Source: Lineus longissimus (lineage: Eukaryota; Nemertea; Pilidiophora; Heteronemertea; Lineidae). From it: a stretch of 64,000 bases of DNA. The notes under the pieces were generated by a model. It was not told the DNA's origin, searched no databases, and saw only the letters and a list, made by a program, of their open reading frames with translations. A program made the translations under genes and the position numbers. The stretch is taken from the NCBI RefSeq assembly GCF_910592395.1, contig NC_088320.1, forward strand, positions 3,038,001 to 3,102,000, read 5' to 3'. Shown piece after piece: positions 1 to 64,000 of the stretch. The first letter of the stretch is position 1, and each line of letters opens with the position of its first letter.

Positions 1-1061
1 CGAGTTGACCAGAATAATATTTCTGTAAATATTGTAAATAATATATATAGTATATTAGCAAGAAATTACGAATACGATAATATGTAACTGGAGACGTTCT
101 GGCATAGGACTTTTTTTATTGATTTACCGCGTAGTGCAGATGTATTAGAACGCATAAAATAAGACCGCTCTCATCGATCTCTGAACTAAAAAAGTAGTTT
201 AGAAATGTTTGTAGAATAAAAGTACTAAGCCTTCACCAAAATTGAGCAGCCAGTACAGTGTAGAACTAGAAGCATCATCTTTTTATTGATTTCACTCAAG
301 TGCGATCGGATATCATATTCTTATTTTTCATTTGTTATAAAATACATTAATTTTTAAGACACTTTCTTCACAAATGGTTTGGCAAAGCACCGCACCATAC
401 CTATTCTAAAATTAGACCCATCTTCTGCTTCCGCGCCAATTAGGAAAATAAAACTAGACTCTGGTGCAGTATGCGCCCTCAATAATGTTTCGTCAAACAC
501 TCTAGAGGTTGATCTGAACTATCAAGTACCCATGAGGCCACGCGTATTCTCCGGTGGCGGCAATGCAACATAATTCTATATCATATAGTCCCTTTAATTG
601 TATGTAGATAATGTACACATACAGCTCTTTCTACACCGAAGCGATCGCGTTTGTTTTCTGTAGCGAAGCAGGATCTTAACAAAGTATCAAACGAATAAAG
701 AAGCGGCGTTGTTTATTACCAGTTTGACTTTACTTGTCATTACATCCCTTATGGTCGTAGTCGAGACGGATCAGTTGATGAAAATGCTCCTAAAGGGGTA
801 CCAAAATAGTCAGCTCAGTTTTCAGTCGTCTTCCATGGTCACCACGTCTGACCACTACACCTTCGATTCGAGCTCCCCCTCTCGCGGTTGTAATCGAAAA
901 AGAACCATATCGTGCTTGGAATGTTAACCGGCGTGAAGTGCGTATTGCGACTATCATTGAGATCTGAGTATGCTTCGTAGCACATAGTTACCGGAGGAAA
1001 GAAAATAACACGGATATGATTTGAGACCTTTCATATAATTAGAATTTTCGAACAACATACT
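1..1061. other. Intergenic, no gene recognised
   Basis: Only short open frames occur here. One at 379-573 on the plus strand begins with TTG and another at 709-927 is Ser/Thr-rich. Neither has a recognisable domain, convincing splice sites or a partner exon. I see no gene. Confidence 0.6.
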
Positions 1062-1379
1062 GGATCCACTCACCAATAAGATCCCAAGCCCGACAATACC
1101 CGATTTCTACTCCCGCCTCGATGGGTCGAGCCTAAACAACCGGACATGATTGTATGCCTTTCGCAGCCATAAAAGCGGTGGGATATCTTGTCTTCGTTTC
1201 TTCCGCTGTAGAGTCACGACTATTTATGACGATTACGTTCTTAACTCTTGAATAGATATCCCACCCCTTTTATGGCTGTGAAAGGCCTACTATTGTGTTC
1301 GGCTGTTTCGACTCTACCCATCGAGGCGATAGTACAAATCGGTTATTGTCGGGCTTGGGATGTTATTGGTGAGTGGATC
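1062..1379. repeat. Foldback (long inverted repeat) element
   Basis: Two imperfect arms of about 127 bp face each other: 1062-1188 beginning GGATCCACTCACCAATAAGA, and 1253-1379 ending with its reverse complement. The loop is about 64 bp. The arms match over most of their length, so the element can form a long hairpin. There is no coding capacity. It is most likely a foldback-type or MITE-type DNA transposon. Confidence 0.85.
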
Positions 1380-1886
1380 GAGTAAAACGCATTGAACATT
1401 TTTTTCAGTTACTGACGAGAATAAATGAACTAGCTACCAATAAATACAACTTTAAATTAGAGTTCTACCACCTGTTCCGAATATAGTCAAAACGCCAAGT
1501 GAGTGTATGATTTTAACACAACATACGTCCATAATGATGTTCATCAACATTTGACTCAGATTTGAGCTTTTGCCTTATTTGAATAATAATTATGTGATGC
1601 AGGCCGGTGGTTTTTACTTCCATCTTTCTCATAGGAGAGACTACCCGATAAGATCATTCCCACGTCATTACACCGTCCTGAGTTGTGCCAGTACCCAGCT
1701 ACTCAGTGCCTGGAAAGTAAGACAGATGGTTATGTTATACGTATAATGTCCATGTCATAGATGGGACATGACAAACTTACAGCCACTATCAAGTCCATGG
1801 CTTGTCGGAGAGGCGTATGGAGTGTACATCATAAGACCGAGGTTCTAAATCAGCTTGTCACTTTAGGTATCGTAAAAACTCATTAC
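1380..1886. other. Downstream flank of aminotransferase gene
   Basis: No gene is seen. This lies just 3' of the minus-strand aminotransferase stop codon and probably includes its 3' untranslated region. I did not find a clear polyadenylation signal. Confidence 0.4.
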
Positions 1887-4800
1887 TTAAAGTGTGAGGT
1901 CAATGAAAAAAGATAAATCACCATTTACCTTTATCCCGTCATAAAGTTGAGTACAGTACAGCTTCAGAAACTCGTCGTTCAGTTCTTTCTCCAGCCCTAA
2001 ATTTCGACTGACCCGAAGAGCTTCCGCACCATCGAAGTTGACGAAACACAGTCGTACGGTGAGCTCCTCAAGGGGTCGGATGAAGGCTGGTCCACCCGCC
2101 ATCAGCTGTACAGAGAGAGAATTAGAGATATAGAAAAGGTCAAGTCTCTCATTTGCGGGCAGATTTAGAACAATTAGACCCATATACCGCGGGTCAAATG
2201 GTAGTGAAAGCGTTGCTTTGTTGACGTCTTGCTGCGTTAAGGGTTTATGGAACCACCCAGTCTTGAAGAGTGGACGGCAATGATGACGTTCTCTTGGCCC
2301 CATCTAATCTAATCTAGTGTACAGCTGTTTAAGAAAGGTTAGTGGATGAGACGAACAAACGACCTTCCGTTTATGGTAGTGCCAATACCAACTTAATTCA
2401 AAGCAAATATACCTACAGCTACGGAAGCCTCCTCCAACATGGCGGCAGTCATTTCCTCACCAGTCGTCAGCCCCCTCTTGTTCAGGGCGGGCCGGATGAC
2501 CTCAAAATCGGGGAACATGTAATATGCTCCACCTGGCTTCACGACCTTTACTCCAACAGATGTCAGTTCTCTGTAACAAGACAGTGTATGACAGTACTAC
2601 AAATGATAATTTAGCAATCTCAGAAATATATAGTTCCTCCTTTCGGGACTTAATGGCACTCATGAACTGGAATCCAACGGGTTTCAACGCAAGATTCTTC
2701 TCGTCAAAATAATGTTCCATAACGGCAGGCGATGGCCCCCAAGTTGAAGGTATTACTTTTGAAAGGGATCCGCATGATCCATAATCGCCAAATATGGTAC
2801 AACTGGGCCCATGTGTGGACGAAAAACTGCCAAGTCGGCGGCACGTTATTATTTCCTTCCTTCCTCCCTCCCTCCCTTAATACATGTAGTAACTATTTCC
2901 CACCTACCGGTGCACAAAATTAGCCGCGACCGCCATGATTTTTGCGGTGTGTCGTATGAAATCTTCAACGCCCTTTTCCTCTGATAGCATCTGTAATGAC
3001 ACCAAGCAAAAGAAAACAAGAAATTAGTATTGTGATAATTTTCGGATGGAAACGATTTAAAAGTTCTAAACGTTTTAAAAGCTGTATGACAGGGATACTG
3101 CACAGCATTTTTGGAGGTGTAACTCGGGCAAACGCAGGTCCGGTGGCACACTGGACTAAGTCAAGATTAACAGCGCACGGTACGTACCTTAGCAATGGCG
3201 TACTGCATTGGTGCAGGACAACAGGAATAAGTATGACTTCCAGCACTTTTAACAGCATTTTTTATAACATCTAATTCTTGCGGAAATATATGGTACCCCA
3301 TCTGGAAAACAAAATAAATTCATGCTATGCATCTGGAGCTTACATGTCACACAGCGGTGAGGATCTCAAGCACTACGGAGTAAGTTGAATGCATGATAGC
3401 TCTCAACACCCTAAGAAAGCCAAGGAACAACATCAAGGCGTGCACTCGGGTAAAATCAGCAACGCAAACGGCTCCTCGCAGACCGAGGACCACTTGGCGA
3501 CGATCGTGCGTTCATTTGTTACTTGACGAGTGATCTTTACTAGTACGGATGAAGAAAAATAATAATCATTGCAACCTACCCTCCAACCCCCAGCACTTGC
3601 CCACTTTGACATCCCAGTACTCAGAATGGTCCCTTCTGGATAGAACTGAAAAAACAATGGCACTCAATTATCTTCCGACCTTATATCACCAAGCAAGTGA
3701 AACAGGAAATCAATGATAAACGTGCTCGTTACAAGATGGCTGCGCTAAGTGTATTGAATCCGCTTTAAAAACAGGATGCATTTTTCACAATACCAAGAAA
3801 GCGAGTTGGCTTCATGATAGAAATGAGCAATCATGGCTTACGAAATGGATTGGGCAAATCTTCGTACGAGTGGACAACTTACTGTGGCCATCGAGACATG
3901 GTCCTGAGTGTGGTGGAGCCGGGCGTAAATTTCATCACTCAACACAAGAATGTTGTGTTTTCGAAATGCAACGCTGCAATAAAAGAAAACTTTTCAATGG
4001 CATTTTCTGCTGAGGCGCTCTGATTATCTGGACGCACGCGTAGATGAAGATAATGATAAAAGGTATGGCGAGTTTATTACTCATTAATGTATAGATTGTC
4101 TAGATGAACCTGATTATCAAAGCCTCCTAAACGTATTCTCGACAGACAAGACTTCTAAGGACTATCTAACTTACGCCAATGCTTCGAAGTCTTCCTTTGT
4201 GTAGCTGACACCCGCTGCAGAAAAAAGCATAAGGGTGAAAAACTGAAAAATCTATCTCAACCGAAAATTAATACATAATTCGAAGGTTGCGCTAGCTCTA
4301 TGGACTAACAGATATTGATGCCATTCAAACATTTTACTCAGCAATCTGTAAATAGCCCGACAATTTTAATGGACCCTATATGCGCTTATATGGTTAATGG
4401 AAGATGTGGGGGGGGGGCTAATGGCTGGTACTATGACTCATCAGTTGCTTGTCTCTGTAATTCATCCCTTGATAGAATAAATTTATAATCAAATGAATAT
4501 TTCATTGATAGAAATGAACTAAATGTTTGTCATTAACCGGGGGTCATGCGATATTGTTAACATGCAAGGGAAATAATATTGGCCGGGTCTATTAGGCAAG
4601 CCGCTCGCCGAACAGGCATCTTTTTTTGTCCTGTTCGGAGAGCCGCTTGCCAAACAGAACTAAAAAGCCACCCTGTTCGGCCAGCCGGGCTTGCCAAACA
4701 GGCAAAAAATCTACCCTGTTTGGCGAGCTGGAGACTTTACTTTAATATTAATGAGTTCGGCTCTCCATTCAGGACAAGAAAAAGTCGCTGTTTGGTAAGC

Positions 4801-6811
4801 CGGGCTTGCCAAATAGTCACTTCCAATAAAATATTTCATGAAGGTTCTGTTCCTGCATCAAATTAACTCGATTCTCTTTCGACCTCATTTCACCATTCAG
4901 CAGAATGATGTCGTTTGTGGAAGTAAAATTTGCCACAAACCGCCTTGTTGTAGGGACTTGCGACGGCAACAACGAATAGCAAATGAGACAGAAACGAAAA
5001 CACTCAAGAACGCCACACTGGTGCTACGAGTCCATTCGCTAAGGTGCTTTCTACGCAGCCAGTTAATTTGTGCCAATCAACATTTCTCATTTTCATCAAT
5101 CGTTGCTTACTTGGGTTGTCCGGGTTGCAAAGAATCAGCATTCGGTTTGGGTGGAGGTCATTTTCTTTCACAGCCTGAAAAGGAGAGTATGTGACTTGAA
5201 ACAGAAATCGGCCATTACCAGTCCAAATGTTTATACACAAATTGAAAACGTCAAAAGCTCTCCAATACGTTACTTGAGAACGTATTTAATACCTTTTCAA
5301 TGAGTCGTGGTGTAATCTTCCAGCCGTTCTCAGCCCCAGTGTCTATGATGATGTCCCGCTTGTGTCCCAGCTGTACCTGCGGTTTGTACGTTGGCCACGT
5401 TGGTGCCAATAGCAACACATCTGAAAAGATACCATCATTGTTTTACGAAGATCTCTGGATGGATAAGGGCTCTGAATACCAGATTTTTTGCGGTTGGCTT
5501 TATCGGCTAGGCAAGATCGGCCTATGTATGGTTTCCACATGTGTTATCGAGCCAAGAGTTACTGTATAACTGTTTATAAATGTTTATGTGAGGATAGACC
5601 TTTCGTTTTATATTCTCGACTCACCTCCGTTGAATACACTGACCAACAAGAAGATGAGTTCCTTGGATCCGGGGCCAACGACGACTTGACTGGGATCGAA
5701 ATCAAAGTCATCGTACTTTTTGTGAAAGCTGCAGATAGCCTTCCTCAACGATGGAATACCTGGAGAGAAAACATGACAGCCGATTTAAAACCAAAAGAAA
5801 ATCTCCGTTTTGATGATATTTAAAACATTCTAGATTTTAATTTTCATAATTTCTTTTCTCTTGTCGAATGCTGGACTGAGATGACCTTGCAAATACCTAT
5901 CCCAGAACAGTACGAGTATCAGATGACGATATAAGTACCATCGGGGAAACAGAAACTGTCCCCATGCATCATCATCCTTTGGTCTGGTTTGCGTGGAGCT
6001 TTTCATCAATGCAACCCATTAGCGGTAATTCTATTAGCGAAAGTTGTAGGAACTTCCCAGGCGGGTAGTTGGCGGGTACATCACTTTGTGACGCACCGCT
6101 TCAGATTAACCACGCGGGATGAGTAACAACGGTATGGACAGTTCTGTGCGGTGCCTCCGGTCGACGTACAGGCTGCATCCAGTAAAATTCATTGTTGGTA
6201 AGTCTAACCAAAAGATATATAGGGCTGGCTAGAAAATGGAGGAATTGTGACGTCTGGCTGGTTTATGGGACAGGAAGTATTAAGCGTTGACCATATGTAC
6301 CACCATCGTCTGGCTGGAACTTGAAATCCTTAAGCAATCAGAACTCCTTCAAAATGAAGTGATGGTCATTTAAAACCCTCCATCTTGAAATTGGCACTCC
6401 TTTGGATTTCAAGATATAGCCAGAATGGTTGTGCCTATGGTCAACCCTTATGCCCCTATGCCCATGTCAGTTTTGATTACGACATGGAGAAACGGCCGTC
6501 CAGACCGGAAGGAAAAAGAGGGAAGACAAGGGTAGCCAAGAAGATGACATTAAGCAAGGCATTCATGGCTCACCCTCAGTTGGAAGATATGACTTTTCCG
6601 CGGCGAATTCCTTCAGCGCCTCCACTGCACCCTCATAGAGCGGGAATGGCGATTGTCCGAAGCCAAGGTGGTAGATTTTCCTCCCCGATGCAATCAGATT
6701 TTTTATTTTCTCATTGAAGAGGATGTTGTGTGCGGCGCCGTATTCCTTAAGGTGGGGACTGATGAGAGGCACAGGTCCGTTTTTGGCTGGGTGTTCGTGA
6801 GTGGAGGTCAT
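1887..6811 (-). CDS. Class I/II PLP-dependent aminotransferase, 11 exons
   Basis: Predicted cytosolic fold-type I aminotransferase of 443 residues, transferring an amino group from an amino acid to a 2-oxo acid. Coding exons in order: 6811-6574, 5759-5625, 5420-5293, 5174-5111, 4214-4175, 3973-3883, 3645-3580, 3301-3188, 2990-2908, 2570-2417, 2105-1887. All junctions have GT/AG sites and phases agree. Visible motifs: VVVGPGSKELI near 107-117 (cofactor phosphate region), NPDNPTG with Asn187, SDEIY with Asp215 (pyridine nitrogen) and Tyr218, GMSKWASAGGWR with the Schiff-base Lys246, GGAYYMFPDF, and the substrate-carboxylate Arg389 in LTVRLCF. Length is normal for the family. The GMSKW...GGWR block resembles AspAT-like enzymes rather than alanine transaminases, but substrate cannot be assigned. 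The last donor could be 2416 (used here, frame kept) or 2412. Exon 5 is only 40 nt. Introns 1 and 4 carry inverted-repeat elements. No signal peptide is seen. Confidence 0.92.
4580..4825. repeat. Dispersed element, copy 1 (GCTTGCCAAACAGG repeats)
   Basis: A block of about 245 bp lies in aminotransferase intron 4 and is about 90% identical to 9186-9418. It contains repeated, partly inverted words around GCTTGCCAAACAGG and CCTGTTTGG, so it can fold back on itself. It carries no protein-coding capacity. AT-rich sequence flanks both copies. It is probably a non-autonomous mobile element. Confidence 0.85.
6281..6450. mobile_element. Short inverted-repeat MITE, family A
   Basis: The ends TAAGCGTTGACCATATG and CCTATGGTCAACCCTTA are inverted copies, and internal sequence is also palindromic around a GTTTTAAATG-like centre. 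It lies in intron 1 of the aminotransferase gene. It shares ends and body words (GGCTGGAAC..TGAAATC, AAGCAAT) with the element at 11852-12087, which defines a small non-autonomous family. Confidence 0.75.
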
Positions 6812-7465
6812 GACGACTGGCTCGTGGGTTAATGCTTCTTTCGTCTGAAAGTGACAATGTCACTTTCGTTGAAATTGTGAGCTTTAAAGTGCTAGTTAGA
6901 AGAAACAGCAATCGCAAAGCGCAACATATCTAGTTCGAGAGAAAGAGAGGTAAATCCGACCTACCAAGTTTAAGCGCCTACCATATACTACGTAGACCAA
7001 ATATCATTATATGTAAACACACAACATTCTGCACAGGTTATCGGTAAAATGTTAACTTGATAGGTAGGTAAGGGGACAATAATGATATTGATTTGAAGGT
7101 TACGTCAGTGTGTAGAATAACCCAACAGGCCATATCAGGGGAGGGACGGTGATGACGTCATTTGATTGCAATAAAACAGATCCCGATACGAATGCTCGAC
7201 ATCTTTTCATCCTGGGCTGCTAAGTGAAGTATCTATATGAGATGTTAAACAATGTAATGATAGACAAAAGATACGGTTGTCATGGGCGAGGAGTTAATAG
7301 GGAGTTTCCGCAAATCCCCCGAAACGACGACATGAACGCCTATCCAATTGTTTGACCTCCTGATATGGGATAGGCATACATGTACTCGTACCCGAGTTCA
7401 ATACTAATTTTAGACGACCTGCTCAGCAGGTAAAAACTTGACTTGGTTCCGGGTGCAAGCACTAA
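6812..7465. other. Upstream region of aminotransferase gene
   Basis: No gene is seen. The region presumably holds the promoter and 5' untranslated exon of the minus-strand aminotransferase. There is a GT/TG-containing short palindrome (GTGACAATGTCAC) near 6850, but no core promoter motif I would defend. Confidence 0.4.
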
Positions 7466-7640
7466 TGCCCGCTGTACACGATCCCTCAAAATTGGATGAA
7501 AAAAATTTGACCGAAAAGATTGATCGTGTATGGTGGGAAATTGGATGAAATATTTTCCATCAATCAAAGATTGATGGAATAGAGCCGGTCCTATTTTTGA
7601 ATGACGAATTGATAAAATTTGACCGTGTACAGCGGGCATG
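7466..7640. mobile_element. MITE with GCCCGCTGTACACG ends
   Basis: A 16-bp perfect inverted terminal pair, ATGCCCGCTGTACACG at the left and its reverse complement at the right, encloses about 170 bp rich in ATTGGATGAAA and TTTGACC words. The same end sequence occurs at the right border of the adjacent Harbinger remnant near 8455-8475, so this is probably an internally deleted relative. Confidence 0.75.
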
Positions 7641-7800
7641 GATATTTATTGAACAATTAACCCTATTGAATTGAATTGTTCGTGGGTTCACCGAAATCAA
7701 TGATCGTCCATTCCTCCTTTATGATGACGGTGGTTATGCAATTTGACGGGTTTGTAATGCAAGGCCTAGATTCCACAGTTTGCCTCTCATAGACGACAAC

Positions 7801-8178
7801 ATGGGCTGGACGCAGAGGGCAGTGGAAATCATGATAGAGTCGTATAGGGCCCACCCAATCCCATACAACACCAAAGATGCCCTGTACCACAATCGCGTTA
7901 AGAAGGAACTGGCCTACCAAGAGGTACTTGAGGATGTCTGCAAGGAAAAGAGTGACTGCAAGGTTGATGACGTGAAGAAAAAAATGAACGGGCTACGTAG
8001 CAACTTTGCTAGGGAAATGGAGAAGATAAACAAGACCAAAAGAAGTGGTGCTGCGGCAAAGGATGTGCACAAGCCAACCGTATGGTGGTTCCAGAAGCTG
8101 CTCTTTCTTAACGATCAGCAAATATCTCTTCATCCATACGCAGATAGTTTTTGTAAGAAGCGGGGTCTTCCAGCCTAA
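7801..8178 (+). pseudogene. MADF-domain Harbinger accessory protein fragment
   Basis: The frame opens at ATG 7801 (MGWTQRAVEIMIESYRAHP) and reads for about 125 residues. It matches the MADF pattern: a conserved Trp near the start, an I..Y..HP helix, Y.N..KK.LAY, VDDVKKKMNGLRS and a basic end (KINKTKRSG), then VWWFQKLLFLND. Such proteins bind transposon ends and partner the Harbinger nuclease. After LLFLND, near 8108, the sequence becomes antisense to the transposase fragment, so the true C-terminus is probably lost by deletion. A domesticated small protein is possible but unlikely. Confidence 0.7.
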
Positions 8179-8356
8179 GCTCCTCGTTTAGCATGGCATA
8201 TGCCCCTTTGGATGCTCTTCGAAGGATCCATGGCCGTGTCAAATATCGGCGTCGTCGTCGTCGTTTCTTCTTCAATGCGGCCATGGCTATTGCCATAGCA
8301 GCAACGGCAGCTGACGCAGCAACGGCCACAAGCAGTCTTGACTGCACGGGAGCCAT
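8111..8356 (-). pseudogene. HARBI1-like transposase, N-terminal fragment
   Basis: The minus-strand frame starts at ATG 8356, has an Ala-rich hydrophobic start and a basic KKKRRRRRR stretch (possible nuclear signal), then RPWILRRASKGAYAMLNEEL and RLEDPASYKNYLRMDEE. The RPWI...LRLED..SY.NYLRM block is typical of the region just before the DDE nuclease in PIF/Harbinger transposases. The frame breaks at the junction with the MADF fragment and none of the catalytic acids remain, so the fragment is inactive. Confidence 0.75.
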
Positions 8357-8489
8357 TTTGTGAATGATTGGATGAAAATGATTGACCGTGTATGGCGGGA
8401 CCCTCTACATACAAATTTGACCAAAAAGATTGATGAAAAAGTTTGATGAAAATGATTGACCGTGTACAGCGGCCTGTACCCATCCACGG

Positions 8490-9185
8490 ACCTCCTCCGG
8501 CGATCGGCCGTGCTTCGTCAAGCTAGGCCTCAAAGCCGGGCCCCAGAAGACCAGCAATTATCGAGAACGCTATAAACCAGGTACCGTACTTTCATATCCT
8601 GTCCTACTAATGCTAGCGACTAGGCCTACGGTATGGTAGAAATATATACTAGCAGTGACTGCTAGCTATCTGCAAGTCTCGGTCTACAAGAAGACACACG
8701 ACCCAGTTATGAATAGCTAGGCCTGTTAGAATGTATGTCACAGATACTGACCCATTAGGCCTATGTACTTCTCGGGCTACTCACCTTTCTGAGTGCCTGC
8801 TAGCTGCGTATGCCTTTTACTCTGATATACACGTGTATGAGATTCATCCTTAAATTAGTTCCGGAGGTTTAAAAGCGATGTTCAATATGTCAGAGGAGTG
8901 ACGACGACCACACCATCCGAATATGTATACCAAAGGTCACTACCTGTGTAACATCTGCCAGTGTTTCCCATAGGCCAGTGTTTCCGTATTGTTGCCCCAT
9001 GAAAGGCGACCACTATCGCAAAAACAACCATTCGATATGCCTGAGGAAACGCTCACTCACATATAAGTACCACACTGGTATTAAACTGCACACACTACTG
9101 CCCCGGGTATAGGCCTACATCAGTAATTATCATTAACATTATTGGAGTCAGCACAAGTATCTCCAGCTGGTGATAATATATTGAT
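8490..9185. other. Intergenic, no gene recognised
   Basis: Many 'aggccta' and 'ctagc' words occur but there is no open frame, splice-consistent exon or repeat structure that I could support. Confidence 0.5.
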
Positions 9186-9418
9186 GGCCGGGTCTATTTG
9201 GCAAGCCGCTCGCCGAACAGGCATCTTTTTTTGTCCTGTTTGGAGAGCCGCTTGCTAAACAGCACTAAAAAGCCACCCTGTTCGGCCAGCCGGGCTTGCC
9301 AAACAGGTAAAAAATCTACCCTGTTTGGCGAGCTGGAGACTTAATGAGTTCGGCTCTCCATTCAGGACAAGAAAAAGTCGCTGTTTGGTAAGCCGGGCTT
9401 GCCAAGTAGTCACTTCCT
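9186..9418. repeat. Dispersed element, copy 2 (GCTTGCCAAACAGG repeats)
   Basis: Second copy of the element at 4580-4825, in the same orientation. It lacks about 13 bp (ACTTTAATATTA-like) present in copy 1 and differs at scattered bases. The flanks are AT-rich (ATATTGAT left, AATAAATAATTATTGAT right). Confidence 0.85.
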
Positions 9419-11219
9419 AATAAATAATTATTGATTTGCAATCATCACCCTCTCGTCGATGGTGTCTCATTATGCTGTGGTCACACTGGAGTTTTTAACC
9501 GAATTGAATGCGCATTAAAACTTTGATACGTATTTGGGTGCCACACTCAATTTGGTAGTGCAGGCCCGGCAATTTCTGCTACTCCTCCTTTCGAGGGGAG
9601 ATGCGTTTGGTGTAGGGTTACATTAGCCTCTGTCTGTAACCAAGGCCCAACATCCCCTGTTATTTTCCATATAGCAGATACTTCTCTGTACAAATAACAA
9701 ATAATAAAATTTGCATGTTTGGGATAGGGGAACATAAAACCCGGGGATGACCCCATTTTAAGTGGCAGTAGGAACTGCAAAGCTGAAACCGTCACACGGG
9801 GCGACTGTGAACACCCGGCTACAAGTGTGTCTTATCACAACAATCTGGTTGGGGGAGCGGGGCGTTCAAAGTTACCGAATTGTTCAATGAAGTCGCCCCA
9901 TGTGACGTACCTGTAAGCAAGTTATTAACAAAGATCAAATGTAACTTACGTGGTGCTTTGCAAAATGGAACCAAACTGTTCCTACATCTTTGACAGTCCA
10001 GCCCAGTCAGTAGCAGGGAGAAGGATCATCTGCTAAGCCTAATCAATTATTGACAAACGACGGTCACCAGTGACGTCACAAATTGCGACATACCGAGTGG
10101 CAGAGGCCGTTTGGGAAATTTCCCATCCAAATTAAATTTGTCATTTTGACATCTGGAGATACGCACTTATTGGATTTGACAGTCTGTGCGTTTCGTCATG
10201 CAACGCTTGGCAAAATAATTTATTAGTTTGAGTTCCTAAAAAGGTTTCTCAAGCTCCAGCCAGTGGAGTGTCTTGTACTTGTTCTTTTCTCCGCCCTGCT
10301 CGTGTAGTCCGTAGTCCATCCTGAACTTCAGTGTAACACTCGGCACTAACGCCGACTGCGTGAGGAGGAGGATCATGATACGACTGACTCTTGGTTTTCG
10401 AGAATGGTATTCAAGAGCGTACGGACTTAAGTAGAACTAAGAAGCGCTGCTTAGGCCATTCAACAGGTGGGTGGTGTTTAAATGCATATAAATGTTAAAG
10501 ATTCCTGCCTAAAGTCTCACACCGACAATGGGTATCGAACCAGGGCCATCATGACCTCTCGTCAGCGTCTACATGGAGTATGTAATTGGTGGAACGGATC
10601 GGAAAAATACCCAGTTGAGACAACGTCCAACCAAAGCCAGGAAGGATAGAACCCTTGTAACCAAGATGGAAGATGCGGATGTCAACAGGCTCTTAAAAGG
10701 GGTGACGGTTTACGACTGGGGCAGCCGAGATTCCACTCGGAAGCGTTCGGTGCGTCATTCTGGGTTCGGACACCCAAACTTTGGAACAGTCTCCCTGCTC
10801 AAATACGTATTTTAAAAAAGGACACTTTTAAACCTTCAATAAATGTTTTATATGTCAACAGGTTGGATTGTATGGATGTTGATGACATGTGCACCTTCGT
10901 CACTTTCTGCCGCTGTGCAAAATGTCGGCCTACCTAGTTGGTGCGCATGCCGCCTGCATCCCGACGATCCCTGCTTTTCTCCAGGTGCCATAGGTCTCGA
11001 CCTACATGGTTACCTGTGTAGTACATGTACATTTTATCAAGTTGCATATTGGTTGTAAATGTCTTGTTATGTTAATTTTAATATTGTACATGTATTTTAC
11101 ACGAATAAATTAAATTAAATTAACTGTACTAGCAGTCGACTATGATGACATCTTTTTCATTAGCACGAAAATGGTCAAATAAATGAACTAGAAAATGCGT
11201 TTGTTTTTTAATGCAATAG
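9419..11219. other. Intergenic, no gene supported
   Basis: The frames at 9547-9795 (minus), 10573-10815 and 10843-11058 (plus) are short, have no domain and no convincing partner exons. An AATAAA at 11104-11109 on plus could end a plus-strand transcript, but I could not build a coding model for one. Confidence 0.4.
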
Positions 11220-11225
11220 TTTATT
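11220..11225 (-). terminator. Polyadenylation signal AATAAA
   Basis: Reading the minus strand, AATAAA lies about 90 nt after the proposed stop codon at 11314-11316. It supports 11314-11342 as the terminal exon of the large LamG gene. Confidence 0.45.
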
Positions 11226-11313
11226 AGATCCTTTCACATATCCTATACAGAAAACAGAGGAGGTTTCCCGGCTATTTCAGCTGTAGGATAAGCTGGAGTC
11301 GACGAATATAGTT

Positions 11314-11342
11314 TTACCTCCTCGAGGTTGAGAAAGAAATGC
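11314..11342 (-). CDS. Proposed terminal exon of the LamG gene
   Basis: AG at 11344-11343 opens a frame that completes a Cys codon with the preceding exon and reads ISFSTSRR then TAA at 11316-11314. An AATAAA follows at 11225-11220. It restores the phase, but the exon is short and 1.5 kb away, so other terminal exons between 11342 and 12898 are possible. Confidence 0.4.
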
Positions 11343-14300
11343 CTGCAATGCAGAATAAAGAGTGTAAGTACAACAAAAACTGAAAACTAAAAAAACACAG
11401 AGTAACGAGTTTGGCCAGGCGCGCGTACACTACGGACTATTAAAATCAAAGGTGACAAAATCAGAAGGTCACCGAATCGATGACTCTGAGCAACAGAAAT
11501 TTATCTGCTTGATTAGTTGATAGACTATCTTTTACCAATCGGCAATCTTGACAGTTCTGTTGCCCAGACTGTCGCTCTCGATTCAGTTGCTCGTGTGCGC
11601 CGCACTTGAACTGTATGTGGCCCGCCAACATGCTCTAGTTTCACCGATCTTGGTTCGGTTGACTGAGCTTGAACGTGACGTCATCACCATTGGCGAACAT
11701 TGCCTATCCAAATCACTGCTGAATTGAACCAAATGACCATGACGCTCAGTACATGTATTTAGTTGGAATTACCTACATGTGAGCAGAACCGAAACCATGA
11801 ATATGCTGCTTACGGGCCACAATACACTTGCCAGAATATGTTGTATCATGTTTAAGGGTTGACCGTAGTCACCATCATTTTGGCTGGAACGTGAAATCAT
11901 AAAGCAATTAGAACGCTTTCAAATGAAGTGAATGCTAGTTTCAAGGGCGGGAATCTGTTCTCTGGAAAACAAAGAACCGACTCCAGCCCTTGAAATTGAC
12001 ATTCACTTCGTTCTGAGAGAGTCCTAATTAATTGCTTAACAATTTCACGTTCTAGTCAAAATGGTGGTTCCTATGGTCAGCCCTTAACTGGTGACAGAAT
12101 TTGACACATGGTGTGTAATACGCACCGTATTTTTTTCCATTCACCTTCACTGTAAATATAACATGGGCAGTGAGATTAACGTACATGACATGAATCACAT
12201 GAATGAGGAACCGGTGTGGCGGGGATAGTAGTCCTAGGGCTGATAGTCCGTGTAACAATAGCCCGCATTGCTAAATGTTTTGGTTAGGGTTAGCGGTACA
12301 ATAGATCATGCTGCTTAATTGGTCAAATACAATGTACCGGACTATGACTCCAGGGGGACTATATCCGCTGTCACACCGGCAGAACTGAAAATGCAGATGG
12401 CAGCACCACTACTAAAAGGTACACTTCCAGTGCATTTTCCATTAAAATTAAGTTTTGTTGATTTTCTCCCTAAAACTCATCAAAATAGAATTAAGGTCCA
12501 ATAAAACAACATTTTGGTGCTATTTCCCCATGTAGAGTAATTAAGGGATGAAATATTCAATAATCATTGACCCGGGAAATGGGTTTCTCATTACAACCAT
12601 GGTCCACTTGCCTACACGGCCCCCTATTGGCAGGTTTTGTTGTGCAGGTTCCTCATTGGATTGGAAGATGATACGCGGTTGTATCGAGCAGCCCAAATTA
12701 AATCATTCGTGAGAAGAATAAAAGTTCTATTCAACAGAATTCAAGTGTGTTTCTAATTCGTTTTCGGAAGAGTAACCAAAGGTAGGCCCCAGAGTGTTGA
12801 CCGAGCGATTCTGGTCAAATGTTGTGATATTTAAAGCGCTTCTCACCAAATTATACATAACACTACATGATTGTATTGCAGGCAAAGGTATACTTACACC
12901 ATCCCATGAACGAGTTGGCGTCTTTCACTGAAATGATGGAGATGAAGATTCGAATGATTTTATCGTGGAATCGTGAGCGAATGAACGTGGTTTTGAACTT
13001 GATGGTTGGCTGGAATATTTCGAGTCTGGAGCTCGTTTGATTTAGTTGAAAATTGAGAAAGAGTGCCTACGACTCTAAACCTGACCCCATATCAAAAGTT
13101 ATTAAGTGCTGTTACAAGAACCAATAAGCATATCTATTTGTCACTTAAAAAAACATTCAATTGAGTTTGTAATAAAATGATGGTGCACTGTAGTCATGAA
13201 ACTTACCGATGCATGTATTTCCTTTGCTTGCTGTACCCGTGGGACATTTACCCTCGAACATTGTATTAGGGAACTCTTGACCATTCGCGAAACCGCCTCC
13301 ACCCGTGGTGGTTGAAGTCTCGGTTTGAGTCGTGTATTCACCGCCGCCGCCGCCGCCAGTGGTAGAGCCTCCTGAAAGTAAATTATCATGAATTCTCGCA
13401 CTGCACCACCTGACCGGGCGACTATTGAGAAACTTCATTACCACTAGCTGGCAGCATGGACTAAAATTACTTTCACGCAATCCGTGATGGCAGCAATAGT
13501 TAGCAGTACAGTACAATACGAGACCGCTTGTGTATGGATAGGAGTTGTATAGCGCCACCTTTAGGGATATCCCTTTTACCGTTGAATGCCACATTTGAGA
13601 TTGTGACATCGATCTTTGCAATCACTTGTAGACCACTTGGCAGTGATCCGCAACGCTTTTTGAGCAGCATTAGCTTTGAGAGAAAAAAAGGCCAAGGGTG
13701 TGGCGTCTTAGTACATCTATCACACACACACAGATCCCTCTGAGACACCATCACAGGTGACATCATAAATTATGTGAGACGTCACGAGTTATGTCGTGTG
13801 GTCTCAAATATTTTCGTAGTCACAACTTTAAATTCTTATGCTAACACACGTACATACTGCCTGACTACGGCACGATTTACGGAACGGAATGAATGTCACT
13901 TACCGCCAGGAGCAACCTCTTCATCTAATTTTTGAAAAGAAAAAAATAAGGATTTAGTGTATACGCCAAAAAACACCAAGCAGTGAAACAAACCCAATTT
14001 CGCACTTCGCCCTTTGCTATTTTTTCGAGCATGGCGTGGCAGTTTTGTGGCTGACGTGAACAAGACAATGCATATTGCTGTAGTAGGGTTCCAGTGCTAT
14101 CACATAACATTTGAGCCGTGGTGGCTTGTACCCGAGTGTCTATGCAAAGACGAAAAAGATACCCCACAAAAAGGTGTATATTGTTCGTTTTGCCTCTTAC
14201 AAGAGTATTCGATTCCGTAAGCCTTTGCGTTGATCTTCACTGAAGAGAAAAACAGAGTAACGCCAATTCAACGTTCTGTATGAATCGTTATTTATAGAAA

Positions 14301-17300
14301 GAGTTTAAAGAAATATTTTTACACATCACTTGTATCCTGGTTGAGCATTTGCCCTATCAACTCAACTGTTTCTTTTTTAATACATATATTTTTTTATTGA
14401 GGAAAAAAGAACAAGATGGACAAATTACATCAAACAGATAATTCATAATTCTTTCAAAAGATGTTCCCCGTTTGGTTTTTAGCTTTTCAGGTAAAGTATA
14501 TTATATTAACTCAACTGTGGACCAATGGGAATTTATCAAATACCCCAGGATATCTCTACGTGTGACTCAGTTAGTGATAAGGATAATTTGTGATGTTTTC
14601 CGGGCACAACTGAGCCCATGTTCGGCCTACTTAGGTAACGTTGAGGTCGGGTATAATTTATTTTTTCACAATTATATTGCGGGATGAAGCAATAAGAACA
14701 ACTAAAATGATGTTATACTTACACCAGGCAAGGAATGAGTCTGTGTTTTCAACTAGAATAAAAAATACCATTTAAATGAGACGAAATAGCATTGTTTACT
14801 TATGAAGAAAAAAATGTTTGAATCGCATCTTTTTTTGATTTGATAAACTTTCCTGTTATGATCAAGCAAACACATCAGTTAGTTTTCAGTGACAAAATCA
14901 GCTGCCCTTGACTCAAGAGTTCTGTTATAGAGCTCCAGAGTTTTGTGGTCAGGGTATGGTGTCATTTTACTAGCATTCCTCTCATTTAGTTCTAGAGTTG
15001 GGTAATAAATTCCAGTAGGTAGGTATAGTGTATGTAAGCATAGTGCCAAGTCCATGTACTCACTCTCGCAAAATTTTCCAACAGTTTTGGTGCCCTCAGG
15101 ACAGGCACCCTTGAACATGTCAATGGGGAATTTCTGTCCGACCGAAAATTCCGTGGTGGTGGTGGTCGTTGTCGTGGTGTAGACTGCAAAGGGCATAAGA
15201 ATCGAATGCAAAATTAGTAGACAAGTCACATTTTCTTCCTTTCGAGAAAAACGACCAAAACCATGTCCACGTCATTAGAAAATATATTGTGCAGACCACT
15301 GATATAGAATGATGAAACTTTCAGAGAATGAGATCTTCACCAAGTGCTGTTTCGAAAGGCTAATAACTTTTTTCTTCATCATAATGTAAGATGACATCCT
15401 ATTTGCATTCACAATTGGAAAACATGTATTTGAAGGCGATGACTTGGCGAAACCAGCACAAAAAGTTGCCGGGGCGATTCCGATTCCGAATGGATCAATA
15501 TCATGTTGCGATGATGAAATTTGACGGATCGGAATGGGATTTGACGGAATGGGACTGGGATGAAATCAATTTGACGGAACGGTACATGCAATCAATGATG
15601 ATTGGCCGAATAGCAAAATACCGCATCACTAGTTATTCTTGTAATATTTAGATTTACTTACAGGGCAGTCTCGCGACTGGAAAGAGAATAATGAAATTAC
15701 CATTAATATTAATGATACCACCTATTAATCAACTGTTTTTGTTGAATTCCATTATAAGAGGTAAATCTTACATCGTATTTTTCTAATATCAAACCGGGGA
15801 GAAATATTATTATACAAGAATAATGTCTAAATAACATCACGCTGATGTTGACTGTAAACCACCGAAATATTTTCGTGGATTTTGCGAATTAATGAGAATC
15901 GTCGCCAAAAAACAACAACAAATCATTTTTGTCAGTACTCACAGACAATATGGTAGGTGGCGGCGTGGATCTTAACTGAAAGATGGAAAAAGTTGGAAAA
16001 CATCAAGCGAAAAAAATCATGATTTGATTAAATATCTTAAATGTCAAAATAAAAAAGAGTGGATCCTATGACTCTGTAATAGATTTATTGTTGTTAGACC
16101 TTGAGAAGAAGGAATTGAAAAGAAGCATAACTTCCTGTCTGATTGGCCAATCAGAGACTCTCATTCTTCTCATTCTTCTGTTACTGAACCAATCACAAGA
16201 GTTTGTAGACTTTTTGGCCAATCAGAGACACTCGTTCTTCAGTCATAGTCTTATTTACTGAATCAATCCCAAGTGCTCGGACGACTTGTCTAGTACAACC
16301 TACAGCTGATACACGTTGATCATATATGTCATTATGATAATAGACGGAAAATTAACGAAGTGAATGCATGACTTGTGACGATGTCCAATACTCACGCCAT
16401 GCGATGAAAATCTTGTAGTCGGTTACTGCAAAATAAAAAAGAAATCAGTATTACATTGTATATTCAGTATGATACCTCCTTGGGTTGAAATGATGAAGAC
16501 AGGGATGACAAGGTGGACAGCTTCTATAAATAAACAGATTAGCTTTAAAGGGAACTGAAACCGCCAAGCCAGTTCGTATGACCTCGTTTTCATTTCCCGC
16601 GTATCGGGTGATCAGAACGAGGCATGAATGAAACATGGCGCCTAGCTGTCCATCATTGAGTGACGTCACTACTATGGAATTTACTACGAAAACGAATGAA
16701 TGAAAGATCGCATGACTCACGTGATTCTCACATGATTCTCAATAATAACAAATTGAACTGCGCATGCTCGGGCACTGGGGGCGGAGCTACAAATCTGAAC
16801 TCGAATAGGAAGTTGGAAGTTTGACTTTCTCGGGCGGTGAAAGTCGAAAAGTTGAATAAATCGCTCGGCGGTTCCAGTTCCCTTTAATTATGAATGGAAA
16901 AACACCATAATAACCTGATGTAGAATATCTCTAATTCTATCTAATTTTCATACTTCTTTTTTTCTGTAATCGCCATTGGTTTCTCTTGGCATTGGTTAAG
17001 TGTAAAACATTGATACCGAACTGGAAGGATGCTGCTTAATCTTGGATTACTTACTGATGCAGTCGTCTCCCTCTGATTTCGTTCCTTCGGGGCATGTAGC
17101 AAGTCCCTTGAAGACACCTCTGAGGTCGAATTTACCGCCTGAAAAGTAAAGACAATATTTCGATCAGTAAAGTACATGCCGACTTATCGGCGGTGAACAT
17201 CAGTCCTAAAGTCTCCTCCTTTCAGTTGTGACGGTCGATCTGGCGAAGTTTATCTGCCGTGAATGATGGATATACGCACAACGACGATGGTTCGGCATGG

Positions 17301-20300
17301 TAAAGTCCAACTATAGCGCAGTTGAAAAAAGGATTATTCCAATATTTTAGGCAACAATGGATATTATTTTGTGCTTTAGTTTGATAAAACAATTAAGGGC
17401 AATGAATCGCCGACAAATGGCATCATATAACTAATCTATGTAGCCAATCGTTTGGCGTATCAACAGAATTGGGGCTAACAGTAGGTAGTGGTAAAGTGGC
17501 AAACGAAGAGAAGCAGAAAAGGTGATCTTACCAGGTTTTAGGTTTTCTTTGGTCAATTTGGTTGGTGCTAAAAATAGAAATATATAGATGTTCAGGTGGA
17601 CAACGAGAAATATTGCAGATCATCATCGTATCGTTTTTAGCTCACCTCTTAGCAGAGGTGAGCTTATCCCATACCGTGGCGTCCGTCGTCCGTCGTCGTC
17701 GTCGTCGTCGTCGTCGTCCGTCGTCCGTTAGCAGGGCACGTTTCGTAACTGTTAGAGCTATTGAGTTGAAACTTGGTACACATGTACCCTTATGTAATGA
17801 CACCTTGGAGACGAAGTTTCGGTCCGATTCGTTTCATGGTTTGGCCACCAGGGGGCCAAACGTTAAAAGTGAAAATATGCAATATCTCCCTTAATAGTAG
17901 TCGGGAAATTTTGAAAAAAATATGGTAGGTACTTCTAGCAAAGGTGCATCATATATCCTCCGGGTTTTTGATTTGACCTCCTTTTCAAGGTCACAGAGGT
18001 CAAATGGTGTAAATTGGCCGTTAGGATGTAACGATGGCACGTTTCTAAACTGCAATGACTATTGATACCAAATTTGGCACACATTTACCCCTTAGTCAGG
18101 TGATCTCAGGGACCGAAGTTTGGTCCAATATGATTCACCACTTGACCACCAGGGGGCAAAATCCAAAAACCTTAAAAATGTGATTATTCCTTAACTTCTT
18201 GCCCGATTGCCACCAATTTGATATCATGGGTACATCTTACCACCATACAGTATATGTCACACAGGTTTTTAATTTGACCTTCTTGTCAAGGTCACAGAGG
18301 TCAAATGGCGTAAATTCGCCGTCAGGCCGTAACTATGGCACGTTTCTTAACTGCAATGACTATTGATCACAAATTAAGTACACATGTACCCCTTGGTCAG
18401 GTGATCTTAGGTACCGAAGTTTGGTGCAATCTGATTTGCCGTTTGGCCTCCAGGGAGGGGGCCAAATCCTAAATTCTTGAAAATGCCATTATTCCTAGTA
18501 ATGACTTGCCCGATTGGCACCAATTTTATATCATAGGTACATCTAATTCTAACAACCATTCAATGTGTCACCCGGGTCTTCTTTGATTTGACCTCCTTTT
18601 CAAGGTCACAGAGGTCGAATGTACTGTAAATTGGCCATTTTGGGGAAATTGTAATTGCTTGGACCTACATCAAACCTAACACTACATGACACAATACCAT
18701 GCTCTTTATCCATCTTTCCTCCACATGAGGTGAGCACAATGGCCCTGGCCATTTCATTAATAGTAATCAGCCATCGACAAGGACATGGGCAGGGGTGCGC
18801 ATTTTTGCGCATACCCATGTTACCGCTTTTTAAAAATGACAAGAGTTTCCTGATATCTTGTTACCGGAGATGTACGTGGCGTAGTTGGATGGGAGAGCAT
18901 GAAGGGTCAAATAGCCCGATCGGGCTACCATATGCCCAGTGAGTGGCATAGTGGTTACAGGAGGTCGCGGGTTCGATGCTCAGAAGGATCACCGCTGTTT
19001 CGAGTATGCTATATGCTGCAAGTATATTTCGAACCTGGGTGACGTTCCACCCAGGACAACATTCATTCCAACATATAACTGACAAGAGCTGAGCCGGCAA
19101 TTTCTCTGGTACCTTTAGGCTTCTCCTCTTTTGGTTCGGGCCTTTCTTCTGGTTTTTCTTTCACTGGTTCCACTATATAATAGAGAATAGGAAAGTTCAA
19201 TTTAAAAATCACAGGCAAATTAAAATACTTTGATTCAGTGGCCTGTGTTTTCCCTCATGCATGCCGATTTATCGGCGCTGTGCGTTACTCTCTCCTGTAC
19301 GTTACTCTCTCCTTCAGGCATTGTTTGGGAACGCTGGAAACAAACGGACACACTCTTCTGTTCTCCCGATTAAAATTGATGTTTATAGCTGTCAATCATG
19401 TAAATACTATGATAAGGGGAGCAACACAACTGTTACACCTATTTTATAAGGAATTCACGTTTTCATTGGCCACTTGAATGACAATGAGCGCTTCGGGAGA
19501 AGTCTAAATATCAATATTTTGAAAATGACAAGAGTTTCCTGATATCTTGTTACCGGAGATGTATGTGGCGTAGTTGGATGGGAGAGTATGAAGGGTCAAA
19601 TAGCCCGATCGGGCTACCATATGCCCAGTGAGTGGCATAGGGGTTACAGGAGGTCGCGGGTTCGATGCTCAGAAGGATCACCGCTATTACGAGTATGCTA
19701 TATGCTGCAAGTATATTTCGAACCTGGGTGACGTTCCACCCAGGACGACATTCATTCCAACAGATAACTGACAAGAGCCGAGCCGGCAATTTCTCTGGTA
19801 CCTTTAGGCTTCTCCTCTTTTGGTTCGGGCTTTTCTTCTGGTTTTTCACCTCCTTTCGCTGGAACCGCTATATGTAGAGAATAGGAAAGTTCGATTTAAA
19901 AATCACAGGCAAATTAAAATACTTTGATTCAGTGGCCTGTGTTTTCACTCATGCATGCCGATTTATCGGCGCTGTGCGTTACTCTCTCCTTCAGGCGTTG
20001 TTTGGGAACGCTGGAAACAAACGGACACGCTTTTCTGTTCTCCCGATTAAGACTATGATAAGGGGAACAACACAACTGTTACACCTATTTTATAGGAATT
20101 CCCATACAACTCATACCTACAACTTGGACAAACCTAAGTTGTTATTGGACAAAGCCTATAATCTTAAATGTCTATTTAAACCACACTCGCTGGTGATCTT
20201 TGTAGAAGGAATTGGTAGAAGAGGCTCCTTGTAATCATGGCCATAAAAGTCCGAGTGGAAAATATCAGACAACCTTACCAGTGAATAGTACGGGCTGCGC

Positions 20301-23300
20301 AGGACTTTTCCCTATACCTGTCCTTGAAATATACTGTGTGCGCTTGTTGACAATAGTCAATTATGATTACATTACACCAAGTAAGAACGTAATCAGCAAC
20401 ATCATCTTAGTCATATTAGTTGAATGGGCAATATTCAGTGTTGTTAGCAGGCGCATGGGAAGCAGTTCCATGCTAACACGTACAGGGTGAGAGGTCTATT
20501 TTCAAATCTACCTTTGACAGACTCTAGAATTGAATCGGCAATTGATGACTCTGATGAGATATATATTGTCACACTTACTAATTAGTCTTGTGAACCTAGC
20601 AAATGTGCGAAGAGGCAGAATATTTCTGGTGAATCTGAGGTCACCAATCAGACCATAGAAGTTCTCATCTTTACTGTCCATCTTGTATCCGAGTTGGAAT
20701 CTTGGGTATGGATTTGCGAACAAGTTCCCTGGCTTGCCCCTCACGGTTTTAACCACCTTTCCATTGACGTAGATCTTTGCAACGCCAGTGTGAGCGTTCC
20801 ATGAGAATCCTATGAAGTACCATATGTTCGGCAGGAGCTTTCCACCTCTCATATCCCCAACCTTGTCTATAGTCTGGGTCGGTCCACGGAGGAAAAGACC
20901 AAGTTGACCACCCTTCCAGATCCTGAACAGGTACTGCCATCTGTTTGACGCCCAGTTAGCGATCAGGACCTGGTTGCGGCTAACGGTCTTGGGCTTGACG
21001 TAGAAACTGATGGTGAAGCTTCCGCCGTATTTGTTGAATCTCGGTCCGGTAGCAAAGGCACCTTTCTTGCCTGGGAAGAACAGGTCTTCCTTTCTCTTGA
21101 TGACGACACCAGGGCGACGTACGATTCTCCATCTTCTCGGCTTCGGGCGGCCGTTGAAGTGGAAAACATGGTAGGTTATTGGGATGCGTGTGAAACGAGA
21201 AAGGTTAAAGTGGAAGAACTTATGGTGTTTTCGTATCCATCTAAAAAGGTACCTTGGGCTGAAGACTGGAAAAGAAAGAAGAGAAATATGAAAATAAAGA
21301 TCACCTGAAACCACTTCTGATTGGAGAGGAAGTTTGTATGTGCATGCATGCGTAGGCACTCAATTAAGACTCCAGCGAGTTGTAGCCAATTTGCTCAAAT
21401 CTTTTTTAGAAATGACAAGGACGTTCTAGAAAAATAGCTCGTTCGGGCCACAATTACTCGAGGACACGAGACTAATTTAGGATTACAATGACTTTGACTG
21501 AATCCCGTCAGCCTCGAATCTACCCACCTTTGCATGTTCCCGTCTTTCCGATTCTCTTAGTTCCCTGCATACACCTACGAAGTCCTCGGAACCACTTAAG
21601 ATGAATGATACCTCCCTTCCTGATCTGCTTCCTGAAGATTTTGCCATACGGGAATCGGTGAACTATAAAAAAGCAGTAAACATACTAAGTTAACATGATA
21701 GAATTGCTGCATTTCATTAAGGCTCTGGGAATAAGCGAGCTGATGCACTGGGGAGGCACAGGATGCAAAAGGAAAGCACACCAATGCTGACAATGATGCA
21801 TTGGTAGACCTTCGGGGACTCTGCTGCAATAAGCGGCAGTGGAGAAGCACGACAGGTTGTGGACATCATTGCTCCCAATTAAAGGGACCCAACTCCTCTA
21901 ATATCGTCCCAGGTTCCACACGTCCCCAGTTCTGTTAAATGGTTGCAGGGGATGGTACGGGTTAGGATTAGGATTTGGCGGTCCGACTGTACACAAAATG
22001 TGTGAGAAATTATTCAACCTTCCCATACAACTCATGCCTACAACTTGGACACAAAGAACCCGGGACATATGGAACCCGGAACCCAGGTGAATAGAAACTT
22101 GGACGCACCGAACCCATCTCGCAAATCACTGCCGCAAATATGACTTACTATTTGGGAGTGTGTTGTTAAATTGGCTATTACTTACAGATTCTCTTAAAGA
22201 ACAGCCTGAATTGCCTCAGTGGGAGGATGCCACGAGTTAGCCTCAAACCAGCAATTTCTCCTTTGAAGTTCTCGTTGTTCGAGTCCATCTTGTAGCCGAG
22301 CTGGAACCATGGTTCGGGGTTAGCGAACAGGTCATGGTCTCGGTAGCGTGTCTTGCGCTTTCCGACGACTTTGCCATTCAGGTAGATCGTTGCAACACCT
22401 GTAAGATGGTTCCATGAGAAGCCGACATTATTCCAACGTTTGGGGATAATTTTATACGCATTGCTGGTGACAGATACCATATCCTGGCGTGGGTCACTAC
22501 CGGTGTTGAACTTGTTTCTGCGGAGATCTAGACCCAGTTGACCACCCTTCTGGATTCTGAACAGATACTGCCATCTCTTGTTGCCAAATTGTGCGATGAG
22601 TGTCTGACTGCGACGAATCGATGAAGGTTTGACGTAGAAGCTGATGGTGAAACTGTGGCGGTACTTGTTGAATCGTCTTCCGAGGGCGTACGCTCCGCGC
22701 TTTCCGGGGAAATAGAGGATTCCCTTCTTAATGTAACGGACTCCTCCCTTGCGACTGCAATGAGGAGAGGCAGCGTTTATTTTTCTTCATTCTTGTTAAT
22801 CGGTTGATCATGATGGGAAGCAAATATGTGAAGAACTCCTCTGCTTTTCTTGGAGCAAACATACACTTCAGGTTCGATATGCGAGATATTAGCATGTTAA
22901 ATTTAATTTAATTATCATTTTAAACTTTTACGTGAGGCCAAGTAGCCGGTTAAGCTTTTGCGTGAGGCTTAGTATATAAATCTTCAACAGTCAAATTGTC
23001 GCGCCTCTTTCTTTTGCGAATCGAAAAGATTTGGAAAAGATTTTTAATTTGGCGGAAGACTACAAAACTTCTTTTGGTTTTTCGATCAAAACACTTTTTT
23101 TCCCGATGTCGATTTTTGAACATGGAGATTATTTGCAAAATCCGCTTTAAAAAAGACCTGCAAAAATTTTGCTTTAACGTACACCATAAATTTGTCTTTC
23201 TCGTACAGCCTATCACTTTCTCGTATAGCCTATATGATTCTCATTCATTTACATGTATAAAGCAACTCACATGATTCTCCATTTTGGGTTATGCGGTTTA

Positions 23301-26300
23301 GCCCCGGTGAAGCGGTAAAGGTGATAGAGGTAGGGAATTCGAGGGAAGTGGCGAAGGTCGATTCTGTACCAGTGTGCGTGATACCTACAAAAGAATGAAA
23401 GAGTAGAAACTGACGCATCACTGCTAATGTTAGCACCACCTTTCAGTTACATGTACCACCACATGAGCACGAATTGTGAATCTTGACCGATGAAATTTGG
23501 TTCCAACTAAATCTTCTTTATTCAATTGCTCTTTTCAACAAAACTTTATAAGTGGGATCATACGAAATAGAGGTATCTGTGATTTTGAAAAAAAGTTCTT
23601 AAGGGTTTTTCATTTCGCTGGAAAGGGGTGCATGTATGCGTTGGCTGAAAACCCCTAAAATGTTTTCCAAAAGCCAAAAACCTTTATTTCTAAAAGTTTA
23701 TAGTGACACACGAATCGCTTTGGCTCCGTTCTGGTACGGATTCGCACCGCCCAGCTAAAAAAATCTACAAGTTATTCAACCCTGACTCCAATTTGAATGG
23801 CTTGAACTTAATTCTATAAAATCGCTAAAATAGCAAAGGCACGCAAGTTGCATTTGAATACTTCTTATAACAATGAGAAAAATACAACGGATAAAATTCC
23901 ATATTTCTGACAAAGATTTGCCAAAAATTAAAAGCTAAGCAGCAAAGCAGCAAAGCCAGTAAATTAAACTTACCTAAGCCACCGCCTGAAGAATCTCAAA
24001 TGGATGACTCGGCATTTCCTGCTCTTCCCTACTCTCTTGGTCCCTTGCATACACCTCCTGCGCCTAAACCATCTCAGATTAATGATGCCACCTGGTGTTG
24101 ATAAAACAAATAAAGGTTGCGTTGTCTTTTTTACGTATATGTATCGTATTTTACATGTAGTTCAAGAAGTTGATGAAGAAATTTTGTAGCTGATTTGATG
24201 GTTAAAAAAGCCCTTTTGAAGAAAAAATCAAATCGAGGTAAATATATGTAGTTTTTTTACGCCAATGACGAATTTGGTCTTACGTTTGGGTGGATCTCTC
24301 CAGGAAAAATAAATATGAACACTTTAAAAGAGGTATGTCTTACCCTTCCTAAAGTTCAACCTCAGCTTTTTCAAGAACGGGAATCCGCCTGCGAATTGCA
24401 AAAAAAGAGATGCGCGAGAATTGACAATCATTGTTACTTGTTACATAAAGAAACGGATGTATAGCACGAACATTTTGCCAAACCTAAGTTGTTATTGGAC
24501 AAAGCCTATAATCTTAAATGTCTATTTCAACCACACTCGCTGGTGATCTTTGCAGAAAGAATTGGTAAAAGAGGCTCCTTGTAATCATGGCCATAAAAGT
24601 CCGAGTGGAAAATATCAGACAACCTTACCAGTGAATAGTACGGGCTGCGCAGGACTTTTCCCTATACCTGTCCTTGAAATATACTGTGTGCGCTTGTTGA
24701 CAATCAATAGTCAATTATGATTACATTTCACCTACGTAAGAACATAATCAGCAACATCATCTTAGTCATATTAGTTGAATGAGCAATATCTAGTGTTGTT
24801 AGCAGGCGCATGGGAAGCAGTTCCATGCTTCCACGTACAGGGTGGGAGGTCTATTTTCAAATCTACCTTTGACAGACTCTAGAATTGAATCTGCAATTGA
24901 TGACTCTGATGAGATATATATTGTCACACTTACTAATTAGTCTTGTGAACCTAGCAAATGTGCGAAGAGGCAGAATATTTCTGGTGAATCTGAGGTCACC
25001 AATCAGACCATAGAAGTTCTCATCTTTACTGTCCATCTTGTATCCGAGTTGGAATCTTGGGTATGGATTTGCGAACAAGTTCCCTGGCTTGCCCCTCACG
25101 GTTTTAACCACCTTTCCATTGACGTAGATCTTTGCAACGCCAGTGTGAGCGTTCCATGAGAATCCTACGGAGTACCATATGTTCGGCAGGAGCTTTCCAC
25201 CTCTCATATCCCCAACCTTGTCTATAGTCTGGGTCGGTCCACGGAGGAAAAGACCAAGTTGACCACCCTTCCAGATCCTGAACAGGTACTGCCATCTGTT
25301 TGACGCCCAGTTAGCGATCAGGACCTGGTTGCGGCTAACGGTCTTGGGCTTGACGTAGAAACTGATGGTGAAGCTTCCGCCGTATTTGTTGAATCTCGGT
25401 CCGGTAGCAAAGGCACCTTTCTTGCCTGGGAAGAACAGGTCTTCCTTTCTCTTGATGACGACACCAGGGCGACGTACGATTCTCCATCTTCTCGGCTTCG
25501 GGCGGCCGTTGAAGTGGAAAACATGGTAGGTTATTGGGATGCGTGTGAAACGAGAAAGGTTAAAGTGGAAGAACTTATGGTGTTTTCGTATCCATCTAAA
25601 AACGAACCTTGGGCTGAAGACTGGAAAAGAAAGAAGAGAAATATGAAAATAAAGATCACCTGAAGCCACTTCTGATTGGAGAGGAAGTTTGTATGTGCAT
25701 GCATGCGTAGGCACTCAATTAAGACTCCAGCGAGTTGTAGCCAATTTGCTGAAATCATTTTTAGAAATGACAAGGACGTTCTAGAAAAATAGTTTGTTCG
25801 GGCCACAATTAATCGAGGACAGGGGACTAATCTAGGATTACAGTGACCTTGACTGAACCCCGTCAGCCTCGAATCTACCCACCTTTGCATGCTCCCGTCT
25901 TTCCGATTCTCTTAGTTCCATGCATGCATCTACGAAGTCCTCGGAACCACTTAAGATGAATGATACCTCCCTTCCTGATCTGCTTCCTGAAGATTTTGCC
26001 GTAACGGAATCGGTGAACTATAAAAACGCAGTAAACTTACTAAGTTAACATGATAGAATTGCCGCAATTCATTAAGGCTCTGGGAATAAGCGAGCTGATG
26101 CACTGGGAAAGCACAGGATGCAAAAGGAAAGCACACCAATGCTGACAATGATGCATTGGTAGTCCTTCGGGGACTCTGCTGCAATAAGCGGTAGCGGAGA
26201 AGCACGACAGGTTGTGGACATCATTGCTCCCAATTAAAGGGACCCAACTCCTCTGATATCGTCCCAGGTTCCACACGTCCCCAGTTCTGTTAAATGGTTG

Positions 26301-29300
26301 CAGTGAATAGTACGGGCTGCGCAGAACTTTGCCCTATTCCTGTCCTTGAAATATACTGTGTGCGCTTGATTACAATTAATAGTCAATTATTATTACTGCC
26401 GATGTTGCCACTTACCGCCATGATGGTGTGGTATCTTTGCGTATTGGGCAATCTTCCAGACTTGCTTGACACCAGAGCTTCTTCTGGTCGCTCTGATTCT
26501 CCTGAATGGCTTCCTGTGGTAATAACATCTATGGGTCTGTCCATTGAAGTCCACGGCGCGGCACCAGCGGACGCGTTCACACCAGTTACGGCAACGGCTG
26601 GAAGTGAATCGCCCCCTGATGAGAGTGCCGCCGAGGGCGTGTTGACCAGGGAAGAGACGCATCAAACGGTTTCCGTGGGCAAAGTGGTAAAATCGTGGTC
26701 GTGGAAGCCTGCTGATGTTGATGGCGTATCGTGGTCCATGTCTGACCACTGTAATGATTGGGAAAAGGAAAGCATAGCTGGAGTTGAGACGAAAAAGCAC
26801 GGAGACAGTTTCTTCACATTTTCAACTAGTTCGTTAATTAAGTACAATACTTACTAGGTGGATAGCACTTGGCATTGTAAATAACTGGAAACGCTTAACT
26901 CAAGAAAATTGCTTTTGGCTGTTTTTGCAGTAAGCCTTTTTTAGATTCCTAAAAATGCACATGTAAAGGAGTCATATCACTTCTTGAAAGGTCCTCTTTG
27001 CCACTGGCAGGGAGGACGTTATTCCGAACATTTGAATATTGTGTCTTGCTATATTATTTCAACTTACACCATAGGTAGAAAGCACCAGGATGATGGACTG
27101 AAACGGAAAATGAAAACATCATAAATCTACATTATAAAACTCTTACAAAAACATAAAATGACAAAAGGGTGGTGTATATAGAGAAAAGGAAGGACTTGTT
27201 TTCTCTGATGTTCTGGCGATGGCAGGTGCTCACAAAAGAATCTCCAACCGATTTCCATTAAGAAAACGCATTGCCGGATCTTTCAGGACCCAAACCTAAT
27301 TCTTTATCAGCGAAGTAGGCAAACAGTTAGTTGTGTTTATTGCACCCTGGAGGTGAACATTTGATACTGTGTATTCACTGAACGGATCGTGTCCTAAATT
27401 ACCCGAATGAGCAAAGCTATTAAATGGTCCTACCTCCGCATGCTGTTCCAAATTTCTTGAAGGATCGCGTTACTGTTGTTCCTGGTGGGCACTTATGTAG
27501 TCGTCTGAACCAGTTGAGGTAAATCTTTCCACCTGGAATAATCAAAGGAAAGTTTTAAAGTTTGTGCGACTGCAAAAACCTCGCCAAAATGGCATTTCGA
27601 AGTTTGACCTACTCCACTTTTAATCCACACTTGCGGTGTTTGGTTAGACAACTATTGAGGAGAAGTATTCGAAGTAAGGTTTCAATATTTGTAATTGAAA
27701 ATTTTTCGTTATCAAATAAGCTACATGAAAGAGTGATCCGCCTCGTGAGCACTTCAAAACTTGCATGGATTTGAATATTGAAAAGTAAGCTGCCTTTTAG
27801 ATTCTTAAACGTAAGCATTTATTGACGAGCCATATTGTCTCGTCGGAAAAACTCGCGCTGGAATCGAACCTGGGCGACCTCACAAGTGACAGACGCTGAT
27901 ATATATTTCGATCATGATCTCACCACTGCACAAAGACGAAAAGGAGAACGATAGTTTTGGTAAAACTACACAAATACACTGCTCACCTGTTCTCAAGTTT
28001 CTCCTCAAGCTCTTCATGTATTTGAATCCTCCCAAATGGAGGTTGAAATTCTTGATTCTTCTGGACAGCATAATAAACCTCCTTCTTGGGACTACGCCTC
28101 GGTCGATCCTGAGCCCAGCAATGTATCCATAAAAGTTTTCATCTTTGCTGTCCTGTTTGAAGCCAATGGCGGTCCTGCCTGGGTTGGGGAAGAGCTCGAC
28201 GGGATATGGGAATTTGGACTTTTTCGAACCCACGAGCTTGCCATTGAGGAATATTCTGAAAAACCTAGTGCGCGCGTTCCATCTCAAGGCAATATGATAC
28301 CATCGATTACGGAAGAGTTTTCCAGCCGTGGATGGAATGACCGCCATGTTGACACCGGGTTTTGGTCCGCGACGGAGCCAGGCACCGAGGTGTCCGTTGA
28401 CAAGGTGGAGTTTGTAAAGCCATCTTTCCCTGACCCAGCTGCCGATCAGAGTCTGCCTGCCGGTGACTCGCAGAGGCTTCACGTAGAAACTGATTGTGAA
28501 GCTGCCGCGGAATCTAATGGGCCGGAAAGTGGCGGTGGAACCCCTGTGGCCTGGCAAAAACAGGTACTTGTTCTTGACGATTCTGACACCACCACGGCGC
28601 CGGATTCTCCACTGCGGTTTGGCGTGGCCATTGAACGTGAAGTAGTGTATGAGGGTTGGTACTTGTGGCAAACGATCCAGGTTGATGTGGAAATGGTGGG
28701 CGTGACGTCGAAGCCAGTGTATAAGGAACTTGAGGTTTTTAACTGTAAAAAATAGAACCCACAAATTACTCTCGTAAAAATAGTACAAACAGACACTGAC
28801 CAGAGACAAGGTATTTCGAGAAAATAATTGTGTCAAAACTGTTGCTGCATCATCAAAAATGTGTAATCAGCCGAAATTTCACTGATGCATTTTATTTCAA
28901 ATCGACCAAAAAACCGGTTGGCCTACATGAAGGAAAATACGGCTTTGGACAAATACAACAAAGTGTGACGTAGATTCGACTACCATTTCCTGCGAAATGT
29001 ACAACTAGACGGTATGGTACATGTACTTACTTTTGCATCTGTGGCCATGTCTCTTGGTTCCGTGCGGGCAGTTCTTCAAACCTCTGAACCATTTCAGTTT
29101 CAAGTGGCCATGGTCTTTGAGGTGACGCCTAAGGTGCTTGTAGAACCTGCATGAAAATCAAAGCAGCTGATTGCTGTGCACAAGAGTATACATGTATATT
29201 AAAAAAACTGTGTGTGAAATTGTGTGCCAAAGACTGTACTACACGTGCTTCTAAGGACTGAATTTCAAACACACCGGTATGAAAGGAATATCATTCGTCG

Positions 29301-32300
29301 CGGAATGCATGAAGATATACTAGCCACAAAACGATTATGCTGTAAGATTTTGGTCAATGTTTGCTAGTTGGATGGCAATGTCAAATGTAATCCCACAGAC
29401 TATTGTTTGGAGAGTTTCATTGCCAATGGACTGTCATTTCTGTCACATCATAGAACGAAAAAACACGTACTTGAAGCGGTATCTATGGAGCCATTTAAAT
29501 ATTCGCCTGTTGATGCCGAATCTGTGTCCATGAAGCTTCAGCCATTTACGGTAGAAGGCGAAGCGGATAACCTCACAACGTCGTCCGTATCTGGAATGCA
29601 ATAAGAAACAAACCATGAAGATTATGCTCAGAAAGGAGATGCCTAGAACAGCTAAACGAAACAGTTAGAGGTAAACACATTCGGCTTGGTACTGGTCCTG
29701 GTACACGTCATGTGTATGTACGAAGTGGCCCCAACAACGGTTGACCATACTTCCGCAACGATACGGATGCCAGGTTACATTATAAGTGTACGCCAAGTTG
29801 TGTGGCTACCAACGTAAATCTAAAATGTCGACATCGAATAGAAGTATTTTGACAGTACAATGCTTCAGGCTTGTGATAATTTTCTTATTTTTTGAAAATA
29901 CCGTATGTGCGAACCCTACCTGCGTGTTCCATAAGGGCAATGTTTCAAGTTACGGAACCATCGTAGATTGAGCCAACCGCCGGGTCGGAAGTTTCTCTTC
30001 AAAAGCTTGCCAAACTTGAATCTGACGACTGAAAGTTACAAGCAAAACAATCCTCGGTTAATGACATAGTCTCTGCATGTGCACTATCACGTGACCAGCA
30101 GGAAACTACACAGCCTAGCTTTATGAATCATTGCATGTTTAAATCCTTTCCAGTAGAGGATCGTCATTTGAATATTTCGCTCACGGGGATGTGGTGTAGG
30201 TCATTGCGTTGGAAGCACTGTTGAACCTTCCAACCAGCTAATTCGCATGAGAGTCGCCCAGCCCCGAACAACGGATCGAAAATTCCTTCGTATCTAAGGT
30301 CGCCCTGGCGTATTAAAAAACGAACTACAAGTGAACTTACATTCAAGGTGGAAGAGCTTACGGCCGTGTCTGCGGACTGGAAAAAAGCAAAACACTTCGT
30401 TGGATTAAAGAATTAATTGGAGGAGATATTTTTTTGACCCAGATAGTGCTTCACCGCATTGTGTATTGATAGTAAGCGGTTTGTCGATCGGTTTCGTATC
30501 TGGCACTACCATTTTGGGCAACAGTAACTTTGTCATCAGCCACCCAACCCGCTGGTATCCTGCGGGTGTCCTTCTTCATCAGTACGATCAGGGACTTCTA
30601 CAGCAAACATTATATGCAAACATGGCGGTTTAATGAGAGGGGCTTTTCTCTATATTTCGCTAGGAATCATTGTCTTTATAGATGTATTTCGCTACTTAAG
30701 TAACATTTGCCGGCGATACAACGAAATCAGATAAACTCAAGTAAGTGCATTTTAGCAACAGAACGTCATTCGATTTTGAACGAACTAAAAAAGATGAACT
30801 TACGGAATCTGGCGAAGATCCAAAAATTGAAAACTGAAAGCATAGAAAAGAATTGCTTATCATTCGCAACTGAAAATAAAATGTATCAGGACTGTTGAAT
30901 TTTAATAGGCATTTCACAAGTTCTCTCGTATAGATAGCGTCCACTCTGCGCAATTTCTGCCGCAGCTCGCGATCGTTCGCCATTCGTCAGGCCATTCGTC
31001 AGCTCGCATTGGCCCCACATGTACGCACTAACCTTTGCAGTTGGGGACACCTCTTCTTTTGGGGAAGTTTCTGCTGCCGGGAAGGCAGAATCCGAATGGA
31101 ATACGTTTGTTCCGGTGATAACGGAAGAGACGCTTTCGGTATACTTTATCTGTGATTGAAGAAGAAAAATAATGACTTCCTACAACACTAGGTATAATTA
31201 TAATAATTCTTCTAGTGAATACTGCACAGTTTTTACAGCTGAGGTGTATTCTATAGAGTTACCAACATTTCGGATTCCTGACTAACCAAAAACTGTGCCT
31301 AACCAAAACTCTTCATTAGCTTAGCACCCAGAGAAGAACGTATTTTCGCAATGGCGTAAAAGAGTTGGGTGAAATAAGAAAGTAACTATAGGGAAAGGAG
31401 AATTTTGTAATGAATAAAGGGACAGCGATTGGAGGGTCATTATGGAAATTTACTCACGTGGTGTGAAGACGTAACGTTTACCGCGGAGGTAGAAAGTAAA
31501 CCTTTGCCTCCTTGCAGGATGCTTCCCTTTTCTTCTGAACAGCCTGATCCCGCCGACTGAAGTGAGAGTATATCGTAAGTATTATAACATCTACGTGCAA
31601 CGATACTGAATTCAGTTAAAACATATTGTCAAATAGGGAAGCGGTTGCCGGGGTCCTTGCCACAGGCATGTAGAAAATCCTGCTGCCCGTAACTAGAAGA
31701 TGAATGCACACCGAGCATTTCCCTAGCCTTGGTAAAATACGTAAAACAGTTGACAGCAGGAAAATTTGGACTATGTCTCCACAAATGAGTGGAATTGTTC
31801 TACATTCAAGCATTTGGATTTTCTGGTATTCTATAGTACCGGGGGACGAGCCAGGAATTAAGGTTGCATGACGCTAACGCTGTCCGCGGCGTCTCCATCT
31901 GCATCGGCACTTACTGACGAAGTTCATCGCGTTTGTCACCAACAATCTCCATCTATCTACAACACCCTACAGTTGCCGTAAGTGCAAAGTGTGCGCGTGT
32001 TGCATGGTCAACAGAAATAAAGCCTCTTTAGTCTATAATTTGGAAGAGTTTTGAGATAGACTAGAGAAGTCAAGAATGGACTTTGTTTCAGTCGATGTAC
32101 AGTCAAGAGCACACTATTATTTACATGTACGGGCATCACGTGATTCCGTATTGGCGCCCTCTAGCGGATGGCCTTCACTTACATCTCAATCCGAACTTTG
32201 GTGCAAATCTTCTAGCTGTTGAAATAAAAGAATGAATGGTTGATCACTTTCTGGTATTGCTCTTCATTGGTAGAAGAGTTCATCATTGTCTCGATAGTCC

Positions 32301-34621
32301 AAATAAACCATAACGCGTTGTTATACAGCAGGCAAAAGAGGCCAGTATGTAACTTCACCACTTTCTGCCACGCATTTATACCAGAATAAAGAACGTTGTC
32401 CGTGGTTATGTGCGGTATACGCCGCATACATGTAATTAGTAAATGTGGAGTCAGGCATTTACGGGCTGAACTGCGTTTTGTGAGAAACATTTAAATTTCT
32501 CAACGGACAACTCTGGCTTGAAAGCTTAATTTTCATCGGGCTGTTAACCCAAATGCCCCTCTGTCGGTGACTTCGGATATTCGGGATATAATTTTTCATG
32601 TCATTATTGTGTACTTACACCAGTTCATGAAGAAAGCCAGGTTGAAGACTTGAAATAGAATTGAGAAAATTTTGGAGCGGGAGGTGAAATGTCACAAATG
32701 TTAGGCGAAACCAATCGAGCCGAAGTAAGTTAAAGGAAACCAGTCGAGGAATGCATATAAAATGGGAGGAGGTAGCCTTTTACTGATAAATGATATGCTG
32801 ATTTTTGCTTCGGGTTCTTATTATAATCTGGTCTGACATCTAGAACAGAAATAATAGCAATTTTGTAGCATCGATCAGTCTTGAAACTAAAAGTTACTAC
32901 AAACCACCGAGTCAGTTTCTCTTTAAAAAAGTGATCGAAGCGAACAATAAAAGATTTTGTCGCGCAGATATTTCCCGGCCGTGATGGGGACCCGATTCCT
33001 TTCAATCTGGCAAAGATTGAGAGTCGTAAGTTCTGGATTGTTAAAATGCTCCGTCGTCTTCTACTTACTCTTGCAGAAAGATCTGTTGACGGGATGGCTT
33101 CCTGGTGGGCACCCTCTGAGGGTGCTGAACATTGACCGCCTGAAGAGCTTGCCAGCACGGAAGATGATACCCCCACAGCGGTGCGCTGGAAAAGAATCAG
33201 TCGGGTGAGATTCAATTCATTCGCAGACTTCCGAGAGCAGAGTTTGACCAGCGCTTTATATTACCCCCAAAAAGAGCCTTCCGATTGGCGGTGTGTACAG
33301 CAGCCATGTATAGCAGCGCTGAATTTGACTTGCACAGTAATAATTATAAGGTTTCGGCTGGATCGCAGATCGGATACTGTAACAGTAGAACATACACGGT
33401 ATGTATACTGTCTGTATATTTATAAGGCCATTTCGTCAGTATATAATTAACCATCGTGCACATGAGGTTCTGTTGAGAACCATTGTTACTCGAAAAACAA
33501 CAGATTTTCGTGCATTTACTCTGACCAAACAGAGTGATGGTCATAAACTGATGATACTGAATGGGTAGTGACTGGGATGAACACCCTGCTGATTTCATTC
33601 CACGTTGCCTGCGACTTGACTAGGGAGCCCGTGTCATATATAGCATGGATGACAGGCCCAGAACTTCCACATGCGTATCTAAAAACTGATCATATCATTA
33701 TATGTCATAGTCATGAATTTATATACTTCGAAGTTATAACTCACGTCTTATTCGATGTCCCGTCGGCCAGAATCGCCGTCTCTCTAAAACAACGAAAAAC
33801 AAATATATACCCAACGAAGTTCGTCGGTCAGAAATAAATATTGGCGACGTGCCGAGTGAAAATGATGAACTAACAATCGAGAGGTACAAAAATGTACATG
33901 GACATTAAATCTCATGTGACGATAATCGCATACACCAGCGATGGGGATTGGTAATAGCTATTTAAATCGCTTGTTTCGGCGAGTAGTAACTTAAACTAAG
34001 ATTATGACATGAAAGATTAATCACTGTCATTATGAATTGAATCTGACACGCCTTCATCAATATAATTAGCTAATGAAAGAATCATGCCTATTTCACTTAT
34101 TACCTTACCGTGTGAATGACCATGGCCTTTAAGAAAGATAAGAAGATTATGCCGTGAGATTGGAAGCCTCAGTTTCCCGTTCGAAGAAAATTTAAAAGTT
34201 GGCCCAGACTAATGAAATGAATCTGACACGCCTTCATCAATAGAATTAGCTAATGAAAGAATCATGCCTATTTCACTTATTACCTTACCGTGTGGATGAC
34301 CATGGCCTTTAAGAAAGATAAGAAGATAATGCCGTGAGATTGGAAGCCTCGGTTTCCCGTTCGAAGAAAATTTAAAAGTTGGCCCAAACTTTGCACTTTC
34401 AACTTAAACTTACAAACTGAGTGCGGAGATTGGACAGAGTTTGTATGGGGCAACAATTTTTGTCATTGTTAATGTCAGACAATACTATGGTGTGTTAGAA
34501 TGGTGGGAATGAAGGGCCAATGCAAATAGTTTTTTTATTTCTAAAAACTTGACTTACTTCCGTGTACTGCGAGGATTGCTATGCACAATGCCAATAGCGT
34601 GAGAGACGTTAAAGTCCCCAT
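11314..34621 (-). CDS. Large secreted LamG / CPxGT-module protein, about 34 exons
   Basis: Predicted secreted, probably extracellular-matrix protein of about 1744 residues. Exons, from the start: 34621-34558, 33185-33069, 32648-32619, 31556-31458, 31149-31033, 30376-30341, 30028-29920, 29590-29471, 29146-29031, 28742-27987, 27532-27434, 27097-27068, 26748-26416, 26017-25883, 25620-24934, 24388-24344, 24091-23974, 23384-23271, 22754-22186, 21662-21528, 21265-20579, 19867-19802, 19172-19113, 17567-17532, 17138-17055, 16425-16396, 15975-15943, 15676-15662, 15183-15064, 14752-14723, 13924-13904, 13371-13207, 12927-12898, 11342-11314. Every splice has GT/AG and frame is kept. Almost all introns are phase 1. 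Order: signal peptide, Lys/Arg/His-rich N-terminal part, LamG1 (270-521), PAN-like (565-675), LamG2 (721-949), LamG3 (1004-1231), LamG4 (1277-1505), Pro-Glu-Lys linkers, Thr/Gly-rich tail. Eleven two-cysteine CPxGT modules are interspersed. The family is not recognised. The smallest exons and the last exon are the least certain, and some exons may be missed. Confidence 0.85.
11852..12087. mobile_element. Foldback MITE, family A, second member
   Basis: The ends TTAAGGGTTGACCGTAG and CCTATGGTCAGCCCTTAA are inverted copies, and pairing continues through CATTTTGGCTGGAACGTGAAA and AAGCAATTAGAACG to a centre near 11975. It is related to 6281-6450. It is non-coding and lies in the last intron of the LamG gene. 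Confidence 0.8.
12898..17567 (-). CDS. Exons 24-33: C-terminal CPxGT modules 9-11, Thr/Gly linkers
   Basis: Three modules follow: GGKFDLRGVFKGLATCPEGT..DDC (17138-17055), FSVGQKFPIDMFKGACPEGT..KFC (15183-15064) and FANGQEFPNTMFEGKCPTGT..NTC (13371-13207). Each is followed, directly, by a 30-nt exon ending in Trp: ITDYKIFIAW, IENTDSFLAW and VKDANSFMGW. Linkers are a nine-Thr run before module 10 and GGSTTGGGGGGEYTT with a TETSTTT stretch before module 11, likely O-glycosylated. Exons of 36, 33, 15 and 21 nt between them are phase-consistent but supported only by splice sites. Confidence 0.7.
16545..16887. mobile_element. MITE with TTAAAGGGAACTG ends
   Basis: The left end TTAAAGGGAACTGAAACCGCC is matched, inverted, by GGCGGTTCCAGTTCCCTTTAA at the right. 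The body is about 340 bp with no coding capacity and contains CGATTTTTC-like and GACTTTC words near the right end. TTAA at both ends may be part of the target duplication. It lies between exons 22-26 of the LamG gene, in an intron. Confidence 0.7.
17639..18750. repeat. Dispersed element with three internal repeats of about 300 bp
   Basis: Starts TTTAGCTCACCTCTTAGCAG with a (GTC)n run at about 17690-17720 and ends near GAGGTGAGCACAATGGCC, so short AGCTCACCT/AGGTGAGC ends are inverted. Three internal units share CAAGGTCACAGAGGTCAAATG (17985, 18285, 18600), CCAGGGGGCCAAA and GCACGTTTC words. 'TTTTAGCTCACCT...GTCCGTCGTC' repeats are known to me from several marine invertebrate genomes. No protein is encoded. 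Confidence 0.7.
18834..20100. repeat. Tandem duplication of about 690 bp carrying PEK exons
   Basis: Copy 1 at about 18834-19450 and copy 2 at about 19524-20100 are over 90% identical, starting AATGACAAGAGTTTCCTGAT. Each contains one PEK linker exon and the intron word TGTTTGGGAACGCTGG. This directly shows how linker exons were multiplied in the LamG gene. Confidence 0.85.
19113..19867 (-). CDS. Exons 22-23: Pro-Glu-Lys linkers
   Basis: Exon 22 (19867-19802) encodes TVPAKGGEKPEEKPEPKEEK and exon 23 (19172-19113) encodes VEPVKEKPEERPEPKEEKPK. They are tandem copies inside a duplication of about 690 bp. The PEK composition predicts an extended flexible rod between the LamG block and the C-terminal modules. 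It marks the switch from a basic to a mixed and acidic sequence. Confidence 0.7.
20279..20317 (-). CDS. Possible 39-nt exon after LamG4
   Basis: An AG at 20319-20318 and GTAAGG donor after 20279 would define a phase 1-1 exon encoding SIGKSPAQPVLFT. An identical copy sits at 24667-24629 after LamG2. It keeps frame whether included or skipped. The acceptor has a weak pyrimidine tract, so I left it out of the main model. Confidence 0.35.
20579..21662 (-). CDS. Exons 20-21: CPxGT module 8 and LamG domain 4
   Basis: Exon 20 (21662-21528) encodes GGIIHLKWFRGLRRC, then MQGTKRIGKTGTC. Exon 21 (21265-20579) is the fourth LamG exon. It differs from LamG2 at only a few residues (SPRYLF for SPRFVF near the start, IWYFIGF for IWYSVGF in the middle). 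Introns between the two exons are also nearly identical to those of exons 14-15, so the duplication is recent. Confidence 0.9.
22186..23384 (-). CDS. Exons 18-19: LamG domain 3 split over two exons
   Basis: Exon 18 (23384-23271) encodes YHAHWYRIDLRHFPRIPYLY and the start of the domain up to KPHNPKWRI. Exon 19 (22754-22186) continues with RKGGVRYIKKGILYFPGKRG, HSFTISFYVKP, RWQYLFRIQKGGQLGLDL, TGVATIYLNGKVVG and LGYKMDSNNENFKGEIAGLRL. The other three LamG domains are in single exons, so this copy either gained an intron or keeps the ancestral one. Confidence 0.88.
23974..24388 (-). CDS. Exons 16-17: basic spacer and CPxGT module 7
   Basis: Exon 16 (24388-24344, 45 nt) encodes SGFPFLKKLRLNFRK. 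Exon 17 (24091-23974) encodes GGIINLRWFRRRRCMQGTK, then the second Cys in SRKCR and IHLRFFRRWL, which carries the Trp unit inside the same exon. Exon 17 ends in phase 2, one of the few departures from the phase-1 rule, matched by exon 18. Confidence 0.75.
24479..26302. repeat. 1.8-kb intragenic duplication, copy B
   Basis: Direct copy of 20129-21952 at an offset of about 4350 bp, covering the possible 39-nt exon, LamG2 and CPxGT module 6. A third fragment resembling the 39-nt exon (AGTACGGGCTGCGCAGAACT) follows at about 26308, without a good donor. Confidence 0.9.
24934..26017 (-). CDS. Exons 14-15: CPxGT module 6 and LamG domain 2
   Basis: Exon 14 (26017-25883) encodes GGIIHLKWFRGLRRC, then MHGTKRIGKTGAC. 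Exon 15 (25620-24934) is a 687-nt LamG exon beginning VFSPRFVFRW, with GSFTISFYVKP, NRWQYLFRIWKGGQLGLFL, TGVAKIYVNGKVV and LGYKMDSKDENFYGLIGDLRF. The pair is almost identical to exons 20-21 at 21662-20579, 4355 bp away. Confidence 0.9.
26416..26748 (-). CDS. Exon 13: PAN/Apple-like domain
   Basis: A 333-nt phase 1-1 exon for residues 565-675. After GGTLIRGRFTSS it has cysteines spaced C-x3-C-x5-C-x11-C (RCRNWCERVRWCRAVDF, then HRCYYH), the core pattern of PAN/Apple domains, where a central helix is pinned to the sheet by disulfides. PAN domains bind proteins or carbohydrates outside the cell. The remainder is basic (RRIRATRRSS). It is the only one in the gene. Assignment is by pattern only. 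Confidence 0.6.
27068..27532 (-). CDS. Exons 11-12: CPxGT module 5 plus Trp mini-exon
   Basis: Exon 11 (27532-27434) encodes GGKIYLNWFRRLHKCPPGT and then a longer loop to the second Cys (FKKFGTACG). Exon 12 (27097-27068) is 30 nt and encodes VHHPGAFYLW. Both junctions are phase 1. The same exon pair architecture recurs at 17138/16425, 15183/14752 and 13371/12927. Confidence 0.8.
27987..28742 (-). CDS. Exon 10: LamG domain 1
   Basis: One 756-nt exon, residues 270-521. The fold markers are clear: GSFTISFYVKP (strand), TLIGSWVRERWLYKL, NRWYHIALRWN, FRIFLNGKLVG, IGFKQDSKDENFYGYIAGLRI. This is the LamG_3 / concanavalin A-like jelly-roll pattern. It starts with a ten-residue unit ending in Trp (IKNLKFLIHW), like the separate 30-nt exons of this gene. 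It is the most divergent of the four LamG domains. Long antisense frames overlap it (28036-28755 plus) and are not genes. Confidence 0.9.
29031..33185 (-). CDS. Exons 2-9: very basic region with CPxGT modules 1-4
   Basis: These eight exons encode residues 22-269, dominated by Arg, Lys, His and aromatic residues. Cysteine pairs occur as GCPPGS...SFC (exon 2), FCLPGS...PNC (exon 5), HCPYGTRRYGRRC (spanning exons 7-8) and NCPHGTKRHGHRC (exon 9). Exon 7 carries GGWLNLRWFRNLKHC and exon 9 HLKLKWFRGLKNC, which share the pattern L-x-W-F-R-x-L before the first Cys. Exon 3 is a 30-nt exon ending in Trp (IFNLAFFMNW). The charge would be extreme at neutral pH, which suggests binding to acidic polysaccharide, nucleic acid or mineral. 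That is inference. Confidence 0.8.
34032..34391. repeat. Tandem duplication, two 180-bp units
   Basis: GAATCTGACACGCCTTCATC recurs at 34039 and 34219. The units differ at only a few bases. They lie in intron 1 of the LamG gene, about 170 bp from exon 1. No coding capacity is seen. Confidence 0.9.
34558..34621 (-). CDS. Exon 1: signal peptide of the LamG gene
   Basis: The ATG at 34621 opens MGTLTSLTLLALCIAILAVHG, a polar start, a Leu/Ala/Ile core and a small-residue end typical of a cleaved signal peptide. The donor GGAA|GTAAGT follows at 34557. This is why the start is placed here and why secretion is predicted. Confidence 0.85.
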
Positions 34622-37279
34622 ATTGAAACCCTGAAGAAGAAAAAACAGAGTGAGGAGTTGCGTGGAAAGCTCCATTGCTCGGGGTTTTGTGGCGAAGACT
34701 GTATCATGAGGTATCAAAAGGTTATTTTACGGAAGATTGTAATGACATTGATCAAATCGCCATGGAACGGCGATAAGATACATTGACATACAGTTGAACC
34801 TCTCTATTAGGGAAACCCTCGGGACTGATAAGTAGTGTCAATAATAGTGAGGCGGCCAAATTAGAGAGGTCAAATTGAATGGAAACACCAAATTTGGGAT
34901 CAAAACACCAAATTTGGGATCAAAACTAGTGTCCTTGAGAGTGAGGGTGTCATTCAGAGAAAAGTGTCCGGAAGGGAAATTCCACTGTACCTCGTACCTC
35001 CTTCCGTTGGTTGCTCAACTGTGGAACCTGTCTAATATTCAGAAATTTGAAAAGAAATAGTCTCGACCAAAACAACCACTAGACAAAACAGGTGTAGATC
35101 ATTTGCATAATATTCATCAATGGCGACATAATCTGACATATTCTATGAATATGAAATATGATGTTGTCAACAATTCTCCCCTAGAACTATTGACGTCATA
35201 GATATGAAATTCAAAATGTATGTATTTATTTGTACTTCGTATTGTGTATAAATTGTGCCACGTTTATCTCTACGTTTCTGATGCAATAATAACTTTTAAT
35301 ATAACATGTGTTATAAATTCATTGGCTTTAGAAAAATTTGCATATAACAGCTTGTAAGGCATTACATTATACATTTAGTTTCAATATTTGATGGTAAAAA
35401 ACAACTATAGAAAAACCTCTTCATCTCGCAGTTGTAAAATATTTCAACAATGCAAATTGAAAATACGAGTTCAATTTCCAAATATTTATGAACGAACGGG
35501 GTGGGTTTTCAATTTGAGTCAGCAACGAACCAATTTCATTATGTAAATCGTGCAATAAAACGTGTCAAGTGTAGAACATAGGAATTTATCTATTAAATAG
35601 ACACCTGTTTAGATGATGATATATCTCTTTTTCTTTCATTCATAACATGTTTTGTGTGGGTTTCAAAGCAGGTTTCTCTCGGAGTTTCATGTTGTACAAT
35701 GACGGATAATTTTCTAATTCCACCATAACTCTTACATAACAGTAGAAATGTCTGTTCTACTCATGGTACTAATTTTACTTTTGTAAAGTACGTGGGAAAA
35801 ATTCTTATTTTTATTTTTCAAGGAAGATCCTTCACTCCTGGATCAGTAGGCTGATGGCTGGAGAATTGGGCTAATATCGCATCTTAGTGTCGAGCATATA
35901 AATTTCAATTTTTTCTGGGGGAGAACCCCAAACCCCTACAATGCGTGCCTGCGTCACGCTTCTGACTTTGAGGCTTCAGTCACGTGACTGATATTATGAT
36001 TGAATTAATGAATGACGTTTGCATTTGTATACCGCAAAATCAAAAAAATGCTCCATTGCGGTGTTTCAAAGTAGTCGTCTAAACAGATGGGTTTTAAACA
36101 AATGGTAACAGTCTTAGCCTTTTGAATATTGACACTGTGGTTGTTCCAGAGTCTGGCCGCCTGCACAAGGAAGCTCCTTGTATATCAGAACAGACCTTAT
36201 CTGAAACATGAGGCAGGTTGACCTCCATCACTCATTTTTTTCCATGTTGGACATCAACTTCTCCCTCAGTGCACACGCGCAGTTATACTTGAAAAAGATT
36301 CTTAAAGCATCTTGCACAAAAGCTATTTCAATGCGGGTTTTCGAAGTACAAACAGAGATGATGAGTTGTACATGTGCGCAACCCCGCTGCGAGTCTTAAC
36401 GTGACCTCTATTAAACAGACATGAGGCTAGGCTCTGGGGCGTGCATACTGATTCGAATAATGGAAGAATTCCTGGATCCGCCCCTATGACAGTTTACCAT
36501 AACGAGGCTACCATGAGCAATGGCTTTCTGTATTCCCAAAACAAAATATGGTAAACTTTTACACCGTCAAATAATAAATATTTTGCAATTTATTTAACGA
36601 TTTCTGCTATGGGCCTTCTTCTTGGCGTGGCATTTGTCAGCAATTCGAAGATACTATTGTCACGAAGTCGTTTTGGATGCGCCTCCTTTGAGGCTCAAGT
36701 CAAACATTCTTTAAAAAGATGGTTTGGGCATTTAAAATCCTACTCCGGTATTTCAGCCAACGCAAATTTGCACCCCTAGAGGTTCAGATACCTCCCCAAA
36801 GGTTTCTGACCTTGTGAACAACGGGTTTTTGATTTCCCTGAAAAACCGTCGGCCGGGAAAAAACTTTTTCAGACCAACAAAAACCTTTTTTAAGAGTGAA
36901 GAACTCCTTTGGTAAACTCATGATGCAAACTAAATCACATTACTGGGCGGGTATCATAACGTATGCTCTTACCTTTTATTATTCTGCACAATAGGTTTCG
37001 TTGGAAGACACATTATCACCGCATATATGGCCGCATATAAAAATTTTGAAGTATCAAAATGAAATGATTCAAATTGGCCTACCTCTGTTTTGGGTTTCTT
37101 CTGGTCTGGAGTCGCAAAGGCGTCTGTAGGCAGTTGAGAGGTGTGCGGATATATCAGCTAGGACAATTAGCAGCTTAATATTCAAAAAATATGCAAATCA
37201 TATGGTTTACATCTGTTCATTAAGAATATAACTGCATTTATGATGATGAACTAATGTTCTTTTCTAGACTAGTGTCTGG
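34622..37279. other. Intergenic, AT-rich, upstream of the LamG gene
   Basis: No gene is supported. A short direct repeat (CCAAATTTGGGATCAAAACA twice, near 34889-34926) is present. The first few hundred bases presumably include the LamG gene promoter. Confidence 0.5.
36060..36240 (-). pseudogene. Possible relic of a LINE ORF2 C-terminus
   Basis: On the minus strand the words QAARLWNN and a shifted FK.L..L.KTHLF-like stretch (CTGTTTAGACGACTACTTTG) recall the end of many CR1/Jockey-type reverse transcriptase proteins. The frame is broken and only about 60 residues are visible, so the match is weak. Confidence 0.3.
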
Positions 37280-37520
37280 TATGGGCGGTTATTTCCGCAT
37301 ATATTAAATAGAGGTTGTCTCAAATAGACATTTTATGTTGTGTTCTGACTCGAATAGACGTTTGGTGGCGCTCGTTTTAACGGAGACGTACCTAAAAAAT
37401 AAACATATTGTGTCATATCTCAAATAGACATTCACTCAAATAGACGTTTGGTGGCGCTGGTATCTCAAATAAACATATATTGTCGTGTTTTCAGCTTTTT
37501 GTTAATAACTCAAATAGACG
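37280..37520. repeat. CAAATAGACGTTTGGTGGCGCT repeats
   Basis: TATGGGCGGTTATTTCCGCA opens the block. The words TCAAATAGACAT and CAAATAGACGTTTGGTGGCG then recur about six times within 240 bp. The opening word matches the terminal repeat of the element at 39453-40191, so this is probably the left part of a related element. Confidence 0.65.
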
Positions 37521-37571
37521 TTTGGTGTCGCTTTTCCGCAAAAATGGAAGTTCCCCATGTTTTTATCGGAT

Positions 37572-39006
37572 GAGACAAGACCACAATTGATTTTTTAAGC
37601 CTTTTAGCAGTTAAATTTTCAATGTTTGACCGCGACGCATCAAAGAACGCGTCAAGTAGTGAAACTGAAATTCGGATATGATATACGGGTTAGTCTTGCG
37701 AGTAACTGGTGCGATGGAAATTGGTGATTGACCACGGAAATTTTTTTATAATCGACAAATTAGACAGACTTTGATATTTCCACTGTTTTCAGCCAACTGG
37801 CAGAAAAAACTCAAAACACGCCCCCTATTACCCAATTAGCAAAATTCGAAATAAATTTTTTCATCAAATAATTTCTTTATATCTGTAGACTTGCCACAGC
37901 AAATATTTTTTCAATACCTCTCCAAATATGTACTTGAGAGTAAAAAACATGCACTCGTCTAATTGATAGGCCTCGACCCTCCAACCTATGAATATTCATT
38001 AGTGGTCTTGTCTCAATGAAGGTACATTTCAGGGGTTAAGATTTTGAGATTTTTTTCAAACTAATGTAGATGACATCCCACAACTCTCCAACAAAGGAAA
38101 GTCATATCTGGACATTTTTGGAGAAATGAGAGACATTTCAAAGAGTGGTACAACTGTGCCAAAGCGACAAAAGAGGACAAAATCGACAAAAAGTCATGAT
38201 TTTGCAGCCAACAGCACCAAATTCAAAGACCTGCCCTGGCCAGAATAAGCAAGCTATGGAGCTGAAAATTTAGGATGTGATTTAGGAATATCTTTGCTGC
38301 TTAGGGCACAACTTTCAGAATCAAGGCCTAAGTAGTTTCAAAGAAATTACAAAATGAATGGCAACACAACAAGACTTGTAAAAATGAAACCGAACTTAGA
38401 CCGGGGTTAGGTTGACTCTTATTTGGGTCAAATTAAGTTTTTTTCTCATTATTTTAGCTTGTTTTGACCTTAAATCATCAGCAATACAATATTCTAAATG
38501 AATTAGAGTGATTTGAGCACATTCAAATTTTTCACTATATTGACCCAAAATGTAGTGTAAATAGAGACAAGACCACAATTGATTTTTTAAGCCTTTTAGC
38601 AGTTAAATTTTCAATGTTTGACCGCGACGCATCAAAGAACGCGTCAAGTAGTGAAACTGAAATTCGGATATGATATACGGGTTAGTCTTGCGAGTAACTG
38701 GTGCGATGGAAATTGGTGATTGACCACGGAAATTTTTTTATAATCGACAAATTAGACAGACTTTGATATTTCCACTGTTTTCAGCCAACTGGCAGAAAAA
38801 ACTCAAAACACGCCCCCTATTACCCAATTAGCAAAATTCGAAATAAATTTTTTCATCAAATAATTTCTTTATATCTGTAGACTTGCCACAGCAAATATTT
38901 TTTCAATACCTCTCCAAATATGTACTTGAGAGTAAAAAACATGCACTCGTCTAATTGATAGGCCTCGACCCTCCAACCTATGAATATTCATTAGTGGTCT
39001 TGTCTC
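37572..39006. mobile_element. TRIM-like element: two identical 443-bp direct repeats
   Basis: 37572-38014 and 38564-39006 appear identical in the same orientation. Each begins GAGACAAGACCAC and ends with its inverse GTGGTCTTGTCTC. A 549-bp internal part without coding capacity lies between. The whole is flanked by GGAT on both sides (before 37572 and after 39006), consistent with a single insertion. This looks like a terminal-repeat retrotransposon in miniature, or two nested copies of one DNA element. Confidence 0.75.
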
Positions 39007-39452
39007 GGATTCCCGCATATAAGTATTTTCGGGCATTCAACTTTGATTTTAATGTGTGACTTTAGATGACCAGGAGAACAGGTGTGGCTTTTTAGAACAT
39101 AAAGCTCTCCTTGCCCGAACAAAGCCAAACCCGGGGTTGCCATTTGGAAATTGTAAATTTCCTCCTAATTCTCCAGGTCGCTATTGACTCAAACATCTGT
39201 TACTTTTATCAACACTTTCATAGTCATTTGAATAAACATCTTGTTGAAATTTGTACAAAATTTAAATCATGCAACTGTCACAACACTAATAATAAAATTC
39301 TGATGCATTAACCAGTTAATTCGGCAACATCGGGATCTCATATTACTTCCCAATCGACCAGATGGAAGTCAATACCGTAGGTCTAATATACTTGGGTAGT
39401 TCTTCAAACCATAGGTGTGCAGCCCGGCATGGGTGATATTACAAGCTGCCGT

Positions 39453-40191
39453 CTATGGGCGGTTATTACCGCAAATAAAGACAAACCAAAGCAAAGACAC
39501 TTGTGTAGCATATCAAGGACACGTAGATTGATACTCCTATGTGTGCCACATCAAAGACATCTGGAATGCATGTTTTGTTTTTGTTTGATACAGCATAGAT
39601 AAAACTAGACCGCAACCTCTCTGGGATGGACAGTTGTTTTCATGAGCCATACACAGCACAGATAAGACATGACCGCAATACCTCTCTGGACCATACACCA
39701 CGTCAAAGATAACGATGCGAAGTCAACAGGCGGCGCCACCGTCTTGGGAAAAGTAAAAACGATTTCGACAGCTATAGGTTTTTGTTGATATAAGCGACTA
39801 GCGGGAAAATGCACATGTGTTGTTATGTCACTATTGCATCTATTCGTAGTAGACTGTCGTATTTTGAGACCCCCTTTCTTTTCAACATCATCAATCATAC
39901 TAGTATATCATAACCATGGATAGAGATAAGTTAGAAAACTGTGTCAACCTCCTTCAACAAGTTGTTGGAATAATGGGAGGTGGCGAATAACAACAACGTC
40001 AACAGGCATACGGCCGCCAGCAATCTACAGTGGCGCCGCCTGTTGACTTCGCATCGTTATCTTTGACGTGGTGTATGGTCCAGATGTCTTTGATGTGGCA
40101 CACATAGGAGTATCAATCTACGTGTCATTGATATGCTACACAAGTGTCTTTGCTTTGGTTTGTCTTTATTTGCGGTAATAACCGCCCATAG
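39453..40191. mobile_element. Non-autonomous DNA transposon with long TIRs
   Basis: About 110 bp at the left (CTATGGGCGGTTATTACCGC onward, to about 39562) are repeated inverted at the right (about 40080-40191). A second inverted pair of about 50 bp lies inside (39690-39738 with 40030-40081, GCATCGTTATCTTTGACGTG). CCGT flanks both ends as a possible target duplication. The reading frames inside are short. Confidence 0.85.
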
Positions 40192-41692
40192 CCGTCCTAT
40201 CAAACCGTGCTATGTTATGTCATTCGAGTATCAGGCTTAGCATGATTTCAAACGTAAAAAAAATGAGCACCAAGTTGTATGCAGTGTCATTCTAATCTTC
40301 TGTGAACGCTATAGGCCTATATGTTTCAAAACAGCCTGACTTTTTTGAAATTTTGGCACTCCTAGATTTCACAGATGACGATCAGCTATTGAACTACAAG
40401 TAATGTAAATTTAGGCCTGCATGGAAATGAGAAATTTATCGACTTGTTTTTCACTTTCATATGCAAATGCACTCAGGTCCGTGAATAAAAGTTTATAACC
40501 ATATGATATATGCATTTTCGGTAGTTTAACATGTCATCAAAACTGACAAATAGCCTACTTCTGTTGTATAGGCTTACCAATTAACAGCAGGCGTTGTTTA
40601 TAACCATATAATATATACATGTTCGGTAGTTTAACATTTTATCAAAACTGACCAATACTTCTGTGATCGAGGCTTACAAATCAACAGCATGGCGCGATGA
40701 GGGATAGTTAATACCGTGGGGCTAGCTACACCCCCCCCCCCCCACACACACACACACACACACACACGCCCACCCCCACCCCAAAAAAGAAATAAAGCTC
40801 GTATTGAGTATAGATATAGGCTATACTAGGTGTTTATCATCCTAAATTATCGACAAATACAGGCTACTAATATAGCCTACCGTACTGTTCAATAGCCACC
40901 GCGTTAATTTACACAGGTCCACAGTGTCTCGTGAAGGGTGGGGACGACAGCCTTCAAACTTCGAACGAGTGGTTAGCGTCTGTATCACTGAGCTGAGTAG
41001 CATCGTGGATTTACGTAATTGCAATCGCGTCGTTCCGTCCTTGCTCAAACCTGAGCGCGCGTTTTCGACGCACCCTTATCTTCTTCGTCCAAGTCTGGCG
41101 ACGTATTCGAAGGAAATCGCGTTATTATGACTGTTTTGTTTCACTTTTGGCAGTGTATATTGAGAATTATCAAAATAGATAATGAAGGCATTGAGTCCAG
41201 GTACTTGTTAGTCATCTCATTGTTGTTTAACATGAAAACAGACGTTAAAAAGTTTCGTTTGAAAAGGTTCCGTACAGCCTGGCCACACCCTATGCATCCA
41301 TGACATGCATTGTACGGGGCGGCGCGCGGGAGATAGAAGGGGTCACAGTGTATACACTGTGCACGTCAGCTTGGCCCTGCAGTGTCAGTGGAAATTGGAA
41401 TGAGGATGCACGTTTGTTTCTCTCAGACTCCGATCATCATTCATAATAGCCTGACCTATTTATTGTCAGAACGCGCGGCCGTCACGAGGATAGTCCCTCA
41501 CTCGACTCTGGGAATTGATCATGTTGAAGGAGGTCAACTCTCATACCAACTTCATTAAACAGTTCGACTTTTAGTATATTACTCCCTTCGAAGTCACACA
41601 CTGAACGTGTAGGCTAGGCCAACTCATTCAACCGTCACTATGTCATTCTCAATCCTTGTGATGTTTAAATCTAACGTTGTAGATTATTTTAG
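40192..41692. other. Upstream region of the MEIOSIN-like gene
   Basis: The first coding exon or exons of the plus-strand MEIOSIN-like gene should lie here, because the exon at 41693 starts in the middle of a codon. I could not choose a start codon with a matching phase-1 donor. The open frame at 40924-41130 starts with GTG and is not convincing. Confidence 0.5.
40731..40785. repeat. Poly-C / (CA)n microsatellite
   Basis: A run of about 14 C is followed by about 14 CA units and then CCCACCCCC. It is a simple-sequence repeat with no coding role. Confidence 0.95.
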
Positions 41693-44600
41693 GTGGCCCT
41701 GAATCAAAAGACAGCAAAGATGACTTGGAGCTTGAAGTCTATGGTAACTCACAAACGTATGAGTACAACACTAGCACGGTACGTATGTCAGTATATATAT
41801 ATTGATCCCCGGGGTAGAATTTCTGGATGAACCGGTGTGGATCTCCAGAAACTAAAATTCCTGTGCTTCACAACATCTATTATTTGTGGCTCAACTAAAA
41901 GGTCTGCCGGATGAGACTAAAACCATGTTTCAATGTTGTATTTACATGTAATGTCTATGCCAGTGCAAATAAAAGATTCCACATAGATGAAGCAGCCTAT
42001 GGACATTACTTCCAAGAAAATAATTAGTTAGTTACACGCCGGTAATGATGACGATGATGATCATGACTTCAATTCACCTGAGCCAGTAAATACTAATTTC
42101 AGCCCATTTTCCAACCATGGGGCTCAGAGGGGGAGAAACTTGAAAACGATAGTTTCACCGGTATCAAGGTTGAAGATCGTGCTCAAAAGATTAGCCAATC
42201 AAACGACGGGAATGAACATGTGTACGGCAGTAGTTATGAGACAGAGACTGTGATTGGTCAAACTGATGAGAGCAGTTACGATTGGTTGGAGTCTTTGATA
42301 AAACAAGAAGACGACTTTCAAATAAAGCTAGGTAAGAGGGGAGGGCGTCCGGTCTAAGACAAATGGCAATGGTCGAGAAAGCTTCAGTGAGGGGTGATAC
42401 TCGATCACTTGAGTACAGGCTTTATTATCGTGCTGCTGATGAACAGCTCTAAATCAAGGTCTCAGCACCTGGTTCAAAAAATACTTTGGCTGTGATCCCC
42501 CACTCCCATTGATCGGCTAACACAAAACAGTCACACATTTCTGTCCTCTACGTCCGTGCTTTCACACCAGGGTTGGAGATTTTAGAGTTTTTTTATCATT
42601 CCTTTTCCAAACATTTTCGCCAACAACATTTTTTTCCAATTAGCCAGCCATACTCTATGTTTTATGTTAACCACTGTTTTAAATTTGTCCAGAATCGGAC
42701 TCCGAACTACCAAATAGCAATTTGGCTGAAGGGCAACCATCTTCCATTAAGTGGGATTCCATGCTTCTTAGTGAAGACGACATCGAGCTGTATGCTTTTG
42801 AGGCCCTGGCCAGAGTACTGCCAGATTCTAGCATCCTGCCAATTAACACACGCGAAAACCAGGTATGGAGATGCATTATGGCACTGTATCAATGATCAAT
42901 CAATATATTTCTTCAAAAAGTAGTTGTAACGAAGCTTACAATTAATCATGGTGTATACATTTGACATCCAGGCAGTTTGAAAACTCGAAAGTTCAGTCTG
43001 TTCAATGGTAAGCTCTTCCGCAGCATTTTGTTTCCATAAATCGTCCAGTAACAAGGGCGACATAATCGACGGATTACTGAGACAAGTTGAACCGTGACAC
43101 ATCAGAACCCTTTTGATTTGTTTACACATAGAACCTGGAGCACATAGAACTCAGAACACATAGAACCTGGGACACATAGAACCTGGGATAGAACCCTGGC
43201 CACATAGAACCCAGGTCACATAGGAACGACCGACCCTAGCAGGACTACGTTGTGCACGTCCGATCTTGCATTCTCGCAATGTCTGATATCTTCATTTGTA
43301 CAGCTCGTTATACTAAGTGGTGCCATCAGGTATATTCGAGAGCTGGAATCTGCTCTAGAAGACACAGAAAACCACGTCACTGAGCGGAGTCTTACGAGAC
43401 TAGACACTGCTGCTGGTCCACTGTTAGGATTTGGTGAAGGTATATGCAGATTCATGCTATTGCTGCCCTGTCAAAAGATACTGCCAAGAGAAATCCTCCG
43501 AATTTGCTAGTAAACGTCTTATATCCCTTGATGAAATTCGCCGTCTTACAAGTAATGTTATTTAAAGTACTTCATGATGATAGGCTTGACATATTTGCTG
43601 TCGTATAAGAGATAGTTATCGATGGAAATTTTCTGCAAAGAATGAAAATATACAATTTGGCAGTCATCAATATCTACTTGTCGTTTGATCATACGATAAC
43701 ACTTGCAGTTTTGCGTCTCCAGATCCAGAACCAAAGCGTCCGAAAAACGGCTTTATCAGATTTTCGATCAAGAATAGACGGCAGGTTTCTCTGGACCATC
43801 CAGGGGTTGACAACAGGGAGATATCTCGCATCCTTGGTTGCAAATGGAAACAGCTGACCCAGAAAGAGAAAAAGCCTTACGAGTAGGTATACATTATTTC
43901 ACTATTCCTACAGCAAATTTGGCCTTGGCTTATCCATAATTTCGGAAATTTAGGAATTTTAATCCCCAATTCAGAGCTGGGGAACCCCCTTGAATTCATT
44001 TCTGGATGAAACACGGAGCTTCAGTGTGCTCCTCAGCATATCATTTCTATATCAACTACAGGGAAGAATTCATGGTCGAGATGAACAAGAGGCGTAAGAT
44101 GGATCCGAACTGGCGCTACTGTGGCATGAGGCGAAGGTTGCTGGAAGACTTGGTGGAACCGATGCCATCACGACTCAGGCCAAGGGACCAGCTCAGATCC
44201 AAGATTGAGGTATTCAGCTATTTGGGGTTTAAATCTAAGCCTAAGGGATATGTTCTTCAAGAGAATAAAATACGTTCTATCCTTTGTGATTCAAGTCTAT
44301 GGTACACAATTGAGACCGAAAATATTGGACATTTGTTGCTGGTCCCGTAGCTGGTTTTCTGAAAGTGTGACTAGGTCATCCCCAGTTTACTTTCTCTTCA
44401 GCACTTGAATTAATATATACAATCTCTTTTCTAGTTTTCCTCTATAAATTAGCATTTGAGACTCAGAAATTCCATGTCATATTGAGAATGTTCCCTAAAC
44501 ATCTGTTCACAATCGCAATTATGCCGACTCTTGCATGAATTATCATTTTTAAAACGCCAGGTATCCAAATTGAAGAGAAGCTACAAAAAACGTCAACTCA

Positions 44601-45535
44601 TGCCGCAGATGTTCAAATGGGTCCAGTGTGATCACTGTCAAAAGTGGCGGCGCCTGCCATCGGATACTGACATGGACTTGCTCCCAACGCAATGGTAATA
44701 ACGTTATTCTTCTAAAAAGGTATAAAGTGTCTCAAAACGATTGCAATCTCATGATGCAATGTAATCGTGTCATTAGCTTGAATTTCAGCTGGTTCTGATA
44801 GGAGGCATTAGGCACTCTTTTCACTGCGTACTCACATAGACAAAGGACTTTGAATTCATCATCATTGCAAAGGTCATAACAGCCAATGGGAAACGTGTGC
44901 TACCACTTTGATTTACTCTCCACTGTTAGTTTGCAAAGAGCTCGACCCCATCAATATCGAAGTTGATATGATGATTGTTTGCTGTATAAATGTATATCCA
45001 AATGCGATTTTCGAAAAATCGTAAGAGAGGAGCCACTGCCTGGTCGACAACTGACTTTGCTTTTGTGCTGAATCAAGCTACTTATGCACTGTGAACTTAA
45101 TGGATAATTTATCCAGTTGGCCTGATTTATTTCTCTCTCAGGTACTGCAACTATAACTTGGACCCTCAGCACAACCAGTGTAACGACCCTGAAGAACCAT
45201 ACACAGTCCCAGTTCCCGAGGTTTATCCTCGGGCACACGCCGTCACCATTTACGGTCCCACACGCCGAAACCCTGGGCCAGCATCAACTCAAGCTCGCAC
45301 TGCTACTTCTAACGGTCAAATGTGGAACCAACGTCCCTGTTCATCAATGAAGCCAACAGCAGGAGGTTTTCTCCCTGGTGCGCAAGCGGCGGCTGATGAG
45401 TGTTTTAGTTCGTTTTCAAGGTTTAGGTGGCAGCATGAAGGGCTCAAAAGCTGTGTTGGCATTTTCGGCTCTCTGCCAGGCGTTGATGACGAGGATATGA
45501 TGCATAGTCCTGGAGTAGGCCTTCATTTCAAGTGA
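41693..45535 (+). CDS. MEIOSIN/BHMG1-like regulator: HLH + HMG box + CW zinc finger
   Basis: Predicted nuclear transcription regulator, related by its HLH and HMG-box architecture to MEIOSIN (BHMG1), the partner of STRA8 at meiotic entry. Exons: 41693-41778, 42103-42331, 42693-42862, 43304-43439, 43723-43882, 44062-44209, 44561-44694, 45142-45535. All GT/AG and in phase, giving 484 residues plus a missing N-terminus. An acidic, Ser-rich first third (1-130) is followed by a helix-loop-helix (about 133-180) without an obvious basic DNA-contact segment, an HMG box (about 210-277), a basic linker, a CW zinc finger (about 329-372) and a tail rich in Pro/Ser. The stop is at 45533-45535, exactly at a potential donor (TCAA|GTGAGC), so further exons cannot be excluded. 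Orthology is inferred from domain order only. Confidence 0.82.
42693..43439 (+). CDS. Exons 3-4: helix-loop-helix of the MEIOSIN-like gene
   Basis: Exon 3 ends with IELYAFEALARVLPD (helix 1), loop SSILPINTRENQ, and exon 4 begins LVILSGAIRYIRELESALED (helix 2, with the hallmark L..AI.YI..LE). Upstream of helix 1 the sequence is acidic (LLSEDD) where a bHLH would have Arg/Lys. That matches a dimerising HLH with no independent DNA contact. Confidence 0.8.
43129..43216. repeat. CACATAGAACC minisatellite
   Basis: The unit ACACATAGAACCTGGG and variants occur about five times in an intron of the MEIOSIN-like gene. A similar degenerate word (GGAACCCGG) occurs at about 22060. Confidence 0.75.
43723..44209 (+). 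CDS. Exons 5-6: HMG box of the MEIOSIN-like gene
   Basis: PKRPKNGFIRFSIKNRRQVS opens the domain, then REISRILGCKWKQLTQKEKK and EEFMVEMNKRRKMDPNW close the third helix. The pattern P-K-R-P-x-N-G-F...W-K-x-L...EK..Y is typical of HMG boxes. The split by an intron after PYE is in phase 2. A basic stretch (RRRLLEDL, RLRPRDQLRSK) follows. Confidence 0.88.
44561..45142 (+). CDS. Exons 7-8 junction: CW-type zinc finger
   Basis: KWVQCDHCQKWRRLP in exon 7 and WYCNYNLDPQHNQCNDPEEP across the exon 8 junction supply the four zinc cysteines (332, 335, 356, 367) and the Trp residues of a CW domain. CW domains read histone H3 methylated at Lys4. The domain is split by an intron inside the Trp codon (TG|G). 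Residue numbers are for the partial protein. Confidence 0.9.
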
Positions 45536-46375
45536 GCTTTCACTCGAATTTAAGTATAGAAGTACATGTAGTGCGTGAAAACTGGTTGGCCGTGCTACAC
45601 ATTGTCTTGAACATTTTTGATTTATTGTTCTAGTTATAATTGTTGCCCAATAGTTCTCAAAACGGGATGACATCCTTATTTCATGGTCATATAACTGTAA
45701 AAATACAAGCACAAAGGCACCGAGTTATGGGTGTTGTAACCAATGTCGCAGGAAGGGCTCAAAAGCTGTGTTGGCATTTTCGGCTCTCTGCCAGGCGTTG
45801 ATGACGAGGATATGATGCATAGTCCTGGAGTAGGCCTTCATTTCAAGTGAGCTTTCACTCGAATTTAAGTATAGAAGTACATGTAGTGCGTGAAAACTGG
45901 TTGGCCGTGCTACACATTGTCTTAAACATTTTTGATTTATTGTTCTAGTTATAATTGTTGCCCAATAGTTCTCAAAACGGGATGACATCCTTATTTCATG
46001 GTCATATAACTGTAAAAATACAAGCACAAAGGCACCGAGTTATGGGTGTTGTGACCAATGTCGCAGGAAGGGCTCAAAAGCTGTGTTGGCATTTTCGGCT
46101 CTCTGCCAGGCGTTGATGACGAGGATATGATGCATAGTCCTGGAGTAGGCCTTCATTTCAAGTGAGCTTTCACTCGAATTTAAGTATAGAAGTACATGTA
46201 GTGCGTGAAAACTGGTTGGCCGTGCTACACATTGTCTTGAACATTTTTGATTTATTGTTCTAGTTATAATTGTTGCCCAATAGTTCTCAAAACGGGATGA
46301 CATCCTTATTTCATGGTCATATAACTTTAAAAATACAAGCACAAAGGCACCGAGTTATGGGTGTTGTGACCAATG
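45437..46375. repeat. 315-bp tandem triplication overlapping a 3' exon
   Basis: Units start at 45437, 45752 and 46067, each with GAAGGGCTCAAAAGCTGTG, and are almost identical. Unit 1 starts inside the last exon of the MEIOSIN-like gene and includes its stop. Units 2 and 3 are each preceded by GTCGCAG, which would work as a splice acceptor, and contain the same coding sequence and the same TGA. The minus-strand open frames inside each unit are shadows. Confidence 0.93.
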
Positions 46376-47601
46376 TTTTGAATACATTCAGCAGGGCCTG
46401 GCAAAAACTTTTACTTAATGTAATGACGAATGGTCGAACTTTGTCGAATTTGTCTCGTGTCTGAACATCCGACGGATCCTAATGAGGAACAGTAGAAGAG
46501 TTTAAAAATCTATTCAAGTTTCAAAAATAAAGAGTCCACAACTTCGAATTTGTTTGACAACAAAAGATTTAATGAGCAAATTCATGATATTTACAATATA
46601 GAGAAGTGATCATCTATTCTATACAACATCTATGACATTCACAGGAAGAAAATGTCGTCTAAAAGATGATATTTTCCTCTAATCACGTCAGTTCTTCAGC
46701 AGTTTCACTAATATTTTCGACAATAACATTTTTGGGCATACATACTAAGCCGACATGGACATTGGCATGAATACATGTATCACAAATGTTAAAATACGGA
46801 CAAGAGTTTGTCTACAAACTACAGACACCAATGCAAACTTGTCCTCACCAACAGTGCCAGTCTAACAAGCACTCACAAAATCATTTTCTACTAAAGCAAG
46901 CTGAATGCAACATTTGAGACAAACAGTGGACGAACCGTAAACCAAGTCGCCTTTCCACTTTCTTATATATTATACAATTAAACAAGGTTAGTACGAAAGC
47001 TAGCAAAGCTACACCCTTTATTCAATAGAAGCTAAGGCGGTACAATTATAGCCAGTGTGCGCATGTATCTCTACTTCCAGCTGTTTTCTACGCTACTGTA
47101 TTGACAGATGTATGGCATAGCATAGTAAAGTGAACAGGCGATGACACACTATTGAGCGGGAAATATGAAGCAAAACTTTGGACGGACTACACAACATAGA
47201 GTTTATCACAGAAACGCTTGAGCGGACGACCCTCAACACTACCGTTGAAAACCTACACCTACGATAGTGGCACTACATGGTGACACACATTTAACGAATG
47301 TTAGGGATCCAACTACAGAAACCGGAGTTTTTTATCAATATAAAATTAAAAAGTTAAATTTAATGTTATCGATTACTTGTATCATCGAGAGTAAAGATGT
47401 GTTTGAGTGGGTGCTGGAAGGCACTTAAAACGCTAGTCAAAGACATTTTCGCTGGTCAATATTTACATGTATCATGATAACCAAGGAAATTGGACCTCCT
47501 TGTGAACAATCCTGTTTCATTTTCATGACGTCGTATTCGTGATTTCTCGTTAATTTCCGTGAAACGCTATTCGTGTTTACAAAATGCCAGGGACACAATA
47601 T
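46376..47601. other. Intergenic, between two converging genes
   Basis: No gene is seen. AATAAA near 46529 could serve the plus-strand gene's 3' end. The area up to 47600 is the downstream side of the minus-strand TEPP-like gene. Confidence 0.4.
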
Positions 47602-50600
47602 CTATCGTGGAGATGGCCCAGCTTCATGGCATGCTGATCTGCTGACTATGCCGAATTGAGATGGTTCCCGTCGAAGCCAGGGCGTCGTGCGGCGATATCC
47701 GTAGGATCCATGCCACCCTATGGCTGGTTTGATTCCCTGCATGAACTGTGCGTGGCCGTCTATGCTCTCTCGCGAATGACCTGGAACCGGAGAGAGATAC
47801 ATTTTAAACCGATATATACCAGAAATAACATTACGCCCATAGTGCGATTGCAATTACTCACTGGATGATCAATAAGGCGTATTTTGTGTAGTACTGGATC
47901 CGGTTCAGTTTTGTTGCTCGTCTCAGATCAACAACAGCCTGTGAACTACAGATTGAAATGAGGTGGATGTGGGAGAAAGCAAAATAGCAAACGGATATTA
48001 TTCAGATTACTTAGAAGCCGAGGAACTTCCTTTTAAAGTTGATTGCCTCCATGGAATGGAATTAATTGAATGAACTACAATAGGACGACACACTCCACGG
48101 AAGTCTGTGGTGGGAAATGAAAGGTGTAATCAAGAACATTATTGACTGGACACGCTTTGTTTCTTCGACATTTTCCCAAAGATTCCGTGATTTCCCTACC
48201 TGCTCCGTGGTCATTCCTAAGCTTTAGGTAGAGGTATCCTGCTCCTCTGCTGTGGAATTTGTCCATTGCAACCCCTTCGATCGAGCTTCCGACCCATCTT
48301 TTCTTTCCGTCTTTTTCTTCCTGTGAAATAATTATAAGGGCACGAGTTTAAAGAAAATATCTCATAAACGCCTGTTTTTTGGATAACCTGTTCATGCTCT
48401 GGTAAGGAAACCGTTTTTGTGTTAAACGGCCACCTGTTAAAAAGGAAGCCCATTTCCAACCTGAAAAAGTTGTTCGTCCTCCAAGATGGATTGTGCTGTC
48501 ATTTACCATATGATAGCGTGCTTATGAATCAAGATACGGCTAAGTTTTGGTTTTTTTTATCATACTTTATGAAAATGCAACCTTCTATTGTATGCTATCA
48601 GATTTGAAGCTTACTGTGCTTCCACTGAATTATTTATCTCAATACAATTTCCCAGACGCCATTGTGTTCATTTAAAAGGAATAAATATGATTAATGACCA
48701 ATCGACAACCACGGTGACAATTTTTGCTGAATAAACAAAGTGAAAGCTTTTAGTTGTCATGGAGAGATTTGTTGTGCAACAAAGTGACAGTCATTCGATT
48801 CGTTATATATTAATATGCGAACATGCAATGAAGAAATGAGCTTTTGTGGAAACTGACAAACAAAATAAGCCATAACGAATGATATTGGTAGGTACCAAAA
48901 TAAGCCCTTGGAATACAAATGGTAAGCGACTCATAGAATGCTACGAGAAAGATCAAATGCAAACCCACTTGCAATGACTTGGAGAGCTAGCTCTAAAGAA
49001 GATTGACTTTAATCTTCCTAGTGCCCGTTACCAAAACCTTCTCGAGTTCATTTCAAACATAATCTAACCGATCAAAATAGAAAGTCCCATTCGTTCTCAC
49101 CAGAGGTATAATATACGTTTAAGTATGCCTACCATGCATAAAAAAGCCTATACATGTAGACAAACACCCACAGCCCGGCTTACAAATCTAAAGCTTTTCA
49201 AAATCCTTTAATCTCACTCGTACAAGACAAATATGAATACAATACCCGCACGAGAGCGTGCTTGAAAAGTAGATCTCATTTGAAAATAAGCCCCTGACAA
49301 GTGTATTTGCGATATGCTTCTCGCCAGTATGCACTGAGTATGTATGAGTGCATGTATTATAAAATACGCTCAGGTTATATCACATTCACGGCATATCGCC
49401 TAAATAGCGTACTCCCACCGTTTCGAATAGTTTACAAGTTGCTGGGTGTCAATGAAACTTGGTTTTTTTCTTCTTATTTTTCAGCGTTCGGTCTCATTCT
49501 TCCTCCAAGGCAGGATAAGCGTTTTTTCTCTGCTTCTTTGGTTGGGCACCAATTTGGTATGTTGGACTCGTGACTGCGTCTTCGGCAAAATACTGGTTGA
49601 ATAATGTTAGTCTTTTATTTTGTTTTAGTTCTTCTCATGATTATTCTACTCGTGGTTCGAGGTCTGTAAAAGCCATCATTTTAATCAAACTTCATGTCCG
49701 TGGTGCTGGTGTGTAGAATTCAGTACAATTAATCCGAAAAGAGCTGTTCGCACCTTTCTCACGCAATATTGTGATATTTGTAAATTAACTCATGTTGCGC
49801 ATACACGACGTTCGAAAACTCCGTGTGTGCACAGTCCCATTAGTCACTATGGTACATGGTACATTATGGTTCAATATGGCTCGGGTCCAGTGCGGTCTCT
49901 ATAGTGGCAGGTTGCAAGTAAAAAATGTCAATAATATCAATAGCATGATGCAACAATAAGGTAGTCGATAATCAAACCTTTGGACAAGGTTGCAACTATA
50001 TGGACCAAACGCTACATTGTGCCCGATTACGTAAGCATAGACTCTCATACGTCGTTCTGCGAGGGTACATATACTTTCTGTTCGTATGGACTGTTTCTCT
50101 GTGGTTCTTGTTTTTCAGCGATATCATTTTAGGTCTGGTGAACGGTCTTGTCCCATTCAAACATGAGTTGCCGTGTATAGTTCGGTTATCAAATAATCAA
50201 ATTTCAAATTTATCCAGTCAAAATGCCTTCGCGATTTGTATTACGGAAATCTGCAAAAAAAGGCCGCGCCGGCGAAAACTTTGTCATTGACATTTACAGT
50301 ACGACTTGAACTTACCATCTGTCCAGTTTTCTCTAATACCTCCGGCACCTGAACAAAATGAAAATAGTTCCTGACATGTTTATCTCTGCGTGATAGGTAG
50401 GGAGGGATCACCGGGCCAAGTTTAGGGTTCGCCTTGGAGTAATCGTTCGAGATGGAGCTGGTTGCATTGTTGTCAAGAACGAATGTCTTCTCCTTCGCGA
50501 GGAGAAACTCTGGTGGAGGCGTTGGAGGACACCGATAAATCTTATTCAGCCTTTTCCTGCGTTCTTCCCTCTCCTGTTCCCTCTCCTCTTTCGTCAGGGG

Positions 50601-50657
50601 CTTTTCACTCTTTTTGCTGCCGGCCTCACTGCCTTTTTGACTTCCGATTTCGCTCAT
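47602..50657 (-). CDS. TEPP/SPMIP8-like predicted sperm microtubule protein
   Basis: Three coding exons, 50657-50316, 48320-48200 and 47780-47602, encode 213 residues, in phase at both joins. The N-terminus is rich in Glu/Lys/Arg (coiled or disordered), followed by CPPTPPPEF, then PPYLSRRDKHVRNYFHFV and, in the last two exons, RGAGYLYLKLRNDHGAG, SRESIDGHAQFMQGIKP and GWHGSYGYRRTTPWLRREPS. The G-[WYH]-HG-x-[YF]-GYRR-x-TP-x-LR-x-x-PS block recalls the TEPP (SPMIP8) family, which in mammals is a sperm-axoneme-linked protein. I make this assignment from memory of the pattern, not a search. An additional exon in the 2-kb first intron is possible. No signal peptide or membrane segment. Confidence 0.7.
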
Positions 50658-52813
50658 GTTTCAATTACTTACTAACGAAAGCTAATCGTCAATAACTTCG
50701 TCACAAACTTCTTCGTGAAGAGATCTGTCCTTTGTCCGCTTGTGTTTGGTCCCTCTTTAGATCCTTGTCTAACAACACAAAGTTTATGGAAGTGAGACCT
50801 TCAACCCTTCCTTCAACGACACAAGGGTGAGCGTCACAAAGTCCCCCAATCAGACCACCAATGACCCCTCCTTCGCCGTGTCAGTGTCGTGTTGTTACTA
50901 GAGTCCTTTTGAATGTTCCAAATGGATACTTGTTCGTCCCTGTCTCCACAAGACACTCTGGCGGATCGTCCTGGGCCTCTAACGCTTCAGAGATTCACAA
51001 ATGCTAACACTCTTCACTTCCAAGTTCGCTCGGCCTGTGGACAATCCCTGTGCATTGTTGCTAAGGCCAAATCGCTCTTCAGCCGATTGTCAAACTATGG
51101 AAGCCCCGTAGAGTTACGCTTTACCGTGCTAACCATGATTTATTATATTGTACAAACACATAATCAATCGTCATTGGCAAAGCCACAGCGCGTAACATTC
51201 GTAGTTGAAATGCGAATTTATCACAGTAGGAACCTCGCCTTGGACCGCTAAACACTTACATATTTGACAATATCAACATACATGATTAACCTAGGAACGA
51301 GGTTGTTTTGATTCCCCAAACAGAGGTCCCGCCACAGTCTTAATCCTACAGGTTTGTTTGGAAACCTCAAACCAGGTCTTTATCCCCATAGTAATGATAT
51401 ACTGATATCCTTGAAAAGAATTGTTAGGGACGGGAATTGTTGCCATTACACGTGATTAAAGTAGCAATAGTGAATACCTACCGGGCTACCGTATTTTATG
51501 TCTCAGGCAGGAAAAGAAATTATGTGGTCTGAAGACTTGGTTTCAATGCTAATTGTAATGATAAAGGAACGGATGATACAGTATAATACAGTAGATTTTG
51601 CCTGACGCACTATCTTTGAACTATTGCCTCGATTATTTATATGCAGTCGTATATAGTTCGCTTGCATAAAACAAGTGTCGCCCAAGTTTACACTTTGGTA
51701 AGATTAGAAAACAGACAGGGCAAAAATGTGTCAATCTGTCTGACAGCGTTCCTATCAATAAGGAGATATATGGACACGGAAACACTCAAAAACGTTACAC
51801 CGGTTGATCGTTTCCGTTTTTGAGTGTTAACCCACATTGTTTGGGAACGCTGAAAGATAAAGATGTCTATTTCATACAGACTGAAATGTGGGTAACAACC
51901 ACAAGTGTTACACCAGGCCTACCTGACGTAAATGCACTCACTTCTCCCACTGATAGAAGCACATCAAGGAATACATGATTATACAAAGAGATTTTGAAGA
52001 AAATGAAAACTTAGCCCACTTCAGAGAAATACAGTAGGCCTATTACATGAATACAAAGGTCGACTGAGGCGGGTACCTCAGTTTGATACGGTAGGCACAT
52101 TAAACTTGTCAAAAGGCCAGGGAGTCCCACCCACTATGTTAAGTGTACAGAAAAGACCTATAAAATTAAAAAGGACACGAGAAACTACCGTGCTCATGTC
52201 TTGTAGGCCTAACTCCTAACAAAAGAGTGTCATGCACACTAAGCCTTGTATCAGTTATTGAGTTTCGTTACCCAAGCGCATACATATTTTCATAGTGAGT
52301 TTACCGAAATTTGCTGTACATTTTTGCATTTAACAGCACTTTTATGTCGAATTGAACATTATTATGATTAAGGTAATTGCGCACGCATGGGCTGCCTGAA
52401 CGCATGACATTTGTTTGGTTTGGACACCAATGAGAGCCGAAATAACGTTTTCCATGATAAGGAACAGCTGAGACATCTATCGGGACAAATACAGAGCAGG
52501 CATTTGCCTTGTTCAAAGTACTTTATCATTGTAATACCGCACCGTTGGGGAATCGAGATGTCCTGAGGATTACTTCGGGACAGTTGGGACAAATTAATTT
52601 TTTACTTTTATAGGTTAATTTCCACAATACGAGTTGCGCGGGGTGTATCGCAACTTGTTCGTTATTGTGCCAACAAACAATACTATAAACCATATGTATG
52701 ACTGAATTCTGCATGATATGCAGCCAACTCGCTGTTATGGAGATTTCTATGCATTTTAAGGTATAAACCCAACTGCATGACGCCTCTATTGACTTTGTAA
52801 ACTAGCTCTATCC
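50658..52813. other. Intergenic, between TEPP-like and module gene B
   Basis: No gene is supported. The open frame at 50913-51251 (plus) has no domain. An inverted word pair, AACACTCAAAAACG at 51780 and CGTTTTTGAGTGTT at about 51814, brackets a short hairpin. Confidence 0.4.
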
Positions 52814-54220
52814 TTACGTCTGCTTTTTGTCTCCAGTCATTTTGGGTAATTCCTTCTGTACGAAAGACCGTGCATATTTGTCATTCATGGCGTTGTATGG
52901 TGGTATGAGGCCCTTGTACCGAGTTTTTCTATTATTCGCTTGGATGGCGTCGTTGATGAAAGTTCGCTCTCGCATCAGTTGCTCGTCGTTTGGATCGCTG
53001 AGGTGCCACCATCGACTGTGAAGTGCAAAAGCGAAGAAGGTGATGCGATTGATACGACAAAGGAGTGTAGACGAAAGGAAGGATTGGTTCGTGGACTGTC
53101 TCCACTTGGCGTTTTACTACTTTTCATGACGTCACGGCCGTTTATAGCGACGTACAGACACAGTATATCCTCGCCATGCTCATAGGTCGGATAAAGGAGA
53201 TTTAGTCATGCGAAGGCCACCAACGAGCGGCGACTTGGGTATACTACCGAGAACGCATGGTTTATCCTTCATTGATAGGCTATCCTGATAACAATGTGGT
53301 GTTGGTGGACAAGCAAGGTGACAGAAAGGACAGGACAACGACAAAGTGAAATAAAGCACGAAAGTGTGAAGTGTTTGGGCGACATCTACCAAAATGTATA
53401 AATGTATAACAGAAAAAGCCACTTACTTCGTTCGGTTCTTTTCCAGTGAGCACGTCACTGATAACAGGTCCTTCACGTCCCTCCGCTTAAAGTAGTGCCT
53501 CGAGTCCGCATCATTCGCCGCGTCATATTTTGGTATAATGTCTTTATATTTTGTTCTCCGCCTTTCCGTAATTATTGCATCATTGACGAATGCTTTTTCT
53601 CTTTTGGCTTTTTCGGCGGTCCCTGGAGATTCCACACATCGTCGACGGACGCTTAGTTTATTGATGGACTTCTTTGGGTCGCGTAAAATAATGTCCTGAA
53701 ATGACCACAAGGGTCGTAATTATTTATCATTGATTATTGCAAAGGTCAGCACTGAACGGCGGTTGAAGAGAAAGAATTAAGACGGGCATGGAGAATACCT
53801 CTGAAACGCAACAAAGGGACGACAGAATTCAGAATCGACACTACAAACAACGGACGGCACGTCGGTTTTAAAAATCATCCTATAATCGTAAAAATGGGCT
53901 AGAAGTTCATTGGAACCGTTCAAACTTTGACTCCGACTTCCTTGAAAAGTAATGAGGGACATAGTCGTTGGTCACAAACCGATCCCGAAATGAGTCTTTG
54001 ATGTTACCTTCTGCCACTGCGGTAAAGTCCTGAACACCCCTTGTTTGCCCATATCCTGCTGTATCCAACGAACCCATTGCGGATAGTAAGGATCTCGGGC
54101 CCGCGATGGAAGATCCCAGTGGATTCTGTTAAGCTTCCCCCGGACGTATTCATTAGGTCTGGGCTGCGTCATGATCTCGGGTACAGTGAAGTGGCCATGA
54201 TCGCGATTTCTCTCTGTCAT
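52814..54220 (-). CDS. Uncharacterised protein with two 'F-x-N-D-A-I' modules (gene B)
   Basis: Three exons, 54220-54008, 53695-53427 and 53015-52814, encode 227 residues. The start region is MTERNRDHGHFTVPEIM and includes PNEYVRGKLNRIHWDLP and a Trp-rich stretch. Exon 2 holds KAFVNDAIITERRRTKYKDI, IPKYDAANDADSRHYF, and exon 3 holds RTFINDAIQANNRKTRYKGL, IPPYNAMNDKYARSF. Both follow F-[VI]-N-D-A-I-x8-10-K-x-x-[IL]-I-P-x-Y-[DN]-A. No family is recognised. It is basic and probably soluble. The stop is TAA at 52816-52814, although CAGAC|GTAAGG could be read as a donor and extend the gene. Its neighbours suggest a ciliary or sperm role. Confidence 0.72.
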
Positions 54221-55168
54221 AGAGATTGTTTATTTTTCTAAGCTTTTGATTGATTTCGTAAACCGTTTGTAAAAGCGAGCAAGGCTTGAGTGGATAATAT
54301 GTTTTCTTTTGATATAACGACAACATTTAACCAATCGAGGGCTTTCGTATACATTTTTTTACTAATTGTGGCGAAAGAGTTGTTGTCAGTATTTGGCGTT
54401 GGAGTGGAATTGTCGTCAAGACGCCGGCAGTTAATACCGATTTGAATATCGTTTTTCTTAACGAAACACTCGACCGCTTGTTCAATTAGAGTTTTCGGAG
54501 TGAAATATTTCGTTGTTCATTACCAATGCCTACAAGTGAAGCCGAGAAGCTTATTCCTATCCATGATTATATTATGCAGGACAGAAAAAAAAGTGTCTGG
54601 TTAAATCAGGCAAATTTACCGATTTTCCTGTCAATAGCGTATATAGTGTTATTTTAAAGTTTTTAGCCCCCAAAATCCATTTCGCAGGGTTCCCGAAAAG
54701 ACATAACGATTGTTGCTCCGACGAGAATGTTGCATAAAATAAACAAGTTATTTACCCCCTTGATCAAAATTAAGAGCGAACAAATATGTTACTTTTGTGG
54801 AGTTAATCCCGTAACGAGCTAACGAGTTTGCTGACTAAATATGTGTTCAGAGAAGTCATAATTCATTTCATTGTTGTCTGCGATTTTCGGTTATTTATAT
54901 TGGGTGTAGCGTAATCCTTTTTCGGTGTTGCGGTGAATTCAGTCAATCCGAAAATTGTGTGAATGGAATCTTTTCAAGTTACCTGATACTTTTTTTGAAT
55001 ATAATTTGTAAGATATCTAAACCCTCATATCACTGTCACTTTACTTCGTCGCTATTTGGTTGTAAAGCATATGCGGAAACTTGGTAAAATATTTACCATC
55101 TAAAATTATTAAGGTCTCCGATCGCATTTGTCCCCATGCTCGGGCACCCGCTGATTATCTCACTCCCT

Positions 55169-56651
55169 TTATTGTCCTTGGTCCAATGTGGTGAAGTTCA
55201 TTCCGTTGTTCGTATAAAAAATATGTTCGCGATTTTTATTTTGCCGATCTGAAATATTCGCGATCAGGCCAATCAACTGCCAAATTTGGCTCGGTTTGCT
55301 CTTTTTTTTTAAACTTACGTCTTGTGACATTGTCCTCGTCAATACTCCCTGCACAACCGGTGACAGAAAGTAACCCTTGCACTCCCTATCCGACAAAGCA
55401 TCGTATACGGGTATGATAGGTATCTTCTTCGCCCGGTACGAGATGACAGTCTTGATGGCATCGTTGACAAACCCCGTCTCTTGGCGGACTAGTTCCATCT
55501 TAGGAATCCGCGGCAGGGAGGAGCTGGGTTCGTGTTCTATGGTCTGTTTGAAGCGAAGGGGACTGGTAATATGGGTGTACGCCATAGTCCTGTTGCTCGA
55601 TCCTGAAGTATATTAATAGGATAGTGAAGTATTCAATCACATTTGGTCGGCGGCCTGTGTACATTTCAAAATACAATACATGTGGTATACTATTTACCCG
55701 CCAAATACAAAGCAATTTTAGGAATACAGCCTTAAAATCATGTGACACTCCGCTGGTTTAAAAACATGAAAGATACAGTCACTTACCTTGGATAAAAAAG
55801 GATACCAAATCCCAGCCAGCAATGCAACTCTCGAATGCCCAAAATACAAAATTTCTATAAAAAGATATCTATCCTCTAATCACCTGTCTAGTCATCTCTT
55901 GTCTCGAAGGATAACGTTTCGAATGAATGTGCTAAATGAAAAACTACGAAATACCACTCTTTACTCCATTATTGTTGTGTCACCATGGAAGTGCAGCGAG
56001 GGTGCTAAAAACTTCCTTCGCATTCTACCATTGGGCGCGAACGAAATTTGGTGGTGTTGCGCCGAATCGAATAGGTTCGCAATTGTATGATTGCTGTCTG
56101 TGGACTGGTGGATTAATATTGGGATTTTGTGTTTTGATTGCAGATCATTTCGAATATTGTTGCCGTGTGCTCGATTATGTTTTTTCGAACTTAATAAATT
56201 TCAAAACACTTCGAATTCACTTACAAAATGTAAGTTACTGAGAAATTGGGTGGTGTTATTCAACGACATTACCAGTCCAATTTTGTGAAACGTCATAATG
56301 TTTCGAGGTATCCGATGACGCGTTAGTGTGAACAACATCCATATCGCGAGAAGTGTGTGAAAAATAGGTTTGTTGTTTTCGGTGAATCGGTTACAGAGAC
56401 ATACATATATACCAATCTCCACCCCACAGAGGTTTTCCAGCGAGAAGGTTTGACATTTTGAAAAGCCTCAACGGGTTTTCACGTCGTTGAAAAATCGCTA
56501 AGGGGTACATTATATATTGACTTTAATTTCTAAGATACTTACCACTTTTCATGCTTTTAGCACTTCTGGTACTTCTCGTACTTTTTGCACTTTTTGCTGA
56601 AGCTGTCTTCTGTCTTCCAGAGCCTTTCTTGGTATGATTTGTGTTCAGCAT
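55169..56651 (-). CDS. Uncharacterised protein with one 'F-V-N-D-A-I' module (gene A)
   Basis: Exon 1 (56651-56543) encodes MLNTNHTKKGSGRQKTASAK and further Ser/Lys/Arg repeats, exon 2 starts at 55602 (G|GA joins in phase 1) and includes MAYTHITSPLRFKQTIEHEP, TGFVNDAIKTVISYRAKKIP and IPVYDALSDRECKGYF, the same module as gene B. Reading through the exon 2 donor (GAC|GTAAGT at 55319) gives a stop at 55169, with AATAAA overlapping it (180 residues). Alternatively the donor joins in phase 0 to gene B exon 2 (53695), giving a protein with three modules. The X-box at 57148-57161 lies about 500 bp upstream. A second possible start at ATG 55585 exists inside exon 2. Confidence 0.65.
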
Positions 56652-59600
56652 CTTTGAGTTATAATTTGCACACTATTCCAAATGCATAATCATTACATAT
56701 AAGCGGGCTGCATGCTTAATAGGCCGCTCTAACAATCCTTCAGTAGAATTTACCATCAGTTGTCTCAAGCATAAAAGAAAGCACGTTCAACCACTTGTCT
56801 CGTCATAGACTTGGTGACATTACAACTCCGCATTTCCTCCTGATGTCCATAAAAACGTTTCCACGACCTTGAAATGTGCCATCATTGGAATGGCATCAGT
56901 GGGTATGTCTAAAGCTGACACTGCATTCTCATAACCCTGTTAGGACAGAACACCGCGGAAGATAATGCCGAGACGAATACACCATTCAATAAATCTCAAC
57001 TGGTCTGTGCCAGTCCTTCATAGATTAGCCCTAATCGACGGATGACAGAGTACAGGTCGCAAATCCAATAATCCTGCACGAAATATCGATATTTGCGCAG
57101 TCACATCAGGCTGTGACAGAAAATGGCATGGTTCGACCACGCATCATGTTGCCTTGGTAACCAAACAACCTGCAGCATCTTGAAGTTAGAGGCTATCATT
57201 GGTATGTTTCTTATTCAGTAATCTGTAATTTCGTTTCGCACATTGATAGGGTGCGTAAATTGAGGTCCATTGCATTAACTTTAGCGTTATTATCTCTCAT
57301 CAACAACATATCGAAACCCAGGGAAGCATAAAAACCTTACTCGTTATTTTTTAGCTATCGTCTCTTATTTACTTCCGAGGAGGTCTGCTTTGATCAATAC
57401 GAAAAATACATACCGCATTCCGAAGCCATACTCTCAATCATGTCTGTGTTTTCTTTACTGGAAACGTGTAAAATATCCCTCATGTGAACTAAATTGGTCA
57501 ACTTGCGACTGTGACCGTTACCTCCAATCTACTCCTAATTAGCCACATATCAATGACTTGATATTCGGTGTCAAGATAACTTGACCAAAAATCATAGTTG
57601 ATTTCCTGTAGATGAGGATCAGCCCATGTCATCAGACCTATACTAAACATGTTGAAACCATTGTAAACTTGGTTTCATCCAACGTTTGACGAAAACCCAG
57701 TACACTTCCCAATGGCGCTGTACGTCAATCTATTGGCGATCATGGCAAACTTCATTTAAGATTAGGTGTAATACAATCACAATATGATATTATTGTCAAG
57801 AAAAGGGTAATCGGATCCAAACCATAAGGAGTTCGATCGTAGATCTGTTAAATCCAATTCCACCCTGGCGTGACCAAAATCACTCTTTGTATTATGTAGT
57901 TTTTCTTGAGAGAATGCACAGTTCGACCACATCAGGCGGATTTGAGACCGATTTCATTTTTTTGTTGTGTTTATAATTAGCGAGTTGACCTCTGACCATT
58001 GACGTCAGCACTGTTCTCTGCAACTTAGAACTGATCACACGAAAATTTGATGGTTTACAGTATTAGATCTGGGCAATATCATTATCATCATTGTAATTAA
58101 AGTAGCATCCAGCCAGAGACAGCTTCACGGATCAATTAAGAAGTCAATTACCGTGATGTATTCATGATCAAATTCTTAGTAGTTGGATATCGATTGATTT
58201 GACATCAATTGGGGTGTGTATCTGTGTTCGCCGGGTCCGATGGTGCAAGCGTGGTTCGGCTTGTAACTCTCTAAACCGTTTCGTTACAGTTATTCCTTTT
58301 ATTGATATGCTTGAAAGATGAACAAACCCCAGCCTTAACAACAATGAATATTCCAACTGTATTAAGTTTAATTGTAGATTACATACCTTTTTCATTTTCT
58401 TCGAACATTCTGAAACACGCTGGTCAGTTATCTGCCTAACTACCACTGCCAAACGTCTATCTGCATACACCATCTACTGTCGATGACAGGAGAGTCCAGT
58501 TGAGCCCAATGACAATATTTACCGCTTGGAAGCGAATGGTAATGAAACTGCCGAAGGCTATCGTAATGGGACTTACTAAAACATATTTCTTCGACTGATC
58601 ACATTGTCCATACAGAACTTACCTAAATATTTCTCCGTACGCCCTGCCCGTAATAATTTGGCCAGTAGTATGCAAAGTCCTGCGATCGTCTACTCATGGT
58701 CGACCGCAGGGATCTAACGGATCCACGAGACAAAGAGAACGCTTTACTCTTGACAATGTAATATTCTTTCAAATATCGAAGACCGTTTATTGATGGCTAT
58801 GGTTACACTTCGTTATTGGGATGCACTGGAGTGTCATCACTGTGACATTTTCGGTTATTCAAAACTCCCTTATCAATTATTTCAAAAATGAGCATATCAC
58901 CCCACAGGCTATTTCCAAAATCTCTATCTTACATCAAGCCTGTAATCCAGATTATGATATTATATTTTCCAAATGTGTCAATAAGGAGACATTTCTAACT
59001 GTCTCCACTGAATTGAAAGAAAATTATCACCAACCGAAAGAACTTGGGATTAAGTAAGCTCCACTTATATTGTGTACGCAACATTATACTTTTTTTCGGC
59101 GCGTTCTGGTCCTGCTTGGACCTGTTAAGGACAGTTTGTGCACAATCAGTACATACAAATATCAGTTCAGATATATCAAGGGGAATATAAGGAACATTTT
59201 TTATACTTCTCTTGAAGATATTTAGGTCGGACCGAAACAGAAGTTTAAAGTGTGAAGAAGTCCTGCTCACCTGCATTTGCAGAAATATCCATATCCTTTT
59301 AGTTTTAGGTTTCGCTTAAACCGCGCAACCAATGTGTAGGTTTCAGCAAAAGATTTCGGAAATATGGAACAGCTGAAGAAGTGGCCGTTTAAAGGACAGA
59401 TAGATTGAACTTGTAGCTCTAGATTGATTGAATTCTAATTCAATTGATTTGTTTTGAAAAGTGATCAACATTGTTTGCGTCTAATCCCGATTCATAGGGC
59501 GTTTTATGACAAAATTGAAGAGATTAAAAAAATCAGTAGGCTACATAGGAAAATATTTGTATAAATATAATTTTACTAAAACGGTTTTCTTCTAATTCGA

Positions 59601-61243
59601 TTTGGTAAATGACTATTGCCCAATCGTTCGACATAGGAGTTGACATATTCAGGACCAATACACTACGTGTTTTGGATAGTTGATGCCGTAAATAAACAAC
59701 CACTTTTCTATTTGCATTATTTCTTTAATCCTTCTTCTTGTTTTGCTTTTCCTATAGACGGCAGGCAAGCTAATGAACTGATCCCGTATTTGAGCCTTCA
59801 TGTACATCGTTGACATTACCTTACACGATATGTACAGTCCAATCCTATCACCAATCTTCTCTTTTGATGATGCAGCAGATTCCGTCCAAATACATTTTTT
59901 GCTTAAAGTAGACTTTCTCAAAGCAACTGAGACTGACGACATCTAAACAGTTCATAGATTTATTTACATTATAAAAATAGAAATCAAGACAATTTACATT
60001 TAGTTGTATCGGGTACAGTGCGTTTGCCAACACCTTCTATTTACTAGGATTGCGAGGTTTCTTATACAGCTGTATAGATACCAAAACTGGCTCAAAGGAA
60101 AAACATTGTATCGAGAGATAGATACAATGGCCCGCGGTACTATAAAATCTACTAATATGGAGCTTATATGGAGAAAGGTCTTATAGTTTTCTTCCGGCAT
60201 GTTTTTTTTAAGTCTGTGGATTCTGTGAAGGCTCATACGAGTAGGCGTGTTGGTGGAGCGTCTTTGGCGTAAAATAAAAATGGCCTTGGTCGGCAGACGC
60301 TACCCTAACTTGTATATATAGAGATTGCCATTTCGATACACGCGAGTATTCCCTTCTATATGTCAACAGAATCAACATGAACTATTTCAGTCAATGTTTT
60401 TTTAGAGGCAACTCATATCCGGCAACCGATGTACACGTTGCACAGCAGCGTGTTTAAGGTATGCACTATCCATTCACAAGCCGAGGCCCGACCTCATTTA
60501 CAGTTGTACATGACTAAACAGCAACATGTTCGCCAGTGTGCACTAGAACAAGTGGTAGATCACATGCACCAATCGACATCTGTCCTTTGGAATTGGCTTG
60601 GATTCAAAACAATGAATTAAAAATAGCCGTCAAGACATACATTGTAATACCTGATGACAGAAAATGAAAGACAAAATATACCACCGAACGTGAGATTTTC
60701 TGTGCATAGACAAATATTAAACAATGACATCTGTACAAGAATAAAGATAATACGTATTTACAAAAATTAAAATCTCTCAATAGTCATTATGATCTATGAC
60801 CATGGTTTTTACAACTAGCTTGCCCGAACTTAAAGAAGGAGATTTGTATACATGTAGTTGGTCATCACATGATACCACTGATAATGGAAGCAGACCAAGG
60901 ACCACTTAGGTTTAAGTTACCAAATGTTTTCTATAAGCTCTTAGAACAGAAATGGATACATGTAGGTCCTTGGTTGTCTATTCAAAACATCTGAAGATCA
61001 CCTGAATACGCCCGAAACCCTTGGCTGGTACCTCGGTTTCCTTTAGACAAAGGACCGCCAGCGTGGACTTATTCCTTAAACCGCAACGCATCCCTGATTC
61101 ATACTGACAACATAAAGTTCAAATCAAAAAGGTAACTAAATGTATTCTAAATGTTTACGATTTTTTTATATTGACACTCCTTCCATCGATTTAAAGTAGT
61201 TGTCTCCATTCATCGGCGTAACTATTCGGAAGAGCATGAATTC
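56652..61243. other. Intergenic, no convincing gene apart from the X-box
   Basis: Candidates such as minus 58473-58387 (MVYADRRLAVVV then a GTATGT donor) and minus 59942-59818 (MSSVSVALRKSTLSKKC, GTAATG donor) each have a start and a possible donor but no partner exon and no domain. They are recorded as weak first-exon candidates only. Confidence 0.35.
57148..57161. promoter_or_regulatory. RFX X-box (GTTGCCTTGGTAAC)
   Basis: GTTGCCTTGGTAAC is a full inverted-half-site match to the RFX consensus GTNRCC-N(0-3)-RGYAAC. It lies about 500 bp upstream of gene A's start. RFX factors drive many ciliary genes in animals. Such a match by chance in 64 kb is uncommon but not impossible. Function is inferred. 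Confidence 0.6.
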
Positions 61244-62133
61244 TTAGAAATTCACAGTCCGCGCATCGAAGAATTGTGTTTGCTGCTGTGGGGGTGGTCC
61301 ACCGTATGCCGCCATAGGGATGTCATCACACGTCTGAAAGAACGATGAGAATGAAATGAAATGTTTGGCGCTTTCGTACTGTATTGCTGCCTCATATGGC
61401 ATTAAGTTCATCCCCCGGCCAAACCAAGGGACCTTTCTGCTGACACCAAGCCGCGCACATGGAGCGCTACACTGGGTCATTTCATCAAGCCGGTTACAGT
61501 GTCAGCGTCACTGACCAAGTCGCGGAACTGAGACCTTCCGATCACATATATCAGCCACATGTTCCACCGCGCTTCCAAGGCGATAACTTCCGAAAAATAA
61601 GCTGAGTTAACTTCAATATTAACAGGAACGAACTCATAATGGACCATTTTCTTTCGCCACAAACTACAACCTTGAATACCACTTCGTAACGAACTATATA
61701 TATCGACAGAATTGATTCATCTGATGAGATTATTTTCGCAAATGAAATCAATTGAAGAAGCTGTACAAATTGTGACAGTTATTGGCCGAATTATTGCACG
61801 CCATTTTCCCCTTTGCGTACAACCTAGACGAATAATGCTCCTGATTTGGAGTAAACTCAATGTTGGAACACTCAGCCGTAGTGATATTATTCACTTTTTT
61901 ATACATTTTTACAAGTTTTTCTTCTGCCACCAGTGGCATATGTAAGTAATGTACGGACAATTCTTTACCAGTCGTATTGAAAAACAAGTCCAGAGTCATT
62001 TTCTCAGTCATACGCAGTTTACTTCGTTCGTGTGCAGTCTCAGCCAATTAATCGTAGTCTTGCGTTGTTCAGTTCAACTTATCATCATGGTCCACTGATC
62101 ATAGACTCACTTAAAGATCTTGGAGTCTTCCAT
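61244..62133 (-). CDS. Weak gene candidate with Gln/Pro-rich last exon
   Basis: A terminal exon at 61333-61244 opens after TTCTTTCAG and reads TCDDIPMAAYGGPPPQQQTQ, FFDARTVNF and TAA, in phase 0. A possible first exon at 62133-62111 (MEDSKIF, GTGAGT donor, phase 2) needs an intermediate exon to restore frame, and I could not locate it. The Gln/Pro-rich tail looks real in composition. No product can be named. Confidence 0.35.
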
Positions 62134-64000
62134 CACAAGAAACCGGTAGAGATTTAGCATATAGAACGTCACGATTCGAGTTGGTGCATTAATGAGGATA
62201 AGAATATGTTGGCAGCGAATTCTCGTCGTCGATGTACTGAGTAGAGTGTAGCACTCTTACGGAGCAACAGTGCATTGGTCGATGTAAGTCCTGTACCCGC
62301 GCGGGGCCTTACTCAGGGCAACAACTTTTTTAGGAAGGGAGGGGGGTACATGGTTTGCATTGTCCAGCACTACTTCATCACTACAGCGGGTGTCTTTTCT
62401 GTAATTATTCTCCATTACGAAGATCATCTTTCTTGAACCGACATGTTGTGGTGAAAATACAATAACGGTTGACTTGGCTGCGTGCGGTAGGTATCTTCCA
62501 TCAGCCTGATTGTGGTGTGGCCCTTGACCACTTTCTTACACTGGCATCTTGATTGCCATTCAGTATGCAGTCTGGACGCTTACTAACGCTCGATTTACGA
62601 TCAGCCATCAATAAGCCTTATCATCATGATTCGCCGCTCTCGGAATATACGACCTTAAATCGGATCATATAAAGTTGCCGTTCGAAGAAATCGGTGCGCA
62701 GCAGTTACTTGGATTTGTCCCGCGACGCTATGCTCGGACTTACCCTGCATTTTCTATCGTAATTGGACAGAGAAACTACCATGAAAAGTCCTCAAGTGAT
62801 TGTAACGGTCTTGTGGGACACATTGATCTTGTTTAGTTAGTTCGCTCACAAAGTAAACGTTTTTATCACAGCTCGACTGTCATGCATGAGGAATATCTAT
62901 GCATATAAACTCATTTGACCCTTACTCATGTTTTCCATCTCCAAAGCGCAGACCCTTGCTACCCCAGAGTGTCACTTTGTGGAGCTTGTACCTGATTATG
63001 ACATAAGTTGAGCGCTTCGAAACAGTCGTAGGAAGACCAGTGTAAAGCGCTACAAAAGACCTGCCATTATTATTCACCTGGCTGTATTTCTATTAAGTTC
63101 GTCTGCAGAAAGGATTTATTCAGCATTAAACGCTCTAAACACTTACTTCTGTCCATCAAACAGATGTGTGCATCTGTAACCTTGATTTATCACCCTCTTT
63201 TATATCACCTATAAAACAGAAAGCTATATTTCTGACATACTGGGTAAGACGTGCAGTACAACAAGGGAAACTCCAAGCAGATCGAAGGATATTCTCTGTG
63301 CCAACACATATTTCCATTTCGCCACGAGGTCTCGGATGTGTCACAGGCTCGTGATGATATCAGAACCAAAACATCAATTGGCGATTGATCAGTCACTGCA
63401 TGAACACGCATAAAACATGGACATAAAAGAGTAATATGCGTAGAGGTAGTTTTATGTCGTGTGTATCAATCAATTCAGCGCAAATCGAGTGCCATGTTTC
63501 TTGTATCTTCATGGACCTGTGATCTGTACACCGCGAATCGTGGAGTAGTGCATCCAAAATGGCGATATGTGTTGGCAGCCACGTGACGACATAGTTTGAC
63601 GGGGCTCCATAGGAGTCTAAACAATGGCACACACCTGACAACACTCACATCGTGAATTCAAAACTATATGTGCAGACATTTAACAAAACGGAATTAAGAC
63701 CGAAGCTAAGTGAAGTAACTGCTTCTATAACCCCACAAGACTACTTTGGCGCAGAAGAGTTGGACTGTTTCCTATAGTTAAGTTTAGCATTTAGGCCATC
63801 CAGCTACTGTACTGAGGACGAAAACAGAACCAGTCACATCCAACAGAGGTTTTCGAATTCTGGATGGCCGGTGTTAAACTTGCTGTAGGCAATGTTCGAA
63901 CTTCTCTTCGCCAAAGTTAACTTTACTAACATTATGTCTTTCAAATATCTTTCCTGGATCATCGCATATCACAATGAGCAGGTTCAGTAAGGCACTAGCT
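62134..64000. other. Window edge, no gene recognised
   Basis: Short frames at 63156-63354 and 63393-63644 overlap on both strands without a domain or splice partner. A donor-like CAGG|GTAAGT at about 62743 on the minus strand may be a short 5' exon whose partner I could not find. Confidence 0.4.

Follow-up and report, generated by a model that had tools for sequence, protein, structure and literature searches.

A basic two-cysteine module and linker combined with LamG and PAN-like domains in a predicted secreted protein of the ribbon worm Lineus longissimus

Introduction

The closest described counterpart of the protein considered here is Mlig-ap1 (Macrostomum lignano adhesive protein 1), a large secreted worm protein of flatworm glue in which K/R-rich regions are combined with a lectin domain (PMC6410801). 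Attachment by Mlig-ap1 is blocked when anionic carbohydrates bind to its K/R repeats, and charge-based binding of acidic carbohydrates has been proposed as its mechanism (PMC6410801). In nemerteans, the proboscis glands produce sticky mucus that may hold prey, and toxins are the focus of the work found on ribbon-worm secretion proteins (PMC11768458; PMC9132205). Other points of comparison are the Laminin_G_3/ConA-like lectin proteins (PF13385), mollusc shell-matrix proteins with LamG3, and the oyster bindins, which carry one to five tandem F-type lectins in the sperm acrosome (PMC5712786).

The present analysis concerns a window of 64,000 nt, the whole stretch of DNA that was analysed, which corresponds to chromosome 13 (C13):3038001-3102000 in the 391.1 Mb Lineus longissimus genome. 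The original prediction, made from this stretch, described a minus-strand gene for a large secreted protein with four LamG domains, a PAN-like domain and eleven copies of an unrecognised two-cysteine module, and proposed a matrix, adhesive or biomineral role. Gene structure, domains, charge, paralogy and evolutionary constraint were computed here. The domains themselves are known; what appears to be new is the module, a linker that accompanies it, and the use of both across LamG, PAN and F-type lectin domains. Three features go beyond the original prediction, namely a strong positive charge, the shared linker and a paralogue that carries F-type lectins; of these, the linker and the paralogue are hardly visible from the window alone.

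Gene structure and exon model

The gene lies on the minus strand and runs from 34621 to about 11314. As predicted, it opens with a leader: the ATG at 34621 is followed by a hydrophobic stretch (Kyte-Doolittle 2.24 over 19 residues, compared with at best 0.74 elsewhere) that is signal-peptide-like and from which we infer secretion. Six-frame reading of this strand gave four LamG exons, the third preceded by a short exon of its own, a PAN-like exon, and short exons with the pattern C-P/M-x-G-T...C (Table 1).

A splice model built from general donor and acceptor consensus sequences and from the codon usage of the clear exons yielded 31 exons under a strict exon penalty, with nearly all junctions in phase 1, and 45 under a loose one. 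It inserts micro-exons that were judged untrustworthy, two of which, present in both runs, stem from a repeat in intron 1 (34032-34390, two 180-bp tandem copies) and are spurious twins. When an exon was retained only if it had a domain, a module or at least some backing from the paralogue, the result was a model of 22 exons encoding 1608 residues (pI 11.7, about 190 kDa), with no stop across the 1608 codons and with three exons that are weakly supported (31556, 30376 and 24388); the 34 exons and 1744 residues first proposed were not reproduced. Additional micro-exon candidates, e.g., 33783-33745 and 32215-32183, possess splice sites and are without a significant match in the paralogue. The phase consistency claimed for the exons held for most of them, in that 17 of the 21 internal exon starts are in phase 1 within an open frame and the other four are in phase 2. 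Donors and acceptors of this model rank at a median of the top 1.3% and 2.2%, respectively, of the GT and AG sites in the region, ranks that are partly circular, as the exons were chosen partly on these scores. The 3' end is less firm than was first stated: the terminal exon has four candidate acceptors with scores of 5.2-7.1, and the stop at 11314 belongs to one of them.

The exons in the window probably form a single multidomain gene, one of a two-gene family, and their division among several genes is unlikely because the order of elements is common to this gene and its paralogue, both of which are models. One near-identical database protein, P0001, starts within sequence modelled here as intron and hence looks genomic.

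Table 1. Elements of the gene and its internal duplication, in window coordinates.
Feature	Position	Strand	Evidence
First coding exon, ATG and hydrophobic leader	34558..34621	-	hydrophobicity; paralogue counterpart MGTFSSPTLL..., E 0.0037
Module M1	33069..33185	-	leave-one-out E 0.0026; 0/1000 shuffles vs four core modules; best paralogue E 0.037, to M4
Basic phase 1-1 exon	31458..31556	-	open frame with splice sites; paralogue match weak, E 0.32
Module M2, divergent	31033..31149	-	leave-one-out E 17; 193/1000 shuffles; collinear paralogue match E 4e-5
36-bp micro-exon, linker-like, tentative	30341..30376	-	phase 1-1; 10/1000 shuffles; paralogue model also has a micro-exon between M2 and M3 (2/1000)
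Module M3, first part	29920..30028	-	leave-one-out profile; paralogue E 2e-13
End of M3 (second cysteine) and linker, no globular domain after	29471..29590	-	paralogue E 2e-8; linker 0/1000 shuffles
Module M4	29031..29146	-	leave-one-out profile; paralogue E 8e-10
Linker and LamG1	27987..28742	-	PF13385 46.9 bits; paralogue 60% identity, dN/dS 0.14
Module M5	27434..27532	-	leave-one-out E 1.2e-5; collinear paralogue match E 0.004
Linker and PAN-like domain	26416..26748	-	PAN_1 20.1 bits vs cut-off 21.4; paralogue 69% identity, dN/dS 0.15
Module M6	25883..26017	-	leave-one-out profile; genome search
Linker and LamG2	24934..25620	-	PF13385 57.7 bits; AlphaFold mostly strands, pLDDT 77
Module M7, first part, weakly supported	24344..24388	-	by-eye alignment to M6 first half and end of paralogue PAN-like exon; own best E 4.9
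Module M7 and linker start	23974..24091	-	leave-one-out profile; paralogue E 6e-16, nine copies
Linker, first LamG3 exon	23271..23384	-	splice model; linker 0/1000 shuffles
LamG3	22186..22754	-	PF13385 51.5 bits
Module M8	21528..21662	-	leave-one-out profile; duplicate of M6
Linker and LamG4	20579..21265	-	PF13385 58.2 bits; near-copy of LamG2
Module M9, neutral C-terminal type	17055..17138	-	leave-one-out E 4.5e-5; paralogue E 3e-9, dN/dS 0.22
Threonine run and module M10	15064..15183	-	leave-one-out E 3e-6; paralogue E 1e-16, seven copies
Gly/Thr-rich stretch and module M11	13207..13371	-	leave-one-out E 4.5e-4; paralogue E 2e-13; acceptor at 13371
Possible terminal exon	11314..11342	-	one of four acceptor candidates above 5; no paralogue match
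Duplicated block with M8 and LamG4	20129..21961	-	97% identical to 24479-26316

The two-cysteine module

The count of eleven modules with the pattern C-P-x-G-T...C stood for ten of them by profile. When each module was searched for with a profile of the others among 2202 six-frame ORFs, 10 of 11 were recovered at E <= 0.0026, values that are optimistic, as the modules had been picked and trimmed by their own motif. The exception, M2, was missed by the profile (E 17) and is carried instead by its counterpart in the paralogue. Composition-preserving shuffles gave the same division, with five of six divergent modules outscoring all 1000 shuffles and M2 beaten by 193. A profile of four core modules alone found seven window ORFs at E < 0.001, all on the minus strand between 17050 and 30035: the four input modules, M8, which nearly duplicates M6, and, as independent finds, M5 and M9. 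The best non-module ORF reached E 0.066. Six columns (G, F, C, G, G, C) are invariant in an alignment of twelve modules from both genes, and most module exons are phase 1-1 cassettes. The cysteine pair of each module probably closes a small basic loop.

That the module is unrecognised was borne out by the databases searched. None of the 11 modules scanned against Pfam-A exceeded a cut-off (best E 0.2), and the best match of a PDB profile search, lactotransferrin at E 0.1, is not credible. Searching a protein database with the module alignment at E <= 10 gave no relative among 12 candidates (proteins of about 24-77 residues), and none was found among 136 pattern matches in IMG/VR. A search for long homologues that used residues 1-953 of an early model as query and scored positions 160-953 likewise returned none among 3209 candidates, and Rfam gave no match at gathering score. 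Among open-licence full texts, judged by title and abstract, there was no report of the module, the linker or their joint use with LamG, PAN and F-type lectin domains. Structure prediction by AlphaFold, which had been suggested for a single module and for the LamG pairs, was run; a module alone gave a pLDDT of 58, which is of low confidence and uninformative, and LamG2 alone gave a pLDDT of 77.

LamG domains, PAN-like domain and shared linker

All four LamG exons pass the cut-off of PF13385 (Laminin_G_3; 27.6 bits), in agreement with the original prediction and with the Laminin_G_3/ConA-like lectin proteins, from which the present protein differs in its strong positive charge and its module-linker connector. 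The predicted LamG2 structure is a mostly beta fold with one helix at either end. A LamG profile matched the pentraxin PTX3 marginally (E 9e-4 over 98 positions). The PAN-like domain falls just short of formal recognition, its exon scoring slightly under the PAN_1 (PF00024) cut-off given in Table 1, with the corresponding exon of the paralogue above it at 22.8 bits. No EGF-like, laminin N-terminal or SEA domain was found by Pfam in the exons and stretches scanned, nor an F-type lectin in the pieces of the window gene that were scanned.

LamG domains of this type are not confined to the two genes. A genome search with LamG2 gave at least 64 matches, 5 inside the two genes and 59 outside. Clusters of LamG2-like exons, some with stops, lie at C17:5.54-5.65 Mb, C8:18.65-18.75 Mb, C7:13.86-13.91 Mb and C11:5.14-5.18 Mb and resemble tandem expansions.

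A linker of ~25 residues opens each type of globular part, LamG, PAN and F-type lectin, and also follows M3; it is mostly encoded at the 5' end of the exon for that domain. Its form in alignment is W-I/L-R-x-H-x-x-x-F-x-I-N-L, with no invariant column. With direct counterparts excluded, 9 of 9 linker copies outscored all 1000 shuffles; the copies were chosen by eye and likeness among the LamG copies is expected, so that those of the PAN-like domain, exon 29590 and the F-type lectin are the most telling. The linker-like micro-exon candidates of the two genes are weaker, being matched by 10 of 1000 shuffles in the window and by 2 of 1000 in the paralogue. The LamG, PAN and F-type lectin folds are unrelated. 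Because the linker is common to all three, the repeating unit, as read from the sequence, is module, linker and globular domain.

A paralogue with F-type lectins

A genome search with M6 gave 16 matches up to E 1, of which 5 fall in the window gene and 11 in one other chromosome 13 locus, which points to a two-gene family; this search is of limited sensitivity, since M1, M2, M5 and M9-M11 are not among its matches. The second locus lies on the same strand at C13:4.745-4.795 Mb, 1.7 Mb from the window gene. Eleven elements are collinear in the two genes: leader, M2, M3, M4, LamG1, M5, PAN, M7, M9, M10 and M11. Beyond the values in Table 1, the correspondence is strongest for LamG1 (E 1e-100) and PAN (E 1e-53). 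The paralogue is without a clear M1 and without LamG2-4, M6 and M8, having one LamG match, and three PAN-like exons lie between its leader and M2, one of them above the Pfam cut-off (28.3 vs 21.4 bits).

The PAN exon of the paralogue is followed by an array of nine 2175-bp units that are 98.6-100% identical in DNA, and in every one of them an F-type lectin occurs together with a PAN-like exon and an M7 module. The PAN-like exon of these units is under every Pfam cut-off (best 14.3 vs 21.1 bits), and the lectin is clear (FBP32, E 1e-26; F5_F8_type_C_2, 57.4 bits vs 27.8). The histidine of its CTHT motif is replaced (CTCT), for which reason fucose binding may have been lost. M10 is present in seven copies, several of which are missed by the splice model, which also shortens the first exon of the paralogue. 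The arrays occupy C13:4764735-4783000 (nine 2175-bp units) and 4746872-4760130 (seven Thr-rich M10 units of ~2.16 kb); the number of copies may differ among individuals or reflect how the assembly estimated it.

Charge

The 1608 residues include 351 K/R and 51 D/E. The excess is concentrated in the part up to LamG4, with 340 K/R and 38 D/E, and the tail of 122 residues is neutral in charge and rich in Thr and Gly. M1-M8 have 93 K/R and one acidic residue in 307; the linkers, at 15-21% K/R, are less basic than the modules. LamG1 of the paralogue has 43 K/R and 8 D/E. Strong LamG charge is not general in the Lineus longissimus genome, as judged by 4 of the 59 matches listed outside both genes, in which K/R and D/E counts are 21-19, 23-20, 21-17 and 23-15. 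Relatives P0002-P0010 (source 'jgi') are net positive in 9 of 9 cases, from 33-15 up to 55-3.

Selection, recent duplication and other repeats

Selective constraint was assessed on eight exon pairs between the window gene and its paralogue, a set outside of which leader, M2, M5 and M11 lie. Four pairs were computable, and these are under purifying selection, with dN/dS of 0.31 for exon 29590 and the lower values of Table 1 for LamG1, PAN and M9. In the pairs of M3, M4, M7 and M10, synonymous change is saturated and the proportion of nonsynonymous differences is 0.16-0.31.

Within the window gene, the duplicated block carrying M8 and LamG4 differs from its counterpart at 48 of 812 non-coding positions (5.9%) and at 4 of 687 in the LamG exon. 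All four LamG2/LamG4 differences are nonsynonymous and none is synonymous. Because the exon is without synonymous change while the non-coding DNA differs by 5.9%, the pair suggests recent homogenisation of the exon, which looks like exon-limited gene conversion; purifying selection on the duplicated LamG exon, considered as an explanation, was dropped. The M6 exon differs from its copy at 7 of 135 positions, about as much as the non-coding DNA, and M6 and M8 give a dN/dS of 0.19 on 7 changes.

Several repeats and a possible gene family lie elsewhere in the window. Three 315-bp tandem copies, 99% identical, at 45433-46376 each contain a minus-strand open frame of 102-104 residues; a direct repeat (37572-37871 and 38564-38863, 992 bases apart) is 100% identical over 300 bases; and a 165-base repeat containing 43-bp tandem units is 95% identical between 4573-4737 and 9178-9342. 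SPMAP1-related ORFs on the minus strand were found at 50244-50660 (above the Pfam cut-off, 65.1 vs 27 bits) and 53426-53719 (below it, 22.4), and by eye at 52817-53113 and 55172-55612, also on the minus strand, possibly as a small tandem family.

Proposed role and alternatives

The protein is read here as a polycation with several lectin-type domains that cross-links acidic glycans, whether in mucus, in proboscis secretion or in matrix, a reading to which we give a probability of roughly 0.4. It would be secreted as a chain of repeated units, each with a module (M), a basic linker (L) of ~25 residues and a domain of carbohydrate-binding type, the globular slot being taken by LamG or PAN in the window gene and by LamG, PAN or an F-type lectin in the sister gene. 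The phase 1-1 module cassettes and the 5'-placed linkers would make such units swappable and multipliable. The cationic M-L part, with its putative disulfide loops, and the LamG surfaces would bind acidic, probably sulfated, polysaccharides by charge, the lectin-type domains would bind glycans or proteins, and one chain could cross-link a mucus gel, an extracellular matrix or an adhesive secretion. Ligands, tissue and adhesive role are here argued from composition and from likeness to described proteins.

Of the roles first proposed, matrix or adhesive function would fit both a cationic composition rich in lectin-type domains and the precedent of Mlig-ap1 (PMC6410801), and stays at the level of suggestion. 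The window protein lies outside the Mlig-ap1 family, since the domains differ: the C-type lectin, VWD and 17 EGF-like modules of Mlig-ap1 are absent from the Pfam matches of the pieces scanned here. The K/R regions of Mlig-ap1 lie outside its domains and are reported to have a pI above 14, whereas in the window protein the charge also covers the LamG domains and the K/R-rich M1-M8 are less extreme. Against a role in secretions, neither 'laminin' nor 'PAN domain' occurs in the main text of a proteome study on nemertean mucus (PMC11768458), and in a second nemertean paper laminin is named once and PAN or apple domains never (PMC9132205).

A biomineral protein, the third role first proposed, was ruled unlikely from the source animal, a nemertean, since ribbon worms are not known to possess a shell or any mineralised skeleton. 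Mollusc shell-matrix proteins with LamG3, compared by description only, are alike in secretion and in PF13385 and differ in that nemerteans are without a shell and the window protein is basic.

The alternative that survives best, though still improbable, is a structural protein of the basement membrane or of connective matrix that binds acidic glycosaminoglycans and has no part in adhesive secretion. LamG domains with cationic modules fit glycosaminoglycan binding, and the hydrophobic leader without a second membrane-span-like stretch fits an extracellular protein. However, the domain set is unlike those of laminin, perlecan and agrin, lacking EGF-like and laminin N-terminal domains in the pieces scanned, and conspicuous recent duplications of units are generally unusual in basement-membrane proteins. 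A laminin or basement-membrane relative as such was rejected, as the domain set does not fit.

Somewhat less probable is a gamete-recognition protein like oyster bindin, of the sperm acrosome or as its egg-coat counterpart. The nine near-identical F-type lectin units of the paralogue recall the tandem lectins of oyster bindins (PMC5712786), although no such lectin was found in the scanned pieces of the window gene and the CTHT histidine is replaced in that of the paralogue. The exclusively nonsynonymous LamG2/LamG4 changes could be taken in the same direction, but the four computable exon pairs are under purifying selection. The SPMAP1-like sperm-protein family further along the window is weak evidence, and proximity on the chromosome does not test what a gene does.

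A lectin of humoral or mucosal defence, i.e., a cationic protein for pattern recognition by which microbes are agglutinated or damaged, is a slightly poorer candidate still. The cationic make-up, the weak similarity of LamG to PTX3 and the tie of F-type lectins to immune recognition (PMC5712786) are in its favour, but the PTX3 similarity is marginal, and the size and repeats suggest a scaffold.

Least probable by a wide step is a model artefact in which two or more genes have been fused, or else a gene in decay: a 3.4-kb stretch with repeats and a shift in charge do separate LamG4 (20579) from M9 (17138), and the last exon has its four candidate acceptors, but the paralogue, itself a model, keeps the order across that point (M7, then M9, M10 and M11), the frame is open throughout, and dN/dS is below 0.35 in the four computable pairs, M9 included.

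Significance for ribbon-worm secretions

For the cross-linker reading, the gene pair provides concrete candidates for a structural protein of ribbon-worm slime or proboscis secretions. In its boldest form, which is doubtful, M-L would be a new domain serving as an exchangeable plug that joins LamG, PAN and F-type lectin, and the gene pair would be the basis of slime or proboscis glue; so far, the M-L element has been met with in just two genes, both from a single ribbon worm. The connector module is small enough to be made and tested alone. The two genes also suggest how recurrent duplication of cassettes can, within one lineage, make a polycation out of ordinary lectin domains.
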